NCBI GenBank assembly: GCA_022565665.1
Contig: JAIUMI010000006.1
Location: forward strand, 1-64,000
Direction of reading: 5' to 3'
Source: Glycocaulis sp.
GTDB lineage: Bacteria > Pseudomonadota > Alphaproteobacteria > Caulobacterales > Maricaulaceae
Length of the DNA stretch: 64,000 nucleotides
Shown in pieces: positions 1-64,000 of this stretch (the stretch's first letter is position 1; each line of letters begins with the position of its first letter). The notes beneath the pieces are model-generated. The model worked only from the letters and a program-made list of their open reading frames with translations. It was not told the DNA's origin and made no database searches. Both the position numbers and the translations under genes were made by a program.

Positions 1-106
1 GGGGCCCCATGCCGGGCCCCGGCCACCCAACCCCCACCGCGCGGCCTGGGGGGCCCGGGGGGCCGGGCGGGGGCCCAGCAACCCCGGGCCATGACAGCGA
101 GGGGCG
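1..106. other. Extremely GC-rich, homopolymer-laden window edge
   Basis: The first ~90 bases are almost only G and C, with runs of four to six identical bases and repeated GGGCCC, and contain no credible coding frame. The texture changes abruptly to normal coding composition near position 91. It may be a low-quality contig end or an intergenic GC hairpin cluster. No gene is seen here. Confidence 0.5.
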
Positions 107-1339
107 CTAGACCCCGATCACGAAGGACACATTGGCCGTGCCGGAGCCACCGACATTGAAGGTGGCGAAGGTTTTCGCTCCCTCCACCTGCATGTCGCCC
201 GCCCGACCGGTGGTCTGGCGTGCACAATCAAGCGCCATGCGTACGCCCGTCGCACCGACAGGATGGCCGAGCCCGATCAGACCGCCGGACGGGTTCACAG
301 GCAGCCTGCCATCAAACGCGATTGAGCCGTCTTCCACCGCCTTCCAGCCCTCGCCGGGCGCGGTGATGCCGAAATGCTCGATCGCCATGTATTCGGTGAT
401 GGAGAAGCAGTCATGCGTCTCGATCCCGTCCAGCGCCTCGGGGCCTGAAATCCCGGCGCGTTTATAGGCATCGGTGATGGCCCGGCGCGTCCATGGCAGG
501 GCATGGCCGCCCTCGGCCCTGGAGCGTTTCAGCTTCTCTTCCATCAGCAGTGGCGCAGTGGTGTGACCCCAGCCCTTCAGGCGCGGGATTTCGGCAATGT
601 CCAGCCCGCGTGCACCAGCGTACTCACGCGCCGCCTTCTCGCCAGCCAGCACGATTACGGCGGCCCCGTCGGTCACCTGCCCGCAATCGGATTTGCGCAT
701 CCAGCCCTCAATCACGGGGTTGGCCGCATCGTCCTGGCTGAAACTGCCCTCACCAAACTGCCAGCTGCGCGTCTGAGCGTTGGGATTGCGTTTGGCATTG
801 TCGAAATTGATCTTCGAAATCGCGGCCAGATGCTCGTATTTCAGGCCGTAGCGGCGGTCATATTCTTCCGCCAGATCGGAGAACATGGCCGGCCAGAGAT
901 AGCGCGCGCCGAGCGCTTCGCGCCCCGCCCATGCCGCACTGCCCAGATATTGCGCCGCCGTCTCGCCCGGCACATTGCGCATCATCTCCACGCCCACCAC
1001 CGCGACCGTACCGTAATGGCCTGCAAGGATGTCGCTCATCGCCGCAAGGATCGCCATGGAGCCGGAAGCGCAGGCGGCCTCATGGCGGCTGGTGGGCTTG
1101 CCCTCAAAGCCCGGATCGACATGGCCCATCATGCCGCCGAGCAGGCCCTGCCCGCAGAACAGCTCACCGGCGAAATTGCCGACATGGACGGCGTCGATCT
1201 CGGACGCGTCCATGTTCATATCGGCCAGCGCGGCGCCGGTGGTATCCGCGATCAGGTCGAACAGCGTCTTGTCGGCGCGGGTCCAGTTGGCGGCAAAATC
1301 GCTCTGCGCCCCGCCAAGAATGAAGACGGGCTGGGTCAT
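107..1339 (-). CDS. SCPx-type thiolase family protein (acetyl-CoA acetyltransferase-like)
   Basis: This 410-residue protein has the thiolase fold and probably cleaves or condenses a beta-ketoacyl-CoA in the cytoplasm. The nucleophilic Cys is C90 in HEAACASGS. The HDCF motif at residues 309-312 supplies a second Cys (C311), as in SCP2/SCPx thiolases. H359 lies in GLGHPVGATG. The C-terminal Cys of classical thiolases is replaced here by NVGGSG, which supports SCPx rather than FadA/PhaA type. Its start overlaps the end of the acyl-CoA ligase upstream by 4 nt (ATGA), so the two are translationally coupled: the ligase would activate an acid and this enzyme would act later on the CoA ester. The exact substrate is unknown. 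Confidence 0.88.
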   Translation of the reverse strand: MTQPVFILGGAQSDFAANWTRADKTLFDLIADTTGAALADMNMDASEIDAVHVGNFAGELFCGQGLLGGMMGHVDPGFEGKPTSRHEAACASGSMAILAAMSDILAGHYGTVAVVGVEMMRNVPGETAAQYLGSAAWAGREALGARYLWPAMFSDLAEEYDRRYGLKYEHLAAISKINFDNAKRNPNAQTRSWQFGEGSFSQDDAANPVIEGWMRKSDCGQVTDGAAVIVLAGEKAAREYAGARGLDIAEIPRLKGWGHTTAPLLMEEKLKRSRAEGGHALPWTRRAITDAYKRAGISGPEALDGIETHDCFSITEYMAIEHFGITAPGEGWKAVEDGSIAFDGRLPVNPSGGLIGLGHPVGATGVRMALDCARQTTGRAGDMQVEGAKTFATFNVGGSGTANVSFVIGV

Positions 1340-3039
1340 CCGGCCTGCTCCTTTGCCATCTCGACGAGCCGCCAGCGCAATACCTTGTTCAGCGGATTGC
1401 GCGGCAGGGCGTCCACCTGGATCATTTTCTCCGGCAGTTTGAAATTGGCGATTTCCTTGGACTTGAGGAAGTCGACAATATCTTCCAGCGTGATCGTCTC
1501 GCCATCGGCAGGCACGGCGGCGACCCAGATGCGCTCACCCATCACCTCGTCGGGCATGCCGAAGACGGCGGCCTCTTTGAGCTTTGGGTGGCCTTCCATC
1601 AGTGTGTCGAGCTCAGCGGCAGAGATGTTCACCCCGCCACGGATGATGATGTCCTTCGCGCGTCCGCGGAACAGCAGGAAATTCTCATCATCCGGCGAAA
1701 TCTGGAACAGATCGCCGGTACGGAAATAACCATCTGCGTCAAAGACTTCCGTCAGCTCCTCCGCACTGGAGCCCCAATAGCCCTCAAACACGGACGGGCC
1801 CTTCACCAGAAGTTCGCCATCCTCGCCCGGGCCGGTGACTTCCTTGCCGGTCTCGATGGAGACGAGCTTGGTCTTCATGCGCGCATGCATGGGATTGGCG
1901 AAATTCGCTTTTCCATGGCCGAAGCGCGGGAAGGCTGTCGCGCGCAGGGCGGTATCGGGCACGTCCTCGGGGCCGGAGCAGAGCGAGATGCCCTCATTGG
2001 AGCCGAAGAGATTGACGATCTCCACGCCGCGCGCCTTCCAGCCCGCGACCATGAATTCGGAGAGCGGTGCCGAACCCGACCCGATCACGCGCAAGGCAGA
2101 GAGATCAAACTGGTCTAGCAGGCCCTCCTGTTTCAGGAGGATGGTCAGCACGGCGGGCGGCGCGATAGTGGCCGTCACCTTCTCGCTCACAAGCTGCTGC
2201 AGGAAAACCGGCAGCTCGAACGGGTGGTGCAGGACAAGCGTGCCCTCACACGTCAGCCAGGAGGCGAACATGCCGCCAATGGCTGCCATGTTGGTCATCG
2301 GGAAGGGGTTCAGCAGCACTTCGTGTTTTTTCAGCGCCATGCCGTGGAAGGTGGCCGGGCCAATGGCAATCCAGTGATTGTGAGAGCGCGGCACACCCTT
2401 GGGCACGCCTGTCGTGCCAGAGGTCCAGCAGATGGTGAAGCAGTCATCGGCCTCGCCGGCGCGCTTCGTGGCGGAGCCGCCAATCCCCATCAGGCCCTTT
2501 TTCAGCTTTGCATTGGCGATCTCTGCGGAGAAATCAACGAGCCCGTCCCCGCCGCCATCCATGGAAAGGACTACGGCCTGGTCACCGGCGACCGCCTTGC
2601 AGGCCTTGGCCAGCTCACGGTCCTTGAAGCGGGCGCTAGCCAGGAAGGCGCGCGGACGCACGCTTTCCAGCGCATGGCGCAGCTCGTGACCGGAATACTG
2701 GACGGGCACGGGGCTTAGGATCACGCCGAGCTTGGCGCAGGCCAGATAAATCGAGAGCGTGTCGACCACGTTGGGCATCTGCATGACCACGCGGTCGCCC
2801 TTGGTGAGCCCTTGTGCAGCCAGCGCCGCCGCCGTCCGCTCGGTCTCGTCGGCAAGCTCGCTCCAGCTCAGGCGGCGCGGCGCAGCGCCGGTCAGCGCTT
2901 CGCGGTCGGGCGGATCAATGGCCGCCACCGCATCGCCACGGCTGGCCACCACGCGCAGGAAGATGTCGTAGAACGTGTCATCGCCCCACCAGCCGGCCTT
3001 GCGGTATTCGGCGATCTTCTTCGGCGTTGCGAGCTTCAT
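1336..3039 (-). CDS. AMP-forming acyl-CoA synthetase/ligase
   Basis: This is a 567-residue ANL-superfamily adenylate-forming enzyme. The phosphate-binding loop is TSGTTGVPKG, the A5 region is LFGSNEG, the hinge region contains YFRTGDLF, and the catalytic Lys is expected in NPLNKVLRWRL near the C-terminus. It converts a carboxylic acid to its CoA thioester through an acyl-adenylate. A strong GGGGAGG ribosome site lies 9 nt before the ATG. A 110-nt gap separates it from the upstream oxygenase gene, so an internal promoter is possible. The thiolase follows with a 4-nt overlap. The substrate (fatty, aromatic or terpenoid acid) cannot be told from sequence. Confidence 0.9.
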   Translation of the reverse strand: MKLATPKKIAEYRKAGWWGDDTFYDIFLRVVASRGDAVAAIDPPDREALTGAAPRRLSWSELADETERTAAALAAQGLTKGDRVVMQMPNVVDTLSIYLACAKLGVILSPVPVQYSGHELRHALESVRPRAFLASARFKDRELAKACKAVAGDQAVVLSMDGGGDGLVDFSAEIANAKLKKGLMGIGGSATKRAGEADDCFTICWTSGTTGVPKGVPRSHNHWIAIGPATFHGMALKKHEVLLNPFPMTNMAAIGGMFASWLTCEGTLVLHHPFELPVFLQQLVSEKVTATIAPPAVLTILLKQEGLLDQFDLSALRVIGSGSAPLSEFMVAGWKARGVEIVNLFGSNEGISLCSGPEDVPDTALRATAFPRFGHGKANFANPMHARMKTKLVSIETGKEVTGPGEDGELLVKGPSVFEGYWGSSAEELTEVFDADGYFRTGDLFQISPDDENFLLFRGRAKDIIIRGGVNISAAELDTLMEGHPKLKEAAVFGMPDEVMGERIWVAAVPADGETITLEDIVDFLKSKEIANFKLPEKMIQVDALPRNPLNKVLRWRLVEMAKEQAG

Positions 3040-3149
3040 GGGTCTGGACCTCCCCGTAATTGATTATCGGCAGTCACGACAGCAAGACCCGCGCACGCCT
3101 CGTTCACCGGACGCGCTTCGGGCCTTGCTTTTATTTGGCGGGCTAGAGG

Positions 3150-4637
3150 CTACGCCCAGCCCATTTCCGTTCCGGGCACCCAGGTGGAGTGGAACCCGGC
3201 CGGTACGCGCGAGGGAAGGATCACCCGGGCCACCGGGCCCTTCTCGATATCCTTCGCATCGATGATGTGACACTCCGACTGGCCGTCCTCTTCATTGGTG
3301 ATGAAGGTGATGAGATAGCCGTCATCCTCATCGCCATTGGAGTTCAGGCGCGGCGCGAACGGACTTTCAGACCCGTACCAGCCCTCCTTGAACTTCAGGC
3401 TCTGGGATGAACCGGTCTGGGTGTCGAACTTGATCAGCCCGTCAAAAACCATCGTCTCGCGGTTGAGCGGGATGGAGACATGATAGGAATAGCGCGACTT
3501 GCGGCCCGCCACATCCATATTGACGGTCGGGAACTCCGCATTGCGGTCGTCCAGCCATTCCTCACGCGTCTCGCCGGTCTTCAGGTTGAACTTCCAGCGG
3601 TGGAAGCGCGCTTTCAGCAGCAGGAAGGCCATCATGCGCGAATACATGCCTTGGCCCGGCTTGGATTCCGGGCACGGCTCGGTCACCCGGCAGCCCTCCA
3701 TGATGATCCAGTCGCCTTCCTCCCACGAATTGGTGACGTGGTAGATGTAGCAGGGCTCGGCCTCGAACCAGCGCACATCGCCTTCCTTGCCGTACTTCGG
3801 AATGATTCCGAAGCGCGAGGGCATATCGGGATAGAAGGTCACCTTGTGGATGCCGCGCGGCAGCAGTTCCGGATCCCAGAACAGCGGCAGGTCGTGCAGG
3901 ATCGCGTAGTTTTCCGTCATCGCCATGTCGTGCGGCAGGCGCGGGCCCGGCACATCGATGGGGACGTTGCGGATCATCTGCCCTTCACGCGAGACCACGT
4001 GATAGGTCATGTAGGGCGGCTTGGTATTGTAATCGAAGAAGAAGAGCTCACCGGTGACCGGGTCGGTCTTGGCGTGGGCTGAGACCTGACGGGTCAACGC
4101 GCCGCCCCATGTCTGCTCGCCCAGCGTCTCGCCGGTCGCCGGATCAAGGCGCACGGGCACACCCGCCTGATACCACAGCGCCAGCACCTCGCCATTATGG
4201 AGGATCAGGTCGGTATTGCCCGAATCCTTCAGCCAGCCATCAGAGCCCGCGCCCGGAGGGGCGTTGGGGTCCGGATGGCCCATATAGCCCGGCCATTGCT
4301 CCTCGCCCTTGGCGGCATTGGCGTTGAAATGGGCCGTGCGCACGAAGCGGGAGCGATAGCTCGCCTTGCCGTCCTTGAAGGCGATGGTGTGGACCATGCC
4401 GTCGCCATCAAACCAGTGATGCTTGGATTTCGGTGCATAGACCTGGTTCGGCCCGTTGCGCATATAGGCGCCGCAGAGATCGGCCGGAATTTCCCCGATG
4501 ACTTTCAGCTCATTGGCCGTCGTCTCATGGGCGACCGGCGCATAGAGGCCGCGCAGATAGGCGTTGTCGATATCGGACAGCCAGGATGGCGCATCGCGCT
4601 CCATCCGGCGGCTTGGATCAGGCACCGGGGCGTTCAT
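3150..4637 (-). CDS. Carotenoid/lignostilbene oxygenase family protein (RPE65-like)
   Basis: This 495-residue non-haem iron dioxygenase cleaves a C=C bond in a carotenoid, stilbene or similar substrate. The four family His ligands are visible: H188 in SAHAKTDP, H236 in LPHDMAMTENY, H300 in YIYHVTNSWE and H483 in GFHSTWVPG. The start is set at the ATG encoding MNAPVPD, which has AAAGGAG 8 nt upstream. A GTG three codons earlier would overlap that ribosome site. The first 20 nt overlap the end of the flavin oxidoreductase gene. Next to an acyl-CoA ligase and thiolase it fits a pathway in which oxidative cleavage gives an aldehyde or acid that is then activated. Lignostilbene or apocarotenoid cleavage are both possible. 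Confidence 0.88.
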   Translation of the reverse strand: MNAPVPDPSRRMERDAPSWLSDIDNAYLRGLYAPVAHETTANELKVIGEIPADLCGAYMRNGPNQVYAPKSKHHWFDGDGMVHTIAFKDGKASYRSRFVRTAHFNANAAKGEEQWPGYMGHPDPNAPPGAGSDGWLKDSGNTDLILHNGEVLALWYQAGVPVRLDPATGETLGEQTWGGALTRQVSAHAKTDPVTGELFFFDYNTKPPYMTYHVVSREGQMIRNVPIDVPGPRLPHDMAMTENYAILHDLPLFWDPELLPRGIHKVTFYPDMPSRFGIIPKYGKEGDVRWFEAEPCYIYHVTNSWEEGDWIIMEGCRVTEPCPESKPGQGMYSRMMAFLLLKARFHRWKFNLKTGETREEWLDDRNAEFPTVNMDVAGRKSRYSYHVSIPLNRETMVFDGLIKFDTQTGSSQSLKFKEGWYGSESPFAPRLNSNGDEDDGYLITFITNEEDGQSECHIIDAKDIEKGPVARVILPSRVPAGFHSTWVPGTEMGWA

Positions 4638-5598
4638 CAGGAGCACTCCTTTCCAGAACTATCGCCGCTCCGTTTCCGCGCGGCTGAGGTGTTTCATATT
4701 CGCGGGCCAGGCGATCCACGATGGCACTGACGGGTTCGATCGCGCTGACCGAGCCCACGCCCTGACCGGCCGACCAGACATCCTTCCAGCCTTTGAGGAT
4801 TTTCGAGGGATCGTCGAACTGGACCCGGCCCTTCTCGGGCAGGTTTTCCGGGTCCAGCCCGGAGCGTTTCAGGCTTTCTTTCAGCCAGCTGGCCGGCACA
4901 CCGGTGACCGAGGCAGAGACCACGAGGTCTGACGGCCCGGCACGCACCACCATGTCCTTGTATTCGTCTTGCGCCAGGCTCTCTTCGGCGGTGATGAAGG
5001 CGGTGCCCATATAGGCAAGGTCTGCGCCCATGGCTTCGGCAGCGCGGATGCCGCGCCCGGTCGAAATGCCGCCTGCCACCGCGATATAGCCATCAAAGAA
5101 GCCGCGCACGGCCTCGATGAAGGCGATATTGGCGATGGTACCGGTATGCCCGCCAGCACCGGCACAGACCAGCACCAGCCCGTCCACCCCCGTGGCTGCG
5201 GCCTTGGCGGCGAACTCCACCGAATTGACATCGGCAAACACCAGCCCGCCATAGCCATGCACGACCTCCACCACGCGGTGCGGCCCGCCAAGGGCGGTGA
5301 TCACGATGGGCGGCCGGTATTTCTTCACCAGTTCCAGCTCCGCATCGAAGCGCGGATAGGAGGAATGGCAGATCATGTTATAGGCCCAGGGCGCATCGTC
5401 CTCGTCCAGCGAGGCGGTGATGGTCTGCATCCAGGTTTCAAGATCTTCAATCGTGCGGCAGTTCGGACCGGGAAACGAACCGATTACACCCGCCTTGCAG
5501 GCCGCCAGCACCATGTCGGGCCCCGACACGAGAAACATGGGCGCCGCCACCAGCGGCAGGCGCAGATTGCGGGTGATATGAGAAGGCAAGCGGCTCAA
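4618..5598 (-). CDS. Nitronate monooxygenase-like NAD(P)H-dependent flavin oxidoreductase
   Basis: This 326-residue TIM-barrel flavoprotein belongs to the 2-nitropropane dioxygenase/NMO family. Family marks are LRLPLVAAPMFLVSGP at the N-terminus, the VCAGAGGHTG phosphate-binding segment and VAGGISTGRGIRAAEAMGAD. Members oxidise nitronates, or act as NADH:quinone reductases or enoyl-CoA reductases, so the exact role is open. The predicted start is TTG at 5598. The next in-frame ATG would remove the first barrel strand, so TTG is preferred although its ribosome site is weak. It is the first gene of a leftward operon with the oxygenase, ligase and thiolase, and lies divergent from the HxlR-type regulator. 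Confidence 0.85.
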   Translation of the reverse strand: MSRLPSHITRNLRLPLVAAPMFLVSGPDMVLAACKAGVIGSFPGPNCRTIEDLETWMQTITASLDEDDAPWAYNMICHSSYPRFDAELELVKKYRPPIVITALGGPHRVVEVVHGYGGLVFADVNSVEFAAKAAATGVDGLVLVCAGAGGHTGTIANIAFIEAVRGFFDGYIAVAGGISTGRGIRAAEAMGADLAYMGTAFITAEESLAQDEYKDMVVRAGPSDLVVSASVTGVPASWLKESLKRSGLDPENLPEKGRVQFDDPSKILKGWKDVWSAGQGVGSVSAIEPVSAIVDRLAREYETPQPRGNGAAIVLERSAPDERPGA

Positions 5599-5634
5599 GA
5601 TCAGGTTTCCAAGTCTTCGGGACTAGTCACTTTG

Positions 5635-5697
5635 TTAGCGAAACTTACCCTAGCCGGTTTCGTAACCCACCTCAACCCCCATGGGCGTTTGCGAAAC
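5635..5697. promoter_or_regulatory. Operator-like cluster of GCGAAAC elements in the divergent promoter
   Basis: Between the leftward oxidoreductase operon and the rightward HxlR gene are three related elements: TTAGCGAAAC at 5635-5644, its near inverse GTTTCGTAA at 5657-5665 (12-nt spacer) and GCGAAAC at 5691-5697. The 13-mer TAGCGAAACTYAC (5636-5648) recurs before the TonB receptor gene. The inverted arrangement in a divergon suggests the binding site of the adjacent regulator. This is inference. Confidence 0.5.
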
Positions 5698-5723
5698 GGG
5701 TTTTCATCGGCTCTATTGAGCGC

Positions 5724-6692
5724 ATGAGCACCGGCCTGAAACAGATGATTCAGAACAACCCCGTCTCCCACGCCATGGACGTGGTAGGCGAGGCGTGGAC
5801 CATGCTGATCCTGCGTGAGGCCTTCCGCGGTGCGCGCCGCTTTGATGACTGGCTGGAGCGCCTCGCGATTGCGCGTTCGGTGCTGGCACGGCGGCTGAAA
5901 ACGCTGACCGAGGCGGGGCTCCTTGAGCGCCGTCAGTATCAGGCCCGGCCGCCACGTGATGAGTATGTGCTGACCGCGATGGGACGCGACCTTTACGGCG
6001 TCGCGATCATGCTGATTCTCTGGGAACAAGACTGGTCGCCGCGCGCCGAACCGGCCCGCGCCATCCGCCTTATCGACCGTGACGGCTCCGGCCCGGTGGA
6101 GCCCGTCATGGCCGGCGAGAACCCCAAGAAGCCGATCCTTCCTGGCGACGTGCTACCCCGCCCCGGCCCGGTGCCCGGCAAGGCACCCGCCCTGAAGGAA
6201 ATGCGCCGGCGCAAGGTGCAACCTGCCATGCGCGCCAGCGGCAAGCCCATCGAGCTCGGCATCGAGCTGTTTGGCGATTACTGGACCAATCTGGTGCTGG
6301 CGGCCTGCTTCTACCGAACACGCCGCTATGACGATTTCCTGAAAAATCTCGACGTATCGACCAGCGTGCTGGCAGACCGGCTGGACGGGCTGGTGGCTCA
6401 CGGCATTCTGGCCCGCAAGCTCTATCAGAAGCGCCCCGACCGGTACGAATACGTGCTGACCGATATGGGCCGGGCGCTCTATCCCACCGTGCTTGCCTTC
6501 TTTGCCTGGGGCGCGCGCTGGCTGTGCGAGGATGGCAAGCTGCCGGTAGAACTGGTCTCGCAGAGCACCGGCAAGCCCGTCATCCCGGTCCTGCGCAATG
6601 CCCATACCGGCGAGCCGATCGATCCGCGCGCCGTTCGCCCCGTACCTGCCCTGTCACAGCGCGAACGCGCGGCCCTGAACGCAGCGCAGTGA
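5724..6692 (+). CDS. Tandem-domain HxlR-family transcriptional regulator
   Basis: The 322-residue protein contains two HxlR-type winged helix-turn-helix units. The first spans about residues 10-100 (GEAWTMLILREAFRGARRFD, then RSVLARRLKTLTEAGLLERR and YVLTAMGRDLY). The second spans about residues 175-270 (GDYWTNLVLAACFYRTRRYD, SVLADRLDGLVAHGILARKL, YVLTDMGRALYP). HxlR proteins are usually ~110 residues and bind as dimers, so this chain resembles a covalent pseudo-dimer. The units differ enough that an old duplication is likely. It is transcribed away from the oxygenase/ligase operon, and operator-like repeats lie in between, so it probably controls that operon. The ribosome site is weak. Confidence 0.88.
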   Translation: MSTGLKQMIQNNPVSHAMDVVGEAWTMLILREAFRGARRFDDWLERLAIARSVLARRLKTLTEAGLLERRQYQARPPRDEYVLTAMGRDLYGVAIMLILWEQDWSPRAEPARAIRLIDRDGSGPVEPVMAGENPKKPILPGDVLPRPGPVPGKAPALKEMRRRKVQPAMRASGKPIELGIELFGDYWTNLVLAACFYRTRRYDDFLKNLDVSTSVLADRLDGLVAHGILARKLYQKRPDRYEYVLTDMGRALYPTVLAFFAWGARWLCEDGKLPVELVSQSTGKPVIPVLRNAHTGEPIDPRAVRPVPALSQRERAALNAAQ

Positions 6693-6711
6693 CGCCAGCA
6701 AGGAGGCTTTC

Positions 6712-7113
6712 ATGAAAGCCCCGCGATTTGAAAGCATCGACGCCTACCACGCCGCCCAGTCGGAAACCGATCGGCAGATCTGCGACACACTCCGGCGCGT
6801 GATTGATGACACCCTTCCCGAAGCGGAGAGCAAGATCTGGCACGCTCACCCGGTCTGGTTCCTCGACGGCAACCCGGTCACCGGCTACAGCAAGCTGAAG
6901 TCTTGCGTGCGCCTGCTGTTCTGGAGCGGGCAGTCTTTCGAGACGCCGGGGCTTAAGCCGGAAGGCACGTTCAAGGCCGCCGAGGCGCGCTTCACCGCGC
7001 CCGAAGAGATCGATGAGAGCCTGCTGCGGCGCTGGCTCGCGGAGTCGCGCACCGTGCAGTGGGATTACAAGAACATCGTCAAACGCAAGGGCCGGCTGGA
7101 ACGGCTGGTCTGA
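6712..7113 (+). CDS. DUF1801 domain protein
   Basis: This 133-residue protein has the DUF1801 (YdhG-like) signature: a helical N-terminus, WHAHPVWFLDGNPVTGYS and a C-terminal LLRRWLAESRTVQWDYKNIV segment. The biochemical function of the family is unknown. A near-perfect AAGGAGG lies 6 nt before the ATG. It follows the HxlR gene by 19 nt and is probably co-transcribed with it. A hairpin just after the stop marks the end of the unit. Confidence 0.85.
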   Translation: MKAPRFESIDAYHAAQSETDRQICDTLRRVIDDTLPEAESKIWHAHPVWFLDGNPVTGYSKLKSCVRLLFWSGQSFETPGLKPEGTFKAAEARFTAPEEIDESLLRRWLAESRTVQWDYKNIVKRKGRLERLV

Positions 7114-7121
7114 CATGAGAA

Positions 7122-7149
7122 AAGGGCGGCACCTTGCGGCACCGCCCTT
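7122..7149. terminator. Hairpin terminator between convergent genes
   Basis: AAGGGCGG (7122-7129) pairs with CCGCCCTT (7142-7149) between the ends of the DUF1801 gene and the TonB receptor gene. Read on the minus strand the stem is followed by TTTT, so it is best read as the intrinsic terminator of the receptor gene, and it may act in both directions. Confidence 0.6.
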
Positions 7150-7172
7150 CCCTTCGGCATCAGTTCCCGAGG

Positions 7173-9383
7173 CTAATTTCCGAACCGCATCCGGAACTGG
7201 GCTCCGAACGTGCGCGGCGGTGCAAACACCGTGAACGCGATGTCCAGATTCTTGATGATGTGAACCGGATAGGTCTCATCGGTGAGGTTGCGGCCCCACA
7301 GCGAGATGTCCCAGTTCGCATTGTCAGGCCCCCAGCTCAGCCGGGCATCGACCGTACCGTAGGATTCCACCCGCGTTTCCGGCGCATTGGACGGATCGAA
7401 GAAGAAGTCCCCGGTCCAGTTATAGTCCAGACGCGCCCGCGCCGTGCCCTCAGCGACCGGCAGGTCGAGCGCGGCGAACACATTGTACTGATGCTCGGGC
7501 GAGCGGGTCAGCTGGTTGCCGTTATAGGGCAGCACACCCAGCGGGGAGACCGCATCGGAGGTGTACTGCGCATCGAGATAGGCGTAGGAGCCGCCGAACT
7601 GGAAGTACTCATTCGCCCGGAAGGCAAACTCCGCCTCGATGCCGCGAATTTCAGCATTGGCGTTGGCCGTAGACAGGTTCAGCCCCAGCAGCTCATAGAC
7701 CTGCAGATCCTGATAGTCGGTGTAGAAAGCGGCCAGGTTGAAGATGCCCGCCCCATCGGCAAAGGTCGATTTCAGGCCGATCTCGAAATTGTCGAGAATC
7801 TCGGGATCGAGCGGCGTGGTGGCCTGCGCCGCACTTTGCGCCTGGCTGGGATAGAGGCCGGACTTGTAGCCCCGGTCATAGGAGGCATAGAGCATCACAT
7901 TGTCGGATGCCTGCCAGTCCAGCGCAAGGCGCCAGGTCGGCTCGGTCCAGCTTTCGCTGCCCGACGCGCCCTGCGGATAGGCTTGCCCCGGGGGCGGACC
8001 CAGCGGAATGCCCGGGAACGGCCCGCCGGGCGTGTCATTATCCACGCCGCGTGCGAAGATCTCCTTGCTGTCATAGGTCAGCCGCCCACCCACGGTGAGG
8101 TTCAGCGTGTCGGCCAGCGGCCAGGTCATCTGCGCAAACAGCGCCGCTGACTGGTTGGTCGCTTCCTGGAAGAAGGTCACATCCCCCGACGCAATGGCCG
8201 GAAGCGGCGGGAAGGCGTTGACGATGAAGCGCTCATTACGGTCCACCTCTTCGTGGAAGAGGTAAAGACCCGCAACCCAGAACGCGCCATTATCGAGCGT
8301 GCTCGACAGGCGGAATTCCTGGGTGAACTGCCAGGCTTCGTCCTCGTTGATGTCTTCCACCGAGAGCACGTAAGGCGGCGCGGGAAGCCCGCCCAGATCG
8401 TCAAACCAGTTGAACTCCAGATGCCGGTAGGAGGTCAGCGAGACGAAATCGAGATCACCGAAGGAACGCTCGGCCCGCAGCAGCGCGCCCCAGCTGTCCC
8501 GGTCCTGGAAGGTATCGGGGCTGGAAAAGCTCTGGCGGTCATTCAGTCCGGCGCGGATCGCACCGATCAGGCTGATGAAGGCCGGATTGGTATTGGCGCC
8601 GGGCACGGGAATGCGCGCCTGACCGTCGGTCTCGTCGCGCGCATAGTCGGCCTGCGCGAGAAAGCTCCACTCACCAGCATCCCAGCTGATCGCGCCGCGA
8701 ACGCCCCAGGTGGTCGCTCCACCAAGATCGGTGCCAGACGGAACGCTTTCCGAATAGCCGTCATGGGACTGGTAGAGGAAGGCCAGACGCCCAGCGGCGT
8801 TGCCGCCTTCACCCAGCGGACCGTTCAGAACAGCGCTGAGATGGGTATCGTTATAATCGCCATAGCCCAGCGTGAACTCGCCGAACTGGCTTGTGTGATC
8901 GGGACGCGCGGTGATGATATTGACCGCGCCGCCGGCCGCGTTGCGGCCATAGAGTGTGCCCTGCGGGCCGCGCAGCACTTCCACGCGTTCAATATCGAAG
9001 AAGCTCAGCGCACCGCCACCGGCGCGGCCGATATACACCTCGTCGATCGACACCGCGACGGACGGGTCGCCAGCTGCGGAGTCCGAGGTGGACCCGATAC
9101 CGCGAATGTAGAGCTGCGGCTCACCGATATTGAAGCGCGTCATGGTGAAGCCGGGCGTACGATCGGCAATGCCTTCCACACCGGCGATCGAGGAATCGCG
9201 CAGATCAGCCGCGCTGAAGGCCGTCACGGCAATCGGCACGTCCTGAACGGACTGCTCGCGACGCTGCGAGGTGACGGTGATGATGTCGGCGGATTACGCA
9301 ATCGCGGTGCCCGCCGAGGCCAGCGCACCGCCGAGTGCCGCAGCACCGACGGACAGGCGCAGCCAGGCTTTCCTGGATAACAT
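7173..9383 (-). pseudogene. TonB-dependent receptor interrupted by one in-frame TAA at the signal-peptide junction
   Basis: Reading from ATG 9383 (GGGGAGG 5 nt upstream), a signal peptide beginning MLSRKAWLRLSVGAAALGGA and ending in AIA is followed directly by TAA (9296-9294). The same frame then continues with SADIITVTSQRREQSVQDVP and a complete plug and barrel ending in FRMRFGN. The plug (GPQGTLYGRNAAGGAVNI) and the C-terminal aromatic region are intact. The whole frame would be about 735 residues plus the stop. The receptor would import a scarce or bulky ligand across the outer membrane. CAA (Gln) to TAA is a single transition and AIA-Q is a typical cleavage site. It could be a nonsense mutation, a sequencing error, or suppressed. 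Without the signal peptide the 688-residue remainder could not reach the outer membrane. Confidence 0.85.
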
Positions 9384-9501
9384 GGGACCTCCCCTTCGTG
9401 TTTCGTGTCTTCTTGAATGGGCCGCCCGGCCGGAATCGGATGTGCGGAACCACTGGGTGGAACATAACTTCAATAAACGAACTAACTCAAGGCGGCTTTT
9501 A

Positions 9502-9526
9502 TAGCGAAACTCACTTTTGAGGTGAG
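9502..9526. promoter_or_regulatory. TAGCGAAACTCAC element upstream of the TonB receptor
   Basis: TAGCGAAACTCAC (9502-9514) matches TAGCGAAACTTAC at 5636-5648 in 12 of 13 positions. It overlaps a small inverted repeat CTCAC (9510-9514)/GTGAG (9522-9526). It lies about 120 nt before the receptor ATG. A shared operator is inferred. Confidence 0.45.
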
Positions 9527-9537
9527 GTGTTGCGCGT

Positions 9538-11223
9538 TTACGCCGGACGGCGCGTCTGCACGACGCGGAAACGGGGCGCGACAAAGGCCAGATCGGTAAG
9601 GCTCGCATTGCCCGCCGGGTTCAGTCCGGTGACGTGGTAATCTGAATACGCGCCCATGAAATTCATCGGCATGCCCCGGTCGATATTGATCGAGACCGAT
9701 GCGCCCGCTGCGAGATAGTCAGGTTCGGCCGCCTCGATGAAATCCTCATCGGTGGAATAGAGATAGGAGGCGATGGCCCCTTGCGTGCGGGCGGTCGCCG
9801 TCGCGCGCTTCACGCCCTCTTGCGCACTCTCCACCGGGATCACGAAGCTGACCGGGCCGAAGCGCTCCTCGCCATAGAAGTCCTCGTTGGCCGCATCGCA
9901 CTCGATCAGCACCGGGCTCGCGGTGCGTGCTTCAGGGAAGTCCGGATTGGATACCGGGGTGGAATAGCGCAGCACACGCCCTTCCGCCTCGCCCCGGCGG
10001 GTCATTGCCTCGACATTGGCGATGGTCGTGTCGGCCTGCACCGCAGCGGCGATGGCTGGGCCGAGCTTGTTATCGCCGGAAATCGCGTCCAGAGCCGCCA
10101 CCAGGGCCTCAGCGGCCTCTTCATAGGGCACAACGCCCTCAGGCGTTAAAACGCCTGTACGGGGCAGATACACGTTCTGCGGGGCGGTACACATCTGGGC
10201 GGCAAAGGCCGTCATGGCGCGCGCCACCGTGTGGATCGCCTTGCCGAAATCCTTCGCCGAATGGAACACGACCGAATTGCACCCGGCTGTCTCGGTAAAG
10301 ACCAGCCGTCCTGGGCAATTATTCTCGATCCAGGTGCCGAAGCGCTGGGAGCCGGTATAGTCCACGATGCGGCAATCGGGTTGTTCGAGCAGCTTGATCG
10401 TGATCTGGTCGGCAGGCTCGTCAGCGGCCAGAAGCACCAGATTCGGATCATAGCCCGCGCGTTCCAGCACCTCCCGGCAGGTGCGCACCGCCATGGCCAC
10501 GGGCAGCACGCCCGTCGGGTGCGGCTTCACGATCACCGGATTGCCGGTCATCAGATTGGCCGTCATCGCGGGGTAAGCGTTCCACAGCGGGAAGGTCGCG
10601 CAGCACACCACGACCGCCGGCCCCAGCGGCACGCGCACATAGCGCTTTTCCAGCCGCACAGGCTCTGGCTCCAGAAAGCGCTTGGTCCAGCGCGCGCTAT
10701 CGGGCACGTCATCGAGCGCCTTGAGGGCATAGACCAGCGCCTCCAGCCCCCGGTCGAGCGCATTGGCGCCCGAACCGGAAAACGCCATCACATAGCCCTG
10801 TCCGGCCGTGTGCATGGTAGCGTGCGCGTTCTCGAACGCATTCTTCTCCATCGCGAACAGCATTTCGGTGACAACGCCCGCACGCTCGGCAGGGCTCGCC
10901 TTCATCCAGCCAGCCATCGCCTTGCGCGAGGCGGCAAAAAGCGCCGCCGGATCGGATTTGGGATAGGTGATACCCAGCGCCTTGCGGGTGTAGGGCGAAA
11001 CCTCCGCGCCCACCGTGCCAATCGTGCCGGGCTGATCCAGGTCAAAGGGCTTGCCTAGCTGCGCCTCATAGCGCGCCTTGCCCAGCCGGGGAGCCTCTTC
11101 ACCGTGCAGCCTGGCACTGGGCGATTCCCTGAACGGGCTCCAGTGATCGCGCGTCCTGACCGCCTTCAGAGCCGCCTCCAGCGTATCGCGGTGTTGATCG
11201 TAAAGCTGCGCGGCATTGGACAT
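9538..11223 (-). CDS. paaN: PaaN-type aldehyde dehydrogenase (phenylacetic acid degradation protein family)
   Basis: This 561-residue protein has an aldehyde-dehydrogenase core and the long N-terminal region typical of PaaN (about residues 1-110, starting with YDQHRDTLEAALKAVRTRDH). Visible features are VPLGPAVVVCCATFPLWNAY, the cofactor-site region IVDYTGSQRFG, FTETAGCNSVV and the probable catalytic Cys in QMCTAPQNVY. PaaN proteins oxidise an aldehyde arising in ring-cleavage pathways. No paaABCDE or paaZ genes lie here, so its job is more likely to oxidise an aldehyde of the local pathway, perhaps one produced by the carotenoid-oxygenase-like enzyme. It is divergent from the second thiolase operon. 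Confidence 0.85.
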   Translation of the reverse strand: MSNAAQLYDQHRDTLEAALKAVRTRDHWSPFRESPSARLHGEEAPRLGKARYEAQLGKPFDLDQPGTIGTVGAEVSPYTRKALGITYPKSDPAALFAASRKAMAGWMKASPAERAGVVTEMLFAMEKNAFENAHATMHTAGQGYVMAFSGSGANALDRGLEALVYALKALDDVPDSARWTKRFLEPEPVRLEKRYVRVPLGPAVVVCCATFPLWNAYPAMTANLMTGNPVIVKPHPTGVLPVAMAVRTCREVLERAGYDPNLVLLAADEPADQITIKLLEQPDCRIVDYTGSQRFGTWIENNCPGRLVFTETAGCNSVVFHSAKDFGKAIHTVARAMTAFAAQMCTAPQNVYLPRTGVLTPEGVVPYEEAAEALVAALDAISGDNKLGPAIAAAVQADTTIANVEAMTRRGEAEGRVLRYSTPVSNPDFPEARTASPVLIECDAANEDFYGEERFGPVSFVIPVESAQEGVKRATATARTQGAIASYLYSTDEDFIEAAEPDYLAAGASVSINIDRGMPMNFMGAYSDYHVTGLNPAGNASLTDLAFVAPRFRVVQTRRPA

Positions 11224-11257
11224 GGACCGGACCCCTCTTGGTGAATTTTTTTCTCTT

Positions 11258-11264
11258 GCGAAAC
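11258..11264. promoter_or_regulatory. GCGAAAC element in the paaN/thiolase divergon
   Basis: TTGCGAAACGAT lies between the divergent paaN and thiolase genes. It shares the GCGAAAC core with the sites near 5638 and 9504. The heptamer alone is not rare and also occurs inside coding sequence, so support comes only from its position in a third related promoter region. Confidence 0.3.
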
Positions 11265-11364
11265 GATTGCATAACCGTCGCTTCGCAGTATCGTTGACCT
11301 AGAAAGTATCTTTATCGAAGTTACCGGGCAACCCGCCCGCTGATCCTGACCATACCGGAATTTC

Positions 11365-12588
11365 ATGAGCGCCATTTTCATCACCGGCACAGGCATGACG
11401 CGCCTTGGCAAGCATATCGACCGCTCCGTGAAGGATCTGGTGCGCGAGGCCGTGACCGCCGCGCTGGATGACGCCGGGCTGACGCCGGACCGGATCGAGG
11501 CGGCCTTCTTCGCCAATACCCGCCAGCCCATGCTGGAGGGGCAGAATGCGGTGCGCGGCGAAATCGCCCTTGCCCCCCTCGGTATTGAGGGTATCGCCAT
11601 CGTGAATGTCGAGAACGCCTGCGCCTCGGGCTCCTCGGCGGTCGCGCTTGCTGCGTCCATGATCCGGGCGGGCGAGGCCGAAACCGTGCTGGTCGTTGGC
11701 GCAGAGAAGATGGTCTTCCCTGACCGGACCGATCAGGTCATGGCCGCCTTCCGCGGCGGCACTGATATAGAGGCCATTGAAGACACCGCCGCCCGCATGG
11801 AAGCCTTGGGCAGGCCGCTGGCACCCAAGGACGCTCCGTCCGCCCCGCGCAGCTTCTTCATGGACATCTATGCCGGCATCGCCCGCGCGCACATGGAAGC
11901 CTTCGGCACGACGCGTGAACAGATCGCTGCCGCCGCCGCCAAAAACCACACCCATGCCGTCCACAATCCGAAGGCCCAGTACCGCACGCCCTTCACGGTT
12001 GATGAGGTGCTGGCCGACAAACCGGTCGTCTGGCCGCTGACGCGCGCCATGTGCGCGCCGGTCAGTGACGGGGCCGCCGCCATCTTGCTGCAGGCCGAAA
12101 GCGCGGTGAGGGACAGAAAGCGGGCGGTGCGCCTCGCAGGGCAGGGCTGGACCACCGCCACTTCGCGCGACATCGCGGACTGGGACGCTCACTTGGGAAA
12201 GCGCGCCGCTGACCGGGCCTGGGAGGCCTCAGGCCTCGGCCCGGAAGACATGGATACAGCCGAGGTCCATGACGCCACGAGCTTTGCCGAAATCCTGCAG
12301 ATCGAAAATCTGGGCCTGTGCCCGCGCGGGCAAGGCGGGCCGTTTACCGCGTCTGGCGCGACAAGGCTTGGCGGCTCCATGCCCGTCAACGTCACGGGCG
12401 GACTGGTCGCCAAGGGCCATCCTGTGGGCGCAACCGGCATCATCCAGCTCGCCGAGATGTGCGCCCACTTGCGTGGTGAGGCCGGGCCCATGCAGGTGGA
12501 GGGCGCGAGCGCAGGCGTCTGTGAGAATGGTGGCGGTTTCCTCGGCGTGGAGGAAGCCGTCACACTGGTAACGGTGTTGACCCGATGA
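11365..12588 (+). CDS. Thiolase family protein (acetyl-CoA acetyltransferase-like)
   Basis: This 407-residue thiolase has its nucleophile in VENACASGSS (about C87), a HDAT motif in place of HDCF, GLVAKGHPVGATG, and a C-terminal Cys in GVCENGGGF. It therefore keeps the second Cys at the C-terminus, unlike the thiolase at 107-1339, and the two are not recent duplicates. It probably cleaves a 3-ketoacyl-CoA. It opens a rightward operon with an acyl-CoA ligase and thioesterase, each joined by a 4-nt ATGA overlap. Its substrate is unknown. Confidence 0.88.
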   Translation: MSAIFITGTGMTRLGKHIDRSVKDLVREAVTAALDDAGLTPDRIEAAFFANTRQPMLEGQNAVRGEIALAPLGIEGIAIVNVENACASGSSAVALAASMIRAGEAETVLVVGAEKMVFPDRTDQVMAAFRGGTDIEAIEDTAARMEALGRPLAPKDAPSAPRSFFMDIYAGIARAHMEAFGTTREQIAAAAAKNHTHAVHNPKAQYRTPFTVDEVLADKPVVWPLTRAMCAPVSDGAAAILLQAESAVRDRKRAVRLAGQGWTTATSRDIADWDAHLGKRAADRAWEASGLGPEDMDTAEVHDATSFAEILQIENLGLCPRGQGGPFTASGATRLGGSMPVNVTGGLVAKGHPVGATGIIQLAEMCAHLRGEAGPMQVEGASAGVCENGGGFLGVEEAVTLVTVLTR

Positions 12589-14111
12589 GCGAGCTATCCC
12601 TCTCCACCCAGCCGGTCAGCCTGTTCGGGAGGGCGGCGCGGCGCGTCCCCGATCATGGCGCAGCGGCCGAGTATGATGCCTCGGGCCGCATGTGCGCGCG
12701 CATCAGCTATTCCGCCCTTGCCACGCGCGTGCAGAGCCTTGCTGCGCATCTGGCCGGACGCTTCGTGCCGGGTACGCGCATCGCGCTTGCTGCGCCCAAC
12801 ACGATTGACCATCTCGCCGCCTGGCTGGCCATCCAGTCGGCAGGGATGGTCTGGGTGCCGCTCAATCCGAGCAATGGCCCGCAGACCAATCGCAAGGCCA
12901 TCGAAAAGGCGCACCCTGCCCTGGTGCTGGCCAGCGCAGATCAGCGCGGCGCGCTGACAGGTGATTGCAAGATCATCGAACCCATTCCCGAAGTGCTGCG
13001 CCCCGCGCCCGGCTTTGAGCCGGTGACCCGCACCGCCTTCGATACCATGGCGATCAAGTTCACCGGCGGCTCGACAGGCGAACCCAAGGGCGTGATCCAG
13101 TCCAACCGCTCCGTAATGGCCAATATTATCAACATGGACGAGCGCTTCCCGGCCAGCGGCCCGGTCGTGTTCCTGGCCTGCGCCCCGCTGCCCCACGGCG
13201 CATCCCATTTCATCCTGCCCACGCTGGCCTCGGGCGGGCGGCTGGTACTGACGCACAAGCCCGATCCGAACCTGCTCATGCGCCTGATCACCGAGGAGGC
13301 GGTGACCGACAGCTTCATGCCGCCAACCCTGCTGGCGCGTCTGAGCGCGCTCTCGCCTGATCCGGTGAAGGCGCCTGCCCTGCGCCGGATCATCTATGGA
13401 GCTGCGCCCTTGCCGGTGGAGCAGTATCTGCGCGCCCAGCGCACCTTTGGCAATCGCATAGCCGGGCTTTACGGCCAGACAGAAGCCCCGATGACCATCG
13501 CCGCGATTACCGAGGCAGAGCTCGCAGACCCCGCCCTGATGAACTCGGTCGGCCGGGCCGGCAAGCTCTCCACCCTCGCCGTTGTGGACAATGAGGGCCG
13601 CCCGTGCGGCGTGGGCCAAGCGGGCGAGATCGTGGTGCGCGGGCCGCTACTTATGGACGGCTATCTTGATGATATCGGCCGCACAGCATCCACCCTGCGA
13701 CGTGGCTGGCTTCACACAGGCGATCTAGGCCATATCGACGATCGCGGCTATGTCTTCATTACCGGACGCGCCAGCGACATGATCATTTCCGGCGGCTTCA
13801 ACATTCACCCGGCCGAGATCGAATCGGCCCTCGCCAGCCTGCCCGGTGTCGATGAGGTATGTGCCTTTGGTGTGCCTGACGGCCAGTGGGGAGAGCGGAT
13901 GGAGGTGGCCGTCACATCCCTGCGCGGCTTTTCCCTGCAGCCTGACACACTTGGCGGCCTGGCACGTGACATCCTCGGACCGGTCAAGACACCCAAGGCC
14001 ATTCATGTGGTGTCGCGTCTGCCGCGCAACCCTGTCGGCAAGGTCACGCGCGCTGCGGTGCGCAATCTCGTCTACCCGCCGGCGGCAGAATCCGGCAAGC
14101 TGGGCTCATGA
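12585..14111 (+). CDS. AMP-forming acyl-CoA synthetase/ligase
   Basis: This 508-residue ANL enzyme has the loop FTGGSTGEPKG, GLYGQTEAPM as the A5 motif, WLHTGDLGHID, the hinge region GRASDMIISGGFNIHPAEIE, and the catalytic Lys expected in LPRNPVGKVTR. It would activate a carboxylate to an acyl-CoA in the cytoplasm. The first P-loop residue is Gly rather than Ser (FTGGSTG), which is seen in part of the family. It overlaps the thiolase upstream and the hotdog protein downstream by 4 nt each, so the three proteins are probably made in similar amounts for one pathway. Confidence 0.9.
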   Translation: MSELSLSTQPVSLFGRAARRVPDHGAAAEYDASGRMCARISYSALATRVQSLAAHLAGRFVPGTRIALAAPNTIDHLAAWLAIQSAGMVWVPLNPSNGPQTNRKAIEKAHPALVLASADQRGALTGDCKIIEPIPEVLRPAPGFEPVTRTAFDTMAIKFTGGSTGEPKGVIQSNRSVMANIINMDERFPASGPVVFLACAPLPHGASHFILPTLASGGRLVLTHKPDPNLLMRLITEEAVTDSFMPPTLLARLSALSPDPVKAPALRRIIYGAAPLPVEQYLRAQRTFGNRIAGLYGQTEAPMTIAAITEAELADPALMNSVGRAGKLSTLAVVDNEGRPCGVGQAGEIVVRGPLLMDGYLDDIGRTASTLRRGWLHTGDLGHIDDRGYVFITGRASDMIISGGFNIHPAEIESALASLPGVDEVCAFGVPDGQWGERMEVAVTSLRGFSLQPDTLGGLARDILGPVKTPKAIHVVSRLPRNPVGKVTRAAVRNLVYPPAAESGKLGS

Positions 14112-14569
14112 GCCTTCCTTCAAGTCTTATGCAGCACGCAGGCAGTGATGAGGCGCACAAGCGCTTCTGGGGCCTCCTTGATGCCCGTATCCTGGAACTG
14201 GGTGATGGCCGTGCGCGGCTGGAAATCCCGGTGGCCAGGCACTGGCTGAACCTCAATGACGCCGTGCATGGCGGGGCGAGTGCCGGCTGGCTGGATCAGG
14301 TGGCGGGCCTTGCCACCAACACGCTGTGCGCACGCAATGAGGTGTTCGTGACCGGTACGGCAAACCTCGCCTATCGGCGGCCCTTCCTGCCTGATGCCGG
14401 CCCTGCTATCGCCGAAGCCGAAATCGTATCGCGCTCCGGGCGCAAGGCAACGACCAAGGCCCGGATCATCGACCGGCACGGCAATGTGACACTGGAAGGC
14501 GATTTCATCTTCGTGCTGACACAAAGGCGCGCCGCCTTGCCGCAGCCGGCAGAGGGTGAAGGCGATTGA
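14108..14569 (+). CDS. PaaI-like hotdog-fold thioesterase
   Basis: This 153-residue single hotdog domain carries the PaaI signature NLNDAVHGGASAGWLDQVAG, with the acidic residue on the central helix (LDQ), followed by NLAYRRPFLPDAGPAIAEAE. Such enzymes hydrolyse aryl- or acyl-CoA esters and release trapped CoA. Its place after an acyl-CoA ligase and thiolase suggests it clears dead-end CoA esters. It is the last gene of the operon. Confidence 0.88.
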   Translation: MSLPSSLMQHAGSDEAHKRFWGLLDARILELGDGRARLEIPVARHWLNLNDAVHGGASAGWLDQVAGLATNTLCARNEVFVTGTANLAYRRPFLPDAGPAIAEAEIVSRSGRKATTKARIIDRHGNVTLEGDFIFVLTQRRAALPQPAEGEGD

Positions 14570-14636
14570 TCGCGCCGCGCCTAGAGGCTACGAAATGTCC
14601 GGACAACATTGCGCCAGACTTTCGAGGAGATCTCCC

Positions 14637-15140
14637 ATGCGCCTGATCACCCGCCTTGCCATGGCCTGTGGCGTTCTCGCTCTCACGTCCGCCTGCGGAG
14701 AAACCGGCGAGGATGCCCGGCCGGCTGCCGGCCCGCAGCCGCAGACCCATGGCGGCGCGCCGGAAAGCACGGCCAGTGCTGAAGAGGCGCAGGCGATCCT
14801 CGCGAGCCTTGGCGATCCCTATGCCTCGGCCAATCTGGAAAACGGGCGCCGACTCTATCGGCGCTGCGCCTCCTGCCACACCCTCGGCGATGGCGACCGC
14901 CATCTGGTCGGCCCCAATCTGCACGGCATGTTCGGGCGGCAAGTGGGCGGTGCAGAAGGCTTCCGCTTCTCGCGCGCGCTGGAGGAGGCCGATTTCATCT
15001 GGACCAAGGCCGAGCTGGATGAGTGGCTGGCCAATCCGCGCGGCTATCTGCCCGGCAACCGGATGAGCTTTGTAGGACTGCGCAACGAAAGCGACCGGAA
15101 CGATCTGATCGCCTTCCTCGCCGTGGAAACCGCGCGCTAG
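14637..15140 (+). CDS. Lipoprotein class I cytochrome c
   Basis: This 167-residue protein starts at an ATG preceded by GAGGAGA. The signal ends in the lipobox LTSAC, so the mature protein should be lipid-anchored in the periplasm. After a Pro/Gly-rich linker, a cytochrome c domain carries the haem site RRCASCHT. GPNLHGMFGRQVGG and the GNRMSFVGL segment follow, the latter probably giving the axial Met. The fold is like cytochrome c550/c2 and it would carry electrons between periplasmic partners. No oxidase or dehydrogenase partner is adjacent. It converges with the RND operon 9 nt away. Confidence 0.88.
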   Translation: MRLITRLAMACGVLALTSACGETGEDARPAAGPQPQTHGGAPESTASAEEAQAILASLGDPYASANLENGRRLYRRCASCHTLGDGDRHLVGPNLHGMFGRQVGGAEGFRFSRALEEADFIWTKAELDEWLANPRGYLPGNRMSFVGLRNESDRNDLIAFLAVETAR

Positions 15141-15149
15141 GTTTTACGC

Positions 15150-18100
15150 CTACTCCGCCGGTTGCTGAACACCGCCGCGCCCGCCGGGCAGGTCCTGACC
15201 AGCCTCGCGGGCCTCCTTGGCCAGCTGGCGCGACACCCAGTTGGGCGTCTTGGTGTATTTGCCGAACACGGCGTAGGCGGTCGGCACCACGAAGAGCGTG
15301 AACAGCGTCGCCACCAGCACACCGGTGAAGATCACCACACCGATGGTGATGCGGCTTTCCGAGCCCGGCCCGTAAGCCATGACCAGCGGGAACGAGCCGA
15401 TGGCGGTGGAGATGCCGGTCATCAGGATCGGACGGAAGCGCGTGGCCGCGGATTCAATCGTGGCTTCAGCCACGCTGAGGCCCTCCTCGCGGAGCTGGTT
15501 GGCGAACTCGACGATCAATATGCCGTTCTTTGCTGCCAGCCCCACCAATATGATCAATCCGATCTGGGAATAGATGTTGAGCGAGGACCCGGCCATGTAG
15601 AGGCCGAACAGCCCCCCTGCGACCGCAAGCGGCACGGTCAGCATGATGATCAGTGGCTGGATGAAACTCTCGAACTGGGCGGCCAGCACCAGGAACACGA
15701 TCAGCAGCGCCATCGCGAAGGCGAAGAAGATCGCGTCGCTGGATTCCAGGAATTCGCGGGCGCTGCCCAGATATTCGCTGGCCATGTCCGCAGGCAGTTC
15801 CGCACGCGCATAGGCATCAAACCAGTCGATCGCATCGCCCAGTGTGTAGCCGTCAGCCAGGGTGGCGGAAATGGTGATCGCGCGCTGGCGGTTGATCCGG
15901 TTGCGACGGTCTGCTTCACCCGTTTCCCGCAAGGTCACCAGATTGGACAGTGGGATAAGATCGCCCGCCCCGCCCCGCACGAACAGGGTTTCAAGATCCG
16001 CCGTGCTCGCGCGCTGTTCACGCCGGTTCTCGGCAATGACATTGTAGGCTTCGCCCCGGTCGATGAACTGACCGATACGGCGTGAACCCAGATGGGTCTG
16101 CATGGTCCGGCCGATATCCGACACCGAAACACCCAGCGCAGCGGCCCGCTCGCGGTCGATATCGACCACGATGCGCGGCGAAGTCGGCTCGTAATTCTTG
16201 CGGGCGCGCAACAGATTGGGATTGGTTTCCTCAATCGTGGCCAGAAGGCGCTCGGCTTCCAGATCGATGGCCTCATAGTCCGGGCCCTGGATCACGAACT
16301 GGATGTCATCGCCGCCACCACCGCCACCGCCCAGCGTGGACCGCATGGAGGCAAAGGCGCGCACGCCCGTCAGTTGGCCAAGGCGCTGATTGACTTCGTT
16401 CACGATCTCCATGCCGGGACGGCGCTCGCCCCACGGTGTCATCGTGCCGACCACGATACCGCCTGAGAAGTCTGACGCGCCTCCGCCGAAGCCCGGCACC
16501 ACGACCAGAACCCGCGCAAGCTCGCCATTCTCGACATACTCAAGAAGGATTTCCTCGATCTCGGCGGCCTGCGACGCGGTATACTCGAAGCTTGATCCGT
16601 CCGGCGCGCTGAACCGGCTGAAGAAGCTGCCGCGGTCTTCCGGCGGTGTCAGCTCGGCAGGCAGCTGGTTGAACATGAAGGCCGACCCGCCGACAGCAGC
16701 CATGATGAAGGGAATGATCAGCCACGGCATGGAAATCACCATGTCGAGGGAGTCCTTGTAGGCGTTGCGCATCTTGCCAACGCCCATATCGACCCAACGG
16801 GCCGGGCCGCGCGCGCCGGTGCTCGGGCGTACCAGTTTGGAGCTCATCATGGGAGAGAGCGTCAGAGCGACAAAGCTGGACAGGAGCACGGCCCCGGTAA
16901 TCGCCACGGCCAGCTCGGTGAATATCCGCCCGATCAGGCCGGGCAGCACGACCAGCGGGACAAACACCGCCACCAGGGTGGCCGTCGTCGCGATGACAGC
17001 GAAAAAGACCTGGCGCGCGCCCCGCAGCGACGCCAGCTTGGGCGGCTCGCCCAGATCCACCCGGCGCTGGATGTTTTCCATGACCACGATGGAATCGTCC
17101 ACGACAAGCCCGATGGCCAGCACCAGCGCCAGCAGGGTGAGAATGTTGATGGAAAAGCCGAACGCGGCCAGCACCGCAAACGTGCCGATCAGACAGACGG
17201 GCACCACGGCAGCCGGAATGACCGCCGCGCGGAAACTGCCCAGGAACAGATAGATCACCAGCACGACCAGCGTCGCCGCGACCGCCAGCGTCCGCCACAC
17301 CTCGGTGATGGATTCGCGGATGAACACGGTGTCATCGGACGCATTGATCAGCTGCATGCCTTCGGGCAGTTGCGGGATCACCCTGTCCGCCTCGGCGCGG
17401 ATAGAGTCCGACACCGCCACGGCATTGGACCGGCTCTGACGGACAAATCCGATGCCGATCATGTTCTGGCCATTGCCCCGGAACATGGCGCGGTCCTGCT
17501 CGGCAGCCAGCTCCACGTCGGCGATCTCTCCCAGGCGCACGATATGGCCATCACGCCGCGTGATCGGCAGGCGGCGGAACGCATCCTCGTTCTGGAACAG
17601 GCGCTCCACCCGTACGGTGAGCTGTGTGCCCGGCGTTTCCAGAGACCCGCCCGGCAGTTCGACATTCTCGCTGCGCAGCGCGCTCTCGATATCGGTGACG
17701 GTCAGATTGCGCGCTGCCATCGCCTGGGGGTCGAGCCAGATACGCATGGCATAGCGCCGCTGCCCGCCAATATTGACCTGGGCGATCCCGTCAATGACCG
17801 CAAAGCGGTCCACCAGGAAGCGCTGGGCGTAATCGGTCAGTTCCTCGGCAGTCAGCCGGTCGGATGCCAGATTGTACCAGAGGAAGGGGCGCGCATCGGA
17901 ATCCTGCTTGGTGACGATGACCTCGTCCACATCGGGCGGCAATTGCCGGCGCACCCGCGCCACCGCTTCGCGCACATCATTGGCGGCGGCCTCCAGATCA
18001 CGCTCGAGACCGAACGTAATGGTGACTCGCGTGTCACCATCGCGCGAGCTGGACGAGATGGTATCGATGCCGTCAATGCCCGACAGCGCGCTTTCAATGG

Positions 18101-18296
18101 GCTGGGTGACCTGGTTTTCCATCACCTCGGCGTTGGCGCCGGGGAAGGTGGCACGCACGGAAACAATGGGAGAATCCACGTCCGGCAGTTCGCGCAGCGG
18201 CAGTTCCCTGATCCCCAGAATCCCGAACACCACGATCAGCGCGCTGGCGACGAACGCGATCATCGGGCGGCGGACGGCGATGTCAGAAAGCGTCAT
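15150..18296 (-). CDS. RND multidrug efflux permease (AcrB/HAE1-type)
   Basis: This 1048-residue protein has the full RND architecture: TM1 at residues ~12-30, a large periplasmic loop, a TM2-6 block (~330-480), a second periplasmic loop and TM8-12. The proton-relay Asp pair is visible in ALVLAIGLVVDDSIVVMENI. It uses the proton gradient to export amphiphilic drugs from the periplasm and inner leaflet. A run of six glycines in the second periplasmic domain is unusual. Its start overlaps the membrane-fusion gene by 4 nt. No TolC-type channel gene lies next to it, so a shared channel elsewhere is expected. Confidence 0.93.
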   Translation of the reverse strand: MTLSDIAVRRPMIAFVASALIVVFGILGIRELPLRELPDVDSPIVSVRATFPGANAEVMENQVTQPIESALSGIDGIDTISSSSRDGDTRVTITFGLERDLEAAANDVREAVARVRRQLPPDVDEVIVTKQDSDARPFLWYNLASDRLTAEELTDYAQRFLVDRFAVIDGIAQVNIGGQRRYAMRIWLDPQAMAARNLTVTDIESALRSENVELPGGSLETPGTQLTVRVERLFQNEDAFRRLPITRRDGHIVRLGEIADVELAAEQDRAMFRGNGQNMIGIGFVRQSRSNAVAVSDSIRAEADRVIPQLPEGMQLINASDDTVFIRESITEVWRTLAVAATLVVLVIYLFLGSFRAAVIPAAVVPVCLIGTFAVLAAFGFSINILTLLALVLAIGLVVDDSIVVMENIQRRVDLGEPPKLASLRGARQVFFAVIATTATLVAVFVPLVVLPGLIGRIFTELAVAITGAVLLSSFVALTLSPMMSSKLVRPSTGARGPARWVDMGVGKMRNAYKDSLDMVISMPWLIIPFIMAAVGGSAFMFNQLPAELTPPEDRGSFFSRFSAPDGSSFEYTASQAAEIEEILLEYVENGELARVLVVVPGFGGGASDFSGGIVVGTMTPWGERRPGMEIVNEVNQRLGQLTGVRAFASMRSTLGGGGGGGDDIQFVIQGPDYEAIDLEAERLLATIEETNPNLLRARKNYEPTSPRIVVDIDRERAAALGVSVSDIGRTMQTHLGSRRIGQFIDRGEAYNVIAENRREQRASTADLETLFVRGGAGDLIPLSNLVTLRETGEADRRNRINRQRAITISATLADGYTLGDAIDWFDAYARAELPADMASEYLGSAREFLESSDAIFFAFAMALLIVFLVLAAQFESFIQPLIIMLTVPLAVAGGLFGLYMAGSSLNIYSQIGLIILVGLAAKNGILIVEFANQLREEGLSVAEATIESAATRFRPILMTGISTAIGSFPLVMAYGPGSESRITIGVVIFTGVLVATLFTLFVVPTAYAVFGKYTKTPNWVSRQLAKEAREAGQDLPGGRGGVQQPAE

Positions 18297-19426
18297 TGTA
18301 CGGCGCTCCCTGCCCCGGCAGAGGCTGTCGCTACGGCCTGTGCCCCGTTGCGCGCGCCATTTGCACCTTCGCGGACCTGCACCCGGGCACCGTCACGCAC
18401 GCGGTGGACACCCTGACGCACGATTATGTCGCCGGGTTCCACACCCGACAGCACTTCCAGATAGCCGTTCGCGCGGCCACCCACGGTGATCTCGCGCTGG
18501 CTCACATACTGCCCGCCTTCCCCGTTCTCGATCATGAAAACGAAAACCTGATCACGCAGACGCGTGATGGCGGTGTCCGGTACCGCCGGACGGGTGCGGG
18601 GGTCACGGCGCACCTCGACCGTCATCAGGAGACCCGGACGCAAGCGCCCTTCTTCATTGTCAATTTCCGCGCGCACGATAACGGCGCGCGTGGCCGGATC
18701 GATCCGGCTGTCGATCTGCGTGATCTCGCCGGTGAACTCAATATCCGGGAAAGCGGAGGTGCGTGCCGCGATCTCCATGCCGGGCGTCACGGCCGCCAGG
18801 AAGCGCTCCGGCAGGGTGAAGTCCAGCTTGATGATGGACACATCGTCCAGCTGGGCAATCACATCGCCGGGCCGGACCAGCTGGCCAAGACTGACTGCGC
18901 GCAGGCCGACAACACCGTCGAATGGCGCCCGTATGATCCGGTCATCCACACGCGCTTCGAGCGCCAGGACGCGGGCGCGGGCCCGCTCGGCATTGGCCTG
19001 AATCTCTTCAAGGCGCGAACGCGGCGCCACGCCCCGCTCGGTCAGGTCACGAATACGCAGCAGCTCCTGCTCGGCCTCGCGCAGTGAGGCCCGCGCCTCA
19101 GACAGGCCTGCGACCTCTTCTGCGTCACGCAGCTCCACCAGAATGTCACCGGCGGACACGCGCTGACCGGAGTCAAAGCGGATGCGCGAGATGGTGTCGG
19201 AAATTTTCGCCGTTACCAGCACGGACTCATTGGCATTGGCCGTGCCCAGCGCATCCACGATATCGGCGAAGGTACGCTCGCTGACCTCATAGGCGGCCAC
19301 GGGCGTGGCCATGCCGCGCATCTGCTCGCCGCCGCCGGCATTGTCACCCAGCGCACGCAGCAGCACTGCAGCGGCCATGCCGGCGAAAATGACGGCGACA
19401 ATGATCAGGAATATTGCGCGGCGCAT
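18293..19426 (-). CDS. RND efflux periplasmic adaptor (membrane fusion protein)
   Basis: This 377-residue HlyD/AcrA-type adaptor has one N-terminal membrane anchor (FLIIVAVIFAGMAAAVLL), a coiled-coil hairpin at residues ~95-150, a lipoyl-like domain (DGVVGLRAVSLGQLVRPGDV) and a C-terminal beta-barrel. It links the RND pump to an outer-membrane channel. An ATG at 19426 is preferred over an upstream TTG, because it has AGGCAGGG before it and places the hydrophobic anchor at the N-terminus. It is translationally coupled to the pump. Confidence 0.9.
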   Translation of the reverse strand: MRRAIFLIIVAVIFAGMAAAVLLRALGDNAGGGEQMRGMATPVAAYEVSERTFADIVDALGTANANESVLVTAKISDTISRIRFDSGQRVSAGDILVELRDAEEVAGLSEARASLREAEQELLRIRDLTERGVAPRSRLEEIQANAERARARVLALEARVDDRIIRAPFDGVVGLRAVSLGQLVRPGDVIAQLDDVSIIKLDFTLPERFLAAVTPGMEIAARTSAFPDIEFTGEITQIDSRIDPATRAVIVRAEIDNEEGRLRPGLLMTVEVRRDPRTRPAVPDTAITRLRDQVFVFMIENGEGGQYVSQREITVGGRANGYLEVLSGVEPGDIIVRQGVHRVRDGARVQVREGANGARNGAQAVATASAGAGSAVQ

Positions 19427-19538
19427 GGCGACCCTGCCTGTAATTGCTCGTAAGCGATATGCGTGCGCACGCCTGGAAAACAAAATGACAACGGCGTGAA
19501 CTGCACGGGTTTACGCGCTGAATCTGCAAGCGGATCGA

Positions 19539-20330
19539 TTAAAATCTCCGCCACAGGGCGAAGATCGCAGCGCGTTCATTGGCAAGGTTACGCGCTGAAA
19601 GGGTTGAAAGCAGCCCCGCCGAGACAGAGAACCCTGCCGGCACGTCATATATCACACTCAGCTGCGCACGGTGCCCGGTATACCCGGCTGCATCGGGCCG
19701 CGCATCGGCGTGCAGGGAATAGGTCTGGGCCATGACCCGCCACCGGTCGCCCAGCGCGGTTCCCGCCGTTATGTCGGCGCGCCATTCCTCACCGCTGCGG
19801 CCAGACCGGTCGCGGCGCGCAACCTGCACATCGACAAAGCTGTCACGCCCGACAGACCGCCCGGCAAGCAGGCGCAACTCGACATCGCCGCCGCCCGTGC
19901 CGAACCGGGCATTGGTACGGTTCTCACCGCCCGACTGGAAGGTGCGCAGGACCTGCCCGGAAATGACCCAGCGGCCCGGTGAGGCCAACCGCATGCGCAC
20001 CGCCGCCTCCGTGCCCCCTATCGCGAGCAGGGCATTGGTGAATTCGCCCTCATCGCCGCTTACCCGCTCGTCTTCGAGCGACTGAATGGCAAACCGGCCA
20101 ACAAGCGTGACGCGCCCGGTCAGGCCATACTCGCCATAAAAGCTGTATTCGGTCTTGCGCAGACGCGATCCGCCCGGCGCATCCAGCCAGTGATAGGACA
20201 GGCCGGTGAGCAGAAGCCCGTCGCCCTTATATTGGGTCCAGGCCCCGGCATGAGCTGCTCCGCCCGATGCAAGACCGAGTACGAGGGCAAGCGCACAGAC
20301 GCCGTGCAGGCCTGTGCTGGCGCGGGTCAT
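19539..20330 (-). CDS. Putative outer-membrane beta-barrel protein
   Basis: This 263-residue protein starts at ATG 20330 with a clear signal peptide (LALVLGLASGGAAHAGA). The mature part has alternating polar and hydrophobic strands such as YSFYGEYGLTGRVTLVGRFA and ends in LWRRF; a C-terminal Phe is typical of barrel proteins. I do not recognise the family. It starts 13 nt after the class II aldolase gene and is probably in the same transcript. It could be a small pore or a transport-related barrel; a link to the RND pump is not shown. Confidence 0.6.
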   Translation of the reverse strand: MTRASTGLHGVCALALVLGLASGGAAHAGAWTQYKGDGLLLTGLSYHWLDAPGGSRLRKTEYSFYGEYGLTGRVTLVGRFAIQSLEDERVSGDEGEFTNALLAIGGTEAAVRMRLASPGRWVISGQVLRTFQSGGENRTNARFGTGGGDVELRLLAGRSVGRDSFVDVQVARRDRSGRSGEEWRADITAGTALGDRWRVMAQTYSLHADARPDAAGYTGHRAQLSVIYDVPAGFSVSAGLLSTLSARNLANERAAIFALWRRF

Positions 20331-20343
20331 GACAGGCCCTGCC

Positions 20344-21117
20344 CTACTGGTCGTAGCCCGGACTTTGCCGGTCGACCCGGCCGCGAATGGCCGCCCAGCC
20401 GATTTCCTTGAAGAACTCGTTGGTGAAGGCCTGCTCGCCCTGGGCGTAGACACGCTCCTGCATGTCCTTGCCCCACTCGACGAGCTCGGCGCCGGAGCCC
20501 TGCGCCATTGTCTGCATCTTGCAGGCGCGTTCGAGCATGTACATGCGCACATAGGCGCTGAACGGGTGATCGCCGCAGGTCAGCGTGCCGTGATTATTGA
20601 GTATCATCAGGTTCTTGTCGCCCAGATCGGCCACGAGGCGCTCTTTTTCGTCCTCTTCCAGGGCGATGCCTTCATAGCCGTGATAGGCGATGTCCTTCAT
20701 CACGGTCATGGCGCTCTGCGAGATGGGCAGAAGGCCGCGCTTCTGGGCGGAAACGGCCACGCCCTGGTCGGTGTGCAGGTGCATCGCCACCTTCACGTCC
20801 GGGCGCGCATGGTGAATGGCCGAGTGGATCGTGAAGCCGGCCGGATTGATGCCGTACTGGCTGGGCGGCAGTACATTGCCGTCAATATCCACCTTGACGA
20901 GGTTTGAAGCCGTCACATCCTCGAACAGCAGGCCGAACGGATTCAGCAGGAAATGCTCCTCCGGGCCGGGCACACGCATGGAGATGTGGGTGAAGAACAG
21001 GTCGTCCCAGCCATGCATGAAGATCAGACGGTATAGCGCGGCGAGATCGCAGCGCGCCTTCCACTCCTCCGCCGAAACCTGATCCTTCACCGAAACACTG
21101 GCCTGATCGTCCATCAT
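20344..21117 (-). CDS. Class II aldolase/adducin family protein
   Basis: This 257-residue protein has the class II aldolase fold. Metal-binding residues are visible in VAMHLHTDQG and in ILNNHGTLTCG. The family includes L-fuculose- and ribulose-phosphate aldolases and epimerases, but many bacterial members of this adducin-like branch have no known substrate. There are two adjacent ATG codons (21117 and 21114) behind GGGAGAG, and either may be used. The downstream barrel gene follows at 13 nt. Confidence 0.87.
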   Translation of the reverse strand: MMDDQASVSVKDQVSAEEWKARCDLAALYRLIFMHGWDDLFFTHISMRVPGPEEHFLLNPFGLLFEDVTASNLVKVDIDGNVLPPSQYGINPAGFTIHSAIHHARPDVKVAMHLHTDQGVAVSAQKRGLLPISQSAMTVMKDIAYHGYEGIALEEDEKERLVADLGDKNLMILNNHGTLTCGDHPFSAYVRMYMLERACKMQTMAQGSGAELVEWGKDMQERVYAQGEQAFTNEFFKEIGWAAIRGRVDRQSPGYDQ

Positions 21118-21251
21118 GTCTCTCCCGTTTCGTCCAGTGCCTTAGGGCACGCTATTGGCTGAGCATTGTATCAAGGATCGCGCCACAGCGCCTCCGCGTC
21201 AAATCAACTCGGAGAAACCGCGCTTTGCTGGACAGCTCGCCACCTTGATAT

Positions 21252-21264
21252 GTTATAATATAAC
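21252..21264. promoter_or_regulatory. Zur box
   Basis: GTTATA-A-TATAAC is a perfect 13-nt palindrome that matches the core of the Zur operator (ATGTTATAnTATAACAT type). It lies 40 nt before the COG0523 GTPase start, where a bound repressor would block initiation. Such an AT-rich palindrome stands out in this GC-rich sequence. Confidence 0.8.
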
Positions 21265-21303
21265 GATATATCGGTTTCCTGATCCAATTCTGAGGAATCC
21301 ATC

Positions 21304-22518
21304 ATGTACCTGCCGCCATCCGAACGTCTGCCGGTCACCGTTCTGTCCGGATTTCTGGGTGCCGGAAAGACGAGCCTGCTCAACCACCTTCTGACCAATA
21401 CGGACGGGCTGCGTATAGCAGTCATAGTGAACGATATGAGCGAGGTGAACATCGACGCGGATCTGGTCGAGCGCGCCGGCGGTGTGACACGGACTGACGA
21501 GACCCTGGTGGAAATGACCAATGGGTGCATCTGCTGCACGCTGCGTGAAGATTTGCTCGTTGAAGTGCGCAAGCTCGCCGAGGCGGGCCGCTTTGACGCT
21601 CTGGTGATTGAATCCACCGGTATTTCCGAACCGCTGCCCGTGGCCGCCACGTTCGACTTTCGGGACGAACAGAACCGTTCTTTGGGCGACCTCGCCCGGA
21701 TCGACAGTATGGTCACGGTGATAGATGCAGTTAACCTGTTGAAAGACTACGCTTCCACCGATTTTCTCTCGGACCGCGGCGAAACGGCCGGGGACGGTGA
21801 CAGTCGGGCCGTGATTGACCTGCTGGTCGAGCAGATAGAGTTCGCCGACACCATCATCATCAACAAGGCTTTTGATGTCCCGCCGGAGCGGCTCGTCACC
21901 GTGCGCAAGGTGTTGCGCGGATTGAACCCCGAGGCCCACCTCATCGAGGCAGCTTTTGGCCGGGTTTCCCCCGAAGAGATTATCGGCACCGGCCGGTTCG
22001 ATTTCGACAAGGCGCAAAGCCACCCGCTCTGGGCCAAGGAACTCTATGAGTTTCAGGATCATACACCGGAAACTGAAGAGTACGGGATCGACAGCTTCGT
22101 ATTCCGGGCACGGCGCCCCTTTGACCCCGCAAAGCTGCACGCCTTTTTCTCCGAGAGCTGGCCGAATGTCATCAGGGCGAAAGGCCATTTCTGGATCGCC
22201 ACCAGGCCAGACTGGGTCGGCGAAATGAGCCAGGCTGGGGCGCTCGTGCGCCATCAGGGGCTCGGCCGATGGTGGGCTGAAGTTCCGCGCGAACGCTGGC
22301 CCGACAGCGACGCCTTTCAGGCCATATTGGACCAGCACTGGCATCCCGTGTGGGGTGATCGCAGGCAGGAACTCGTATTCATAGGGATTGGCATGGATGA
22401 AGCGGTAATCCGGGCCCGCCTCAATGATTGCCTCGCGGAAGGCCCGGACGATGTGTTCATGCCGGGACTCTATCAGGGGTTGCGCGATCCGTTTCCGCGG
22501 TGGGGCGGTGAGGACTAG
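21304..22518 (+). CDS. COG0523/CobW-family GTPase, probable zinc metallochaperone
   Basis: This 404-residue G3E GTPase has the Walker A loop [15 protein letters not shown] near the N-terminus, the metal-binding [12 protein letters not shown] motif, Walker B-like [10 protein letters not shown] and the guanine-specificity NKAF segment. A CobW C-terminal domain follows (residues ~270-390). The family uses GTP to hand metal ions to client proteins. The Zur box directly upstream implies induction in zinc starvation, as with ZigA/YeiR-type members. No second zinc-dependent paralogue or transporter is adjacent, so it may act as a stand-alone chaperone. Confidence 0.9.
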
Positions 22519-22531
22519 GTCACTGAGCAGC

Positions 22532-23152
22532 TCAACGATCCAGCGCGCCCTTGCCCGCGAGGATTTTCGGACGGAATTTCTCGATGCGGGCGAAGCGGGT
22601 CGCAGACGCCTTCGCCGAGCTGATATTGATCACATAGCTCTTCTGGCGCCCCGGCGTGAGCCGGTGGAAGGCCTCGGCGAGCTCAGGGTCATGGTCCAGC
22701 GCTTCGGCCAGCTCGTCTGGCAGTTCAAGCGCGTGGTCTTCCTTGACCGGTTTGATCCCTGCCTCGGCATAGCCCATCGCTTCAGCCAGATAGGACCGGA
22801 TGACCAGCCGCATCTGCTCAACCTGTGAGTTGTCACGAAAGCGGATCATGTCGTTATGGCGGGTGTTCTGCCCCTGCCTCTCCAGCACGCCCTCGGAATC
22901 CTTCATCAGGGCCGCATTGAAGAAGCTCAGCCGGAAATCACCCCGGAACGCCCCGATAATTGCAATATTGCGGCCCGCATGCATGTAGCAGGGGTGGCCC
23001 CATTTCACCGTTTCGGTGAGACCTGCCTCGCGGCACACGCTGCGTAGCGCCTCCAGCCCGCCCGCCCATCGCCGTGTCGAGCAGTCTGGCGTCGCAAACC
23101 GTTCGCACCGCCCGCACCCTTTGATGAAATAGTCCTCGATATCGGTGATCAT
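22532..23152 (-). CDS. YdeI/DUF1801-like protein
   Basis: This 206-residue protein has an N-terminal Cys cluster (GCGRCERFATPDC), a DUF1801-like central part (VKWGHPCYMHAGRNIAIIGA) and a C-terminal YdeI/OmpD-associated segment (LTPGRQKSYVINISSAK). The family is conserved but its biochemical role is unknown. It follows egtB by about 10 nt and is probably in the same transcript. It converges with the COG0523 gene. Confidence 0.8.
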   Translation of the reverse strand: MITDIEDYFIKGCGRCERFATPDCSTRRWAGGLEALRSVCREAGLTETVKWGHPCYMHAGRNIAIIGAFRGDFRLSFFNAALMKDSEGVLERQGQNTRHNDMIRFRDNSQVEQMRLVIRSYLAEAMGYAEAGIKPVKEDHALELPDELAEALDHDPELAEAFHRLTPGRQKSYVINISSAKASATRFARIEKFRPKILAGKGALDR

Positions 23153-23162
23153 GGCGACGCAC

Positions 23163-24443
23163 CTAGCTGTCTCTCGCCAGGCGCAAGCCGGTCATTTGCC
23201 ATTGCGCCTGGGGCGGGAAGAAATTGCGGTAGCTCGCGCGGACATGGTCCGGCGGAGTGAGGGCCGAGCCGCCCTTCAGCACGAACTGACCGCACATGAA
23301 CTTGCCGTTGTATTCGCCGATCGCGCCCTTGCCCGCCCGGTAGCCCGGATAGGCGCCATAGGCGGAGCGGGTCCACTCCCAGACGCCGCCGAAAAACCCG
23401 TCCCCGTCACCGGGCACGGGATGGAGGAAACCATCCGGATCCGCCCAGCGTCCGCCCGCCGGGTCATTGGCGCGTGCGGCAAGCTCCCATTCGCGCTCCT
23501 CTGGCAGGCGGAAACCCGTCCACTCGGCAAAGGCGCTGGCCTCGAAATAGTCGAGATGGCTTACCGGGGCGTCGGCGTCGATCTCCCGCTCGCCATGCAG
23601 GGTGTACTCGCGCCACTCGCCCGGCCCGCCGCGCCAGTAGAAGGGATGTTCGCGCGCCTCTTCGCCAATGCGCGCCCAGCCATCGGACAGCCAGAGCGAG
23701 GCAGTGCGATAGCCACCATCAGCGATGAAGGCGGCATATTCTCCGTTGGTGACCGGCCGCGACGCGATGGCGAACGGCTCCAGCCAGGCCCGGTGGCGCG
23801 GACCTTCATTATCGAACGCGAACCCGCCGCCCTCATGGCCGAACATGTCCTGCCCGCCCTCGAAACTGATCCATTCGCGCACCGGTTCGGGCCCGCGCGC
23901 CGGCACGGCGGCTTCGCCATAACACTCGGCAAACGGATTGACGCTCAGCACATGCTTGATATCGGTCAGGATGAGCTCCTGATGCTGCTCCTCATGTGCA
24001 ATGCCTATGGGCAGGAGCGCGTCGAGAGCCTGCGGCCACCGGGCGCCGGACAGGGCGAAAAGCTGCTCCAGTCCGCCATCGACATGGGCGCGATAGGCCA
24101 GAATATGGTCGAGCCCCGGACGGCTGATCTCGCCGCGCCGCGCGCGCGGCTGGCGGCTGCCCACCGCCTCGTAATAGGAATTGAACAGATAGTTGAAGCG
24201 CGGATCGAACTCGCGATAACCGTCGAGATGCGGCAGCAGGACAAAGCGCTCCCAGAACCAGCTGGTATGGGCCAGATGCCATTTCGCCGGCGACACGTCC
24301 TCCATGGTCTGGACGCCCATGTCTTCGGCCGACAGAGGCATGGTGAGCGCACGCGAGCGCGTCCTTACCGCCAGCACCCGCTCTGCCAGCGCCTGGCGCG
24401 GCGCGTTCAGGGGGGCTGTGCTTCTGGCTGTCTCGCTCACCAT
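23163..24443 (-). CDS. egtB: EgtB-type sulfoxide synthase (ergothioneine biosynthesis)
   Basis: This 426-residue protein has an N-terminal DinB-like helical domain with the iron-binding His pattern (KWHLAHTSW and IAHEEQHQE) and a C-terminal formylglycine-generating-enzyme-like domain (SRPVTNGEY, GFRLPEEREWELAARA, GGVWEWTRSAY). EgtB uses iron and O2 to join a thiol to the imidazole of trimethyl-histidine. The ATG at 24443 behind AAGAGG is chosen over a codon 14 residues earlier. EgtD, the usual methyltransferase partner, is not within the window. OvoA-like chemistry cannot be excluded. Confidence 0.87.
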   Translation of the reverse strand: MVSETARSTAPLNAPRQALAERVLAVRTRSRALTMPLSAEDMGVQTMEDVSPAKWHLAHTSWFWERFVLLPHLDGYREFDPRFNYLFNSYYEAVGSRQPRARRGEISRPGLDHILAYRAHVDGGLEQLFALSGARWPQALDALLPIGIAHEEQHQELILTDIKHVLSVNPFAECYGEAAVPARGPEPVREWISFEGGQDMFGHEGGGFAFDNEGPRHRAWLEPFAIASRPVTNGEYAAFIADGGYRTASLWLSDGWARIGEEAREHPFYWRGGPGEWREYTLHGEREIDADAPVSHLDYFEASAFAEWTGFRLPEEREWELAARANDPAGGRWADPDGFLHPVPGDGDGFFGGVWEWTRSAYGAYPGYRAGKGAIGEYNGKFMCGQFVLKGGSALTPPDHVRASYRNFFPPQAQWQMTGLRLARDS

Positions 24444-24595
24444 GACGACCTCTTTGACTGCAGGACGTTCAAGCCAGCCTTGCACGATGCCTGCACCGCG
24501 TGAAGGGCAAAGTCCGTCACGAACAAAGTCCCTTGCACCCCCTCGCGGGCGCCGCTTGAATACAGATCACCTCGCCACCCGCCGGAAGCCTTTCC

Positions 24596-25354
24596 ATGCG
24601 CCTTGCTTTTCATGCCGCCGACCGGCCAGACGCTCTTGTCGCGCGCGAAGCGCTGGCCAGCCGCTATGGCGATCATCCGCTGCTGGAGGCTGATTGCGTC
24701 GTGGCGCTGGGCGGGGACGGCTGCATGCTGGACGCGCTGCATGCCGTGCTGGGTCAGGATGTACCCGTCTTCGGCATGAATTACGGCTCGGTGGGCTTTT
24801 TGATGAATGATCCGGGCGGTGACGACCTGCCCGCGCGTATCGCCGCCGCGGAGAAGGCCATCATCCACCCCTTGCAGGCCACCGGCATGACGGCGGGCGG
24901 TGAAAACTTTGAATCGCTGGCGATCAACGAGGTCTCACTCCTGCGCCAGACCCGCCAGACGGCCAAGATCCGCATTCTGATCGACGGCGTGGAGCGCATG
25001 GCGGAACTGGCTGCCGATGGCGTGCTGGTATCCACGCCCGCCGGCTCCACGGCCTATAACTTCTCCGCCCATGGCCCTATCCTGCCCATCGATTCCCAGC
25101 TTCTGGCCCTGACACCGATCAGCGCCTTCCGGCCACGGCGGTGGCGCGGAGCACTGTTAAGTCACTCCACAACCGTGAGATTTGAGGTGATCGAGCCGCT
25201 TCACCGCCCGGTCGCGGCCGTGGCCGACAGCCGGGAATTCCGCGATGTGCACGCTGTAGAGGTGTGTGAAGCGGCGCATCTGACGCTGACCATGCTGTTT
25301 GATGCGGGCCGAGCGCTTGATGAGCGGATCATACACGAGCAGTTCTCTGCTTAG
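24596..25354 (+). CDS. nadK: NAD kinase
   Basis: This 252-residue protein has the ATP/NAD-binding GGDG motif in [14 protein letters not shown], the [10 protein letters not shown] segment and [20 protein letters not shown], all typical of NAD kinases. It phosphorylates NAD to NADP in the cytoplasm. The start has GGAAG upstream, and the length is normal for the short alphaproteobacterial form. It is divergent from egtB. Confidence 0.93.
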
Positions 25355-25425
25355 CCTCATATTAAGCAAGTTGCCCTTACCCTGGTCGAAACAGGGATTT
25401 GCCAAAGAGGGGCTGGAGTAGCGTT

Positions 25426-25935
25426 TTGGCCGTCGAACTGCCTGCTGACCGCGCGCTTGCCAAGGTGCGTTTTCTCATTGTCGACGACAATGCGGCAATG
25501 CGCGGCCTGATCCGGGCCGTGCTGGCGGCGTTTGGCTGCGATTACGTATTCGAGGCGGCCGATGCCAAGCGCGCGCTGGGAATTCTGGCCGTCGAGCAGA
25601 TCGATATTCTCATCACCGACTGGAAAATGAGCCCGGTGGACGGACTGTCCCTGGTGCGCCATCTGCGCGATCCTGAGAAAAGCGCCAATCCCTTCATCCC
25701 GATCATCATGCTGACCGCCTATGCGGAACCTTCACGGGTGCGCGCGGCGCGTGATGCCGGTGTGACCGAGTTTCTGGCGAAGCCATTTTCTGCAGAGCAG
25801 CTGTTCAAACGCGTACAGGTCATCGTTAACCGCCCGCGCCCGTTTGTGCGGACCAAGGCGTTCTTCGGCCCTGACCGGCGGCGTGTCACCAACGAATATG
25901 AAGGCCCCGAGCGCCGCGAAGACGCGGCCCTTTAA
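25426..25935 (+). CDS. Single-domain response regulator with GP(D/E)RR tail
   Basis: This 169-residue protein has a receiver domain: acidic pocket LIVDDN, phospho-acceptor Asp in ILITDWKMSP, Thr in MLTAYAEP and Lys in FLAKPFS. No output domain follows, only a ~45-residue tail carrying FFGPDRRR and GPERRE. The start is TTG at 25426, with GGAG 7 nt upstream; another TTG lies nine codons earlier. A Hpt protein gene follows 23 nt later, so the pair may be two steps of one phosphorelay. Confidence 0.85.
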   Translation: MAVELPADRALAKVRFLIVDDNAAMRGLIRAVLAAFGCDYVFEAADAKRALGILAVEQIDILITDWKMSPVDGLSLVRHLRDPEKSANPFIPIIMLTAYAEPSRVRAARDAGVTEFLAKPFSAEQLFKRVQVIVNRPRPFVRTKAFFGPDRRRVTNEYEGPERREDAAL

Positions 25936-25958
25936 GGAAGAGGATCGAGGGATTGGCC

Positions 25959-26453
25959 ATGACCCAGCGCGAAAAACCGATTGAGATCATCAATCCGCCC
26001 AACATGCTGAAAGTTAAGGTGGGTGGACGCATCGCGCCGGCCGATCCCGCAGCGATCGCGCGGGCCGAGGCCGCGCTCGAAGAGATCAAGCACGAATTTC
26101 GCAACTGGCTCGGTGAGGAGGTCAACAAGCTGGAAGCGGCTCTTACCCGCGTCCATGCCGAGGGCCTGGAAGGCGATGCGGGCGACGAATTGTTCACGGT
26201 CGCCCACGATCTGCGCGGGCTGGGCACGACCTACGACTATCCGCTGGTGACGCGCATGGCCGCATCCCTGTCGCGGCTTGTCGAGACAAGCGAGAAGCGC
26301 GCCAACGTCCCGCTGGGACTGGTCGAGGCCCATGTCGGCGCGATACGCGCGGCTCTGCGCCAGAACATTCGCACCGATGACAATGCGGTGGGGCGCTCTC
26401 TGGCAGAAGAGCTCGAAACACGCGTCATCGCGCTGGTGGGAGTGCCCAGCTAG
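25959..26453 (+). CDS. Hpt-domain phosphotransfer protein
   Basis: This 164-residue mostly helical protein carries the Hpt signature FTVAHDLRGLGTTYDYPL, where the His is the likely phospho-acceptor. Helices before and after (KHEFRNWLGEEVNKLEAALT and RMAASLSRLVET) would form the four-helix bundle. The ATG at 25959 is used, with GAGG upstream. It directly follows the response regulator, so it probably relays phosphate to or from it. No histidine kinase is adjacent. Confidence 0.82.
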   Translation: MTQREKPIEIINPPNMLKVKVGGRIAPADPAAIARAEAALEEIKHEFRNWLGEEVNKLEAALTRVHAEGLEGDAGDELFTVAHDLRGLGTTYDYPLVTRMAASLSRLVETSEKRANVPLGLVEAHVGAIRAALRQNIRTDDNAVGRSLAEELETRVIALVGVPS

Positions 26454-26456
26454 GGG

Positions 26457-27614
26457 CTAGCCTGCCATGCGGCGGTGCGGCTCGAAGCCGTAAGCGTCCA
26501 TATCCGTTTCCAGCCGCGCCAGGCAGTATTCCAGATCGGCCTCTGGCGCGCCCTGGAACTGGGTGAAAATGCGCTGGGTCAGCGCCGCGCGGAAGCGCAC
26601 GATATCCTCAGGACCACGATCACCCAGCTCCAGCGAGTGATAGGCGCTGATCGCGGCACGAACGGCTGGCAGAATGCGGCGCGGCAGGCCGCTACGTTCG
26701 AACAGCGCGTCCAGCCCCAGCGGTCCGGCATCATGGATCAGCAGCCAGGCCTTGGCGTGGGGAATGCCGGCCAGCTCCGCCAGACAGTGCTCGAAGAAGG
26801 TCATGTGACCGCGGAACAACGCGCGCAGGATGAGCGACGGAGTGAGCCGCCCGTTCATCTGCAATTGCTGGACGAAGCGGCGCGGGTCGGGCGCAAGACC
26901 GGCCTGATCAACCAGATCCACCGTCGCGCGCTCACGGGTCGCCTCAGCCAGCTCAACGGCCAGCTGCGCCGGGATGGCATGGCGGCTGATCAGCCGCTCC
27001 ACCGCCGCTTCGGAGATCACATTGATCAGCTTCTCGGTCACTTCCAGCGGCAGTGAGGTGCGCTCCACAAAGCCTTCGAGCATGTCCGGCCGGTCACGAT
27101 AGCGTTCAAAGCTCAACGCATAGCTTCCGGCATCAAAATGGGCGCCATCATTGGCGATCACGCGCTGCACGGCAGGGTCACCCGCACGCATCACAATCTC
27201 GCGGACCACCTTGCCGGGCACCTCGGCCCGCCCTGCGACTGCCGTCTGGCGCACCACAGCGCCGGAGCGCACTACTTCAACCAGGTCTTCTTCGGTCAGG
27301 GAGGGCGAACCGGCAATGACCGGCACCGCGATGGAGTCGATATCCTCGGCCAGCTTGCGGGCAATATCGCGCGGCAGATTGACCGAACGCGCCAGCGTGA
27401 CCGACATGGCACGGCGCACGATCTCGGCCGCATCATTGGCCAGCACGGAAAGGATGGCGTTGGCCGCCTCGCGTTCCTTCTCGCTCAGGCCCGGCATGGA
27501 GATGCGCGAGCAGATCTTGCGGGCCGCAAGCGCCCGCCCCTCGTCATCGCCGGCTTGTGCAAGGCGTTGGACATCATCCCGTGTAAGACGTGCACGCAGA
27601 GCCTGAACGCTCAT
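26457..27614 (-). CDS. DUF2336 domain protein
   Basis: This 385-residue all-helical protein has the DUF2336 pattern seen in alphaproteobacteria: N-terminal MSVQALRARLTRDDVQRLAQ, HEAT-like repeats with VLANDAAEIVRRAMSVTLA, and a C-terminal AISAYHSLELGDRGPEDIVR segment. Its function is unknown. The ATG at 27614 has AGGAG 8 nt upstream; an earlier frame start is unlikely. It ends 3 nt from the Hpt gene in convergent orientation. Confidence 0.8.
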   Translation of the reverse strand: MSVQALRARLTRDDVQRLAQAGDDEGRALAARKICSRISMPGLSEKEREAANAILSVLANDAAEIVRRAMSVTLARSVNLPRDIARKLAEDIDSIAVPVIAGSPSLTEEDLVEVVRSGAVVRQTAVAGRAEVPGKVVREIVMRAGDPAVQRVIANDGAHFDAGSYALSFERYRDRPDMLEGFVERTSLPLEVTEKLINVISEAAVERLISRHAIPAQLAVELAEATRERATVDLVDQAGLAPDPRRFVQQLQMNGRLTPSLILRALFRGHMTFFEHCLAELAGIPHAKAWLLIHDAGPLGLDALFERSGLPRRILPAVRAAISAYHSLELGDRGPEDIVRFRAALTQRIFTQFQGAPEADLEYCLARLETDMDAYGFEPHRRMAG

Positions 27615-27685
27615 TGGAAAGACTCCTGAACAAACCACAGATGAAGCGTGCGCTTCAAATCTTAACGAGGTCTTGCCGGAAACAG

Positions 27686-28495
27686 TTAACGGCGCGAACG
27701 CCCGCGCAGGGGCACATCAAGCGTGTTGAGTATCTCCATCACGGCAGGTGACAGCACCGCTCCGGCCCCTCCCCCGCTGGCATAGCCGGAGACCCCTGCG
27801 CGCAGATTGTCACGTAACCGCGAGAGCGCGGCGCCAGGCTCATCGGCGGTCCGCGCCAGCGGCACGCTTTCGTGCGCTTGCACGGCCGGGCGCTCCCGGG
27901 TCAACACGGACAGGACTTCCGATGCGGTGCGTGCGCGTCCGCCATCATAGAAGATCGCGCGGTTGGCGGCTGCGGCATCGGGAAACAGGGCGTTGGCGGG
28001 CGTTGACGGATTAGTGGCCGCCGTCTCGATCAGGCGGGCTGCCCGCGATGCACCGAGGAAATGGGCGGTGTACAGCTCGCCAGCGGTCGGCTCGCGCCCG
28101 GTCGCTGACCGCAGGATCGCGGCATTTTCCGCCGTCAGCTCGCCCGCCATCAGGCTCGCCATCTGCGGGTCAAAGCGCATGTCGAGGATTTCACGGCGGC
28201 GTTGCGGGTCATCGACCACATAGCGCCCCGCGCTCTCGCGGACCGATGCGGCCATATCGCCCAAGCCGTGGCGTTCGCCGTGACGGGCCACCATGGCCAG
28301 CCAGGTCTGTTCGATGAACTGGAACATGCCCGATGCTGACGAGGTGCGGGCACGCGCAGCCGGATCGAAATTGCTTTCGCGAGCCGCCGTGCGCATCAGG
28401 AAATCGAAGTCAGCCCCCGTCGCCCGCGCCGCATCAGCTATCAGGCGGGTCGGGGAAATCTGGCCGGTCAGGGCCTGGCCGATCGAATCCGGCAT
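27686..28495 (-). CDS. Lytic transglycosylase-like (SLT) protein
   Basis: This 269-residue protein has an SLT/lysozyme-like domain. The probable catalytic Glu is in MRTAARESNFDP (about residue 40), followed by SSASGMFQFIEQTWL and ELYTAHFLGA, the usual goose-lysozyme-like segments. It would cleave glycan strands to 1,6-anhydro ends. No classic signal peptide is seen at this start, so it may be exported by another route, for example with a flagellar or other machine, or the start may be wrong. The Pro/Gly-rich C-terminus is variable. Confidence 0.75.
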   Translation of the reverse strand: MPDSIGQALTGQISPTRLIADAARATGADFDFLMRTAARESNFDPAARARTSSASGMFQFIEQTWLAMVARHGERHGLGDMAASVRESAGRYVVDDPQRRREILDMRFDPQMASLMAGELTAENAAILRSATGREPTAGELYTAHFLGASRAARLIETAATNPSTPANALFPDAAAANRAIFYDGGRARTASEVLSVLTRERPAVQAHESVPLARTADEPGAALSRLRDNLRAGVSGYASGGGAGAVLSPAVMEILNTLDVPLRGRSRR

Positions 28496-28548
28496 GGCAG
28501 AAATGCTCCGCGTGAGAATCGTTTCACCTACACTTCACCTGCCGGAAG

Positions 28549-28563
28549 ATAAGCCTTCGTTAA
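28549..28563 (-). promoter_or_regulatory. Possible CtrA-type site
   Basis: On the minus strand TTAA-CGAAGGC-TTAT matches the CtrA box TTAA-N7-TTAA in seven of eight fixed bases. It lies ~55 nt before the transglycosylase start and overlaps the stop of the next gene upstream. It is a weak call by itself. Confidence 0.35.
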
Positions 28564-29663
28564 CCGTAGCTGGGAGCGAACGGCGCGAGATGTCCGTCAC
28601 GGCCCTCGCCCGTGATCTCTCGCGCAAGTCCCTCGGCCAGGGCCGGGGCAAGCAATATCCCGTTGCGATGCCCGCCAAGACAGACAAACAGGCCCGGAGC
28701 GGCTTCACCAACGCGAGGCATGCGATCGGGAAAGGCCGGGCGCACGCCCGCCCAGTGATCCACCAGCCGCCAGCGTGGGGCATCCGGGTGCAGCCGCCCA
28801 GCCTGCGCCATCAGGGCATCGCGTGTGGCCGTGTCGGTGCGCGTATCGTCAAGGCCCGGCTCCACGCTTGCCCCGGCCAGAACATGGCCGCCGGACGCCG
28901 GCACGATATAGACACCATCGCCGCGCACGACCGGCCAGCGGGACGTGTCCCCGCCCGTGTCGAGGCGCAGTATCTGGCCCTTCACCGGCACCAGCCCGTC
29001 TGCGCAGGCGTGCAGGCGTGCGGCCGCCCAGCCCGCCGCGATCACTACCGCGTCAGCGTTCAGCACATCGCCGCCGGCCAGTTGCACACCGGTAATCCGC
29101 CCCCCGGTCGAAACAAGGCGCTCGACCGGACTGTCCTCCAGAATGCGGGCACCAGCGGTGCGCACCGCATGCTGGAGCGCCCGGGCCAGCGCGCGCGGAT
29201 CAAGCCGTGCTTCGCCGGGCAGAAAAAGCGCGCCCGGCGCCAGCGGATATCCCGGCGCGTCCTCCGCAAGAGCGTCCCGCGCAGTAATGGCGAAGCGCCC
29301 GGCCTGTGCGGCCATGTGGGCAGCGTGACCGGTATCGTCGCCGGGCACCAGCACGCCGCTGCGCCGGTATTGCACGTCAATTCCGGTGCTCTGAAGCAGG
29401 GTCTCGGACCAGAGAGGCCACATTTGCGCGCTGTGGCGGGCAAGACTATGAAAGGCGCGATGCGCCGATGAAGAAGGATCAAGGGATTCAGCAGCTTCCG
29501 CATCGGCTGCGATCATTCCGGCCGAGGCCGCAATGGCACCTTGTCCTGCCTTACCGGCGTCACAAATGAGGAGTTCAATAGCTCTGGACGACAGCGCGTG
29601 TGCCAGTGCAAGTCCGGCCGCTCCGGCCCCGATAATGCAGACACGCGCTTTTGTGGGGCTCAT
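28560..29663 (-). CDS. Glycine oxidase/ThiO-like FAD-dependent oxidoreductase
   Basis: This 367-residue protein of the D-amino-acid-oxidase superfamily has the FAD dinucleotide fold CIIGAGAAGLALAHALSS at the N-terminus, LVPVKGQILRLDT, and the C-terminal motif WAGVRPAFPDRMPRVGE, with GGHRNGILLAPALAEGLA. ThiO oxidises glycine to the imine for thiamine synthesis, but no thi genes are adjacent, so another amine or amino acid may be the substrate. It is divergent from a small secreted protein gene 63 nt away. Confidence 0.78.
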   Translation of the reverse strand: MSPTKARVCIIGAGAAGLALAHALSSRAIELLICDAGKAGQGAIAASAGMIAADAEAAESLDPSSSAHRAFHSLARHSAQMWPLWSETLLQSTGIDVQYRRSGVLVPGDDTGHAAHMAAQAGRFAITARDALAEDAPGYPLAPGALFLPGEARLDPRALARALQHAVRTAGARILEDSPVERLVSTGGRITGVQLAGGDVLNADAVVIAAGWAAARLHACADGLVPVKGQILRLDTGGDTSRWPVVRGDGVYIVPASGGHVLAGASVEPGLDDTRTDTATRDALMAQAGRLHPDAPRWRLVDHWAGVRPAFPDRMPRVGEAAPGLFVCLGGHRNGILLAPALAEGLAREITGEGRDGHLAPFAPSYG

Positions 29664-29726
29664 GACACGCTGCCTCCGTTCGCAAAGCGGTGTGTCGGGG
29701 TAGATATGTCAGGGAAGGATATCGTC

Positions 29727-30140
29727 ATGATGTCTGCAGTTCGTGTTCTGCCGCGCCGCCTTGCGGGAGGTATAGCCGGTGTGATGGCTGCGGCCACCCT
29801 TGCGGGCACAGCCAGCGCGGCTGCCTTCGCGCAGGACGATGAGCGCTGCGTGCAGATCGGTTCGATCAGCGGCTACACCGTGATCGATGACCGCAATCTC
29901 GTTCTGCGCCACGGCGCGAACAATTACGTGCTGGTCACCACCGCAACGCGCTGCTCCGGCATGCGCTATGGCGTCCAGATCGGCACCTCGATCCGTGGCA
30001 ACCAGCGCCTGTGCCGGCCGCTGAGCGAGTATGTTGTCCCTGAAGACGGCTGGCGCTGCCGCATCGCTGCCCTGGAGGCCGTAGACAGCCTTGAGGCCGC
30101 ACAGGCCATCGTCGAGGAGCGCCGCGCTTCGGCAGACTAG
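29727..30140 (+). CDS. Small secreted protein, DUF6491-like
   Basis: This 137-residue protein starts at ATG 29727, with AAGGA 7 nt upstream and a second ATG next to it. It has a signal peptide (GIAGVMAAATLAGTASAAA). The mature part has three Cys and the pattern CVQIGSISGYTVIDDRN, then NNYVLVTTATRCSG, which resembles the DUF6491 family of periplasmic proteins of unknown role. The family call is from memory of its pattern and is moderate. Confidence 0.65.
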   Translation: MMSAVRVLPRRLAGGIAGVMAAATLAGTASAAAFAQDDERCVQIGSISGYTVIDDRNLVLRHGANNYVLVTTATRCSGMRYGVQIGTSIRGNQRLCRPLSEYVVPEDGWRCRIAALEAVDSLEAAQAIVEERRASAD

Positions 30141-30181
30141 GGTCTGTACTCACAGAGGCCTTCGCGCGCGCCGTCCACAAA

Positions 30182-30201
30182 GGCCGTCAGGGGTGACGGC
30201 C
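30182..30201. terminator. Bidirectional hairpin terminator
   Basis: GGCCGTCA (30182-30189) and TGACGGCC (30194-30201) form a perfect 8-bp stem with a GGGG loop between two convergent genes. On the minus strand TTT follows it. It abuts the stop codon at 30202. Confidence 0.6.
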
Positions 30202-30882
30202 CTAGGTCTTGGCTGTCTTTGCGGCCAGGCTCAGCGATACAGGGCGCTCTGCGCCCTCACTGCTCTCTTCTTCGGCACGTTCCAGGGCAATGCGGCAATC
30301 AGCGAGGAAACGCTCTCCCGCATTGTCGCCATGGCGAGACCATGGACGCGACAGCGTACGGGTGAAGAAAGCCGCCATCGTGCCGCGCCAGGCCTCGTCC
30401 GGCCCGTGCTCGTCCTCACGCTCCCCGCAGGCTTCCAGAGCCGCCTCGAAGACGGCGTGCAGGCACTGGAGCGCCGGAGATACTTCCTCAAGCCGCGTGC
30501 GCGACTTGCCGGCCGCACTGCCCGCCAGGCGGCGTTCGGCCTCACGCAAGGCAGCCAGGTGACGGCGTGACAGGGTCATGCTCGGCGTGTCATCGCGCAG
30601 CTGATCGCCGTCGGGCACGAGGCTCGCCAGCTGGCTGGTCAGGCGCAGACCCATCTGCAGATCCTGGCGCAGCCGCGCGATCTGGGTGCGGCGGGTGTGC
30701 AGGCGGCGCTGGTCGATAAGGGCCCGGCCCGATTCCTCCAGCAGCCGCCAGAGCGCCATCTTCCGGTCAGGATCGCGGATGTCGTGGCGGGTGCAGATCC
30801 GGTCGATTTCGGCCTCGTCATAAAGCTGTACGCCATCAAGGATGATGAAGCTTGTGCCTGCGTCGCCGGTCAGTCTTGCCAT
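30202..30882 (-). CDS. Hypothetical helical protein
   Basis: This 226-residue protein is not recognised. It is charged and strongly helical (ESGRALIDQRRLHTRRTQIA and RHLAALREAERRLAGS), with no signal peptide or membrane segment, so it is probably cytoplasmic. The middle could form a coiled coil. The start has TAGGA upstream. It faces the small secreted protein and has a tRNA gene upstream on the same strand. Confidence 0.6.
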   Translation of the reverse strand: MARLTGDAGTSFIILDGVQLYDEAEIDRICTRHDIRDPDRKMALWRLLEESGRALIDQRRLHTRRTQIARLRQDLQMGLRLTSQLASLVPDGDQLRDDTPSMTLSRRHLAALREAERRLAGSAAGKSRTRLEEVSPALQCLHAVFEAALEACGEREDEHGPDEAWRGTMAAFFTRTLSRPWSRHGDNAGERFLADCRIALERAEEESSEGAERPVSLSLAAKTAKT

Positions 30883-31020
30883 GGTCGTGTCCTAGCCCGC
30901 CGGGCTGCCCCGGCTCCATCCCCTTCATGACAGATTAACCAAATCTTCACCAAGCCCCAGCCTGCGTTTTGCCTATCGCAGTCACATTTCTGTGGATAAT
31001 TGATGCGGGAGGTGTGGAGA

Positions 31021-31097
31021 TGGTACCGCCTCCCCGGATTGAACGGGGGACCTCTAGATCCACAATCTAGCGCTCTAACCAACTGAGCTAAGGCGGC
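31021..31097 (-). tRNA. tRNA-His(GTG), alphaproteobacterial A73 type
   Basis: Read on the minus strand, a complete cloverleaf is present: acceptor GCCGCCT pairing with AGGCGGT (G1-U72), D-arm GCTC/GAGC, anticodon stem CTAGA/TCTAG with loop TTGTGGA (anticodon GTG at 31063-31061), T-arm CCCCG/CGGGG and encoded CCA. The discriminator is A73 and the base before G1 is T, not G. The classic bacterial G-1:C73 pair is therefore missing, as is known in many alphaproteobacteria. The flanking 30883-31020 holds no gene that I can see. Confidence 0.93.
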
Positions 31098-31135
31098 ACA
31101 TCCTGCGCGCCGGCCAATGGCGCCGACGGAGCGCT

Positions 31136-31180
31136 GACATAGCGCCGCCGGTCCTGCGATGCAAGACCGGCGGCCATGTC
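31136..31180. terminator. Long hairpin between tRNA-His and the M48 protease gene
   Basis: GCCGCCGGTC (31144-31153) pairs with GACCGGCGGC (31165-31174) over 10 bp. Outside this, GACAT (31136-31140) pairs with ATGTC (31176-31180) across a small internal loop. There is no T-run, so a terminator or processing role for the leftward M48 transcript is plausible but not certain. Confidence 0.5.
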
Positions 31181-31194
31181 TGCGCTATCACGTG

Positions 31195-32013
31195 TCAGGC
31201 GTAGCCGCTGGAGCGGATATGGCTCTGCAGGGCCTGCACGCGCTGGGCATCAGACGGGTGGGTGGAGAGGAAGGCAGGCGGCGCGCCTGCATTGCTGCGC
31301 GCCATCATGTTGTTCCAGAAGGTCAGCGACTCGCTGGGGCGGTAATTGGCCCGCGCCATGAAGTCCGTGCCCAGCCGGTCGGCCTCATACTCGTGACGGC
31401 GCGAATAGGGAAGCAGCACACCGAAGGTCAGTCCTGCGCCCAGCACACCGGCCCACATGCCGGCATTATCCACCCCGCCCTGATCCAGCGCGATGGCAGC
31501 AAGACCGGCACCAACGCCAGCGGCCATCTGCTGGGAAGCACGCTCCTGGGCATGGCGCCCGGCCACATGGCCCGCCTCATGGCCAATCACGGTGGCCAGA
31601 TGATCGTCATTGTCGATGACGTCCAGCATGCCCGAATAGATGGCCACCTTGCCGTTAGGCAGCACCCAGGCATTCACCTGGTTGTTGTCGAGCACCACGA
31701 ATTCCCAGTCATGCTGGGTCATGCCCGATCCGGTCGCGATGCGCTGGCCCACCCGGTTGACCTGACGGCGATGGTTCGCATTGGTGCTGACGCGTTCCTG
31801 CTGCAGGGCCTGCTGCCAGGTCTGCTGGGAGAGCTGGGCGATCTGGGCATCGGACACCAGCATGAGCTGGCTGCGCCCCAGTGCCGGATTATGCGCCGTG
31901 CAACCGGCAGTCAGCGGCACCACGGTGCCAACGGCCAGCCCCATCAATATGTCCCGGCGGCTCATGTGAACCACGGGCAGTCCGCTGGTATCAACCTCGA
32001 TCGTATCGCTCAT
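31195..32013 (-). CDS. M48-family metalloprotease, Tat-type lipoprotein
   Basis: This 272-residue protein has the zinc motif VIGHEAGHVAGRHAQ and a downstream Glu in RHEYEADRLGTD, typical of M48 (Oma1/BepA-like) peptidases. The N-terminus is odd. About 17 residues precede MSRRDILMGLAVGTVVPL and the lipobox LTAGC, which looks like a twin-arginine lipoprotein signal with an extended n-region. The enzyme is probably attached to a membrane and facing the periplasm, where it may degrade misassembled envelope proteins. The ATG at 32013 has AAGGGAAG before it. Confidence 0.85.
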   Translation of the reverse strand: MSDTIEVDTSGLPVVHMSRRDILMGLAVGTVVPLTAGCTAHNPALGRSQLMLVSDAQIAQLSQQTWQQALQQERVSTNANHRRQVNRVGQRIATGSGMTQHDWEFVVLDNNQVNAWVLPNGKVAIYSGMLDVIDNDDHLATVIGHEAGHVAGRHAQERASQQMAAGVGAGLAAIALDQGGVDNAGMWAGVLGAGLTFGVLLPYSRRHEYEADRLGTDFMARANYRPSESLTFWNNMMARSNAGAPPAFLSTHPSDAQRVQALQSHIRSSGYA

Positions 32014-32175
32014 AGGCACTTCCCTTTCGAGCCAGACATACCGGCAGGACACAAATTTTAGGTCCGCCGCGATGGAAACACATTCGCATAGAAGTTAAAC
32101 ATAAGTCGGGACCCAGCGGAACAGAAACTCCTCGCTGCGCACCCGGACAGGAACCGATTGAAAAGGAAGCTCCCC

Positions 32176-34179
32176 ATGCGCCGCCTGCTCTTCATCCTCG
32201 CTGTTCTGGCCGGCCTGGTCATCGCCGCGGCGCTGATCATTCCCGCCCTGCTTACCCCCGAGAACTGGCGCAGCCAGATCGAGCAGGCCGCCAGCGAGCA
32301 GATCGGGCGCACGGTGCGCATTGAAGGCGAGATGGGCTTTACAATCCTGCCGGCCATCGAGATCAGGGCGGGCAATGTGTCGGTCGGCAATGCGGACGGG
32401 TTCGACGAGGAGCCCATGGCCAGCCTGTCGGAACTGCGCCTCGGCCTCGCGCTGTGGCCACTCTTCTCGCGGCGGGTGGAAGTTGACGAGTTCGTGCTGG
32501 TCGAGCCGGTGATCCATCTCTTCCAGCGTGGCAACCAGAACAACTGGACCTTTGGGCCCGACATTGGGCAGCCTCCCGCAGGTGGCGCCGGCGATGACGG
32601 CTTCCGCCGTCCGGGAGCCCTGCCCTTCGAGGCCAGCCTGCGCGATATGCGCATAGAAAATGGCCGGATACGCTTCACCGATGGCAGCGATACCACGCTC
32701 ATAGACGGACTGGACCTGTCGGTGCAGATGGCAAGCCTTGATGAAGAGGCCCGTGTGCGCGCCGCGTTCAGCTATAATGGCGAGGCCTTTACGGTGACCG
32801 CCCGGCTTGGCGGCCTTCGTCCTTTCATGGAAGGCGCCCGCACCCCGCTGGGCCTGGACGTGCGCAGCGCGCCGCTGCGGCTTGATTTCGACGGCCATGC
32901 ACTGGAAAGCGCAACACTGGACCTTGAAGGCGAGGCGAACTTCCAGACCGATCTGGTGCGGCTGGGGCGCCTTGCCGGATCGCCCCTGCCGCCGGGCTCC
33001 GCCCTGCGCAGCGCAGCGGCCACGGGCCGCTTCTCCATGCGTCCCCGCCAGATCGCCTTTGCCGATGCCAGCTTCCGGCTGGACGAGATAACCGCGACAG
33101 GCGGGCTGGAAGTGGATACTGGCCGTGAGCGCCCGCTGATCACGGGACGTATCCAGATACCCATGCTCGATCTGAACCCCTATCTGCCTGAAACGCAGGA
33201 TGGGGGAGCGGGCGCTGGCGGCTCGCCCTTAAGCGATGAAGAGATCGATCTCTCGGCGCTGCGCCTTGTCGATGCCCGTATCAATGCCAGCGCCGATCAG
33301 CTGCGCTTCGGCGATATCGAGGCCAGCAATGCCAATCTGGTCATTCAACTCGACAATGGCCGTCTGGTCGCCGACCTCTCCCGCTTCGACCTCTATGGCG
33401 GGCGGGGCAGCGGCCAGATGGTCGTCAATGCACGTTCGGCCACCCCCAGCTACACGATCAATGCCACGCTGAACGGGCTGCAGGCACAACCCTTCCTCAC
33501 CGCAGCAGCCGAGTATGCGGGCCTGAGCGGGACCGGCAATTTCAACCTCGACCTTGCCAGCAATGGCGCGAGCAGCCGAGCGATCATGAACAGCCTTTCG
33601 GGTCAGGGCCGGTTCGCCATGACCGATGGCGCCATTCAGGGCATAAATCTCGCTCAGGTGATCCGCACCCTGCAGACCTCCATCCAGACCCGCACGCTGC
33701 CCAGCGGCTTTGGTGAGGGCCAGGCGACCGATTTCACCGAGCTCTCCGGCTCGGTGAACATCCGCAATGGTGTGGTACGCAATGACGATCTCGCCATGCT
33801 GAGCCCGCTTCTGCGCGTGGCGGGCGCGGGCGAGTTCAATCTGGTCGAGCAGACCATGGATTACCGGCTCAATCCGCGTGCCGTTGCCTCGCTCGCAGGT
33901 CAGGGCGGCGATGACAGCCTGACCGGCATCACCGTGCCGGTACGGGTGCGCGGCAGCTTCGCCGAACCCTCCTTCAGCGTCGATTTTGAGGCCGTGCTGC
34001 GCGAGCTGGCCTCCGGGCGGGCGCGCGGGCTTATCGACCGGCTCCTGCCAGGCCAGCGTCCCGCCGAAGGCGAAACACAGGCTGAAGAAGAACGCCAGCA
34101 GACACCGGCAGAACAGCTATTGCGCGGGCTGCTGGGCAGCCGCCAACGCCAGCAGGAACAGCCACCAGAAGAGGACTAG
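32176..34179 (+). CDS. AsmA-family envelope protein
   Basis: This 667-residue protein begins with a single N-terminal membrane helix (LLFILAVLAGLVIAAALIIP) followed by the typical AsmA start LTPENWRSQIEQAASEQIGR. A long beta-rich periplasmic body follows, and near residue 480 the AsmA_2-like segment SGTGNFNLDLASNGASSRAI. The tail is Gln/Glu-rich. AsmA proteins are now thought to be bridge-like lipid-transport proteins between the two membranes. The ATG at 32176 with AAAAGGAAG is chosen over a TTG six codons earlier. Confidence 0.85.
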   Translation: MRRLLFILAVLAGLVIAAALIIPALLTPENWRSQIEQAASEQIGRTVRIEGEMGFTILPAIEIRAGNVSVGNADGFDEEPMASLSELRLGLALWPLFSRRVEVDEFVLVEPVIHLFQRGNQNNWTFGPDIGQPPAGGAGDDGFRRPGALPFEASLRDMRIENGRIRFTDGSDTTLIDGLDLSVQMASLDEEARVRAAFSYNGEAFTVTARLGGLRPFMEGARTPLGLDVRSAPLRLDFDGHALESATLDLEGEANFQTDLVRLGRLAGSPLPPGSALRSAAATGRFSMRPRQIAFADASFRLDEITATGGLEVDTGRERPLITGRIQIPMLDLNPYLPETQDGGAGAGGSPLSDEEIDLSALRLVDARINASADQLRFGDIEASNANLVIQLDNGRLVADLSRFDLYGGRGSGQMVVNARSATPSYTINATLNGLQAQPFLTAAAEYAGLSGTGNFNLDLASNGASSRAIMNSLSGQGRFAMTDGAIQGINLAQVIRTLQTSIQTRTLPSGFGEGQATDFTELSGSVNIRNGVVRNDDLAMLSPLLRVAGAGEFNLVEQTMDYRLNPRAVASLAGQGGDDSLTGITVPVRVRGSFAEPSFSVDFEAVLRELASGRARGLIDRLLPGQRPAEGETQAEEERQQTPAEQLLRGLLGSRQRQQEQPPEED

Positions 34180-34183
34180 CCTC

Positions 34184-34199
34184 CTCACACTGATGTGAG
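34184..34199. terminator. Short hairpin after the AsmA gene
   Basis: CTCACA (34184-34189) and TGTGAG (34194-34199) form a 6-bp stem with a CTGA loop. It is short and has no T-run, so the terminator call is weak. Confidence 0.3.
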
Positions 34200-34292
34200 C
34201 CAAACCGGCTTTGCCTTGCGCCGCGCCAGCCGGAAGGCATGATGCGCTCCAGCAGAGCAGACCCGCGCATTCAGGCGGGCAAGGGGAGCATC

Positions 34293-36068
34293 ATGTCTTT
34301 TAAACCAGCCGCAGCGGCCATCGCAGGAGCGCTTATGGCTTTCACCCATTTCGGGCCCGCGAGCGCGGCCCAAACCTTCCATCCCGGTGACCGCATTACC
34401 GGCGACCATTTCGCCACGCGTTCAACCATCCAGGCGGTCAATGGCGCTGCGGCTTCGGCCCAGCCGCTCGCCACCATGGTAGGCATCGACATCCTCAAAG
34501 CTGGCGGCAACGCCGTCGACGCAGCCATCGCGATGAACGCCGCCATCGGCCTCATGGAGCCGGTCGGCAACGGGATTGGCGGGGACATCTTCGTCCTCGT
34601 CTATGACCCCGAGACCCGTCAGGTCTACGGCCTGAACGGCGCGGGCCGCTCGCCTATGGGCCTTGATATCGAAACGGTGCGCGAACGCCTGACCGATCAG
34701 GGCACCATCCCGCCTGTCGGCGCCCTGCCCGTTTCGGTGCCCGGCACGGTCGATGGCTGGTTCACCCTGCACGAGCGCTTCGGCCAGATGCCGATGGAAG
34801 ACATTCTCGCCCCGGCTATCCGCTATGCAGAGGAAGGCTTCCCGGTCAGCCAGACCATCGCCTTCTACTGGGAGCGCAATATGCGTATCCTGCAGCAGCG
34901 CTACGACGACGGCCAGTTCGAGGAGTTCGACAATGCCCGCGCGACCTATCTGAACGCTGAAGGGCGCGCACCGGCCGAAGGGGAGATTTTCCGCAATCCG
35001 GACCTCGCCCGCACTTTCCGCATGCTGGCGACAGGCGGGCGCGATGCCTTCTATGAAGGCGAGATCGCCCGCACCATGGACGCCTATATGCGCCGGATTG
35101 GCGGCTGGCTGCGCTATGAGGATTTTGCCGCGCACCGCTCCGAATGGGTGGACCCCGTGACGGTCAATTACCGGGGCTATGATGTCTGGCAGATCCCGCC
35201 TCAGGGCCAGGGGATGAGCGTCCTGCAAATGCTCCAGATACTGGAAGGCTACGACCTTGCCTCCATGGGCTATATGAGCGCTGACGCGCTGCACGTGATG
35301 ATCGAGGCAAAGCGCCTCGCGTTTGAGGACCGGGCGCGCTTCTACGCCGATCCGGCCTATCAGCCGGCGCCCGTGGAATGGCTGCTGTCGGATGAATATG
35401 CCGATGAGCGCCGCGCGCTGATCAGCATGGACCGCGCGATGGAGCACGTTGGCCCCGGCGATCCGCCCCAGATCGAGCACAATGACACCACCTATCTGAC
35501 CGTGGCCGACAGCAATGGCATGATGGTCTCACTCATCCAGTCCAACTATCGCGGCATGGGCGCAGGCGTGGTGCCGGACGGGCTCGGCTTCATGTTCCAG
35601 AACCGGGGCGAGGCCTTCTCCATGGATGAAGGCCATCCCAATGTGTACGAGCCCGGCAAGCGCCCTTTCCACACCATCATTCCCGGCATGGTCACCTATA
35701 ATGACGAGGGGTATCTCAGCTTTGGCGTGATGGGCGGCGGCATGCAACCGCAGGGGCATGTGCAGGTGCTGGTCAACATGATCGATTTCGGCCTCAACCT
35801 GCAGCAGGCGGGCGATGCCGCACGCTGGCGCCATGAAGGCTCCACCGAACCGACTGATGATCTGGGGGCGCCCGCAGGGCTTGGCCGGGTGCATCTGGAA
35901 AGCGGCGTGCCAGAAGAGGTGCGCGCAGAGCTGGAGCGGCGTGGCCATGTCATCGCGCGCTCGGATGGCGGATTTGGTGGCTATCAGGCAGTACGGCGTG
36001 ATCCCGTGACCGGTGTTCTGTCTGCGGCGTCGGAAATGCGGACAGATGGCGCGGCGATGGGGTACTAG
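34293..36068 (+). CDS. ggt: Gamma-glutamyltransferase
   Basis: This 591-residue Ntn-hydrolase is made as a proenzyme. A signal peptide (AIAGALMAFTHFGPASAAQ) sends it to the periplasm. Autocleavage should occur before the first catalytic Thr in IEHNDTTYLTVADSNG. The N-terminal part has GGNAVDAAIAMNAAIGLMEP. It cleaves the gamma-glutamyl bond of glutathione and related compounds, which releases amino acids for uptake. The start at 34293 behind GGGGAG gives the intact signal. In the usual lid region Met-rich residues follow the catalytic site, so this may be an acylase-like member; I keep the GGT name. Confidence 0.85.
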   Translation: MSFKPAAAAIAGALMAFTHFGPASAAQTFHPGDRITGDHFATRSTIQAVNGAAASAQPLATMVGIDILKAGGNAVDAAIAMNAAIGLMEPVGNGIGGDIFVLVYDPETRQVYGLNGAGRSPMGLDIETVRERLTDQGTIPPVGALPVSVPGTVDGWFTLHERFGQMPMEDILAPAIRYAEEGFPVSQTIAFYWERNMRILQQRYDDGQFEEFDNARATYLNAEGRAPAEGEIFRNPDLARTFRMLATGGRDAFYEGEIARTMDAYMRRIGGWLRYEDFAAHRSEWVDPVTVNYRGYDVWQIPPQGQGMSVLQMLQILEGYDLASMGYMSADALHVMIEAKRLAFEDRARFYADPAYQPAPVEWLLSDEYADERRALISMDRAMEHVGPGDPPQIEHNDTTYLTVADSNGMMVSLIQSNYRGMGAGVVPDGLGFMFQNRGEAFSMDEGHPNVYEPGKRPFHTIIPGMVTYNDEGYLSFGVMGGGMQPQGHVQVLVNMIDFGLNLQQAGDAARWRHEGSTEPTDDLGAPAGLGRVHLESGVPEEVRAELERRGHVIARSDGGFGGYQAVRRDPVTGVLSAASEMRTDGAAMGY

Positions 36069-36109
36069 TGCCCTCAAGGCCTTCCTGAACGGCAGGCCCG
36101 AGTTGTTTT

Positions 36110-36151
36110 CATCAGGGGTTCAGGGGCGGTGGCTGACCATCGCCCCTGATG
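36110..36151 (+). promoter_or_regulatory. Two competing hairpins in the leader of the crystallin-like gene
   Basis: CGCCCCTGATG (36141-36151) can pair either with TCAGGGGCG at 36120-36128, as part of a 13-bp stem with one G-T pair and a CTGA loop, or with CATCAGGGG at 36110-36118 over 9 bp. The two choices exclude each other. The GGGAGGGAG ribosome site begins a few bases later. It may be a terminator of ggt or a switch for the next gene. Confidence 0.45.
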
Positions 36152-36171
36152 TATTGGGAGGGAGTAGCCCC

Positions 36172-37128
36172 ATGAAACCGGATTTTTTTGGTGTAATTCT
36201 CGCGTCCGCGCTCGCTCTGGCGGGCCTGGTACTCATCCCCGCGATTGCGGAGGCCCAGCGAGGGAGGCCCGGAGGAGGCGGTGGTACGCCGGTCATCGTA
36301 TTCTATGAGCATCCCAATTTTCAGGGCCGCTCCATCCGTGTGGATGGCGACGCGCCTGACTTCCGGCGCATGAATTTCAACGATGTGCCCAGCTCCTTCC
36401 GCATCGAACGCGGCTATTGGGAAATCTGTTTCGACATCAACTATCGCGGACGCTGCCAGATCTTCTGGGAGGATGCCGCGCACCTGACGGGCGGCTGGAA
36501 TAACGAGATCAGCTCGGCACGTCCCATCGATTTCCGCCGCGGCGGGCGTGAAGCCCTGATGATGTATTCAGAACCCGACTTCCAGGGTGAGGCGCGTCTG
36601 GTCGCTGACCGGATCACCAATCTCAACGCCATCCAGTTCAATGACCGCCCGCGCTCGCTGCGCGTGCTGAGCGGGGAATGGATCGTGTGCGAGCACGCCA
36701 ATTTTGGCGGCCGGTGCGAGACCCTGCGCGGCGAAGCGTCCGATCTGCGCCGTATGAGGCTGGACCGGGAAATCAGCTCGGTGTCTCCGACCTCGCAGCA
36801 CAACCCGCCGCAAACAGGGCCGGGCCACAATCCCGGCTGGGGCTCCAATCTGCGTCCCGGTCAGGTATTCGGCGCAACGCGCGGCACGCAGAGCAATTTC
36901 TACGCCGACCCGCGCGTACAGGGCGCGCCCATCGCCCGGTGCATGACCGCATTCGGCTCTTCAGGGTGCGATCAGGTGGTGGCAGACCAGATCTGCCGCG
37001 CGGAGGGGTTCCGCCAGGCCGCACATTTCGTGATCGCTGACCGGGGCCGGACCAATCACTATTTCCTGGGCGACAACCGCACGGCCCAGTCCAACGGTGC
37101 CATCGCCGACCTGCTCTGCGTACGGTAA
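36172..37128 (+). CDS. Secreted protein with two beta-gamma-crystallin domains
   Basis: This 318-residue protein starts with a signal peptide (ASALALAGLVLIPAIAEAQ). Two crystallin domains follow (about residues 40-125 and 128-210), each with two Greek-key motifs containing the FYEHPNFQG and YSEPDFQGEA signatures. Domain 1 has two good calcium motifs (NDVPSS and NNEISS). In domain 2 both are altered (NDRPRS and DREISS). A C-terminal extension of ~100 residues with three or four Cys is not recognised. The role may be extracellular calcium-dependent or structural. The ribosome site GGGAGGGAG is strong. Confidence 0.82.
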   Translation: MKPDFFGVILASALALAGLVLIPAIAEAQRGRPGGGGGTPVIVFYEHPNFQGRSIRVDGDAPDFRRMNFNDVPSSFRIERGYWEICFDINYRGRCQIFWEDAAHLTGGWNNEISSARPIDFRRGGREALMMYSEPDFQGEARLVADRITNLNAIQFNDRPRSLRVLSGEWIVCEHANFGGRCETLRGEASDLRRMRLDREISSVSPTSQHNPPQTGPGHNPGWGSNLRPGQVFGATRGTQSNFYADPRVQGAPIARCMTAFGSSGCDQVVADQICRAEGFRQAAHFVIADRGRTNHYFLGDNRTAQSNGAIADLLCVR

Positions 37129-37155
37129 GACGAGGCAAATCATCGCATTATGCAG

Positions 37156-37185
37156 CACGGCCCCTCGCAAGCGCGGGGGGCCGTG
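37156..37185. terminator. Hairpin terminator after the crystallin-like gene
   Basis: CACGGCCCC (37156-37164) pairs with GGGGCCGTG (37177-37185), a 9-bp stem, followed by TTGTAT. The T-tract is poor, so efficiency is uncertain. It lies between two genes on the same strand. Confidence 0.5.
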
Positions 37186-37229
37186 TTGTATCGTGCCGCT
37201 CCAACACCACCGAATCCCGGAGTGTCCCG

Positions 37230-38114
37230 ATGCCCGTGCATGATCCCGTCGTTCTCGAACAGACACCCGCCGCCGATCACACGATCGACCAGTGCTGGGA
37301 CAGATACTCCGCCGAGGAGCACGGGGTGTGGGACACGCTCTACAAGCGCCAGATGAAGGTGCTGCAGGGCCGGGCCGCGCCGGAACATTTCAAGGGGCTG
37401 GAACTTCTCAACCTGAATGAGGGCGGGATTCCCGATTTCCGGCGCACGAACGAGAAGCTGGAAAAGCTGACCGGGTGGACGGTGGTGGCCGTGCATGGCC
37501 TCATCCCCAACGATGTGTTCTTCGACCATCTGGCCAATCGCCGCTTCGTCGCCGGGCGCTTCATCCGCGATGCCGACAAGCTGGACTATCTGCCCGAGCC
37601 TGACATTTTCCATGACGTGTTCGGCCATGTGCCGCTGCTGACCCAGCCTGTATTTGCTGACTACATGCAGGAATACGGCAAGGGCGGCGCCAAGGCCGCC
37701 AAGCACGGCATGATCGAGAACCTGACCCGGCTCTACTGGTACACGGTGGAGTTCGGCCTGATCAACACGCCCGAGGGCCAGCGCATTTACGGCGCAGGGA
37801 TCGTCTCCAGCCAGTCTGAATCGGTGTTCGCGCTGGAGGGGCGTTCGCCCAACCGCGTCCATTTCGATCTCGAACGCGTGATGCGTACCGATTACCGCTA
37901 TGACGATTTCCAGCAGACCTATTTCGTCATCAACTCCTATGAGGAGCTGATGGAAGCCACCGCAGGTCAGGATTTCGATCCGATCTATACCCGCCTCAAA
38001 GGCCAGCCCGATTTCAAGGCCAGCGATGTAGTGGAAACCGATCAGGTCTATACGCGCGGCACGCAGGAATATGCCAAGGCCGGTGGGCTCGCCAAAGGCG
38101 CTAAGTGGGTGTGA
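37230..38114 (+). CDS. phhA: Phenylalanine 4-monooxygenase
   Basis: This 294-residue pterin-dependent hydroxylase carries the iron motif EPDIFHDVFGHVPLLT (two His) and the Glu in WYTVEFGL. It converts phenylalanine to tyrosine with tetrahydropterin and O2. It lacks the N-terminal ACT domain of animal enzymes, as usual in bacteria. The C-terminal ~35 residues after YEELMEAT are longer than in the shortest forms. A terminator-like hairpin separates it from the previous gene, so it is probably a single-gene unit. No phhB (dehydratase) is near. Confidence 0.93.
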   Translation: MPVHDPVVLEQTPAADHTIDQCWDRYSAEEHGVWDTLYKRQMKVLQGRAAPEHFKGLELLNLNEGGIPDFRRTNEKLEKLTGWTVVAVHGLIPNDVFFDHLANRRFVAGRFIRDADKLDYLPEPDIFHDVFGHVPLLTQPVFADYMQEYGKGGAKAAKHGMIENLTRLYWYTVEFGLINTPEGQRIYGAGIVSSQSESVFALEGRSPNRVHFDLERVMRTDYRYDDFQQTYFVINSYEELMEATAGQDFDPIYTRLKGQPDFKASDVVETDQVYTRGTQEYAKAGGLAKGAKWV

Positions 38115-38117
38115 GCC

Positions 38118-39326
38118 CTATCGCGCCGTGAGGTAGCGCGCCACGCTCTGCGCTGCCGCCACGCCGCTCGCAAAGCACGCCTGTAACAGATAGCCGCCCG
38201 TGGGCGCTTCCCAGTCGAGCATTTCTCCGGCGACGAATACACCCGGCAGCGCTTTGAGCATGAAGCGGTCATCCACCGAGGCGCGCGCCACACCGCCTGC
38301 GCTGGAGATCGCGCGCTCCAGCCCCTGCATACCGGTGAGCGTGAGCGGCAAGGCCTTGATACGGGCCGCCAGCGCTGCCGGGTCGCGCGGCACTTCACCC
38401 ATTTCGCGCAGCAGCGCTGCGGACAGAGACGAGAGCCGGGCCTGCTTGCGCAGCGTGTTGGAGAGCGACTGGCCGGGTTTGGCGGCGCCGAGGCGGTTCG
38501 CCAGCGCGGCTTCGGAAATGTCAGGGGCGAGATCGAGGGTGAGCACCGTCTTGCCGTCGGCTTCAATCGCGGTGCGAAGTGACGCACTCAGCGCATAGAT
38601 GGCGCCGCCCTCCATGCCGTAGGCCGTTATCATCGCTTCGCCGCGTAGCGTGCGGCCCTGATGGCTGAAGCTGGCGGTTTTGAGAGGCTCACCGGCAAAG
38701 CGCTCCTTGAAAACGGCCGACCAACGCGCATTGAAGCCCGCATTGGACGGCGTGAAGGGCGTGATCTCGACGCCGCGCTCGCTTAGCCAGCCGGTCCAAT
38801 CGCCCTTCGAGCCCAGACGTGGCCAGCTCGCCCCGCCGAGCGCCAGGACAACCGCATCGGGCTGAATGGGCCGCAGAAGACCGTCCGGCCCGGCGATCAG
38901 GAAACGCCCGGCCCCGTCAAATCCCCGCCAGCTGTGGCGCGTGTGGATGGTAACGCCCAGCCCATCCAGCCTTGCGAGCCAGGCGCGCAATAGCGGCGTG
39001 GCCTTCATGGATTTGGGGAAGATGCGCCCGCTGGACCCGGTGAACACCGCCTGCCCCAACCCTTCACACCACGCCACCAGTTCGGCGGGCGGGAAGGCGC
39101 GGATAGCAGGCTCCAGCCAGTCACGGGCCAGATCATAGCGCTTCAGAAAGGCGTCCAGGGTTTCAGAATGGGTGAGGTTCAGCCCGCCCCTGCCCGCCAT
39201 CAGGAATTTGCGCGCCACGCTCGGCATGCGCTCATAGACGTCAACGGCGAAGCCTTCGCTGCTGAGCTTTTCAGCGGCGATCAGGCCCGCAGGCCCCGCC
39301 CCGATAATGGCAATACGCTGGCTCAT
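38118..39326 (-). CDS. TIGR03862/HI0933-like FAD flavoprotein
   Basis: This 402-residue flavoprotein has the N-terminal FAD fold IAIIGAGPAGLIAAEKLSSE and a large insert domain, with MAGRGGLNLTHSE early and the C-terminal GVFVAGEMLDWEAPTGGYLL that closes the FAD site. This pattern is typical of the HI0933-like (BaiN/YhiN) family, whose reactions are unknown. The start (ATG 39326) overlaps the end of the enoyl-CoA hydratase gene by 4 nt, so the two are co-translated. Confidence 0.82.
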   Translation of the reverse strand: MSQRIAIIGAGPAGLIAAEKLSSEGFAVDVYERMPSVARKFLMAGRGGLNLTHSETLDAFLKRYDLARDWLEPAIRAFPPAELVAWCEGLGQAVFTGSSGRIFPKSMKATPLLRAWLARLDGLGVTIHTRHSWRGFDGAGRFLIAGPDGLLRPIQPDAVVLALGGASWPRLGSKGDWTGWLSERGVEITPFTPSNAGFNARWSAVFKERFAGEPLKTASFSHQGRTLRGEAMITAYGMEGGAIYALSASLRTAIEADGKTVLTLDLAPDISEAALANRLGAAKPGQSLSNTLRKQARLSSLSAALLREMGEVPRDPAALAARIKALPLTLTGMQGLERAISSAGGVARASVDDRFMLKALPGVFVAGEMLDWEAPTGGYLLQACFASGVAAAQSVARYLTAR

Positions 39327-40099
39327 TCTTCGAGCTTCTCGAAGCGCCCGCCCCGGCCCTCGCCTTGGGCGAACCGGGTCGCTCCTTCCACCGCCTCGCC
39401 GCTGTGCAGCGTCTTCATTCCAAGCGCGAACTCGGCAGCGAGGGCCTGTTCCTCGGTGAGGCTCCACTGGGTGAGCGCGCTTGCCCGGTCATGGCGCAGG
39501 CAGGTTTGCGGGAAAGCAGCGATCTCACTCGCGAGCACCAAGGCAGCCTCCAGCGCCTTGCCCGGTTCTGCCAGCCGGTTGGCAAGGCCGATGGCAAAAG
39601 CTTCCTCCGCGCCGACGGCCCGCCCGGTCAGGATCATGTCCATCGCGCGCGACTGACCGATCAGGCGCGGCAGGCGCACCGTGCCGCCATCAATCAGCGG
39701 CACGCCGAAGCGGCGGCAGAACACGCCAAAAACGGCGTCCCGCGCCGCCACGCGCATGTCGCACCACAAAGCCAGCTCAAGCCCGCCCGCGACTGCGTGG
39801 CCCTCTACGGCGGCGATAACGGGCTTGGAGAGCATCATGCGGCTCGGCCCCATCGGCCCGTCACCTTCAGGCTCGGTGCGGTTGGGGGTCCCGTCTGCGA
39901 TGGCTTTGAGGTCCGCGCCTGCGCAGAATGTCCCGCCCGCGCCGGTGAGGATGGCAACATCCGCGCCCTCGTCTGCCGCGAAGCGGCGGAACGCATCGGC
40001 GAGCGCCCTGGCGGTGGGGCCGTCCACTGCATTGCGCCGCTCTGGCCGGTCAATCGTGATGACGGCGATGCGGGTGCTGGTCTCGTAGCGGATGGTCAT
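39323..40099 (-). CDS. Enoyl-CoA hydratase/isomerase family protein
   Basis: This 258-residue crotonase-fold enzyme has the oxyanion-hole motifs FCAGADLKAI and EGHAVAGGLELAL, with FGVPLIDGGTVRLPRLIG. It acts on CoA thioesters, for example hydrating a 2-enoyl-CoA. The second catalytic acid is Asp rather than Glu, as in some family branches, so the reaction could differ from simple hydration. It precedes the flavoprotein gene by a 4-nt overlap. Its function with that partner is not known. Confidence 0.85.
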   Translation of the reverse strand: MTIRYETSTRIAVITIDRPERRNAVDGPTARALADAFRRFAADEGADVAILTGAGGTFCAGADLKAIADGTPNRTEPEGDGPMGPSRMMLSKPVIAAVEGHAVAGGLELALWCDMRVAARDAVFGVFCRRFGVPLIDGGTVRLPRLIGQSRAMDMILTGRAVGAEEAFAIGLANRLAEPGKALEAALVLASEIAAFPQTCLRHDRASALTQWSLTEEQALAAEFALGMKTLHSGEAVEGATRFAQGEGRGGRFEKLEE

Positions 40100-40102
40100 G
40101 GG

Positions 40103-40390
40103 TCAGGCAGCGCCGTCCAGCGCGCGCGCCACCGCGTCCGGCATGGAGGCTATAACGCGCAGATAATTGCGCGTCGCCGCATCAGGCTTGCGCCTGCCCT
40201 GCTCCCAGTCGCGGAGGCTCGCCACCGGCACCCCATAACGCGCCGCAAAGGCAGGCTGGCTGAGGCCTGTCGCGGCCCGTGCCTTGCGCGCGAGTATCGC
40301 CGCCCGGCCCCGCTCGAATTCTTCATCCGAGAGTGGCGCGTCGGGATCAGGGGCGTTGCTCGCCATGATATCTTTCTGTCTCGCGCTCAT
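40103..40390 (-). CDS. Xre-type antitoxin paired with BrnT
   Basis: This 95-residue protein has a helix-turn-helix in its second half (LSQPAFAARYGVPVASLRDWE) and an N-terminal charged region. The start at 40390 behind GAGG overlaps the toxin gene by 44 nt, and a later ATG at 40366 has a poor site. It would neutralise the BrnT toxin and repress the pair. The classic BrnA antitoxin is ribbon-helix-helix, so this is an Xre-family variant. Confidence 0.82.
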   Translation of the reverse strand: MSARQKDIMASNAPDPDAPLSDEEFERGRAAILARKARAATGLSQPAFAARYGVPVASLRDWEQGRRKPDAATRNYLRVIASMPDAVARALDGAA

Positions 40391-40640
40391 TGGCTTTCCT
40401 CACCGAAATGATACGGGCCACGCCATCCCTTGGTGCGTGGACGCACACCCAGACCCGTCCTTGTGCGAACCCGTAGGTGACAAAGCGCTCCTCGCCATAG
40501 TCGAACCGCGTATCCAGAACATCGACCCGGTTGCGATCCGCCAGAACCTCTGCAGCAAAGCCTAGCGGGACGCCATGCTTGGCGAAGTTGGCCTCATCCT
40601 TCTCAGGATCGTAGTCCAGCCTTGACCAAGTATACGGCAA
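40347..40640 (-). CDS. brnT: BrnT-family toxin (DUF497)
   Basis: This 97-residue protein shows the BrnT signature: the YDPEKDEANFAKHGVPLGFA opening, DYGEERFVTYGF and RIISVRKANERETERY at the end. BrnT is an RNase-like toxin of type II toxin-antitoxin systems. The start is TTG at 40640, with AAAGGGG upstream. Toxin-first order with the antitoxin downstream is normal for brnTA. Overlap of 44 nt with the antitoxin gene shows tight coupling. Confidence 0.88.
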   Translation of the reverse strand: MPYTWSRLDYDPEKDEANFAKHGVPLGFAAEVLADRNRVDVLDTRFDYGEERFVTYGFAQGRVWVCVHAPRDGVARIISVRKANERETERYHGEQRP

Positions 40641-40658
40641 TGCCGCACCCCTTTCAAT

Positions 40659-41471
40659 CTACCCCCACACCGCCGAGCGGAGCATGTTGAGGGCGACGAG
40701 GGCAAGACCGATGGCGAAAGCCTGACGCAGGCGCGCAGCATTGAGGCGGTGGGCAAGGCTTGCCCCCAGCGGGATCACGAAGACAGCCGTGATGGCGAGC
40801 AGCGCAAAGCCGGGCATGGAGACATAACCCAGCGAAAACGGCGCACGGTCTGCGACGCTCCAGCCCGTAATCACAAAGCCCAGCGCCGCCGGAAACCCTA
40901 TCGCAATGCCAAAGCCGGCAGCGGTGGCCACTGCGACGTGGATGGAGCGGCCAAAGACGCTCAGCAGCGTGACGCCGAACACGCCTCCGCCAATGCCCAT
41001 CAGGGCCGACATGATGCCGATCATGCCCGCCAGTAGCGCCCGGACAGGCTGGCCCGGCAGATCCTCGCCCAGCTTCCAGTCAGCCCGCCCGAAGAAGAAT
41101 TGCAGCGAGAGGACCAGCGCGGTCAGCGCGAAGATCACGACGAGGCCGCGGGTCGGGATCGCACCGGCTATCGCAGAACCTGCCAGCGCACCCAGCACGA
41201 TCCACGGACACCATTTTTTGAGCACGCCAAAGTCCACCGCGCCCTTCTTGGCATGCGCCATGACGGAGCGCGCAGAGGTGATGACGATGACGGCAAGGGA
41301 CGTACCCACCGCCGCATGCATGGCGTGTTCAGGGTATCCCAGAAACACCAGCGTGTAATACATCGCCGGGACCATCACGACCCCGCCGCCAATGCCGAAC
41401 AGGCCGGCGATCAGTCCCGCAAAAGCGCCGACAGCCAGCAGGGTGAGAAAATAGACTAGGTATTGTTCCAT
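40659..41471 (-). CDS. TauE/SafE family sulfite exporter-like membrane protein
   Basis: This 270-residue inner-membrane protein has eight predicted helices, with the family repeats GLIAGLFGIGGGVVMVPAMY at the N-terminus and GMIGIMSALMGIGGGVFGVT in the second half. Members export or import sulfite, sulfoacetate or other organosulfur anions. The gene starts on the last base of the DusA stop codon (TGATG). It is not linked to any clear sulfur operon here. Confidence 0.9.
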   Translation of the reverse strand: MEQYLVYFLTLLAVGAFAGLIAGLFGIGGGVVMVPAMYYTLVFLGYPEHAMHAAVGTSLAVIVITSARSVMAHAKKGAVDFGVLKKWCPWIVLGALAGSAIAGAIPTRGLVVIFALTALVLSLQFFFGRADWKLGEDLPGQPVRALLAGMIGIMSALMGIGGGVFGVTLLSVFGRSIHVAVATAAGFGIAIGFPAALGFVITGWSVADRAPFSLGYVSMPGFALLAITAVFVIPLGASLAHRLNAARLRQAFAIGLALVALNMLRSAVWG

Positions 41472-42469
41472 CAGGCCGCCGCGCGCTTTCTCACGGCGTC
41501 GAGCGCCCGTTCCACCACGTCCCAGCCCGCACCATCCCGGTTGGCTTCGGTCGACAATACCTGCCGCCAGCGGCGCGCACCCGGCATGCCCGCGAACAAG
41601 CCCAGTATGTGGCGCGTGATGGCGTGCAGGCGCACGCCTCGGGAAAGCTGGTCTTCCACGTAAGGCCGGTAGGCCTCCACCACGCTGAACGGATCATCAT
41701 GCCGGTCCGCCTCGCCGAAGAAGAGGCTGTCCGCGCGCGCGAGGATGAAGGGCGTGTGATAGGCCGCCCGGCCGAGCATCACCCCGTCCAGCCCCGCCAT
41801 TTCCGCTTTCGCGTGCTCGAGATTTTCCAGCCCGCCATTGAGAATGATTTCAAGATCGGGGCGCGTGTCCTTCAGACGCCGCACAATGTCGTAATCGAGG
41901 GGTGGAATGTCCCGGTTTTCCTTTGGTGACAGGCCCTTCAGCCAAGCCTTGCGGGCATGGACGATAAACGTCGTGACACCGCTGTGCGCCACCGTTTCCA
42001 CGAAGGAAAACAGCGTCTCTTCCGGGTCCTGCTCGTCCACGCCGAGCCGGTGCTTCACCGTCACCGGAACCGACACCGCCTCGCGCATGGCCGCAAGGCA
42101 ATCGGCGACCAGTTGCGGCTCGCGCATCAGGCAGGCCCCAAACGTGCCCGACTGCACCCTGTCAGACGGGCAGCCGACATTGAGGTTCACTTCCGCATAG
42201 CCGAAATCTTCCGCGATGCGGGCGGCGTCGCTGAGCATTTTCGGATCACTGCCGCCGAGCTGGATGGCAACGGGATGCTCTGAAGGATCAAAGCCGATCA
42301 GGCGGGGCGCATCGCCCCGGATGACAGCCTGATCGACCGCCATCTCGGTATAGAGCAAAGCGTGGCGCGTCATCACGCGGTGGAAGGCCCGGCAATGCCG
42401 GTCCGTCCAGTCCATCATGGGTGCGACGCAAAAGCGGCGGGAAAGCGGTGCCAAGCTCATGTCCGCCAT
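41471..42469 (-). CDS. dusA: tRNA-dihydrouridine synthase DusA
   Basis: This ~332-residue FMN enzyme reduces U20/U20a in tRNA. It has RRFCVAPMMDWTDRHCRAFH at the start, the catalytic Cys in NVGCPSDRVQSG and the DusA-specific HARKAWLKGLSPKENR. Two ATGs (42469 and 42460) are possible, and neither has a strong ribosome site. The second (MSLAPLSRRF) is what I would expect by family comparison. It is the first gene of a unit with the TauE/SafE gene. Confidence 0.9.
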   Translation of the reverse strand: MADMSLAPLSRRFCVAPMMDWTDRHCRAFHRVMTRHALLYTEMAVDQAVIRGDAPRLIGFDPSEHPVAIQLGGSDPKMLSDAARIAEDFGYAEVNLNVGCPSDRVQSGTFGACLMREPQLVADCLAAMREAVSVPVTVKHRLGVDEQDPEETLFSFVETVAHSGVTTFIVHARKAWLKGLSPKENRDIPPLDYDIVRRLKDTRPDLEIILNGGLENLEHAKAEMAGLDGVMLGRAAYHTPFILARADSLFFGEADRHDDPFSVVEAYRPYVEDQLSRGVRLHAITRHILGLFAGMPGARRWRQVLSTEANRDGAGWDVVERALDAVRKRAAA

Positions 42470-42573
42470 GTAGGCCAGAGCGGCCAAAAGGGCAAACGGG
42501 GCGGGTGGCAGGGAAAGGCTTCCCACGCGCAGCCAATCGCCTATCCTTCATCCCTTACCGCAAGGAGTTAGAT

Positions 42574-43059
42574 TTGACCCAGCACCCAAGACTGTCGCTC
42601 GGCCTGGAACCGGGCAGCGTGATGGGCGTGTCTGACTGGACCACGCTGACGCAAGAGGATTTCAATATTTTCGGCAAGGTGACGCGCGATGAAGACCCCA
42701 TGCATACGGACCCCGACTGGTGCGCCGCGCACGGCCCCTTCCCGACCACTATAAGCTTCGGCTTCTTCACCCTCTCCCTGCTGACCGGGTTCAGCCATCA
42801 GGCAAGCCCGTGGCCGGAAGGTGCCTATGCCATCAATTACGGGTTTGACCGGATACGTTTCCTTGCGCCGGTGCCGGTCAATTCGCGGGTGCGCGGACGG
42901 TTCGTCTTCCTGGGTGCCGAGCCTCGCGAGGATGGCTCCTTCCTCACCCGCACCGAAGTGACTGTGGAAATCGAAGGCGTGGAGAAACCTGCCCTCGTCG
43001 CCGAGTGGCTGGGGCTGGTCTTCCCGCCTGAAGCCCAGCGCCGGCTTGATACGCGCTGA
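42574..43059 (+). CDS. MaoC-like hotdog dehydratase
   Basis: This 161-residue protein has the R-specific enoyl-CoA hydratase-like core: DFNIFGKVTRDEDPMHTDPDW (Asp and His), then ISFGFFTLSLLTGF. It probably hydrates an enoyl-CoA. The start is TTG at 42574 with AAGGAG 6 nt upstream, which is much better than any ATG. It lies between dusA and the nitrilase gene, with the nitrilase gene 32 nt downstream. Confidence 0.85.
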   Translation: MTQHPRLSLGLEPGSVMGVSDWTTLTQEDFNIFGKVTRDEDPMHTDPDWCAAHGPFPTTISFGFFTLSLLTGFSHQASPWPEGAYAINYGFDRIRFLAPVPVNSRVRGRFVFLGAEPREDGSFLTRTEVTVEIEGVEKPALVAEWLGLVFPPEAQRRLDTR

Positions 43060-43091
43060 GAAGCCCGAGGGACGCAGATGACGGGATCACG

Positions 43092-44213
43092 ATGCGTAGC
43101 ACCCTGATCATTCTGGCATTTGTCGCCGCGCTGGCGCTCGTGTGGGCAGGCTGGCGCTACTGGCCGGTGAGCGGTGACACACCACCTCAAGAGGCCATCG
43201 CCGTAACGGCGCTTGGAAGCCCCTCAGGGCGCAATCTGATCGGGGTGGAGCCTGCACTTCACCAGAGCGATTATCGCTCTCCAGCGGCCCTCCAGAGCCG
43301 CCTGGCGGCCTATCTGGATGCCGCCCGCGATGCGGGGGCGATTGTGCCGGGCAGCGTGGTCATCTTCCCCGAACATGTGGGCACCTGGCTGGTCGCCAGC
43401 GGCGCGCCGGCCAGCGCTTTTTCCGCCCGCACGGTCGATGGCGCGATGATGAGCCTGGCAGGCGCGCATCCGGTCTCGTTTGCGGGCGCGCTGATCGGCA
43501 GTAATGAGGATGACAGGCTGGCGGCGGCCCTGTTTCGCATGCGCTCAGTGGCCATGGCGCGCAATTACCAGAGCGTCTTCGCCGGGCTCGCGCGGGAATA
43601 CGGCGTGACCCTCGTTGCCGGGTCCATCGTGCTGGCTGATCCTTATGTCGAGGATGGTGCCGTCCGCGTGCGGCAGGGCGGCCCGCTCTACAATGTCACG
43701 GCCGTGTTCGGCCCGGATGGTTCGCCCCACCCGCAACTGGTGCGCAAGGCCTATCCGATTCCCTCAGAGGCCGGATTTACCGCCTCCGCGCCGCCGGACG
43801 GCTATCCGCTGTTCGACACGCCCGCCGGGCGGCTGGGCGTGCTGGTCTGCGCCGATTCCTGGCACCCGGATGTCTATGCGGCGGTTGGTGAGGCCGAGCT
43901 GCTGGCCGTGCCTGCCTATCTCCAGCCCTCCGGCGTGTGGGACCAGCCCTGGGGCGGTTATGTCACCCCCTGGCCCGGCGATGTGCCGCGCGGGGATGCA
44001 GGCCGCCTCACCGAAGGCGAGGCGTGGCAGACCCACGCGCTGGCCGGGCGATTGTCCTCCACGCAGGCGCTGGCCGGGATGACCGCGTTTCTGGGTGGAA
44101 CGCTGTGGGACATGGGATCAGACGGCGCAGCAATCGCCGTCAATGGCGAAGACGTCCACACCGCTACCCGAACACCGGGCGGTCAGGTGGTTGTGCTGTG
44201 GGTGGAGGATTAG
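43092..44213 (+). CDS. Membrane-anchored nitrilase-superfamily hydrolase
   Basis: This 373-residue protein has one N-terminal membrane helix (LIILAFVAALALVWAGW) and a carbon-nitrogen hydrolase domain with the Glu-Lys-Cys triad visible: FPEHVG, VRKAYP and LVCADSWHP. It probably hydrolyses an amide or nitrile in the periplasm or at the inner membrane. It converges with the monoamine oxidase gene, their ends overlapping by 4 nt. Apolipoprotein N-acyltransferase is unlikely because the multi-helix membrane region is absent. Confidence 0.85.
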   Translation: MRSTLIILAFVAALALVWAGWRYWPVSGDTPPQEAIAVTALGSPSGRNLIGVEPALHQSDYRSPAALQSRLAAYLDAARDAGAIVPGSVVIFPEHVGTWLVASGAPASAFSARTVDGAMMSLAGAHPVSFAGALIGSNEDDRLAAALFRMRSVAMARNYQSVFAGLAREYGVTLVAGSIVLADPYVEDGAVRVRQGGPLYNVTAVFGPDGSPHPQLVRKAYPIPSEAGFTASAPPDGYPLFDTPAGRLGVLVCADSWHPDVYAAVGEAELLAVPAYLQPSGVWDQPWGGYVTPWPGDVPRGDAGRLTEGEAWQTHALAGRLSSTQALAGMTAFLGGTLWDMGSDGAAIAVNGEDVHTATRTPGGQVVVLWVED

Positions 44214-45550
44214 GCGAGCGCCGCTTTCACCTCGTCAGCAGCCCGCGCGCCGGCTTCCAGCGCGCCTTCGATATAGCCATATCCCATCACGGCGGTTTCA
44301 GTGCCGGCGACATGGATCGGCCCGATGGGTTGCCTGAGCTGGTGGCCCAGCGTTGTCCACACGCCCGGCCCCATGAAGGCGGCATAGCAGCCGCGCGTCC
44401 AAGGCTCACTCGTCCAGTCCTGATCGGCATAATCGATGGGGCTTAGCGCCTCAGGTCCGAAGAAGCCGGCAAACGCCTCGAGCACCGCGGCGCGGCGCTC
44501 CTCGGCCCTCACCGCTGACCAGTGGCGGGCTTCATCGCCCTCGATGAAGCCGAGCAGCAATCCGGCCGATTTGCCCTCTTCGGTATTGTCGAAGGTGACG
44601 CGCACACTCAGCTTTCCGCCCACCGCCTGCCCGGAAAGGCCACGTTCCCGCCAGAAGGGCCGCTCATACTGCGCGACGCACTTGATGCAGGCACCTGCGG
44701 GCATGCGCCGCCAGAGCGCATCACGGTTTCCCGGCAAGGGCGGATCAAACGCGATGCCCAGCGCCTGACTGGGCGGAATGGCGAGGATCGCCCGGCGTGC
44801 GGTGAACACCTCCCCGCCTGCCTCCACTTCGACGCCCGTGTCACTCCAGCGGATCGACCGCACCGGCGCGTCATAGCGGATTTTCCCGTCCAGCGTTCCC
44901 GCGACATGGCTGGCAAGCCCGCCCATCGTTCCATGCACGCGGTCCTGCTGCGCGCCGCCACTGACCGAGAGCAGCGCATCAAGCGAACGGCCCGAGCGCG
45001 CATAAAAAAGCGCGTGCAGCAAGGACAGCTCATGCGGTTCGGCACAGAACACCGCGCCGATACCGATGGCGAACATCTCTCGCGCGCGCCTGGTGAAGCT
45101 TGAGCGCGCCATGAAGTCCGCGACGGTCATCCGGTCCCAGCGTTCGGCCTTCGGGTGGGTCCATGGTGCGGCCGGATCAAGCTCGGCGGCCATCTTTTCA
45201 AAGCGCGAGAGCACGCGGTTGAGGTCGAGCAGGACCGGCAGGGGCAGAGCGGGGATGGTGCCCTTGTAGTGCTTCAACCGGCTGCCGGAGCGCACCACAT
45301 GCCTGCCCTTGTCCCAAAGCGGATAGGTGGCGAAGCCCATCGCGGCGGCAAGCGCATAGAGCCTGTCCTGTCCGGGGCCGACCCACTGCCCGCCGAGATC
45401 GGTCTCATCGCCATTGGCAAATGTGTGGGTCAGCACGCGGCCACCGGCGCGCGAGCGGGCCTCCAGAACCAGCACATCATGGCTGGCGACAAGCTGGCGC
45501 GCAGCCTCCAGCCCGGAAAACCCTGCCCCGATGATGATCACGTCATGCAT
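44210..45550 (-). CDS. Flavin monoamine oxidase family protein
   Basis: This 446-residue FAD amine oxidase has VIIIGAGFSGLEAARQLVAS and LEARSRAGGRVLTHTF at the start and HVAGTETAVMGYGYIEGALE at the FAD-closing C-terminus. It oxidises an amine to an imine, giving aldehyde, ammonia and H2O2. The start at 45550 has GGGAGG 6 nt upstream. The divergent promoter shared with the next gene contains a GATATATC palindrome, and the same element recurs at two other divergons, so it is a candidate member of that regulon. Confidence 0.87.
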   Translation of the reverse strand: MHDVIIIGAGFSGLEAARQLVASHDVLVLEARSRAGGRVLTHTFANGDETDLGGQWVGPGQDRLYALAAAMGFATYPLWDKGRHVVRSGSRLKHYKGTIPALPLPVLLDLNRVLSRFEKMAAELDPAAPWTHPKAERWDRMTVADFMARSSFTRRAREMFAIGIGAVFCAEPHELSLLHALFYARSGRSLDALLSVSGGAQQDRVHGTMGGLASHVAGTLDGKIRYDAPVRSIRWSDTGVEVEAGGEVFTARRAILAIPPSQALGIAFDPPLPGNRDALWRRMPAGACIKCVAQYERPFWRERGLSGQAVGGKLSVRVTFDNTEEGKSAGLLLGFIEGDEARHWSAVRAEERRAAVLEAFAGFFGPEALSPIDYADQDWTSEPWTRGCYAAFMGPGVWTTLGHQLRQPIGPIHVAGTETAVMGYGYIEGALEAGARAADEVKAALA

Positions 45551-45641
45551 GCGCGCCTCCCTGCCCGCCTGCGACATCACCACGGACCGTAAAGAAGCGG
45601 AACCCGCCGCGCGCACCGGCGGCACCAAGCCGCTTGCGCTG

Positions 45642-45657
45642 AAATGATATATCTTTT
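45642..45657. promoter_or_regulatory. GATATATC palindrome, copy 1
   Basis: AAATGATATATCTTTT lies between the divergent monoamine oxidase and membrane-protein genes. It matches the perfect palindrome at 48468-48483 with one change. It looks like a transcription-factor operator. Confidence 0.6.
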
Positions 45658-45721
45658 ACAGCAAGTAGGGTCATGACATGTCCCGCCCCATGAGAGCGGG
45701 ATACTTCACGGGGAGGCAGAT

Positions 45722-46414
45722 ATGGGCGAATGGATCAGCGCGCACGAGCTGGAAATCCTGCGCTGGCTTCACATTCTGGCGATGGTCTACTGGCTGGGCG
45801 GGGAATGGGGCGTGTTCCAGACCTCCTACAAGGTGGTCAATCCGCGCCTGCCGCTGGAAGAGCGCCAGCGCCACATGGATACCGCCTACCGCATCGACAT
45901 CCTGGCGCGCACCGGCATCATCACCCTGCTGCCGCTCGGCATCCATATGGGCTATCTGTGGGGTGTGCAGCCGCTGGGCGGCTGGTGGATGGTGGCCATG
46001 TGGGTCATCTGGGTAATCTGGATGGGCATTACCTGGGGCGCGTTCCTGACGCGCGGCAAGCCGGTCTGGCACCTGCTGTCGGGGATGGAGGACTGGAGCC
46101 GCTACATCCTCATCCCGCTCCTGATCATCACCGGCCTCACCTCGCTGTTCGGCATGGGTCCGTTCGAGGCGGGCGAAGGCCAGAAATGGTATGCCGCCAA
46201 GGTGCTCACCTATGGCCTCGCCCTGATTATCGGGGTGATCCTGCGCCTCATCATGCATGAATGGCAGGCCATGTTCCGCGTGCTGGCGCAAGGGCCGGAC
46301 GCGGGCGTGGAGATGAAGCTTGAAAAGTCGATCCAGCTGGGCCGCAACGTGGCCTATCTCTACTGGATCCTCATCTCGGCGACCTGCTTCTTCGCCTCGG
46401 TGAAGCCGTTCTGA
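45722..46414 (+). CDS. Integral membrane protein
   Basis: This 230-residue protein has about five or six transmembrane helices and many Trp. It opens with ILRWLHILAMVYWLGGEWGV, and has WMVAMWVIWVIWMGITWGAF in the middle. I do not know its family; it faintly resembles CopD-like or DUF2269 proteins. The ribosome site GGGGAGG is strong. It is the rightward gene of the first GATATATC divergon, so its expression may follow that regulator. Function unknown. Confidence 0.7.
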   Translation: MGEWISAHELEILRWLHILAMVYWLGGEWGVFQTSYKVVNPRLPLEERQRHMDTAYRIDILARTGIITLLPLGIHMGYLWGVQPLGGWWMVAMWVIWVIWMGITWGAFLTRGKPVWHLLSGMEDWSRYILIPLLIITGLTSLFGMGPFEAGEGQKWYAAKVLTYGLALIIGVILRLIMHEWQAMFRVLAQGPDAGVEMKLEKSIQLGRNVAYLYWILISATCFFASVKPF

Positions 46415-46436
46415 CAAGCGCGTGACGGGGCGGGCC

Positions 46437-46931
46437 CTAGCGGCCCGCCTCCTCCGCCTCACCCTCCGCGATCACCGGCACCACGCCCGGCAGGCCGTCA
46501 AACAGCATCACGTCGAAATCGCCCCAGCCGCCCGCGATGCGGGCCTCGGCCAGTGCGCGGTATTCGGGATCATTCCAGAAATCGCGCGCGGCTTGCGCAT
46601 CCGGCCAGAGCGAGAGCACGACGGAGCGGAAGCCCAGCTCCCCCTCCAGCGTCTCCAGATTGCCTGTCAGCGCGAGATAGCGCCCTCCATGACGCTCATA
46701 GAGAGGGGCGAGGTGTGCGACGTAGTTGGCACCGAAACTGGCGCGGTCATGCACCGTGCCCATCACCACCATATAGGCCGCGCCGCTCGCCGCCGGAGCG
46801 GGCGCTTCGGCCTCGACCGGGGCAGGTTCAGCGGCTGGCGCAGGCCGGTTGATCTCGGCGAGCCCCAGCCCGGCTGCGACACCGGCAAAGGCGCATACCG
46901 CGCCCACGATCACGGTTGTGGTCTTGACCAT
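46437..46931 (-). CDS. Secreted/anchored DUF1330 protein
   Basis: This 164-residue protein has an N-terminal hydrophobic segment (VGAVCAFAGVAAGLGLAEI) and a Pro/Ala-rich linker, then a DUF1330 ferredoxin-like domain (YMVVMGTVHDRASFGANYV and SVVLSLWPDAQAARDFWND). The family's reactions are unknown. Its ATG immediately follows the stop of the SSS symporter gene (TAAATG), so both are on one transcript. Its anchor places the domain outside the cytoplasm. Confidence 0.8.
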   Translation of the reverse strand: MVKTTTVIVGAVCAFAGVAAGLGLAEINRPAPAAEPAPVEAEAPAPAASGAAYMVVMGTVHDRASFGANYVAHLAPLYERHGGRYLALTGNLETLEGELGFRSVVLSLWPDAQAARDFWNDPEYRALAEARIAGGWGDFDVMLFDGLPGVVPVIAEGEAEEAGR

Positions 46932-48416
46932 TTAACTGACCTCCTGAGAAGCGGGGGCGGCCTTGCGCCGCCAGGTGAATACGAGCAATAGCGGGATGAA
47001 CCAGGGCACCACGCGTTCAAACGGCGAGCCGGGCAGCGCGGCAAGTCCCGCCAGGAAGCCGCCCATGCCGCCCGTGCCCTCAAGGCCCATGCCCCGGATG
47101 AGGAAGAACAGCGCGCTCATGCCAAAGCCGAGCGCCATGGCAGCAAGGATGGCGCCGGTGGCCGGTTCGACGCGCGCCACGCGGGCAACGACGATCGGCC
47201 CGAAGGCGGCCCCCAGCGCCGACCATGAGAACAGCACCCGGTCAAAGATCGTCGCCGGGATGGCCAGCGCCATCACCACCGCAGCGGCGCACAGGGCCGC
47301 CATCACGATGCGCGAGATCATGACTTCCCGGCCCGGATAGCGCGCGGACACACCCATATCGTGCGCCACGGCGGCAGACGTCGCCACCAGCAGGGAATCC
47401 ACCGTCGACATGACGGCCGACAGCACGGCGGCGATGATGATCCCGGCAAGTACGGGCGGGAGCAGTTCTGCGGCGAGGGTGTAGAACAGCGCCTCGCCCT
47501 CCTGGCCTGCCCCCAGCAGCGCGCGGCCCGAGAGCGCCAGCGTGATCATGCCGGCATAGACGATGACGCCCCAGCCGATGGAAACGGCAAAGGCGCGCTT
47601 CCTCGCCGCATCATCCTTCACCGCCATCAGGCGGCTCATCAGTTGCGGCTGGCCGAACGTGCCAAGCCCGATCCCGGCCCCGCCGAGCGCAAAACCGATG
47701 AAGATGAAGAAGGCGCGGTCACCGGTCAGCGAAAGATAGCCCGCGGGCGCGCTTGCCTGCAGTGTTGTCCACACCTCCGCCGGGCCGCCGGCAGCAATCA
47801 GGGTCAGCACTGGCAGGAGGACCGCAATGAGGGCCATCATCGCCCCTTGCAGCGTGTCGGTAACGCTGACCGCCCAGAACCCGCCCAGCAGCGAATAGAT
47901 GAGGATGATGCCCGCCCCGACCAGCACGCTTTCCAGCCGGCCAAGACCGAACTGGTTCTCGAACGCGATGGAGGCCGCCCCGAACTGGGCCGCGATATAG
48001 AAGATGAAGCAAAAAAGGACGAGCAGCGCGCCCACCCAAAGGATCGCCGTGCGGCCTGTGCCCTTTGCGCGGGCGGCGAGGAAATCTCCGAGCGTCACCT
48101 GATTTTCGGCTGCGCTTTCGGCGCGCATGCGCGGGCCGAACCAGACCCACATCACGACGTAGCCGCCGAGTATCCCCGGCACCATCCACAGCGCGGACAG
48201 CCCCACCGCATACAGAAAGCCGGAAAAGCCCAGGAGCACCCAGGCAGAGGAGGTGGAGGCGGCATAGGACAGCCCCGCCACCCAAGGCCCCAGCGCCCGC
48301 CCGCCGAGCAGGAAGTCCGTCTCTGTGTGATTGAGCCGCGAGGCCCACAAGCCCACGCCCACAAGCACAAGCTTGTAGATGACAAGCGTCAGCAATACCG
48401 CCAGTTCCGCGCTCAT
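46932..48416 (-). CDS. Sodium:solute symporter family transporter
   Basis: This 494-residue protein has about 13 transmembrane helices. Sodium-symporter marks are GLSYAASTSSAWVLLGFSGF, FGQPQLMSRLMAVKDDAARK and IIAAVLSAVMSTVDSLLVA. It resembles PutP/PanF-type carriers of amino acids and organic acids. The gene is the leftward one of the second GATATATC divergon, opposite the DUF1838 operon, so it may import the compound degraded by that operon. Substrate unknown. Confidence 0.9.
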   Translation of the reverse strand: MSAELAVLLTLVIYKLVLVGVGLWASRLNHTETDFLLGGRALGPWVAGLSYAASTSSAWVLLGFSGFLYAVGLSALWMVPGILGGYVVMWVWFGPRMRAESAAENQVTLGDFLAARAKGTGRTAILWVGALLVLFCFIFYIAAQFGAASIAFENQFGLGRLESVLVGAGIILIYSLLGGFWAVSVTDTLQGAMMALIAVLLPVLTLIAAGGPAEVWTTLQASAPAGYLSLTGDRAFFIFIGFALGGAGIGLGTFGQPQLMSRLMAVKDDAARKRAFAVSIGWGVIVYAGMITLALSGRALLGAGQEGEALFYTLAAELLPPVLAGIIIAAVLSAVMSTVDSLLVATSAAVAHDMGVSARYPGREVMISRIVMAALCAAAVVMALAIPATIFDRVLFSWSALGAAFGPIVVARVARVEPATGAILAAMALGFGMSALFFLIRGMGLEGTGGMGGFLAGLAALPGSPFERVVPWFIPLLLVFTWRRKAAPASQEVS

Positions 48417-48467
48417 GCGCCTTCCCCCTTGATGGCGGCACGTTAGCCCTGCCTGCCGCCCATCTGC

Positions 48468-48483
48468 AAAAGATATATCTTTT
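48468..48483. promoter_or_regulatory. GATATATC palindrome, copy 2 (perfect)
   Basis: AAAAGATATATCTTTT is a perfect 16-nt palindrome between the divergent symporter and DUF1838 operon starts. Copies lie at 45642 and 62583. It has the form of an operator for a dimeric regulator. Confidence 0.65.
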
Positions 48484-48554
48484 AGGCTTCCCTGTGCGCG
48501 CAGCCGCGCTAGTCTGAATCACATACGGCCACTCTGGCATTGAGGGAGAGAGTA

Positions 48555-49361
48555 ATGAAAGGCTTTGCGTTGGCGGCTATCGCCGCGTTCACGCTGTCTG
48601 CGGCGCCTGCGCTGGCACAGGCCACGCCCGGCGGATTTGACGAGGAGTCGTTCCGCGTCTTCACCGATGCCCGCTTCGGTACCGGCGAGCCGGTCTACTG
48701 GTATTCTGCCGGGACGGTGCGCGCCTATCCCTCAGGCGAAATCCTTTTCATCATGGAGGGCTATGACACCGCGCGCGGCGAGCATGTGGAGGGCATGGAG
48801 CGCCCGACCGCACGCCAGTTCAACCGCAAGACCTATGTCTACCGCGATGCCGAAACCGGCGAGATCCTGCGCGAGTACAACGGCAATCCGGTCGGCACAA
48901 TCGCCTATGACTACCAGTTCATCACCTATGAGCTGTCAGACGACGGCTTCCTTGAAACGGTGGTGGAACAGGGCCGCGCGCCGCGCCTGCAACGCTTCGG
49001 GCCGGACCGGGACATGGGCGTGACCCGGCTCGGCGATACTTACGTGTTCACCGCGCCGGTATTCCTCGACTTCCCGATCCCGGGAACGGAGGCGCGCTAT
49101 GAGGCGTGGGAGAATTACGATTTCTTCGTGACGCCGGACGCGGACATCTCCCACCCGCTGACCCTGTCCTGGGCGCGTTATGGTGCCCTGCCTGCATGGG
49201 CTGGCGGCGGGCCTGCCATCATCCACATGGTCAGCTGGCGTCTCGACCGGTTCGAGGACGTGCCCGAGCGTTTCCGCGCCTATATCGAGGCCGAAGCCCC
49301 GCTCTGGATGCAGCCGCCTGCCGATCTGGACGAAATCCGCCAGTTGCAGGGCGCGCAATAG
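48555..49361 (+). CDS. DUF1838 family secreted protein
   Basis: This 268-residue protein has a signal peptide (GFALAAIAAFTLSAAPALAQ) and the DUF1838 pattern, including SWRLDRFEDVPERF and LWMQPPADLDEIRQLQ near the end. The family is common in proteobacteria and has no assigned function. The ATG at 48555 has GGGAGAG upstream. It opens the rightward operon with CpeT-like, amidase, two deacetylases, MmcQ and nitrilase-like genes, and so is probably the periplasmic part of that pathway. Confidence 0.82.
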   Translation: MKGFALAAIAAFTLSAAPALAQATPGGFDEESFRVFTDARFGTGEPVYWYSAGTVRAYPSGEILFIMEGYDTARGEHVEGMERPTARQFNRKTYVYRDAETGEILREYNGNPVGTIAYDYQFITYELSDDGFLETVVEQGRAPRLQRFGPDRDMGVTRLGDTYVFTAPVFLDFPIPGTEARYEAWENYDFFVTPDADISHPLTLSWARYGALPAWAGGGPAIIHMVSWRLDRFEDVPERFRAYIEAEAPLWMQPPADLDEIRQLQGAQ

Positions 49362-49363
49362 AC

Positions 49364-49975
49364 ATGATGCTGGCCGCCCTCCTCCTCACGCTCGCGACAC
49401 CTGCCAGCGGCGGCGATATTGCACGCTGGCTGGAAGGCCGGTTCAACAATGGCGCCCAAGTGCAGGCGGAGGGCGATCCCGCGCGCCCGCATCTTTACGT
49501 GATCCATGAGGGCTTCACCTCGGATGCCGTGCCGGGAGCGCTGATCTACGCCCAGCTGCATGTGGGTGGACCGGATGGCGAGGTATACCGCCAGCGCGTC
49601 TATGCCTTTGAAGACCCCAGCGATGATGGCCGCCTGCGTATGGCCGTCTACACGCTCGCCGATCCCGCTTCACTCGCCAGCCCGGACGGCAGGGCCGAAC
49701 GCCTCGCCTCGCTGACCGCCAATGATCTCGTTCGCTCCGACCCGGAATGTGATTTCCACTGGCAGCGCGACGGCGGGAGCTATGCCGGGGAGATTGAAGA
49801 CGGGGCGTGCTTGATCACCTCCAGCCGGACAGGGAGGGAGATGATCATCACCGCGCGCTTCACGATTGATGCGGACATTTTCACCCATATCGAGGCCGGG
49901 CGGTTTGCCGAAAGCGGCGAAACCGCTTTCGATGCGCCCGGCGGCGTGCCCAATATCTATGACCGGCTGGACTGA
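49364..49975 (+). CDS. CpcT/CpeT chromophore lyase-like protein
   Basis: This 203-residue protein has a signal peptide (MMLAALLLTLATPASGGDIA). Its mature part shows the CpcT/CpeT pattern: WLEGRFNNGAQVQ, LHVGGPDGEVYRQRVYAF, CDFHWQRDGGSYAGE and a downstream conserved GACLI. In cyanobacteria such proteins attach bilins to phycobiliproteins. No phycobiliprotein can be expected here, so the ligand must be different. It starts 2 nt after the DUF1838 gene. Family identification is from memory of the pattern; I regard it as likely. Confidence 0.72.
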   Translation: MMLAALLLTLATPASGGDIARWLEGRFNNGAQVQAEGDPARPHLYVIHEGFTSDAVPGALIYAQLHVGGPDGEVYRQRVYAFEDPSDDGRLRMAVYTLADPASLASPDGRAERLASLTANDLVRSDPECDFHWQRDGGSYAGEIEDGACLITSSRTGREMIITARFTIDADIFTHIEAGRFAESGETAFDAPGGVPNIYDRLD

Positions 49976-49989
49976 AAAACGGACCTGAC

Positions 49990-50685
49990 ATGACGCTTCG
50001 CTTTGAACCCACCATGATCCGCTCAAACAAGACCGCGCGGGAAATCTTCGAGGAGGTGCGCGCCAACCCGGCCCGCGCGCGCTTCGGCTTTGGCGGGAAG
50101 CTCGCCATCATCAATGTCGACCCGCAAAAGGCCTATACCCGCCCGGACCTCTTCCCGAAGACGGCCTATGTCACTGATCCGGACCAGCTGACCCATATCA
50201 ACCGCATCTCGAAAGCGGCCCGCGCCAAGGGCCTGCCAGTAGTCTGGACCCATGTCGCCTATATGGACAATGCCGCCGATGCAGGCGTGTGGGGCACGCG
50301 CACCGATACGCCAGACAGCTTGCAGAACATCAAATACGGCTCGGAGCGCCATCAGTTTGATGAGCGCGTGGAGATCGATGAGGCGGTAGACGCGGTCTAC
50401 ACCAAGCGCATGCCCAGCGCCTTCTTCGAGACGCCGCTGGCGAGCTTCCTGACCTGGCACAAGGTGGACACAGTCGTGATCACCGGCGGGTCTACATCGG
50501 GATGTGTGCGCGCCACGGCCGTCGATGCGCTCTCCCATGGCTACCGCGCCATCATTCCCATGGAGTGCGTGGCCGACAAGCATGAGAGCTATCACTTCGC
50601 CAACCTCACCGATCTGCAGCTGAAATACGCGGACGTGGTGGAGGTGAAGGAAGTCGATGACTGGATCGCGGGCTACAAGGGATGA
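49990..50685 (+). CDS. Isochorismatase-fold cysteine hydrolase (carbamoylsarcosine amidase-like)
   Basis: This 231-residue protein has the catalytic triad of the family: Asp in IINVDPQKAY, Lys in YTKRMPSAFFET and Cys in GSTSGCVRATAVDA. The last motif (STSGCVRATAVDALSHGYR) is typical of amidases such as N-carbamoylsarcosine amidohydrolase and ureidoacrylate or biuret hydrolase. It probably hydrolyses a C-N bond of an amide or ureide in the cytoplasm. The end overlaps the next gene by 4 nt. With the PuuE-like genes it suggests a ureide or imide route. Confidence 0.86.
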   Translation: MTLRFEPTMIRSNKTAREIFEEVRANPARARFGFGGKLAIINVDPQKAYTRPDLFPKTAYVTDPDQLTHINRISKAARAKGLPVVWTHVAYMDNAADAGVWGTRTDTPDSLQNIKYGSERHQFDERVEIDEAVDAVYTKRMPSAFFETPLASFLTWHKVDTVVITGGSTSGCVRATAVDALSHGYRAIIPMECVADKHESYHFANLTDLQLKYADVVEVKEVDDWIAGYKG

Positions 50686-51629
50686 AACCTGATCCCAATC
50701 TCTATGATTACTGGCCATACCGGGACCGGCCGAAAATCGTCTGGCCGGGGGGCAGGAAGCTCGCCTTCTGGATCGCGCCCAATATCGAGTTCTACGAGTT
50801 TGATCCGCCGAAAAACCCCAAGCGTCCCGGCTGGCCGCGCCCTGCGCCGGACGTGGTGGGCTATTCCCAGCGCGATTATGGCAACCGGGTTGGCCACTGG
50901 CGGCTGATGGAGGCGATGGACCGGCACGGGCTCAAGGGCTCGGTCAGCCTCAATGTCGCGATGTGCGATCACTGCCCGGAGATCATCGAGGCATGCGTGC
51001 AGCGCGGCTGGGAGTTCTTCTCCCACGGCATCTACAATACCCGCTATTCCTACGAGATGGACGAGGCGCAGGAGCGCGCGGTGCTGGAAGATTCCATCCG
51101 CACGGTGGAGGCCGCGACGGGCCAGCGCATTCGCGGCTATCTCGCCCCTGCCCTGACCCACACGCCGCGCACGCTCGACCTCATTGCCGAATATGATTTC
51201 TGGTACACGTGCGACCTCTTTCAGGATGACCAGCCCCAGCCGGTGAAGACGAAAACCGGCAAGCTGGTCTCCATGCCCTACTCGCTGGAGGTCAATGACG
51301 TCATCACCTATGGCGCGTTGGCCATGGATCCGTGGCGCTATGCCGATATCCTCAAACGACAGTTCGACCAGCTGCTGGAGGAGGGCGAGACCAGCGGCAC
51401 GGTGATGTGCATTCCGCTGCACGCCTATCTGGTCAGCCAGCCCCACCGTTTGCGCGCCTTCGAGACGGCGCTCGCCTACATCACCGGGCACACGGACGAG
51501 GTGTGGTTCACAACCGCGCAGGAGATCGCGGGCTTCTACCGCGAGAATTGCTGGGACCAGACGATTGCCGACATCGCCGCGAAGGGCTGCGCCACCGGCG
51601 GCACCGGCTTTGAGGGAGAGACGGCATGA
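50682..51629 (+). CDS. Polysaccharide-deacetylase-family hydrolase (PuuE/imidase-like), full motif
   Basis: This 315-residue NodB-fold protein belongs to the branch that holds PuuE allantoinase and bacterial cyclic imidase, since it shows LVSMPYSLEVNDVITYG and PLHAYLVSQPHRLRAFETAL rather than chitin-deacetylase motifs. FFSHGIYNTRYSYE contributes to the active site. It may open a cyclic imide or ureide ring. It overlaps genes on both sides by 4 nt. Its paralogue follows directly. Confidence 0.85.
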   Translation: MKPDPNLYDYWPYRDRPKIVWPGGRKLAFWIAPNIEFYEFDPPKNPKRPGWPRPAPDVVGYSQRDYGNRVGHWRLMEAMDRHGLKGSVSLNVAMCDHCPEIIEACVQRGWEFFSHGIYNTRYSYEMDEAQERAVLEDSIRTVEAATGQRIRGYLAPALTHTPRTLDLIAEYDFWYTCDLFQDDQPQPVKTKTGKLVSMPYSLEVNDVITYGALAMDPWRYADILKRQFDQLLEEGETSGTVMCIPLHAYLVSQPHRLRAFETALAYITGHTDEVWFTTAQEIAGFYRENCWDQTIADIAAKGCATGGTGFEGETA

Positions 51630-52549
51630 CCCTCCCTTCAGAATATCTGGAATATCCGCGCCGCGGCCATGGTCAGGACATGGACCGGCATGACTGGCAG
51701 CTAGCCAAGGACCGCAAGCCGGTAAGGCTCGCCAACGGCAAGGCGCTGGCCGTGATGATCGTGGTCAATTGCGAGTTCCACCCGATCAATCCGGCGAACA
51801 CGCCCTTCCGCCACCCGGCAGGCATGGTGACGCCGTATCCGGACCTGCGCCATTTCACCAGCCGCGATTATGGCAACCGGGTCGGCGTTTTCCGCATTCT
51901 CGATTCGCTGAAAAGCCATGGCCTGAAAGCGACCTTCCCGGTCAGTGCCGCCCTGCTGACGCGTGCACGGCCGCTGATCGAGGCTATCGTGGCGGACGGC
52001 CACGAGATCGCCGCCGCCGGCCTTCATGGCGATGCCATTCACTGGTCAGGCTTAGGCCCAGACGAGGAGAACCGGCGCGTGGAGGCTGTGCGGACTGCGT
52101 TTGGCGAAGCGGGCCTGTCACCCGTCACCTGGATGAGCCCCGCACGCCAGCAGAGCTTCGCCACGCCCGATATCCTCACTGCACACGGCTTTACCCGCAC
52201 GCTGGACTGGGAAACCGATCAGGTGCCGGTTCCGCTGCGCACGGATAGCGGCCCGCTGACCGCCCTGCCGCTCCATAACGAGCTGGAAGACTTCAAGCTC
52301 ATGATCGAGCGCCATCAGAGCGAGGCGCTGTGGCGCGACCAGGTCATCGAGGCGAAGGACTTCCTACTGGCCGAGAGCCAGACGCACGGCGCGAGCGTCT
52401 TCGGCTTCACCCTCACCCCGTTCGTGACCGGCCAGCCTTTCCGGATATGGGCGCTGCGCGAGCTTCTGGCGGCGCTGGCGGGCGACGAACGCGTCTGGTG
52501 CGCGGGCGCGGACGAGATTGCGCAGGCGTTTGGGCAGATAGACCCATGA
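51626..52549 (+). CDS. Second polysaccharide-deacetylase-family protein, altered motif
   Basis: This 307-residue paralogue shares RDYGNRVGVFRILDSLKSHG and the C-terminal TLTPFVTGQPFRIW segment with the first. The two His of PLHAYLVSQPHR in that one are replaced by Thr and Phe here. It may have another substrate or be a non-catalytic partner subunit. The two genes are coupled by a 4-nt overlap, which fits a heteromer. The GLHGDAIHWS segment may still be a metal or substrate site. Confidence 0.82.
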   Translation: MTLPSEYLEYPRRGHGQDMDRHDWQLAKDRKPVRLANGKALAVMIVVNCEFHPINPANTPFRHPAGMVTPYPDLRHFTSRDYGNRVGVFRILDSLKSHGLKATFPVSAALLTRARPLIEAIVADGHEIAAAGLHGDAIHWSGLGPDEENRRVEAVRTAFGEAGLSPVTWMSPARQQSFATPDILTAHGFTRTLDWETDQVPVPLRTDSGPLTALPLHNELEDFKLMIERHQSEALWRDQVIEAKDFLLAESQTHGASVFGFTLTPFVTGQPFRIWALRELLAALAGDERVWCAGADEIAQAFGQIDP

Positions 52550-52947
52550 GTGCGCTCAGCGGTTGGCCGGAACTGCGCGCATTCGCGCTGGCACTGGACC
52601 TGCCAAAGGTCGAGGACAGTGTCTCATGGGGCAATCCGGGCCTGAAAGCGCACGGCAAGCTTTGGACCTGGTGGGCGCCGCAGGAATATGCCGACGCACC
52701 GGTCTTCAAGGTGGCGCGCGAAGAGCAGGAGTTTCTGCTGGAAGCCGCCCCTGAGGTCTTCTTCATCACCGACCATCACCGCCCCTACGGCCTGATCCTG
52801 ATGCACCCCGAAGCGTTCGACGCGGACTGGGCACGCAGCAATCTGTTCCGGGTCTGGCGTCAGCAGGCACCCAAGCGCTTCCTGAGAGATTGGGACATGC
52901 AAAACGCTGATCGACTGAAGGAGTTCGGGTATGACGACACGCCGTGA
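52546..52947 (+). CDS. MmcQ/YjbR family protein
   Basis: This 133-residue protein has the MmcQ/YjbR DNA-binding-like fold: VEDSVSWGNPGLKAHGKLWT near the start and RPYGLILMHPEAFDADW later. The role of the family is unknown. The ATG overlaps the stop of the second deacetylase (ATGA) and its end overlaps the nitrilase-like gene by 17 nt, so it belongs to the operon. Confidence 0.82.
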   Translation: MSALSGWPELRAFALALDLPKVEDSVSWGNPGLKAHGKLWTWWAPQEYADAPVFKVAREEQEFLLEAAPEVFFITDHHRPYGLILMHPEAFDADWARSNLFRVWRQQAPKRFLRDWDMQNADRLKEFGYDDTP

Positions 52948-54046
52948 CATACTGACCGGTGCTGCAGCTCTGGGCGCGCTTTCGCTTCTGCCCGGTGCCC
53001 ATGCGCAATCGACACGCTTCTCTGCCATGGCGCTGCAGATGCGCTGCGATGCGGTCAATCAGGACCGCAACCGGCGCGATGCCCGCGCACGCATGATGGC
53101 GAGCATTGGCCGCATGCGCGCCCAGATCGCTACCTCAAAGGCGTTCCTGCGCACGTTCAACGGCACCGAGCTGAAGCTGATCGTCGTGCCGGAATACTTC
53201 ATGACCGGCTTCCCGCTGGGCGAGAGCCGCACCGAATGGCGCGACAAGGCCGCCATTGATGTGGACGGCGCCGAATATGAGGCGATGGCCGCGATTGCCG
53301 AGAGCCAGAACCTCTATCTGTGCGTCAATGCCTATGAGACCGACACCAACTTCCCCGAGCTCTACTTCCAGGCCAATGTGATCTTTGCGCCCAATGGCGA
53401 TCAGATACTGCGCTACCGGCGCATGATCTCGCTCTATACGCCAAGCCCGTTCGATGTGTGGGACCAGTATCTCGACATTTACGGCTATGACGCGGTGTTC
53501 CCGGTGGTGCATACCGAGGTGGGCGTGCTGGCCACGATCGCCTCAGAGGAAATCCTCTATCCCGAGATCGCCCGCATGCACGCCATGAAGGGGGCAGAGG
53601 TGTTCCTGCACCCGACAAGCGAGGTGGGGTCAACCGAGCTGACGCCGAAACACATCTCCAAGCGCGCACGGGCACTGGAGAACATGGCCTATGTCATCTC
53701 CGCCAACTCGGCAGAGATTGTCGGCACGCCGATTCCGGCGGCCTCCACCGACGCGATGAGCAAGATCGTGGACTGGAATGGCCGCGTGCTGGCCGAGGCG
53801 CAATCGGGTGAAAGCCTCAATGCCAATGCCGTGCTGGACCTTCACGGCTTGCGCGGAGCGCGGGCCCGCACCGGCATGACCAATCTGATGTCCCGTCAGC
53901 CCTGGGCGGCCTACGCGCCTGGCTATGAGGCCGCGCAAGGGGCGCAGCCCAACGCGCTGGCCGAAGGCGGTATTGATGACCGGGCGGCGGCGCTGGCCCG
54001 CCAGCGAGAGGTTATCGAGCGTCTTCAGGCGCTTGGCGGGAACTGA
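52931..54046 (+). CDS. Nitrilase-fold protein with Cys and Lys replaced
   Basis: This 371-residue protein has a twin-arginine-like signal (MTTRRDILTGAAALGALSLL) and a carbon-nitrogen hydrolase fold. The Glu site is intact (LIVVPEYFMTGFPLGE). The Lys position reads RYRRMISL (Arg), and the nucleophile Cys position reads TIASEEILYPEIAR, with Ser where Cys is expected. It may be inactive in the classic sense or use a different chemistry. Its end overlaps the convergent permease gene by 35 nt. It would be exported, unlike the cytoplasmic amidase in the same operon. Confidence 0.78.
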   Translation: MTTRRDILTGAAALGALSLLPGAHAQSTRFSAMALQMRCDAVNQDRNRRDARARMMASIGRMRAQIATSKAFLRTFNGTELKLIVVPEYFMTGFPLGESRTEWRDKAAIDVDGAEYEAMAAIAESQNLYLCVNAYETDTNFPELYFQANVIFAPNGDQILRYRRMISLYTPSPFDVWDQYLDIYGYDAVFPVVHTEVGVLATIASEEILYPEIARMHAMKGAEVFLHPTSEVGSTELTPKHISKRARALENMAYVISANSAEIVGTPIPAASTDAMSKIVDWNGRVLAEAQSGESLNANAVLDLHGLRGARARTGMTNLMSRQPWAAYAPGYEAAQGAQPNALAEGGIDDRAAALARQREVIERLQALGGN

Positions 54047-55322
54047 TCCACTGCATGGCGAAATAGATCACCGCAGCGATCATCAGGAACGCTGCCGTGA
54101 TCGCCATGGAGCGCAGCGGCACCTGGCTTAAGAGCACCAGCGAACCCAGCACGGCGAGCACCGGGATCGTCCAGCCCAGCGGCAGGCGCATGGCGTGGCC
54201 GCTTTCCGGCTCGCGCTTGCGGATCACGGGCATGGTGGCGATGCAGCCGACATAGATCAGCACGCGTACGAACGCGCTCATCGCGGCCAGGGCGAAGAAG
54301 TCTCCGAACACGGCCAGCACCGAAGCGATGACAGCAAAGAAGAGAATGGAATTGACCGGCACATGCGTGCGCTCGCTCACCTTGCCGAACCAGCCTGGCA
54401 GGGTCTTCTCGCGCGCCATGGCATAGGTCAGGCGCGGCGCGGTAACGACCGTGCCCGTGGCGTTGCCGCCAATCGAGACGATCACGCCGATGGTGAGAAG
54501 CAGTGCGCCGGCCGGGCCGAACAGGATCGCCCCGGCATCGACCAGCGCACGCTCGGAATTGGCGAGATCGGGCACCACGGCAACGCTGACGATCTGGATG
54601 ACGACATAGAGCAGGGCCACCACGCCCAGCGCCCAGAACAGGCCCAGCGGCATGGAGCGCGCCGGGTTGCGTGTCTCGCCCGCCGGGATGACGGCAGATT
54701 CCCAGCCTACAAAGGCGTAGATGACCAGCAGCACCGCAGCGCTCCATTGCGCGCTTTCAGGAAAGCCGGTGGAGTTTTCCGGGAAAAGCGAGGGCTCGAT
54801 ATGAAACAGCCCCACCAGCGCGATTGCCAGCAGGGGCAGGAATTTGAGAATGGTCAGCAGCCCCATGGCCCGCATGGCGGGCTTGGCGCCTGCGATATTG
54901 ATCCCCGCCAGCAGGGCGATAATCGCGATCAGCGCGGCGATCCGCCCCGGCCCGTCGGAGAGCACGGGAAAGAAGAAGGCTATTGAAGCGACCATCAGGT
55001 TCACATTGGCCGCAAAGGCGGTGATGCGCGTCGCGTAGACGGCAATGCCGGTCTGGAAGCCCGCAAACCTGCCGAATGCGGAGCTCACATAGAGCACGGG
55101 TCCGCCGGTGGATTTGAAGCGGCTGGCAAGCTCGGCAAAGCAGGCGACGATCAGGCCCAGCAGCGCAGCGCAGACCACATAGACCAGCGGGCTCCACACC
55201 CCCATCAGGGCGGCCGCCCCGGCGGGCACGGCGAATATGCCCGCCCCGATCATGCCGTTTACGGCCAGAAGCCATATGCCCCAGGCCGTGATCTGCCGTG
55301 ACAGCTTTTCCTCGCCCGCCAT
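54012..55322 (-). CDS. APC-family amino acid/amine permease
   Basis: This 436-residue transporter has twelve predicted helices. The APC substrate loop is in NGMIGAGIFAVPAGAAALMG near the N-terminus, with VYAFVGWESAVIPAGETRNP in the middle. It probably carries an amino acid or amine into the cell. The ribosome site AAGGGGG sits inside the arm of a 10-bp hairpin directly before the ATG. It is convergent with the nitrilase-like gene, and may supply substrate to the neighbouring operon. Confidence 0.88.
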   Translation of the reverse strand: MAGEEKLSRQITAWGIWLLAVNGMIGAGIFAVPAGAAALMGVWSPLVYVVCAALLGLIVACFAELASRFKSTGGPVLYVSSAFGRFAGFQTGIAVYATRITAFAANVNLMVASIAFFFPVLSDGPGRIAALIAIIALLAGINIAGAKPAMRAMGLLTILKFLPLLAIALVGLFHIEPSLFPENSTGFPESAQWSAAVLLVIYAFVGWESAVIPAGETRNPARSMPLGLFWALGVVALLYVVIQIVSVAVVPDLANSERALVDAGAILFGPAGALLLTIGVIVSIGGNATGTVVTAPRLTYAMAREKTLPGWFGKVSERTHVPVNSILFFAVIASVLAVFGDFFALAAMSAFVRVLIYVGCIATMPVIRKREPESGHAMRLPLGWTIPVLAVLGSLVLLSQVPLRSMAITAAFLMIAAVIYFAMQWISSRQAPEDAR

Positions 55323-55326
55323 GTCT

Positions 55327-55350
55327 CCCCCTTGAAAATGTTCAAGGGGG
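55327..55350 (-). promoter_or_regulatory. Perfect hairpin enclosing the permease ribosome site
   Basis: CCCCCTTGAA (55327-55336) and TTCAAGGGGG (55341-55350) are exact inverse repeats with a 4-nt loop. In the leftward transcript the AAGGGGG ribosome site of the permease lies in the 3' arm, 7-8 nt from the ATG. The stem would hide it from ribosomes. It may be a translational switch or a terminator of the previous gene, although there is no T-run. Confidence 0.55.
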
Positions 55351-55395
55351 CAGACTGGGCCGATACGGCCCCGGCGGGCAAGGCTTTAGGCGCCG

Positions 55396-55824
55396 CTAGT
55401 CTTCGTCATCGTCATCACCAGACCGGGTCAGGACGAATGCCAGCGCCAGGCCGGCGAGGGCGATCCCCACCACGCCGGTACGTTTCAGAAGCGGCAGGGC
55501 GGTGATCATGGCCGCCTGCATCAGGCGCTGTTCCTCGCGCTGGGCGGCCAGCTTGCGGCGCTCATGCCTGCGCTGTTCTATGATGAGCGCGATCAGGGTG
55601 AGGATGGCCGCGAACAGGAACATCCCGCCCACAGCCGCCAGCGCCCCGCGTGTGCCCAGCCAGTCGGCCAGGAACATCACGCCCAGAATACAGGCAAAGA
55701 CAAGCGCGCCGATGGCGAACACGGCGAGCAGAGCGTAGAGCAGCGCACGCGCCTTGAGATGCCCGCTGACAAGCGAGACACGCCCGCCCGCCAGCGCGCC
55801 GAAATAGCGGAAAGTGGAGAGCAT
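55396..55824 (-). CDS. Phage-holin-superfamily-like membrane protein
   Basis: This 142-residue protein has two or three membrane helices (LLYALLAVFAIGALVFACILG and AAVGGMFLFAAILTLIALI) and a charged middle. It fits the holin superfamily III pattern that is common in proteobacterial envelope loci and not a phage gene in this context. It starts 2 nt after the DUF883-like gene, so both are on one transcript. A stop of four acidic residues (DDDDED) ends the protein. Its role is unknown. Confidence 0.7.
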   Translation of the reverse strand: MLSTFRYFGALAGGRVSLVSGHLKARALLYALLAVFAIGALVFACILGVMFLADWLGTRGALAAVGGMFLFAAILTLIALIIEQRRHERRKLAAQREEQRLMQAAMITALPLLKRTGVVGIALAGLALAFVLTRSGDDDDED

Positions 55825-55826
55825 GA

Positions 55827-56177
55827 TTAGCGGCGCAGGATGAAGCCCAGCGCCACGCCGGCCGCCGCGGCAATGCCGAGCGCCTTCCACGGGCTCTCAC
55901 GGGTTTCCTTCACCACCTTGCCTTCCAGCCCGCTCCAGTAATCAGCGACCTCCTCGACAAGATGTTCGCTGGCCTCCTTGCCATGGCGCACGGTGGATTT
56001 CGCGGCCGTCTTGGCCTCGTGAGCGCTGACCTTGCCGACCCGGCCCATCTGATCGACCAGCTCCCGGAACTCGCGCCGCAACTCTTTCAGCTCGGCCGAC
56101 AGGGCGGCCGTATCGGTCTCTTCCTGGACGGCCTCCTTAGCGTCTTTCACGGCTTTGGTGGCTCTCGAATTACTCAT
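55827..56177 (-). CDS. DUF883/ElaB-YqjD-like protein
   Basis: This 116-residue protein has a long helical body (ALSAELKELRREFRELVDQ) followed by GKEASEHLVEEVADYWSG and a C-terminal membrane helix (ALGIAAAAGVALGFIL), as in ElaB/YqjD proteins that tether to the inner membrane and may bind ribosomes. The ATG at 56177 has GGAGAG before it. It precedes the holin-like gene. Confidence 0.82.
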   Translation of the reverse strand: MSNSRATKAVKDAKEAVQEETDTAALSAELKELRREFRELVDQMGRVGKVSAHEAKTAAKSTVRHGKEASEHLVEEVADYWSGLEGKVVKETRESPWKALGIAAAAGVALGFILRR

Positions 56178-56354
56178 CGGCAGCTCTCCATGTCTTGTCG
56201 TGAAAGGCTCTGCCGCGAACGGGCAGTGCCTCGACCGGGCCAAGCCCCCCAGCTTGCAGGCGCGAAGCGCGGCAAAGCCCTTTCAAAGGAAGGGGCGCGC
56301 GGTCTAGAAGTGAATAAACGCATGTCCGTCACTTCCGGTTCCAAAGGAGTTTTC

Positions 56355-57659
56355 ATGGCGCTGAGCGAAGCCGACGCCCCGATCCATCTCGACCCGGAAG
56401 ATCATCCGGCTGATATTGCGCACTCGTTGTCCGAGATTGATCCGGGCGAAGCGTGGAAGCTGCTGTGTGGCCTTCCTGTCGAGGTGCAGGCGGAGGTGTT
56501 CGGCTATATCGAGCCGGAACTGCAAGAAGAAACCATCGAGCACATGACGCGCCCGCAGCTCACGGCCCTCATCACCGAGATGAAGGCCGATGACCGGGCC
56601 GACGTGTTCAACCGCCTGTCTGAAGAGCAGCAGGAAATGCTCCTGCCTGCGCTGGCCCATGTTGAGCGGGAAAATATCCGCAAGCTGTCTGCCTACGAGG
56701 AAGGCACGGCCGGGGCCATCATGACCTCGGACTATGCCACGCTGAAGGCCGACATGACGGCCAAGGACGCCATTGCGCAGCTGCGCCGCGAAGCGCCTGA
56801 CAAGGAAACCATCTACCGCACCTATGTGCTGAAAGATGATCGTGAGCTGATCGGTACGGTGCGCCTGACCGACCTCATCCTAGCCCCGCCCTCAAGAAAA
56901 GTCGCCGATCTGATGGACGATGATCCGGTCTTCGTCACGGCGGACGATGATCAGGAGAGCGTGGCCCGCACCATCGCCAAGTACGACATTCTCGCCGTGC
57001 CTGTGGTTGATGCCCAGCACCATCTGGTCGGCATTGTGACGCACGATGACGCCATCGACGCACTGGAAGAAGAGGCCACCGAGGACTTCCTGCGGCTCGG
57101 CGCACACGGTGAGATCAATGAGAGCGTGCGGACCGCCGGTATCGTGACGCTCTACCGCGCGCGCATTGTCTGGCTGGTCCTGCTGGTGTTCGGCAATCTG
57201 CTATCGGGCTTCGGCATCGCCTATTTCGAAGACACGATTGCCGCCCATATCGCCCTGATCTTCTTCCTGCCGCTGCTCATCGCTTCAGGCGGCAATGCGG
57301 GCTCGCAGGCCGCCACGCTGATGGTACGCGCGCTTGCCACTGGCGATGTGAGATCACGCGACTGGGGCCGTATGCTGGGCCGGGAATTCCTCGTGGCCGG
57401 AGCACTCGGCATCACCATGGCGCTCGCGGTATCGGGCATCGGAATTTTCCGGGGCGGGCCGGATATCGCCATGGTGGTGGCCAGCTCGATGATCATCATC
57501 GTCCTGGTGGGCAGCCTGATCGGCATGTCCCTGCCCTTCATCCTGTCACGCTTCAACATGGACCCGGCGACGGCGAGCGCTCCTCTGGTCACCTCCATCG
57601 CCGACGCGACCGGCGTGGTGATCTATTTCTCGATCGCGAGCGTGGTGCTGTTTACCTGA
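56355..57659 (+). CDS. mgtE: Magnesium transporter MgtE
   Basis: This 434-residue protein begins with an MgtE N-domain of superhelical repeats (about residues 15-115), then two CBS domains (about 125-250), and five membrane helices in the last third (IVTLYRARIVWLVLLVFGNL to the end). The channel-lining motif is LIASGGNAGSQAATLMVRAL. It lets Mg2+ enter, gated by cytosolic Mg2+ binding. The start has AAAGGAG 5 nt before ATG. It converges with the lipoprotein amidohydrolase gene. Confidence 0.93.
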   Translation: MALSEADAPIHLDPEDHPADIAHSLSEIDPGEAWKLLCGLPVEVQAEVFGYIEPELQEETIEHMTRPQLTALITEMKADDRADVFNRLSEEQQEMLLPALAHVERENIRKLSAYEEGTAGAIMTSDYATLKADMTAKDAIAQLRREAPDKETIYRTYVLKDDRELIGTVRLTDLILAPPSRKVADLMDDDPVFVTADDDQESVARTIAKYDILAVPVVDAQHHLVGIVTHDDAIDALEEEATEDFLRLGAHGEINESVRTAGIVTLYRARIVWLVLLVFGNLLSGFGIAYFEDTIAAHIALIFFLPLLIASGGNAGSQAATLMVRALATGDVRSRDWGRMLGREFLVAGALGITMALAVSGIGIFRGGPDIAMVVASSMIIIVLVGSLIGMSLPFILSRFNMDPATASAPLVTSIADATGVVIYFSIASVVLFT

Positions 57660-57662
57660 TCC

Positions 57663-59753
57663 CTACTCCACCACCCGCACGTCCGGCACGCTCGTGAAGG
57701 GGCGGATGCCGAATTCGGGATAGATTTCGCTCGGGAAATAGACCCGGCCATCGGCGACTACCATCGAGATGGTCTTGATCTCGCGCAAGTCACCGGTCGG
57801 GTCGCCCGGCACCAGGAAGAAGTCAGCGAGATAGCCCGGCTCAATGCGGCCCAGTTCATCGTCGACGCCCAGATATTCCGCCATGCCATGGCTCGCCCAG
57901 GCGAGGATTTCAGCCGGCTCCATGCCGATCTGCTGATACAGCTCCAGCTCACGGTGATAGGTGAAGGAACCGCCCAGATCGGTGCCCGGCACCATGAAGA
58001 TGCCGCGCTCGCGCATCCGGCTCAGCATCTCGATGATCTGGTCGAACGCACCGCGATAGGCGAGGTCTTCCTCCTCGCTATTGATCGCCGACATGGCGCT
58101 GCGCGCGCCGCGCTGGGCGTTGACGGGCAGATGGTCGACATAATCGACCGCGCCCCGGTCCACCTCGCCATTGCGCGAAAGCAGAAGCCGCTCATGGATG
58201 GCGAGCGTCGGATCGATGGCAATGCCGCGCTCGGCCATCGCGCTGATCGTGGCCTCCACCGCAGGGCTGTCTAGATCGAGCACCGGCAGGCGTTGCAGCG
58301 CGGTCAGACGCAGAAGCGTGCGCGTGTCCTCGTCAGACTCCAGCACCCAGCCCAGCATGAGCTGGTTGATATGGACGATCTCGTCATAGCCCGCCGCGAT
58401 CATCGCATCGGCATTGGTGAAGGCGGGGATGTGCCCGGATACGCGCATGCCCCGCTCGCGCGCGGCGGCGATCACGGCCGGGATCCAGTCCGGGCGCATG
58501 GAGTTGTAGATCTTGATCTGATGGAAATCGCCCCGGTCGGCATGGTCATGGACGGCCTGCACGGCCTCTTCCTCGGTTGCGACCAGCACGCCGGAATTGG
58601 AGTTGAACGGGCTCACCCCTTCGATGAAGGCGCTGCGATAGACGCGCGGGCCGGCGACACGGCCCGAGCTGATATTCCCGATCAGCCGGTCCAGCACCTC
58701 ATTGTTATTGCCCATATCGCGCACACTGGTGACACCGGCAGCAATGTTCAGGAAGGCGGCCGTCTCGCCGAGATGGCCGTGCATCTCGAACATGCCGGGC
58801 AGAAGCGAACCGCCCGCCCCGTCAATCTCCACCTCGCCATTTGCGCCCGGCGCATCGACCGCTTCGATGGCAGTGATCCGGTTGCTCTCGAACACGACCG
58901 AGACCGGCTCGCCCAGCGCCTCGGTCAGCGGATCGAAGACCCGCACATTCCGGACGCGGACCGGGGCGTCATAGTCGCGCACCACGCGCGACTGGATATC
59001 TTCAAACCGGCGCGCGCCAAACTCGGCGGCCAGCTCGCGCAGTCGCTCGTCCTCGTCTTCAAACCCCTCGGCCAGCACGGCAAAGGAGGGCGAGATGGTG
59101 CCGAAGAAGGCATCGCCCTCCATCACGAAATAGGACGGGTTCAGCCCCGTGCCGGACAGCGCCCAGATGGTGACCTCGCGGCTGTCCTCGCCATTGGAGA
59201 CGGTCAGATCCTGCATATGGGTCAGGCGCAGCTCCCCGCCCGGCAGGGCGTCAAGCGTGTGCCCGGGCCGGGCCAGAAGCGCCCGCGCCACAATCGCGAA
59301 GGTATAGGGGCTGGAATTTTGCGGCATGTAGAAGGCGGGGCCGTTCGATACCGCCTCGTTTTCGCCGGTCGTATCGCGCCAGAAGGCGGTCCCGTTTTCA
59401 AGGCGGAATACCTCGTCGACGGGGTTGCCGAACGTGGTCGCCCCTTCGGCCAGCCAGGTCACAGGCAGACCGCTCTCATCAAGCATCACGATTTCATTGA
59501 AGGTTGGCCCGCGGCCGTTATTGCGGAACTCGTAGAAGATTTCATAGCCCGTATCGGTCGGCGTGACTTCAACCGCGCCGATGGGCGTGCCGGTGGTCAG
59601 GACCGTGAAGGTGCGCGCTTCGTGTTCGGGGTGGGCAAGGCGCGCAGTTTCGATTGCGCTGTCAGACGATTGCGGCGCGGAGATCTCGCTTGCTGGCTCG
59701 CAGGCCGCCAATACAAAACCGGCCAGAATGACCGTCAAAGCCTTGAATTGCAT
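57663..59753 (-). CDS. Lipoprotein metal-dependent amidohydrolase
   Basis: This 696-residue protein has a lipoprotein signal (VILAGFVLAACEP). The C-terminal half is an amidohydrolase barrel: HGH in LPGMFEMHGHLGE, a likely carboxylated Lys in FHQIKIYNSM, His in RVSGHIPAF and DEIVHINQ, and Asp in VPGTDLGGSF. The first ~260 residues have no domain I recognise. It would act on the envelope side and hydrolyse an amide or ester such as a dipeptide or cyclic amide. It ends 3 nt from mgtE, in convergent orientation. Confidence 0.83.
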   Translation of the reverse strand: MQFKALTVILAGFVLAACEPASEISAPQSSDSAIETARLAHPEHEARTFTVLTTGTPIGAVEVTPTDTGYEIFYEFRNNGRGPTFNEIVMLDESGLPVTWLAEGATTFGNPVDEVFRLENGTAFWRDTTGENEAVSNGPAFYMPQNSSPYTFAIVARALLARPGHTLDALPGGELRLTHMQDLTVSNGEDSREVTIWALSGTGLNPSYFVMEGDAFFGTISPSFAVLAEGFEDEDERLRELAAEFGARRFEDIQSRVVRDYDAPVRVRNVRVFDPLTEALGEPVSVVFESNRITAIEAVDAPGANGEVEIDGAGGSLLPGMFEMHGHLGETAAFLNIAAGVTSVRDMGNNNEVLDRLIGNISSGRVAGPRVYRSAFIEGVSPFNSNSGVLVATEEEAVQAVHDHADRGDFHQIKIYNSMRPDWIPAVIAAARERGMRVSGHIPAFTNADAMIAAGYDEIVHINQLMLGWVLESDEDTRTLLRLTALQRLPVLDLDSPAVEATISAMAERGIAIDPTLAIHERLLLSRNGEVDRGAVDYVDHLPVNAQRGARSAMSAINSEEEDLAYRGAFDQIIEMLSRMRERGIFMVPGTDLGGSFTYHRELELYQQIGMEPAEILAWASHGMAEYLGVDDELGRIEPGYLADFFLVPGDPTGDLREIKTISMVVADGRVYFPSEIYPEFGIRPFTSVPDVRVVE

Positions 59754-59837
59754 GATACCGGCCTCCCCGCCGCGTGTTTGTGTAGCTGACTACAAGGATA
59801 ACACGAGGCCGCAGAGGGGGGATAAGTTTGTCAGTGG

Positions 59838-60716
59838 CTATTCAGCCGCATCCCGGCTGGCCGGATCATATTCGGCGCCCAGCGCCTTCATCTCATCGAG
59901 ACCCAGCACGCGGTTCAGCCCGTCAAAATCGAGCATGCGCCCGCGATAACCGGCGGTGGAGCCGGTGTCCTTCAGCCCTTTGAGGAAATCCTGCGCGGCA
60001 AAGGTCAGTGTGCGCACCATGGCACCGGGCGTGATGACAAGCTGATAGCCGATGGCCTCCAGCTCCTCTGCGGTGCGCAAGGGGGTGCGCCCGCCCTCGA
60101 CCATATTGGCCAGAAGAGGGATGCGGCCCGCAAACCGGCTGGCAATCGCCTGCAGCTCGTCGGGCGAGCGCGGCGCCTCGACGAACAGAAGGTCCGCTCC
60201 GGCAGCCAGATACGCCTCGGCGCGCTCCAGCGCGGCCTCGACCCCCTCCACCGCAATCGCATCGGTACGCGCGATGATCAGGGTTTCCTCCGAGCGGCGC
60301 GCATCGGCGGCGGCACGCACCTTGCCCACCATTTCCTCCGTCGTGATCAGCGACTTGCCGGACAGGTGCCCGCAGCGCTTGGGCAATTGCTGGTCTTCCA
60401 ACTGGATGGCGCTGGCGCCGGCCTGTTCAAACGTGATCATGGTGCGCTGGACATTGAGCGCATTGCCGAACCCGGTATCGGCATCCACGATCAGCGGCAG
60501 GGAGACCCGCTCGCGGATACGGCGCACGACGCCCGCCACTTCCTCGGCGCTGACCAGCCCGAGATCGGGCCGGCCGAGCGCGGTATAGGCAATCGAAGCG
60601 CCTGAGAGATAGGCGGCTTCAAACCCCGCCTGTTCGACCAGAAGCGCCGACAGCGCGTCATAGACGCCGGGAGCCAGAACGGCCGGTTTACGCGCGAGGC
60701 GTGCCTTCAAACTCAT
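59838..60716 (-). CDS. Isocitrate lyase/PEP mutase superfamily lyase
   Basis: This 292-residue barrel enzyme has LIVDADTGFGN for the metal site and LEDQQLPKRCGHLSGK, where the KRCGH Cys is the general acid of lyases in this superfamily such as 2-methylisocitrate lyase and 2,3-dimethylmalate lyase. Oxaloacetate decarboxylases and PEP mutases usually lack it, so a C-C lyase is likely. It overlaps the LeuD-like gene by 4 nt. The expected reaction is cleavage of a branched malate to pyruvate and another acid. Confidence 0.83.
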   Translation of the reverse strand: MSLKARLARKPAVLAPGVYDALSALLVEQAGFEAAYLSGASIAYTALGRPDLGLVSAEEVAGVVRRIRERVSLPLIVDADTGFGNALNVQRTMITFEQAGASAIQLEDQQLPKRCGHLSGKSLITTEEMVGKVRAAADARRSEETLIIARTDAIAVEGVEAALERAEAYLAAGADLLFVEAPRSPDELQAIASRFAGRIPLLANMVEGGRTPLRTAEELEAIGYQLVITPGAMVRTLTFAAQDFLKGLKDTGSTAGYRGRMLDFDGLNRVLGLDEMKALGAEYDPASRDAAE

Positions 60717-61225
60717 TGAATCAACTCCCTGGCGCCAAAGCGTGTCTTGAGGGACTCCATCAGCCCTCCCGCCTCGATCATGGTTCTCAAATGCTCCGGC
60801 ATCGGGCTAACGGGATAATCCCTGCCGGTGGTGATATTGCTGACCCGGCCCGCAGCGAGATCAAGGCTGATCGCATCGCCCGCGCTGACCGCCCCCTCGT
60901 GGGGGAAGATCAGGGCCGGCAGGCCGATATTGATGGCGTTACGGTAGAAAATGCGGGCAAAGGATTTGGCAAACACCGCCGCAACACCCAGCTTTTTCAG
61001 CGAGATGGCAGCCTGTTCGCGGCTGGAGCCAATGCCGAAATCGGCGCCAGCAAAGACGAAATCTCCGGCGCGGACAGTGGACGCAAAACCCGGATCAATC
61101 GCTTCAAGGCAATGACGGGCAAGCCCGTCCGGGCCGAGCTTCATCGCATGGCCGGGCGCCAGCACATCGGTGTCGATGCCATCGCCGTAAACGAATGCCC
61201 GGCCTGTTTTGGCTGCTGCGCTCAT
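60713..61225 (-). CDS. LeuD-like hydratase small subunit
   Basis: This 170-residue swivel-domain protein has YGDGIDTDVLAPG at the start and the phosphate/substrate loop GADFGIGSSREQAAISLK, typical of the 3-isopropylmalate/dimethylmaleate hydratase small subunit. It completes the active site of the large subunit encoded upstream. The ATG overlaps the large-subunit stop by 4 nt. No leuA or leuB is beside it, so leucine synthesis is not the obvious role. Confidence 0.87.
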   Translation of the reverse strand: MSAAAKTGRAFVYGDGIDTDVLAPGHAMKLGPDGLARHCLEAIDPGFASTVRAGDFVFAGADFGIGSSREQAAISLKKLGVAAVFAKSFARIFYRNAINIGLPALIFPHEGAVSAGDAISLDLAAGRVSNITTGRDYPVSPMPEHLRTMIEAGGLMESLKTRFGARELIQ

Positions 61226-62514
61226 GCTGCCCGCCTCCGCTCTGCCAGAAGCGTGCGGGGATCGATGATCTTCCCGGCGATCGCGCCTGCCGCCACCGTG
61301 AAGGGCGAGCCGAGCCAGACTTCCGCGTCCTTGTGGCCCATGCGGCCCTTGAAATTGCGATTGGTGGAAGACAGGCATACCTCGCCTTCGGCCAGCAGCC
61401 CTGCGCCCAGCCCTGCGCACGCGCCGCAGCCGGAGGGCAGCATGATGGCCCCCGCTTCAGAGAGGATGGGGAGCGTACCGTCCTTCGCCGCCGCCTCGGT
61501 CACCTTGGCAGACGCCGGCGCGACCAGCAGGCGAACGCCTTTGGCGACCTTCTGGCCTTTCAGGACCGAGGCAGCCATGTGCAGGTCGGAGAGTTTCGCG
61601 CCGACGCATGCGCCGATATAGGCCTGATCGATCCGAACGCCTTCATGGGCGGTGATGTCAGCGGAATTGGAGGGGCTATGCGGCGCGGCAACCTGCGGAG
61701 CGAGCGTAGAGGCATCCAGCGTAAACACGCGCTCATAGGGCGCGCCCTCATCGGAACGCCAGCGGGTGATATCGGCCTCCTCGGCCTTGCCGCCATGGGC
61801 ACGGATATGGGCAAGGGTCGTGGCGTCGGGCTCGACCAGACCCGTCTCTCCGCCCAGCTCTGCGGCCATGTTGGCCAGCACCGTGCGCGCTTCCATGTCC
61901 ATGGCGCGCACCGCCTCGCCGCCATACTCGATGGCCTTGAAATGATTGCCCATGCCGAGCTCCCGGCAGAGTAGCAGCATGATGTCCTTGGCGCTCACCG
62001 CCTCGCCCAGCGCGCCGGACACCTCCACCCGGATGGTTTCGGGCACCATGGTCCAGGTCTCGCCGGTTGCGACAATCGCGGTCATGTCGGTCGCGCCGAA
62101 ACCGGCGGCATAGCAGCCAAACGCGCCGGCATTGGTGGTGTGGGAATCCCCGCCCGCCAGAAACAGTCCGGGCCGCAAATGGCCATGCTCGGGCAAGATG
62201 ACATGGCAGATGCCGCGCATGTCGTAGAAGTGCTCGACGCCAAAGTCGCGGGCAAAATCGCGGGTGGTTTTCAGGATCGCCGCGCTTTCCGCATCGACCG
62301 CAGGCACATAGTGATCCGACACGATCACGACGCGGGACGGATCCCACAGACCCACACCCAGCGCTTCGAGCCGGGCGCGCCAGCGGCGCGGGCCGGAACT
62401 GTCATGCGCCATGGCAAGGTCCACGCTCACCGTGACGATCTCGCCCGGCTCCACACGGCTCTTCCCGGCGGCGCGCGCCAGGATTTTCTGAGCCAGAGTA
62501 GCGGGTTGCGTCAC
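61222..62514 (-). CDS. LeuC-like hydratase large subunit (aconitase family)
   Basis: This 430-residue aconitase-family subunit has the 4Fe-4S Cys ligands at about residues 305 and 366-369 ([11 protein letters not shown] and [11 protein letters not shown]) and [19 protein letters not shown]. It (de)hydrates a malate-type acid. Together with the small subunit and the KRCGH lyase it forms a three-gene module like dimethylmaleate hydratase plus dimethylmalate lyase of Eubacterium barkeri nicotinate fermentation. The substrate may be dimethylmalate, methylisocitrate or a related acid. It is the leftward gene of the third GATATATC divergon. Confidence 0.87.
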
Positions 62515-62582
62515 GGTGTCAGTTTCCTCTAAAGCCTGCCATGTGCGAGGTTACGCACTCTGGCATTGGCCCGGCAATGGAT

Positions 62583-62597
62583 AAAGGATATATCTTT
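62583..62597. promoter_or_regulatory. GATATATC palindrome, copy 3
   Basis: AAAGGATATATCTTT lies between the divergent LeuC-like and acyl-CoA dehydrogenase genes. It differs from the copy at 48468-48483 by one extra G. Its place in the promoter region fits an operator. Confidence 0.55.
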
Positions 62598-62669
62598 ATA
62601 ACATTTGTTGGGAAGCCCCGATCAGCAATCGCCGCAAATTTGCCAGCAGGCTACACAGGAAACACGACC

Positions 62670-63869
62670 ATGGCCGTTCAGGACGCCGCGAAATCCTCCG
62701 CCCTCTCCTTCCGCTGGGACGATGCGCTGCATCTCGATACCCTGCTGACGGAAGAAGAACGCATGGTGTCGCAGGCGGCGCGCGACTATGCCCGCGGCGA
62801 GCTCCTGCCGCGCGTCATCGAGGCCGCGCGCGAGGAAAAATTTGACCGCAAGATCATGAACGAGATGGGCGAGCTAGGTCTTCTGGGCGCAACGCTTCCC
62901 GAAGCCTATGGCGGTTCGGACCTTTCCCATGTCGCCTACGGCCTGATCGCGCGCGAAGTGGAAGCGGTTGATTCGGGCTATCGCTCCGCGATGAGCGTGC
63001 AGTCCTCCCTCGTCATGTATCCGATCTTCGCGTTCGGGTCGGAAGAGCAGCGCAAGAAATACCTGCCCAAACTCGCCAGCGGCGAGTTTGTCGGCTGCTT
63101 CGGCCTGACGGAGGCCGATGGCGGCTCCGATCCGGGCTCCATGCGCACCACGGCGAAGAAGGTTGATGGCGGCTACGTCCTCAACGGCTCGAAAATGTGG
63201 ATCACCAACTCGCCGATCTCCGATCTGGCAGTGGTGTGGGCCAAGCTGGATGGCGAGATTCGCGGCTTCATCGTGGAGCGCGGCACGCCGGGCTTCGACA
63301 CGCCCAAGATCGAGGGCAAGCTCTCGCTTCGTGCCTCCATCACCGGCTCGATCTCATTGAATGACGCGAAGGTCCCTGAAAGCGCCATCCTGCCGAATGT
63401 GAAGGGCCTGCGCGGGCCGTTCTCCTGCCTGAACAAGGCGCGCTATGGCATTGCCTGGGGCGCGATGGGCGCGGCCGAGTTCTGCTTCCACGCCGCCCGC
63501 GAATACGCGCTGGAGCGCGTCGTGTTCGGCAAGCCGATTGCCGCCACCCAGCTGGTGCAGAAGAAGCTCGCCGACATGCAGACCGAGATCACGCTGGGCC
63601 TGATCGGCGCGTGGCAGCTTGGCCGTCTGCTCGATGAAGGCGCCTGGGTGCCGGAAGCCATCTCCCTGATGAAGCGCAATAATTGCGGCAAGGCGCTCGC
63701 CATCGCCCGCGAGGCGCGCGACATCCATGGCGGTAACGGCATCGCCGAGGAATATCACGTACTGCGCCACGCCATGAATCTGGAAACGGTGAACACGTAT
63801 GAGGGTACGCATGACGTCCATGCGCTGATCCTTGGCCGCGCCATCACCGGCCATCAGGCGTTTGCGTGA
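62670..63869 (+). CDS. Glutaryl-CoA dehydrogenase-like acyl-CoA dehydrogenase
   Basis: This 399-residue FAD acyl-CoA dehydrogenase is closest to glutaryl-CoA dehydrogenase: [51 protein letters not shown] and the catalytic Glu in [20 protein letters not shown]. It would oxidise (and, if glutaryl-CoA is the substrate, decarboxylate) a dicarboxylyl-CoA and pass electrons to ETF. The ATG at 62670 has AGGAAA upstream. It may share control with the opposite LeuC/D-lyase module through the GATATATC palindrome. Confidence 0.88.
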
Positions 63870-64000
63870 TCGGGGCGCTGGCCGCGATGACACTCCTGTC
63901 AGCGCCGCCTGAACAGGTGGCGCGGCCGCAGCCGGTCATCGTGATCCGGGCTATTGACGATCCCGCCCGTGTGCATGTGCGCGAAGAGCAGCTCGCCGCC
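63866..64000 (+). CDS. Start of a secreted or membrane protein, cut by the window end
   Basis: A frame opens with GTG overlapping the dehydrogenase stop (GTGA) and continues to the window end. The first residues are hydrophobic ([19 protein letters not shown]), so a signal peptide or anchor is likely. Only 45 codons are present and no family can be named. It is probably in the same operon as the dehydrogenase. Confidence 0.5.

Follow-up and report, generated by a model that had tools for sequence, protein, structure and literature searches.

A short palindrome recurs between divergently transcribed genes in a 64,000-nucleotide stretch at the start of contig 6 of a Glycocaulis genome (hereafter, the window). 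This raises the question of whether these genes form one regulon and, if so, which regulator could read the palindrome and which compound the genes would consume.

Candidate operators in the window and in the genome

The core GATATATC, flanked by A/T arms, is found at three positions of the window (45642, 48468 and 62583), with divergent genes on either side. With start codons as placed in this analysis, each site lies 51-91 nt from both flanking starts, in agreement with the three divergent promoters claimed in the preliminary description. Candidate operator 1, AAATGATATATCTTTT (45642..45657), stands 91 and 64 nt from the flanking start codons and candidate operator 3, AAAGGATATATCTTTA (62583..62598), 68 and 71 nt; candidate operator 2, AAAAGATATATCTTTT (48468..48483), is indeed the perfect 16-nt palindrome described before. 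No strand is assigned to any of them. For the third site, previously given as 62583-62597, the position stands but not the length, which grows by one base when the three sites are aligned. Chance copies of the core are also as rare as had been supposed: the window has four copies against a shuffle mean of 0.32, and none of 100 shuffles reaches four. The fourth copy, at 21265, overlaps TGTTATAATATAAC, which we take to be Zur-box-like, and lies upstream of a gene whose product start is presumably that of a COG0523-type GTPase; this copy was set aside as a target of the same regulator because its sequence context differs. All four copies are intergenic, as had been claimed for the part shown, provided that the dehydrogenase gene beside operator 3 starts at ATG 62670. 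Its reading frame opens at 62541, which would place the site inside the ORF, but the alignment to solved enzymes starts only after 62670, and the later start was therefore adopted.

Across the whole genome, the bare 8-base core occurs 24 times, against seven for the reversed control, and the armed patterns are far more selective. AADGATATATCHTT has six copies, three in the window and three on contig 11 (reversed control 0); AAAGATATATCTTT with at most two mismatches is found at nine places (reversed control 2), seven of them in two catabolic clusters; and all nine distinct places of AADGDTATATCHTT fall in these clusters (control 0). A weight matrix trained on seven sites retrieved 11 in total, scoring 18.8-26.3 (operators 1 to 3: 25.7, 26.3 and 24.2), three on contig 6 and eight in the second catabolic cluster on contig 11, so that the regulon would be larger than three divergons. 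Contigs 6 and 11, together 154 kb, gave 12.4 as the next-best score, and 40 Markov control sequences of that length reached 14.55 at most. In a further 111 kb of the genome, contig 19:297, at a contig end, scored 17.2 and contig 31:1427 scored 15.1, values close to that of the weakest cluster site; with an alternative matrix using a GC-rich background, the 11 sites scored 23.6-31.2 and contig 19:297 scored 21.4. Some sites carry GT on one side instead of both outer GA/TC. As for copies in unrelated promoters or in genes, the armed palindrome is almost confined to the two clusters, but the bare core has 17 further copies outside the 11-site set, several of them within genes. Judged from these scans, the palindrome appears to head about 11 promoters or gene groups on two contigs.

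A GntR-family regulator that co-occurs with the sites

The preliminary description had foreseen one dimeric regulator, not encoded in the part shown. A GntR/UTRA (HutC-type) gene is present on contig 6 at 68860-69705, on the minus strand, 4.9 kb past the end of the window. Its product combines a GntR DNA-binding domain (PF00392, E 6e-18, 64.6 bits, cut-off 27) with a UTRA effector domain (PF07702, E 6e-31). The gene's own promoter carries no site in this genome (best matrix score 2.0); a site is found in the regulator gene promoter in 11 of 56 other loci (L110, L114, L125, L137, L156, L167, L173, L174, L176, L180 and L182).

When relatives were checked for conservation, sites were found to recur upstream of orthologous genes in the family and in further genera, namely in G005, G081, genomes of genus g15, Hyphomonas, Henriciella, Parvularcula, Microbulbifer and others. 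In the family, all 12 genomes whose regulator is close (at least 67% identical) have a site before LeuC. At least one site is present in 12/12 and at least two in 11/12 of these genomes, compared with at least two in 0/125 other family genomes, though Fisher values for such co-occurrence overstate independence, since the family genomes are mutually related. Exactly one copy was found in 16 of the 125, some of which may be chance. In genus g15 alone, the comparison for sites gives 9/9 genomes with the regulator against 0/6 without, and the isochorismatase gene of the cluster is present in 8/9 and 0/6, respectively, a joint presence that supports the single pathway proposed earlier. In the wider family, 13 of the 24 genomes with an isochorismatase gene have no close regulator, among them G002 and G003, whose regulator is 52-53% identical and which lack AADGATATATCHTT.

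Comparison of the regulator sequences indicates that the recognition helix is tracking operator type: a site scoring at least 15.5 is found in 21 of 25 loci whose regulator carries SRIT[VAI]KR and in 0 of 31 with SRVTVR. Upstream of 30 Halomonas-type regulators, no exact 10-bp palindrome was common (at most 3/30). A longer GTATTA-type palindrome noticed there was present, with up to three mismatches, in 28 of 31 loci; the pattern was built from the same loci without a control and is a lead only.

Comparison shows that the sites exist and are conserved, and that the regulator gene is present and co-occurs with them; on these grounds co-regulation by one regulator, as claimed earlier, and a common operator for the set are well supported. 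The palindrome is very likely the landing site of the GntR protein, a candidate from sequence, which would bind and repress. By analogy with its subfamily, the protein is most likely a repressor, which an intermediate of the pathway would release as ligand. It is hard to believe that the palindromes are chance AT-rich promoter sequence with no common regulator: the scattered copies of the bare core would suit such an explanation, but the drop in score below the 11 sites on contigs 6 and 11, the zero controls for armed patterns and the retention of sites at orthologous promoters across genera all speak against it. That another dimeric regulator binds the sites and merely co-occurs with the GntR protein is improbable. 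The siteless promoter of the GntR gene would agree with it, as would the difference between GATATATC and the GTMTAKAC given for HutC proteins in an excerpt of PMC4494728. Against it stand the sites directly upstream of the regulator gene in other loci, the matching presence and absence, the recognition helix that follows operator type, the 4-nt spacing shared with HutC operators and the existence of variants with one-sided GT.

Genes of the cluster and a proposed route for pyrrole-derived imides

Operator 1 separates AMOX1 (44210..45550, minus strand), a flavin amine-oxidase-family oxidoreductase (PF01593, E 3e-67) starting with MHDVIIIGA at 45550, from a 230-aa protein (45722..46414, plus) without Pfam match, called a membrane protein before, whose orthologues are preceded by sites in L064, L066, L071 and L082. 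Next come a small DUF1330-like protein (46488..46775, minus), its extent taken from a tblastn match alone (56% to an L120 protein, itself PF07045), and a sodium:solute symporter (46932..48416, minus; PF00474, E 2e-58). On the other side of operator 2, the plus strand encodes a DUF1838 protein (48555..49361; PF08894, 26.1 bits, cut-off 25), a predicted beta-barrel in a model with pLDDT 80.9, and a CpeT/CpcT-family (bilin-lyase family) protein (49388..49975, start uncertain, ORF from 49106; PF06206, E 3e-20, 73.3 bits, cut-off 21), whose group profile matches CpcT structure 4o4o (E 2e-16). The same strand carries an isochorismatase-family amidohydrolase (49990..50685; PF00857), a putative substituted-maleamate amidase with N-carbamoylsarcosine amidohydrolase and 3ot4/3uao as PDB relatives. 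It is followed by PDA1 (50682..51629; PF01522), a polysaccharide-deacetylase-fold hydrolase and putative cyclic imide hydrolase related by sequence to the PuuE/PgdA-type structures 1z7a, PuuE allantoinase, 3cl6 and 3qbu. PDA2, a second hydrolase of this fold (51626..52549), has no Pfam match and scores below cut-off with the NCBIfam allantoinase PuuE model (E 1e-14); a carbon-nitrogen hydrolase (52931..54046; PF00795, E 4e-23) lies further downstream.

The minus-strand genes leading away from operator 3 begin with a LeuC/homoaconitase-family large subunit (61222..62514; TIGR01343, 477 bits, cut-off 386; nearest PDB entry homoaconitase 4kp2) and a LeuD/DmdB-family small subunit (60713..61225; TIGR02087, 168 bits, cut-off 109), these LeuCD/DmdAB-type subunits exceeding the cut-offs of family models TIGR01343, TIGR02086 and TIGR02087. 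A lyase of the PEP-mutase/isocitrate-lyase superfamily follows (59838..60716; PF13714), a putative alkylmalate/methylhomoisocitrate lyase whose PDB relatives include carboxyphosphonate mutase, petal death protein, methylisocitrate lyases and 2,3-dimethylmalate lyase; it fails the PrpB equivalog model (294 bits, cut-off 354) and is assigned to the superfamily only. The amidohydrolase gene 3' of it (57663..59753, minus; PF01979) adjoins lyase and LeuC in several relatives, and its membership in the pathway is uncertain. On the plus strand, the glutaryl-CoA dehydrogenase (62670..63869; 579 bits to 3gnc) keeps R94, S98, Y369 and E370 of human 1sir, presumably the substrate and catalytic residues.

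By sequence, the imide-ring hydrolases, amidase, homoaconitase-type LeuCD, PrpB-like lyase and glutaryl-CoA dehydrogenase would fit one chemical logic. This chemistry is supported by the homoaconitase-like LeuC, by the residues kept in the dehydrogenase and by the resemblance of PDA1 to PuuE and 3qbu, to which the cyclic imidase HxnM is structurally related. Taken as a whole, a reading in which a GntR operator at these promoters governs the breakdown of pyrrole-derived cyclic imides by one pathway is probably correct. More tentatively, the regulon could serve consumption of linear tetrapyrroles (bilins, chlorophyll catabolites) in Alpha- and Gammaproteobacteria alike, with a one-carbon homologue of the methylcitrate cycle at its core. 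Pigment fragments such as bilins and chlorophyll remains would be converted to pyruvate and acetyl-CoA, entering through a TonB receptor and TRAP and SSS transporters. CpeT, DUF3598, DUF1838 and HapK-family proteins, together with flavin oxidases, would handle the oligopyrroles; PDA hydrolases would open maleimide rings, the isochorismatase-family enzyme would deamidate, LeuCD would hydrate the dialkylmaleate formed and the PrpB-like lyase would cleave it. Hematinic acid, a maleimide that remains from bilins and chlorophyll, would thus pass through methyl-cis-homoaconitate and methylhomoisocitrate to pyruvate and glutarate, in parallel to the final steps of the methylcitrate cycle. Glutarate could leave by a CaiB CoA-transferase, which scores 191 of 750 bits with the succinate--glutarate CoA-transferase model, far under cut-off, and then by glutaryl-CoA dehydrogenase. 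A second branch, for methyl-ethyl or methyl-vinyl maleimide, might use PDA3, CaiB, a MaoC/mesaconyl-CoA-hydratase-like protein, CitE and ACAD2.

The tetrapyrrole substrate is suggested by gene families. In the Glycocaulis family, 15/24 genomes that have the isochorismatase gene also carry a CpeT gene, against 0/113 of those that lack it, though CpeT, like DUF3598 and DUF1838, may have ligands of another kind. CpeT2 was discarded as a class probe, being found in 2 of 385 genomes, this one and one with unrelated context. A red-chlorophyll-catabolite (RCC)/bilin-reductase homologue is present in five of six Microbulbifer loci, where a weak site heads its gene run; these sites score 14.5-17.7, four of the five no better than the top Markov control. 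Searches for an RCC reductase gave no match in this genome and in 15 of 16 others; with regard to the initial cleavage of an oligopyrrole, the Microbulbifer Rieske protein has no match in the compared stretches of this genome. A HapK-family homologue is the first gene behind site C11:39564, and we take HapK to be linked to prodigiosin. The conserved proteins L137:19438-20166, L180:13482-14216 and L112:12559-13587 have no Pfam match.

The same regulon and GntR regulator might instead act on a cyclic imide, lactam or pyrrole of another kind; examples are prodigiosin-like tripyrroles, rings of nicotinate or hydantoin type and environmental imides. CpeT and the DUF proteins would then be general small-molecule binders. 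We consider this alternative rather unlikely, although the HapK-family member of the set, Kordiimonas-type clusters with hydantoinase/oxoprolinase A and B (Pfam on L112) and the lack of a CpeT match among the listed genes of three compact Halomonas, Marinobacter and Terasakiella loci (L146, L149, L147) agree with it. It accounts less well for the tie of CpeT to the pathway within the family, for the reductase homologue in Microbulbifer and for a glutaryl-CoA dehydrogenase in the LeuC divergon, as would suit a substrate with a carboxyethyl side chain.

The turnover of heme, chlorophyll and phycobilins is very large. If the tetrapyrrole reading is true, consumption of the fragments could be tested in cultures and counted in metagenomes by means of the marker genes and of a regulator whose operator can be read. 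Among the open-licence literature matches listed, no paper describes genes of a bacterial pathway consuming hematinic acid or maleimide fragments. According to PMC7318184, hematinic acid and maleimides are reported as oxidation products from senescent leaves and lake sediments, hematinic acid being found and maleimides undetected in that study's own samples.

Likeness to known catabolic and regulatory systems

The proposed core resembles two known routes in the pairing of its enzymes. Like the 2-methylcitrate cycle, in which methylaconitate hydration precedes the PrpB lyase, it would use an aconitase-family hydratase and then a PEP-mutase-superfamily lyase to give pyruvate and a dicarboxylate; the cycle employs AcnB/AcnD, whereas here the hydratase is a homoaconitase-type LeuCD, the proposed product is glutarate and a glutaryl-CoA dehydrogenase shares the promoter region. 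Nicotinate fermentation in Eubacterium barkeri ends with dimethylmaleate hydratase and dimethylmalate lyase, likewise a LeuCD/DmdAB-type hydratase adjoining a PEP-mutase-superfamily lyase on dialkylmaleates, but here the pair stands beside imide hydrolases, in Proteobacteria.

For ring opening, the cyclic imidase HxnM of Aspergillus nidulans has PuuE/3qbu-type proteins as structural relatives and, with the amidase HxnN, offers a parallel in which a PuuE/PgdA-fold hydrolase opens an imide ring and an amide hydrolase then frees the nitrogen; there, the ring is a piperidinedione and the downstream route differs (PMC9304392). The candidate regulator matches the HutC subfamily, as excerpted in PMC4494728, in its GntR and UTRA domains, in the 4 nt between outer dinucleotides and in sites within divergons. 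The HutC operator, NyGTMTAKACNy, has the same length and spacing, but the sites here contain GATATATC and most have outer GA/TC, not GT/AC; tetrapyrrole- or imide-type genes such as those found here are absent among the HutC ligands named in that excerpt. Finally, the CpcT/CpeT phycobilin lyases and the RCC and ferredoxin bilin reductases have family members in the regulon or linked to it in Microbulbifer; unlike the known lyases and reductases, these relatives would be catabolic.

A very probable operator common to eleven promoters

The palindromes at 45642, 48468 and 62583 of the window are 16 nt long, perfect or near-perfect, and each is 51-91 nt away from both neighbouring start codons, as these starts were placed in this analysis. 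Re-inspection thus bore out the preliminary description, which had located all three there, each amid divergent genes. Their core, GATATATC, has four copies in 64 kb against 0.32 expected. The fourth (21265) was left uncounted because it is part of a different palindrome, TATGTTATAATATAAC (window 21245-21272), in front of a GTPase-like gene; we take this element to resemble a Zur box and the downstream gene a COG0523-type GTPase.

In the complete Glycocaulis assembly (G000; 2.74 Mb, 31 contigs), the core occurs 24 times versus 7 for the reversed control. Seventeen of these 24 copies do not belong to the regulon set, and several of the 17 fall within ORFs. With up to two mismatches, AAAGATATATCTTT matches 9 places against 2 for its reversed control, and contigs 6 and 11 account for 7 of the 9; AADGATATATCHTT is found at 6 places (control 0), and all 9 distinct places of AADGDTATATCHTT fall on these two contigs (control 0). 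A weight matrix trained on seven sites was scanned over parts of contig 6 (104 kb) and contig 11 (50 kb). It gave 11 sites at 18.8-26.3, followed by 12.4 at the Zur-like place and 9.3; 40 first-order Markov sequences of equal length reached 14.55 at most. A further 111 kb of other contigs, picked because the core or a weak match occurs there, gave best scores of 17.2 (contig 19:297), 15.1 (contig 31:1427) and 12.8; beyond the matrix-scanned stretches, the genome was covered by pattern search only. The first of these places, TGATGATATATCATTA (fetched locus L032), near a contig end and just below the weakest cluster site, is a candidate twelfth site. It is almost certain that one operator is common to the sites.

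Six of the 11 sites are located in divergons. On contig 6, the site at 45642 separates an amine-oxidase-family flavoprotein from a 230-aa protein, that at 48468 a sodium:solute symporter from DUF1838-CpeT-isochorismatase-PDA1-PDA2-CN hydrolase (PDA1 and PDA2 being polysaccharide-deacetylase-fold hydrolases), and that at 62583 LeuC-LeuD-lyase from a predicted glutaryl-CoA dehydrogenase. On contig 11, sites precede DUF3598 (23109), CitE (35983), VOC2-MDR-hydrolase (42714), a TonB receptor followed by a CpeT-family gene (54823) and a second DUF1838 (55860); others lie between HapK-SDR and a methyltransferase (39564), between a TRAP transporter and a second amine oxidase (49642), and between PrpD2, first of PrpD2-PrpD1-ligase-amidase, and an acetyl-CoA hydrolase-type gene (28626), where the ORF starts at both flanks were called overlong. 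A further CpeT-family gene of G000 adjoins a distant GntR paralogue (26%) on contig 2 (194986-196574), possibly a sister regulon, and a similar pair is seen in the related genome G005 (contig 7, 42616-44157).

Enzymes and proposed pathway

From its sequence, the acyl-CoA dehydrogenase is assigned as a glutaryl-CoA dehydrogenase: it matches 3gnc with 579 bits and retains R94, S98, Y369 and E370, which serve substrate binding and catalysis in the human enzyme. LeuC has homoaconitase as nearest solved structure, and LeuD is a member of the LeuD/DmdB family. Solved relatives of the lyase include carboxyphosphonate mutase, petal death protein, methylisocitrate lyases and 2,3-dimethylmalate lyase, and it scores below the PrpB cut-off. 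The isochorismatase-family enzyme is similar to N-carbamoylsarcosine amidohydrolase and to 3ot4/3uao, which we take to be the maleamate amidohydrolase NicF. PDA1 is similar to PuuE and 3qbu; both are named in PMC9304392 as structural relatives of the cyclic imidase HxnM, whose role is based there on deletion strains.

Chemically, an imide ring could be opened to a maleamate and converted through a dialkylmaleate and a dialkylmalate to pyruvate and an acid. If the imide were hematinic acid, this acid would be glutarate, which would explain a glutaryl-CoA dehydrogenase at the LeuC promoter region. An imide-to-dicarboxylate pathway seems reasonably probable; that its substrate is tetrapyrrole fragments is an even bet. 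Among the matches listed for open-licence PMC, no paper dealt with genes by which bacteria catabolise bilins or hematinic acid, which does not establish absence from print. Hematinic acid is reported as one of the products of chlorophyll degradation (PMC7318184), and heterotrophic bacteria are reported to have bilin reductases that serve bilin synthesis (PMC10151467); PMC7609661 cites the papers on petal death protein and dimethylmalate lyase.

A compact module, TRAP - LeuC-like - GntR - lyase - isochorismatase - PDA1 - PDA2 - FAD protein, occurs in Halomonas, Marinobacter, Terasakiella and others (L141-L184 minus the Microbulbifer, Kordiimonadaceae and regulator-less loci). It is adjoined by glutaryl-CoA dehydrogenase in both Marinobacter loci (L149, L181). 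Kordiimonas-type loci (L112, L117-L119, L126) have hydantoinase/oxoprolinase A and B genes nearby (Pfam was run on L112 alone) as well as paired VOC-type proteins.

Conservation of the sites and a candidate regulator

The preliminary description placed the presumed regulator outside its part of the window, and a gene for a protein with GntR and UTRA domains indeed sits 4.9 kb past the window end (contig 6, 68860-69705, minus strand). The sites are conserved in relatives, at orthologous promoters within the Maricaulaceae and also outside this family. AADGATATATCHTT is found in 28 of 137 family genomes, and a close regulator (at least 67% identical) in 12 of the 137 (G000, G005, G081, G084, G086, G088, G089, G090, G092, G093, G094, G097). 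All 12 carry a site and 11 of them two or more, against none with two or more, and 16 with exactly one, among the 125 genomes without close regulator. Within genus g15, sites accompany the regulator in 9/9 against 0/6 genomes (p = 2e-4, with independence lowered by kinship).

Forty stretches around most family sites were compared, with genes labelled by BLAST against those of G000. The LeuC promoter has a site in 12/12 close-regulator genomes, its other neighbour being the dehydrogenase in 10, a contig end in G005 and unlabelled in G081. The DUF1838 promoter has one in 10/12; in G081 the site precedes the isochorismatase gene instead, and in the fragmented G090 the latter gene was not found. 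In those genomes for which such stretches were compared, sites are also seen at the 230-aa gene, the HapK-SDR/methyltransferase divergon, TRAP/amine oxidase and DUF3598. The G000 assembly leaves contigs 6 and 11 unjoined. In the single contig of G081 the corresponding sites lie at 3,388-3,414 kb, with the regulator inside this range at 3,403 kb, and therefore both clusters constitute one island there. Its 7 AADGATATATCHTT places represent 4 distinct ones, 3 being repeated at contig ends. Three sites recur at about 6-17 kb and 3403-3414 kb of contig 1, with a constant offset near 3,396,632, and the regulator match is split into three pieces at one end; these ends probably overlap through assembly redundancy. 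Beyond the family, loci of Hyphomonas, Henriciella and Parvularcula have the motif ahead of the isochorismatase gene; in Microbulbifer, Kordiimonadaceae and others it stands ahead of the regulator gene.

When genome contigs were scanned with the alignment of the isochorismatase-family protein, the best 80 of 130 relatives supplied 80 loci, and 56 of these 80 hold a GntR-type homologue. The regulator's promoter stretch carries a site scoring at least 15.5 in 11 of the 56, loci whose independence is lowered by kinship. With the same reservation for related loci, such a site is present at 21 of the 25 loci whose recognition helix reads SRIT[VAI]KR (exceptions L127, L128, L130, L136) and at none of the 31 reading SRVTVR. 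The compact-module loci show a different candidate operator (GTATTA...TAATAC) by their SRVTVR regulator. In L131, a locus titled Acidobacteria MAG, the regulator of the Hyphomonas-type cluster shares 77% identity with its L114 counterpart, which suggests transfer or mis-binning. Two observations count against the GntR assignment. In G000, the weight matrix found no site in the regulator's own promoter (best score 2.0). Of the 24 family genomes in which the isochorismatase gene occurs, 13 are without a close regulator: 7 encode a more distant homologue, and in the other 6 no match reached E 1e-20. Taken on sequence comparison, the GntR protein is very probably the regulator of the shared operator.

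According to PMC4494728, HutC proteins bind NyGTMTAKACNy, in which 4 nt separate GT and AC. Compared with this operator, GATATATC has equal spacing, GA replacing GT, and natural variants show GT on one side.
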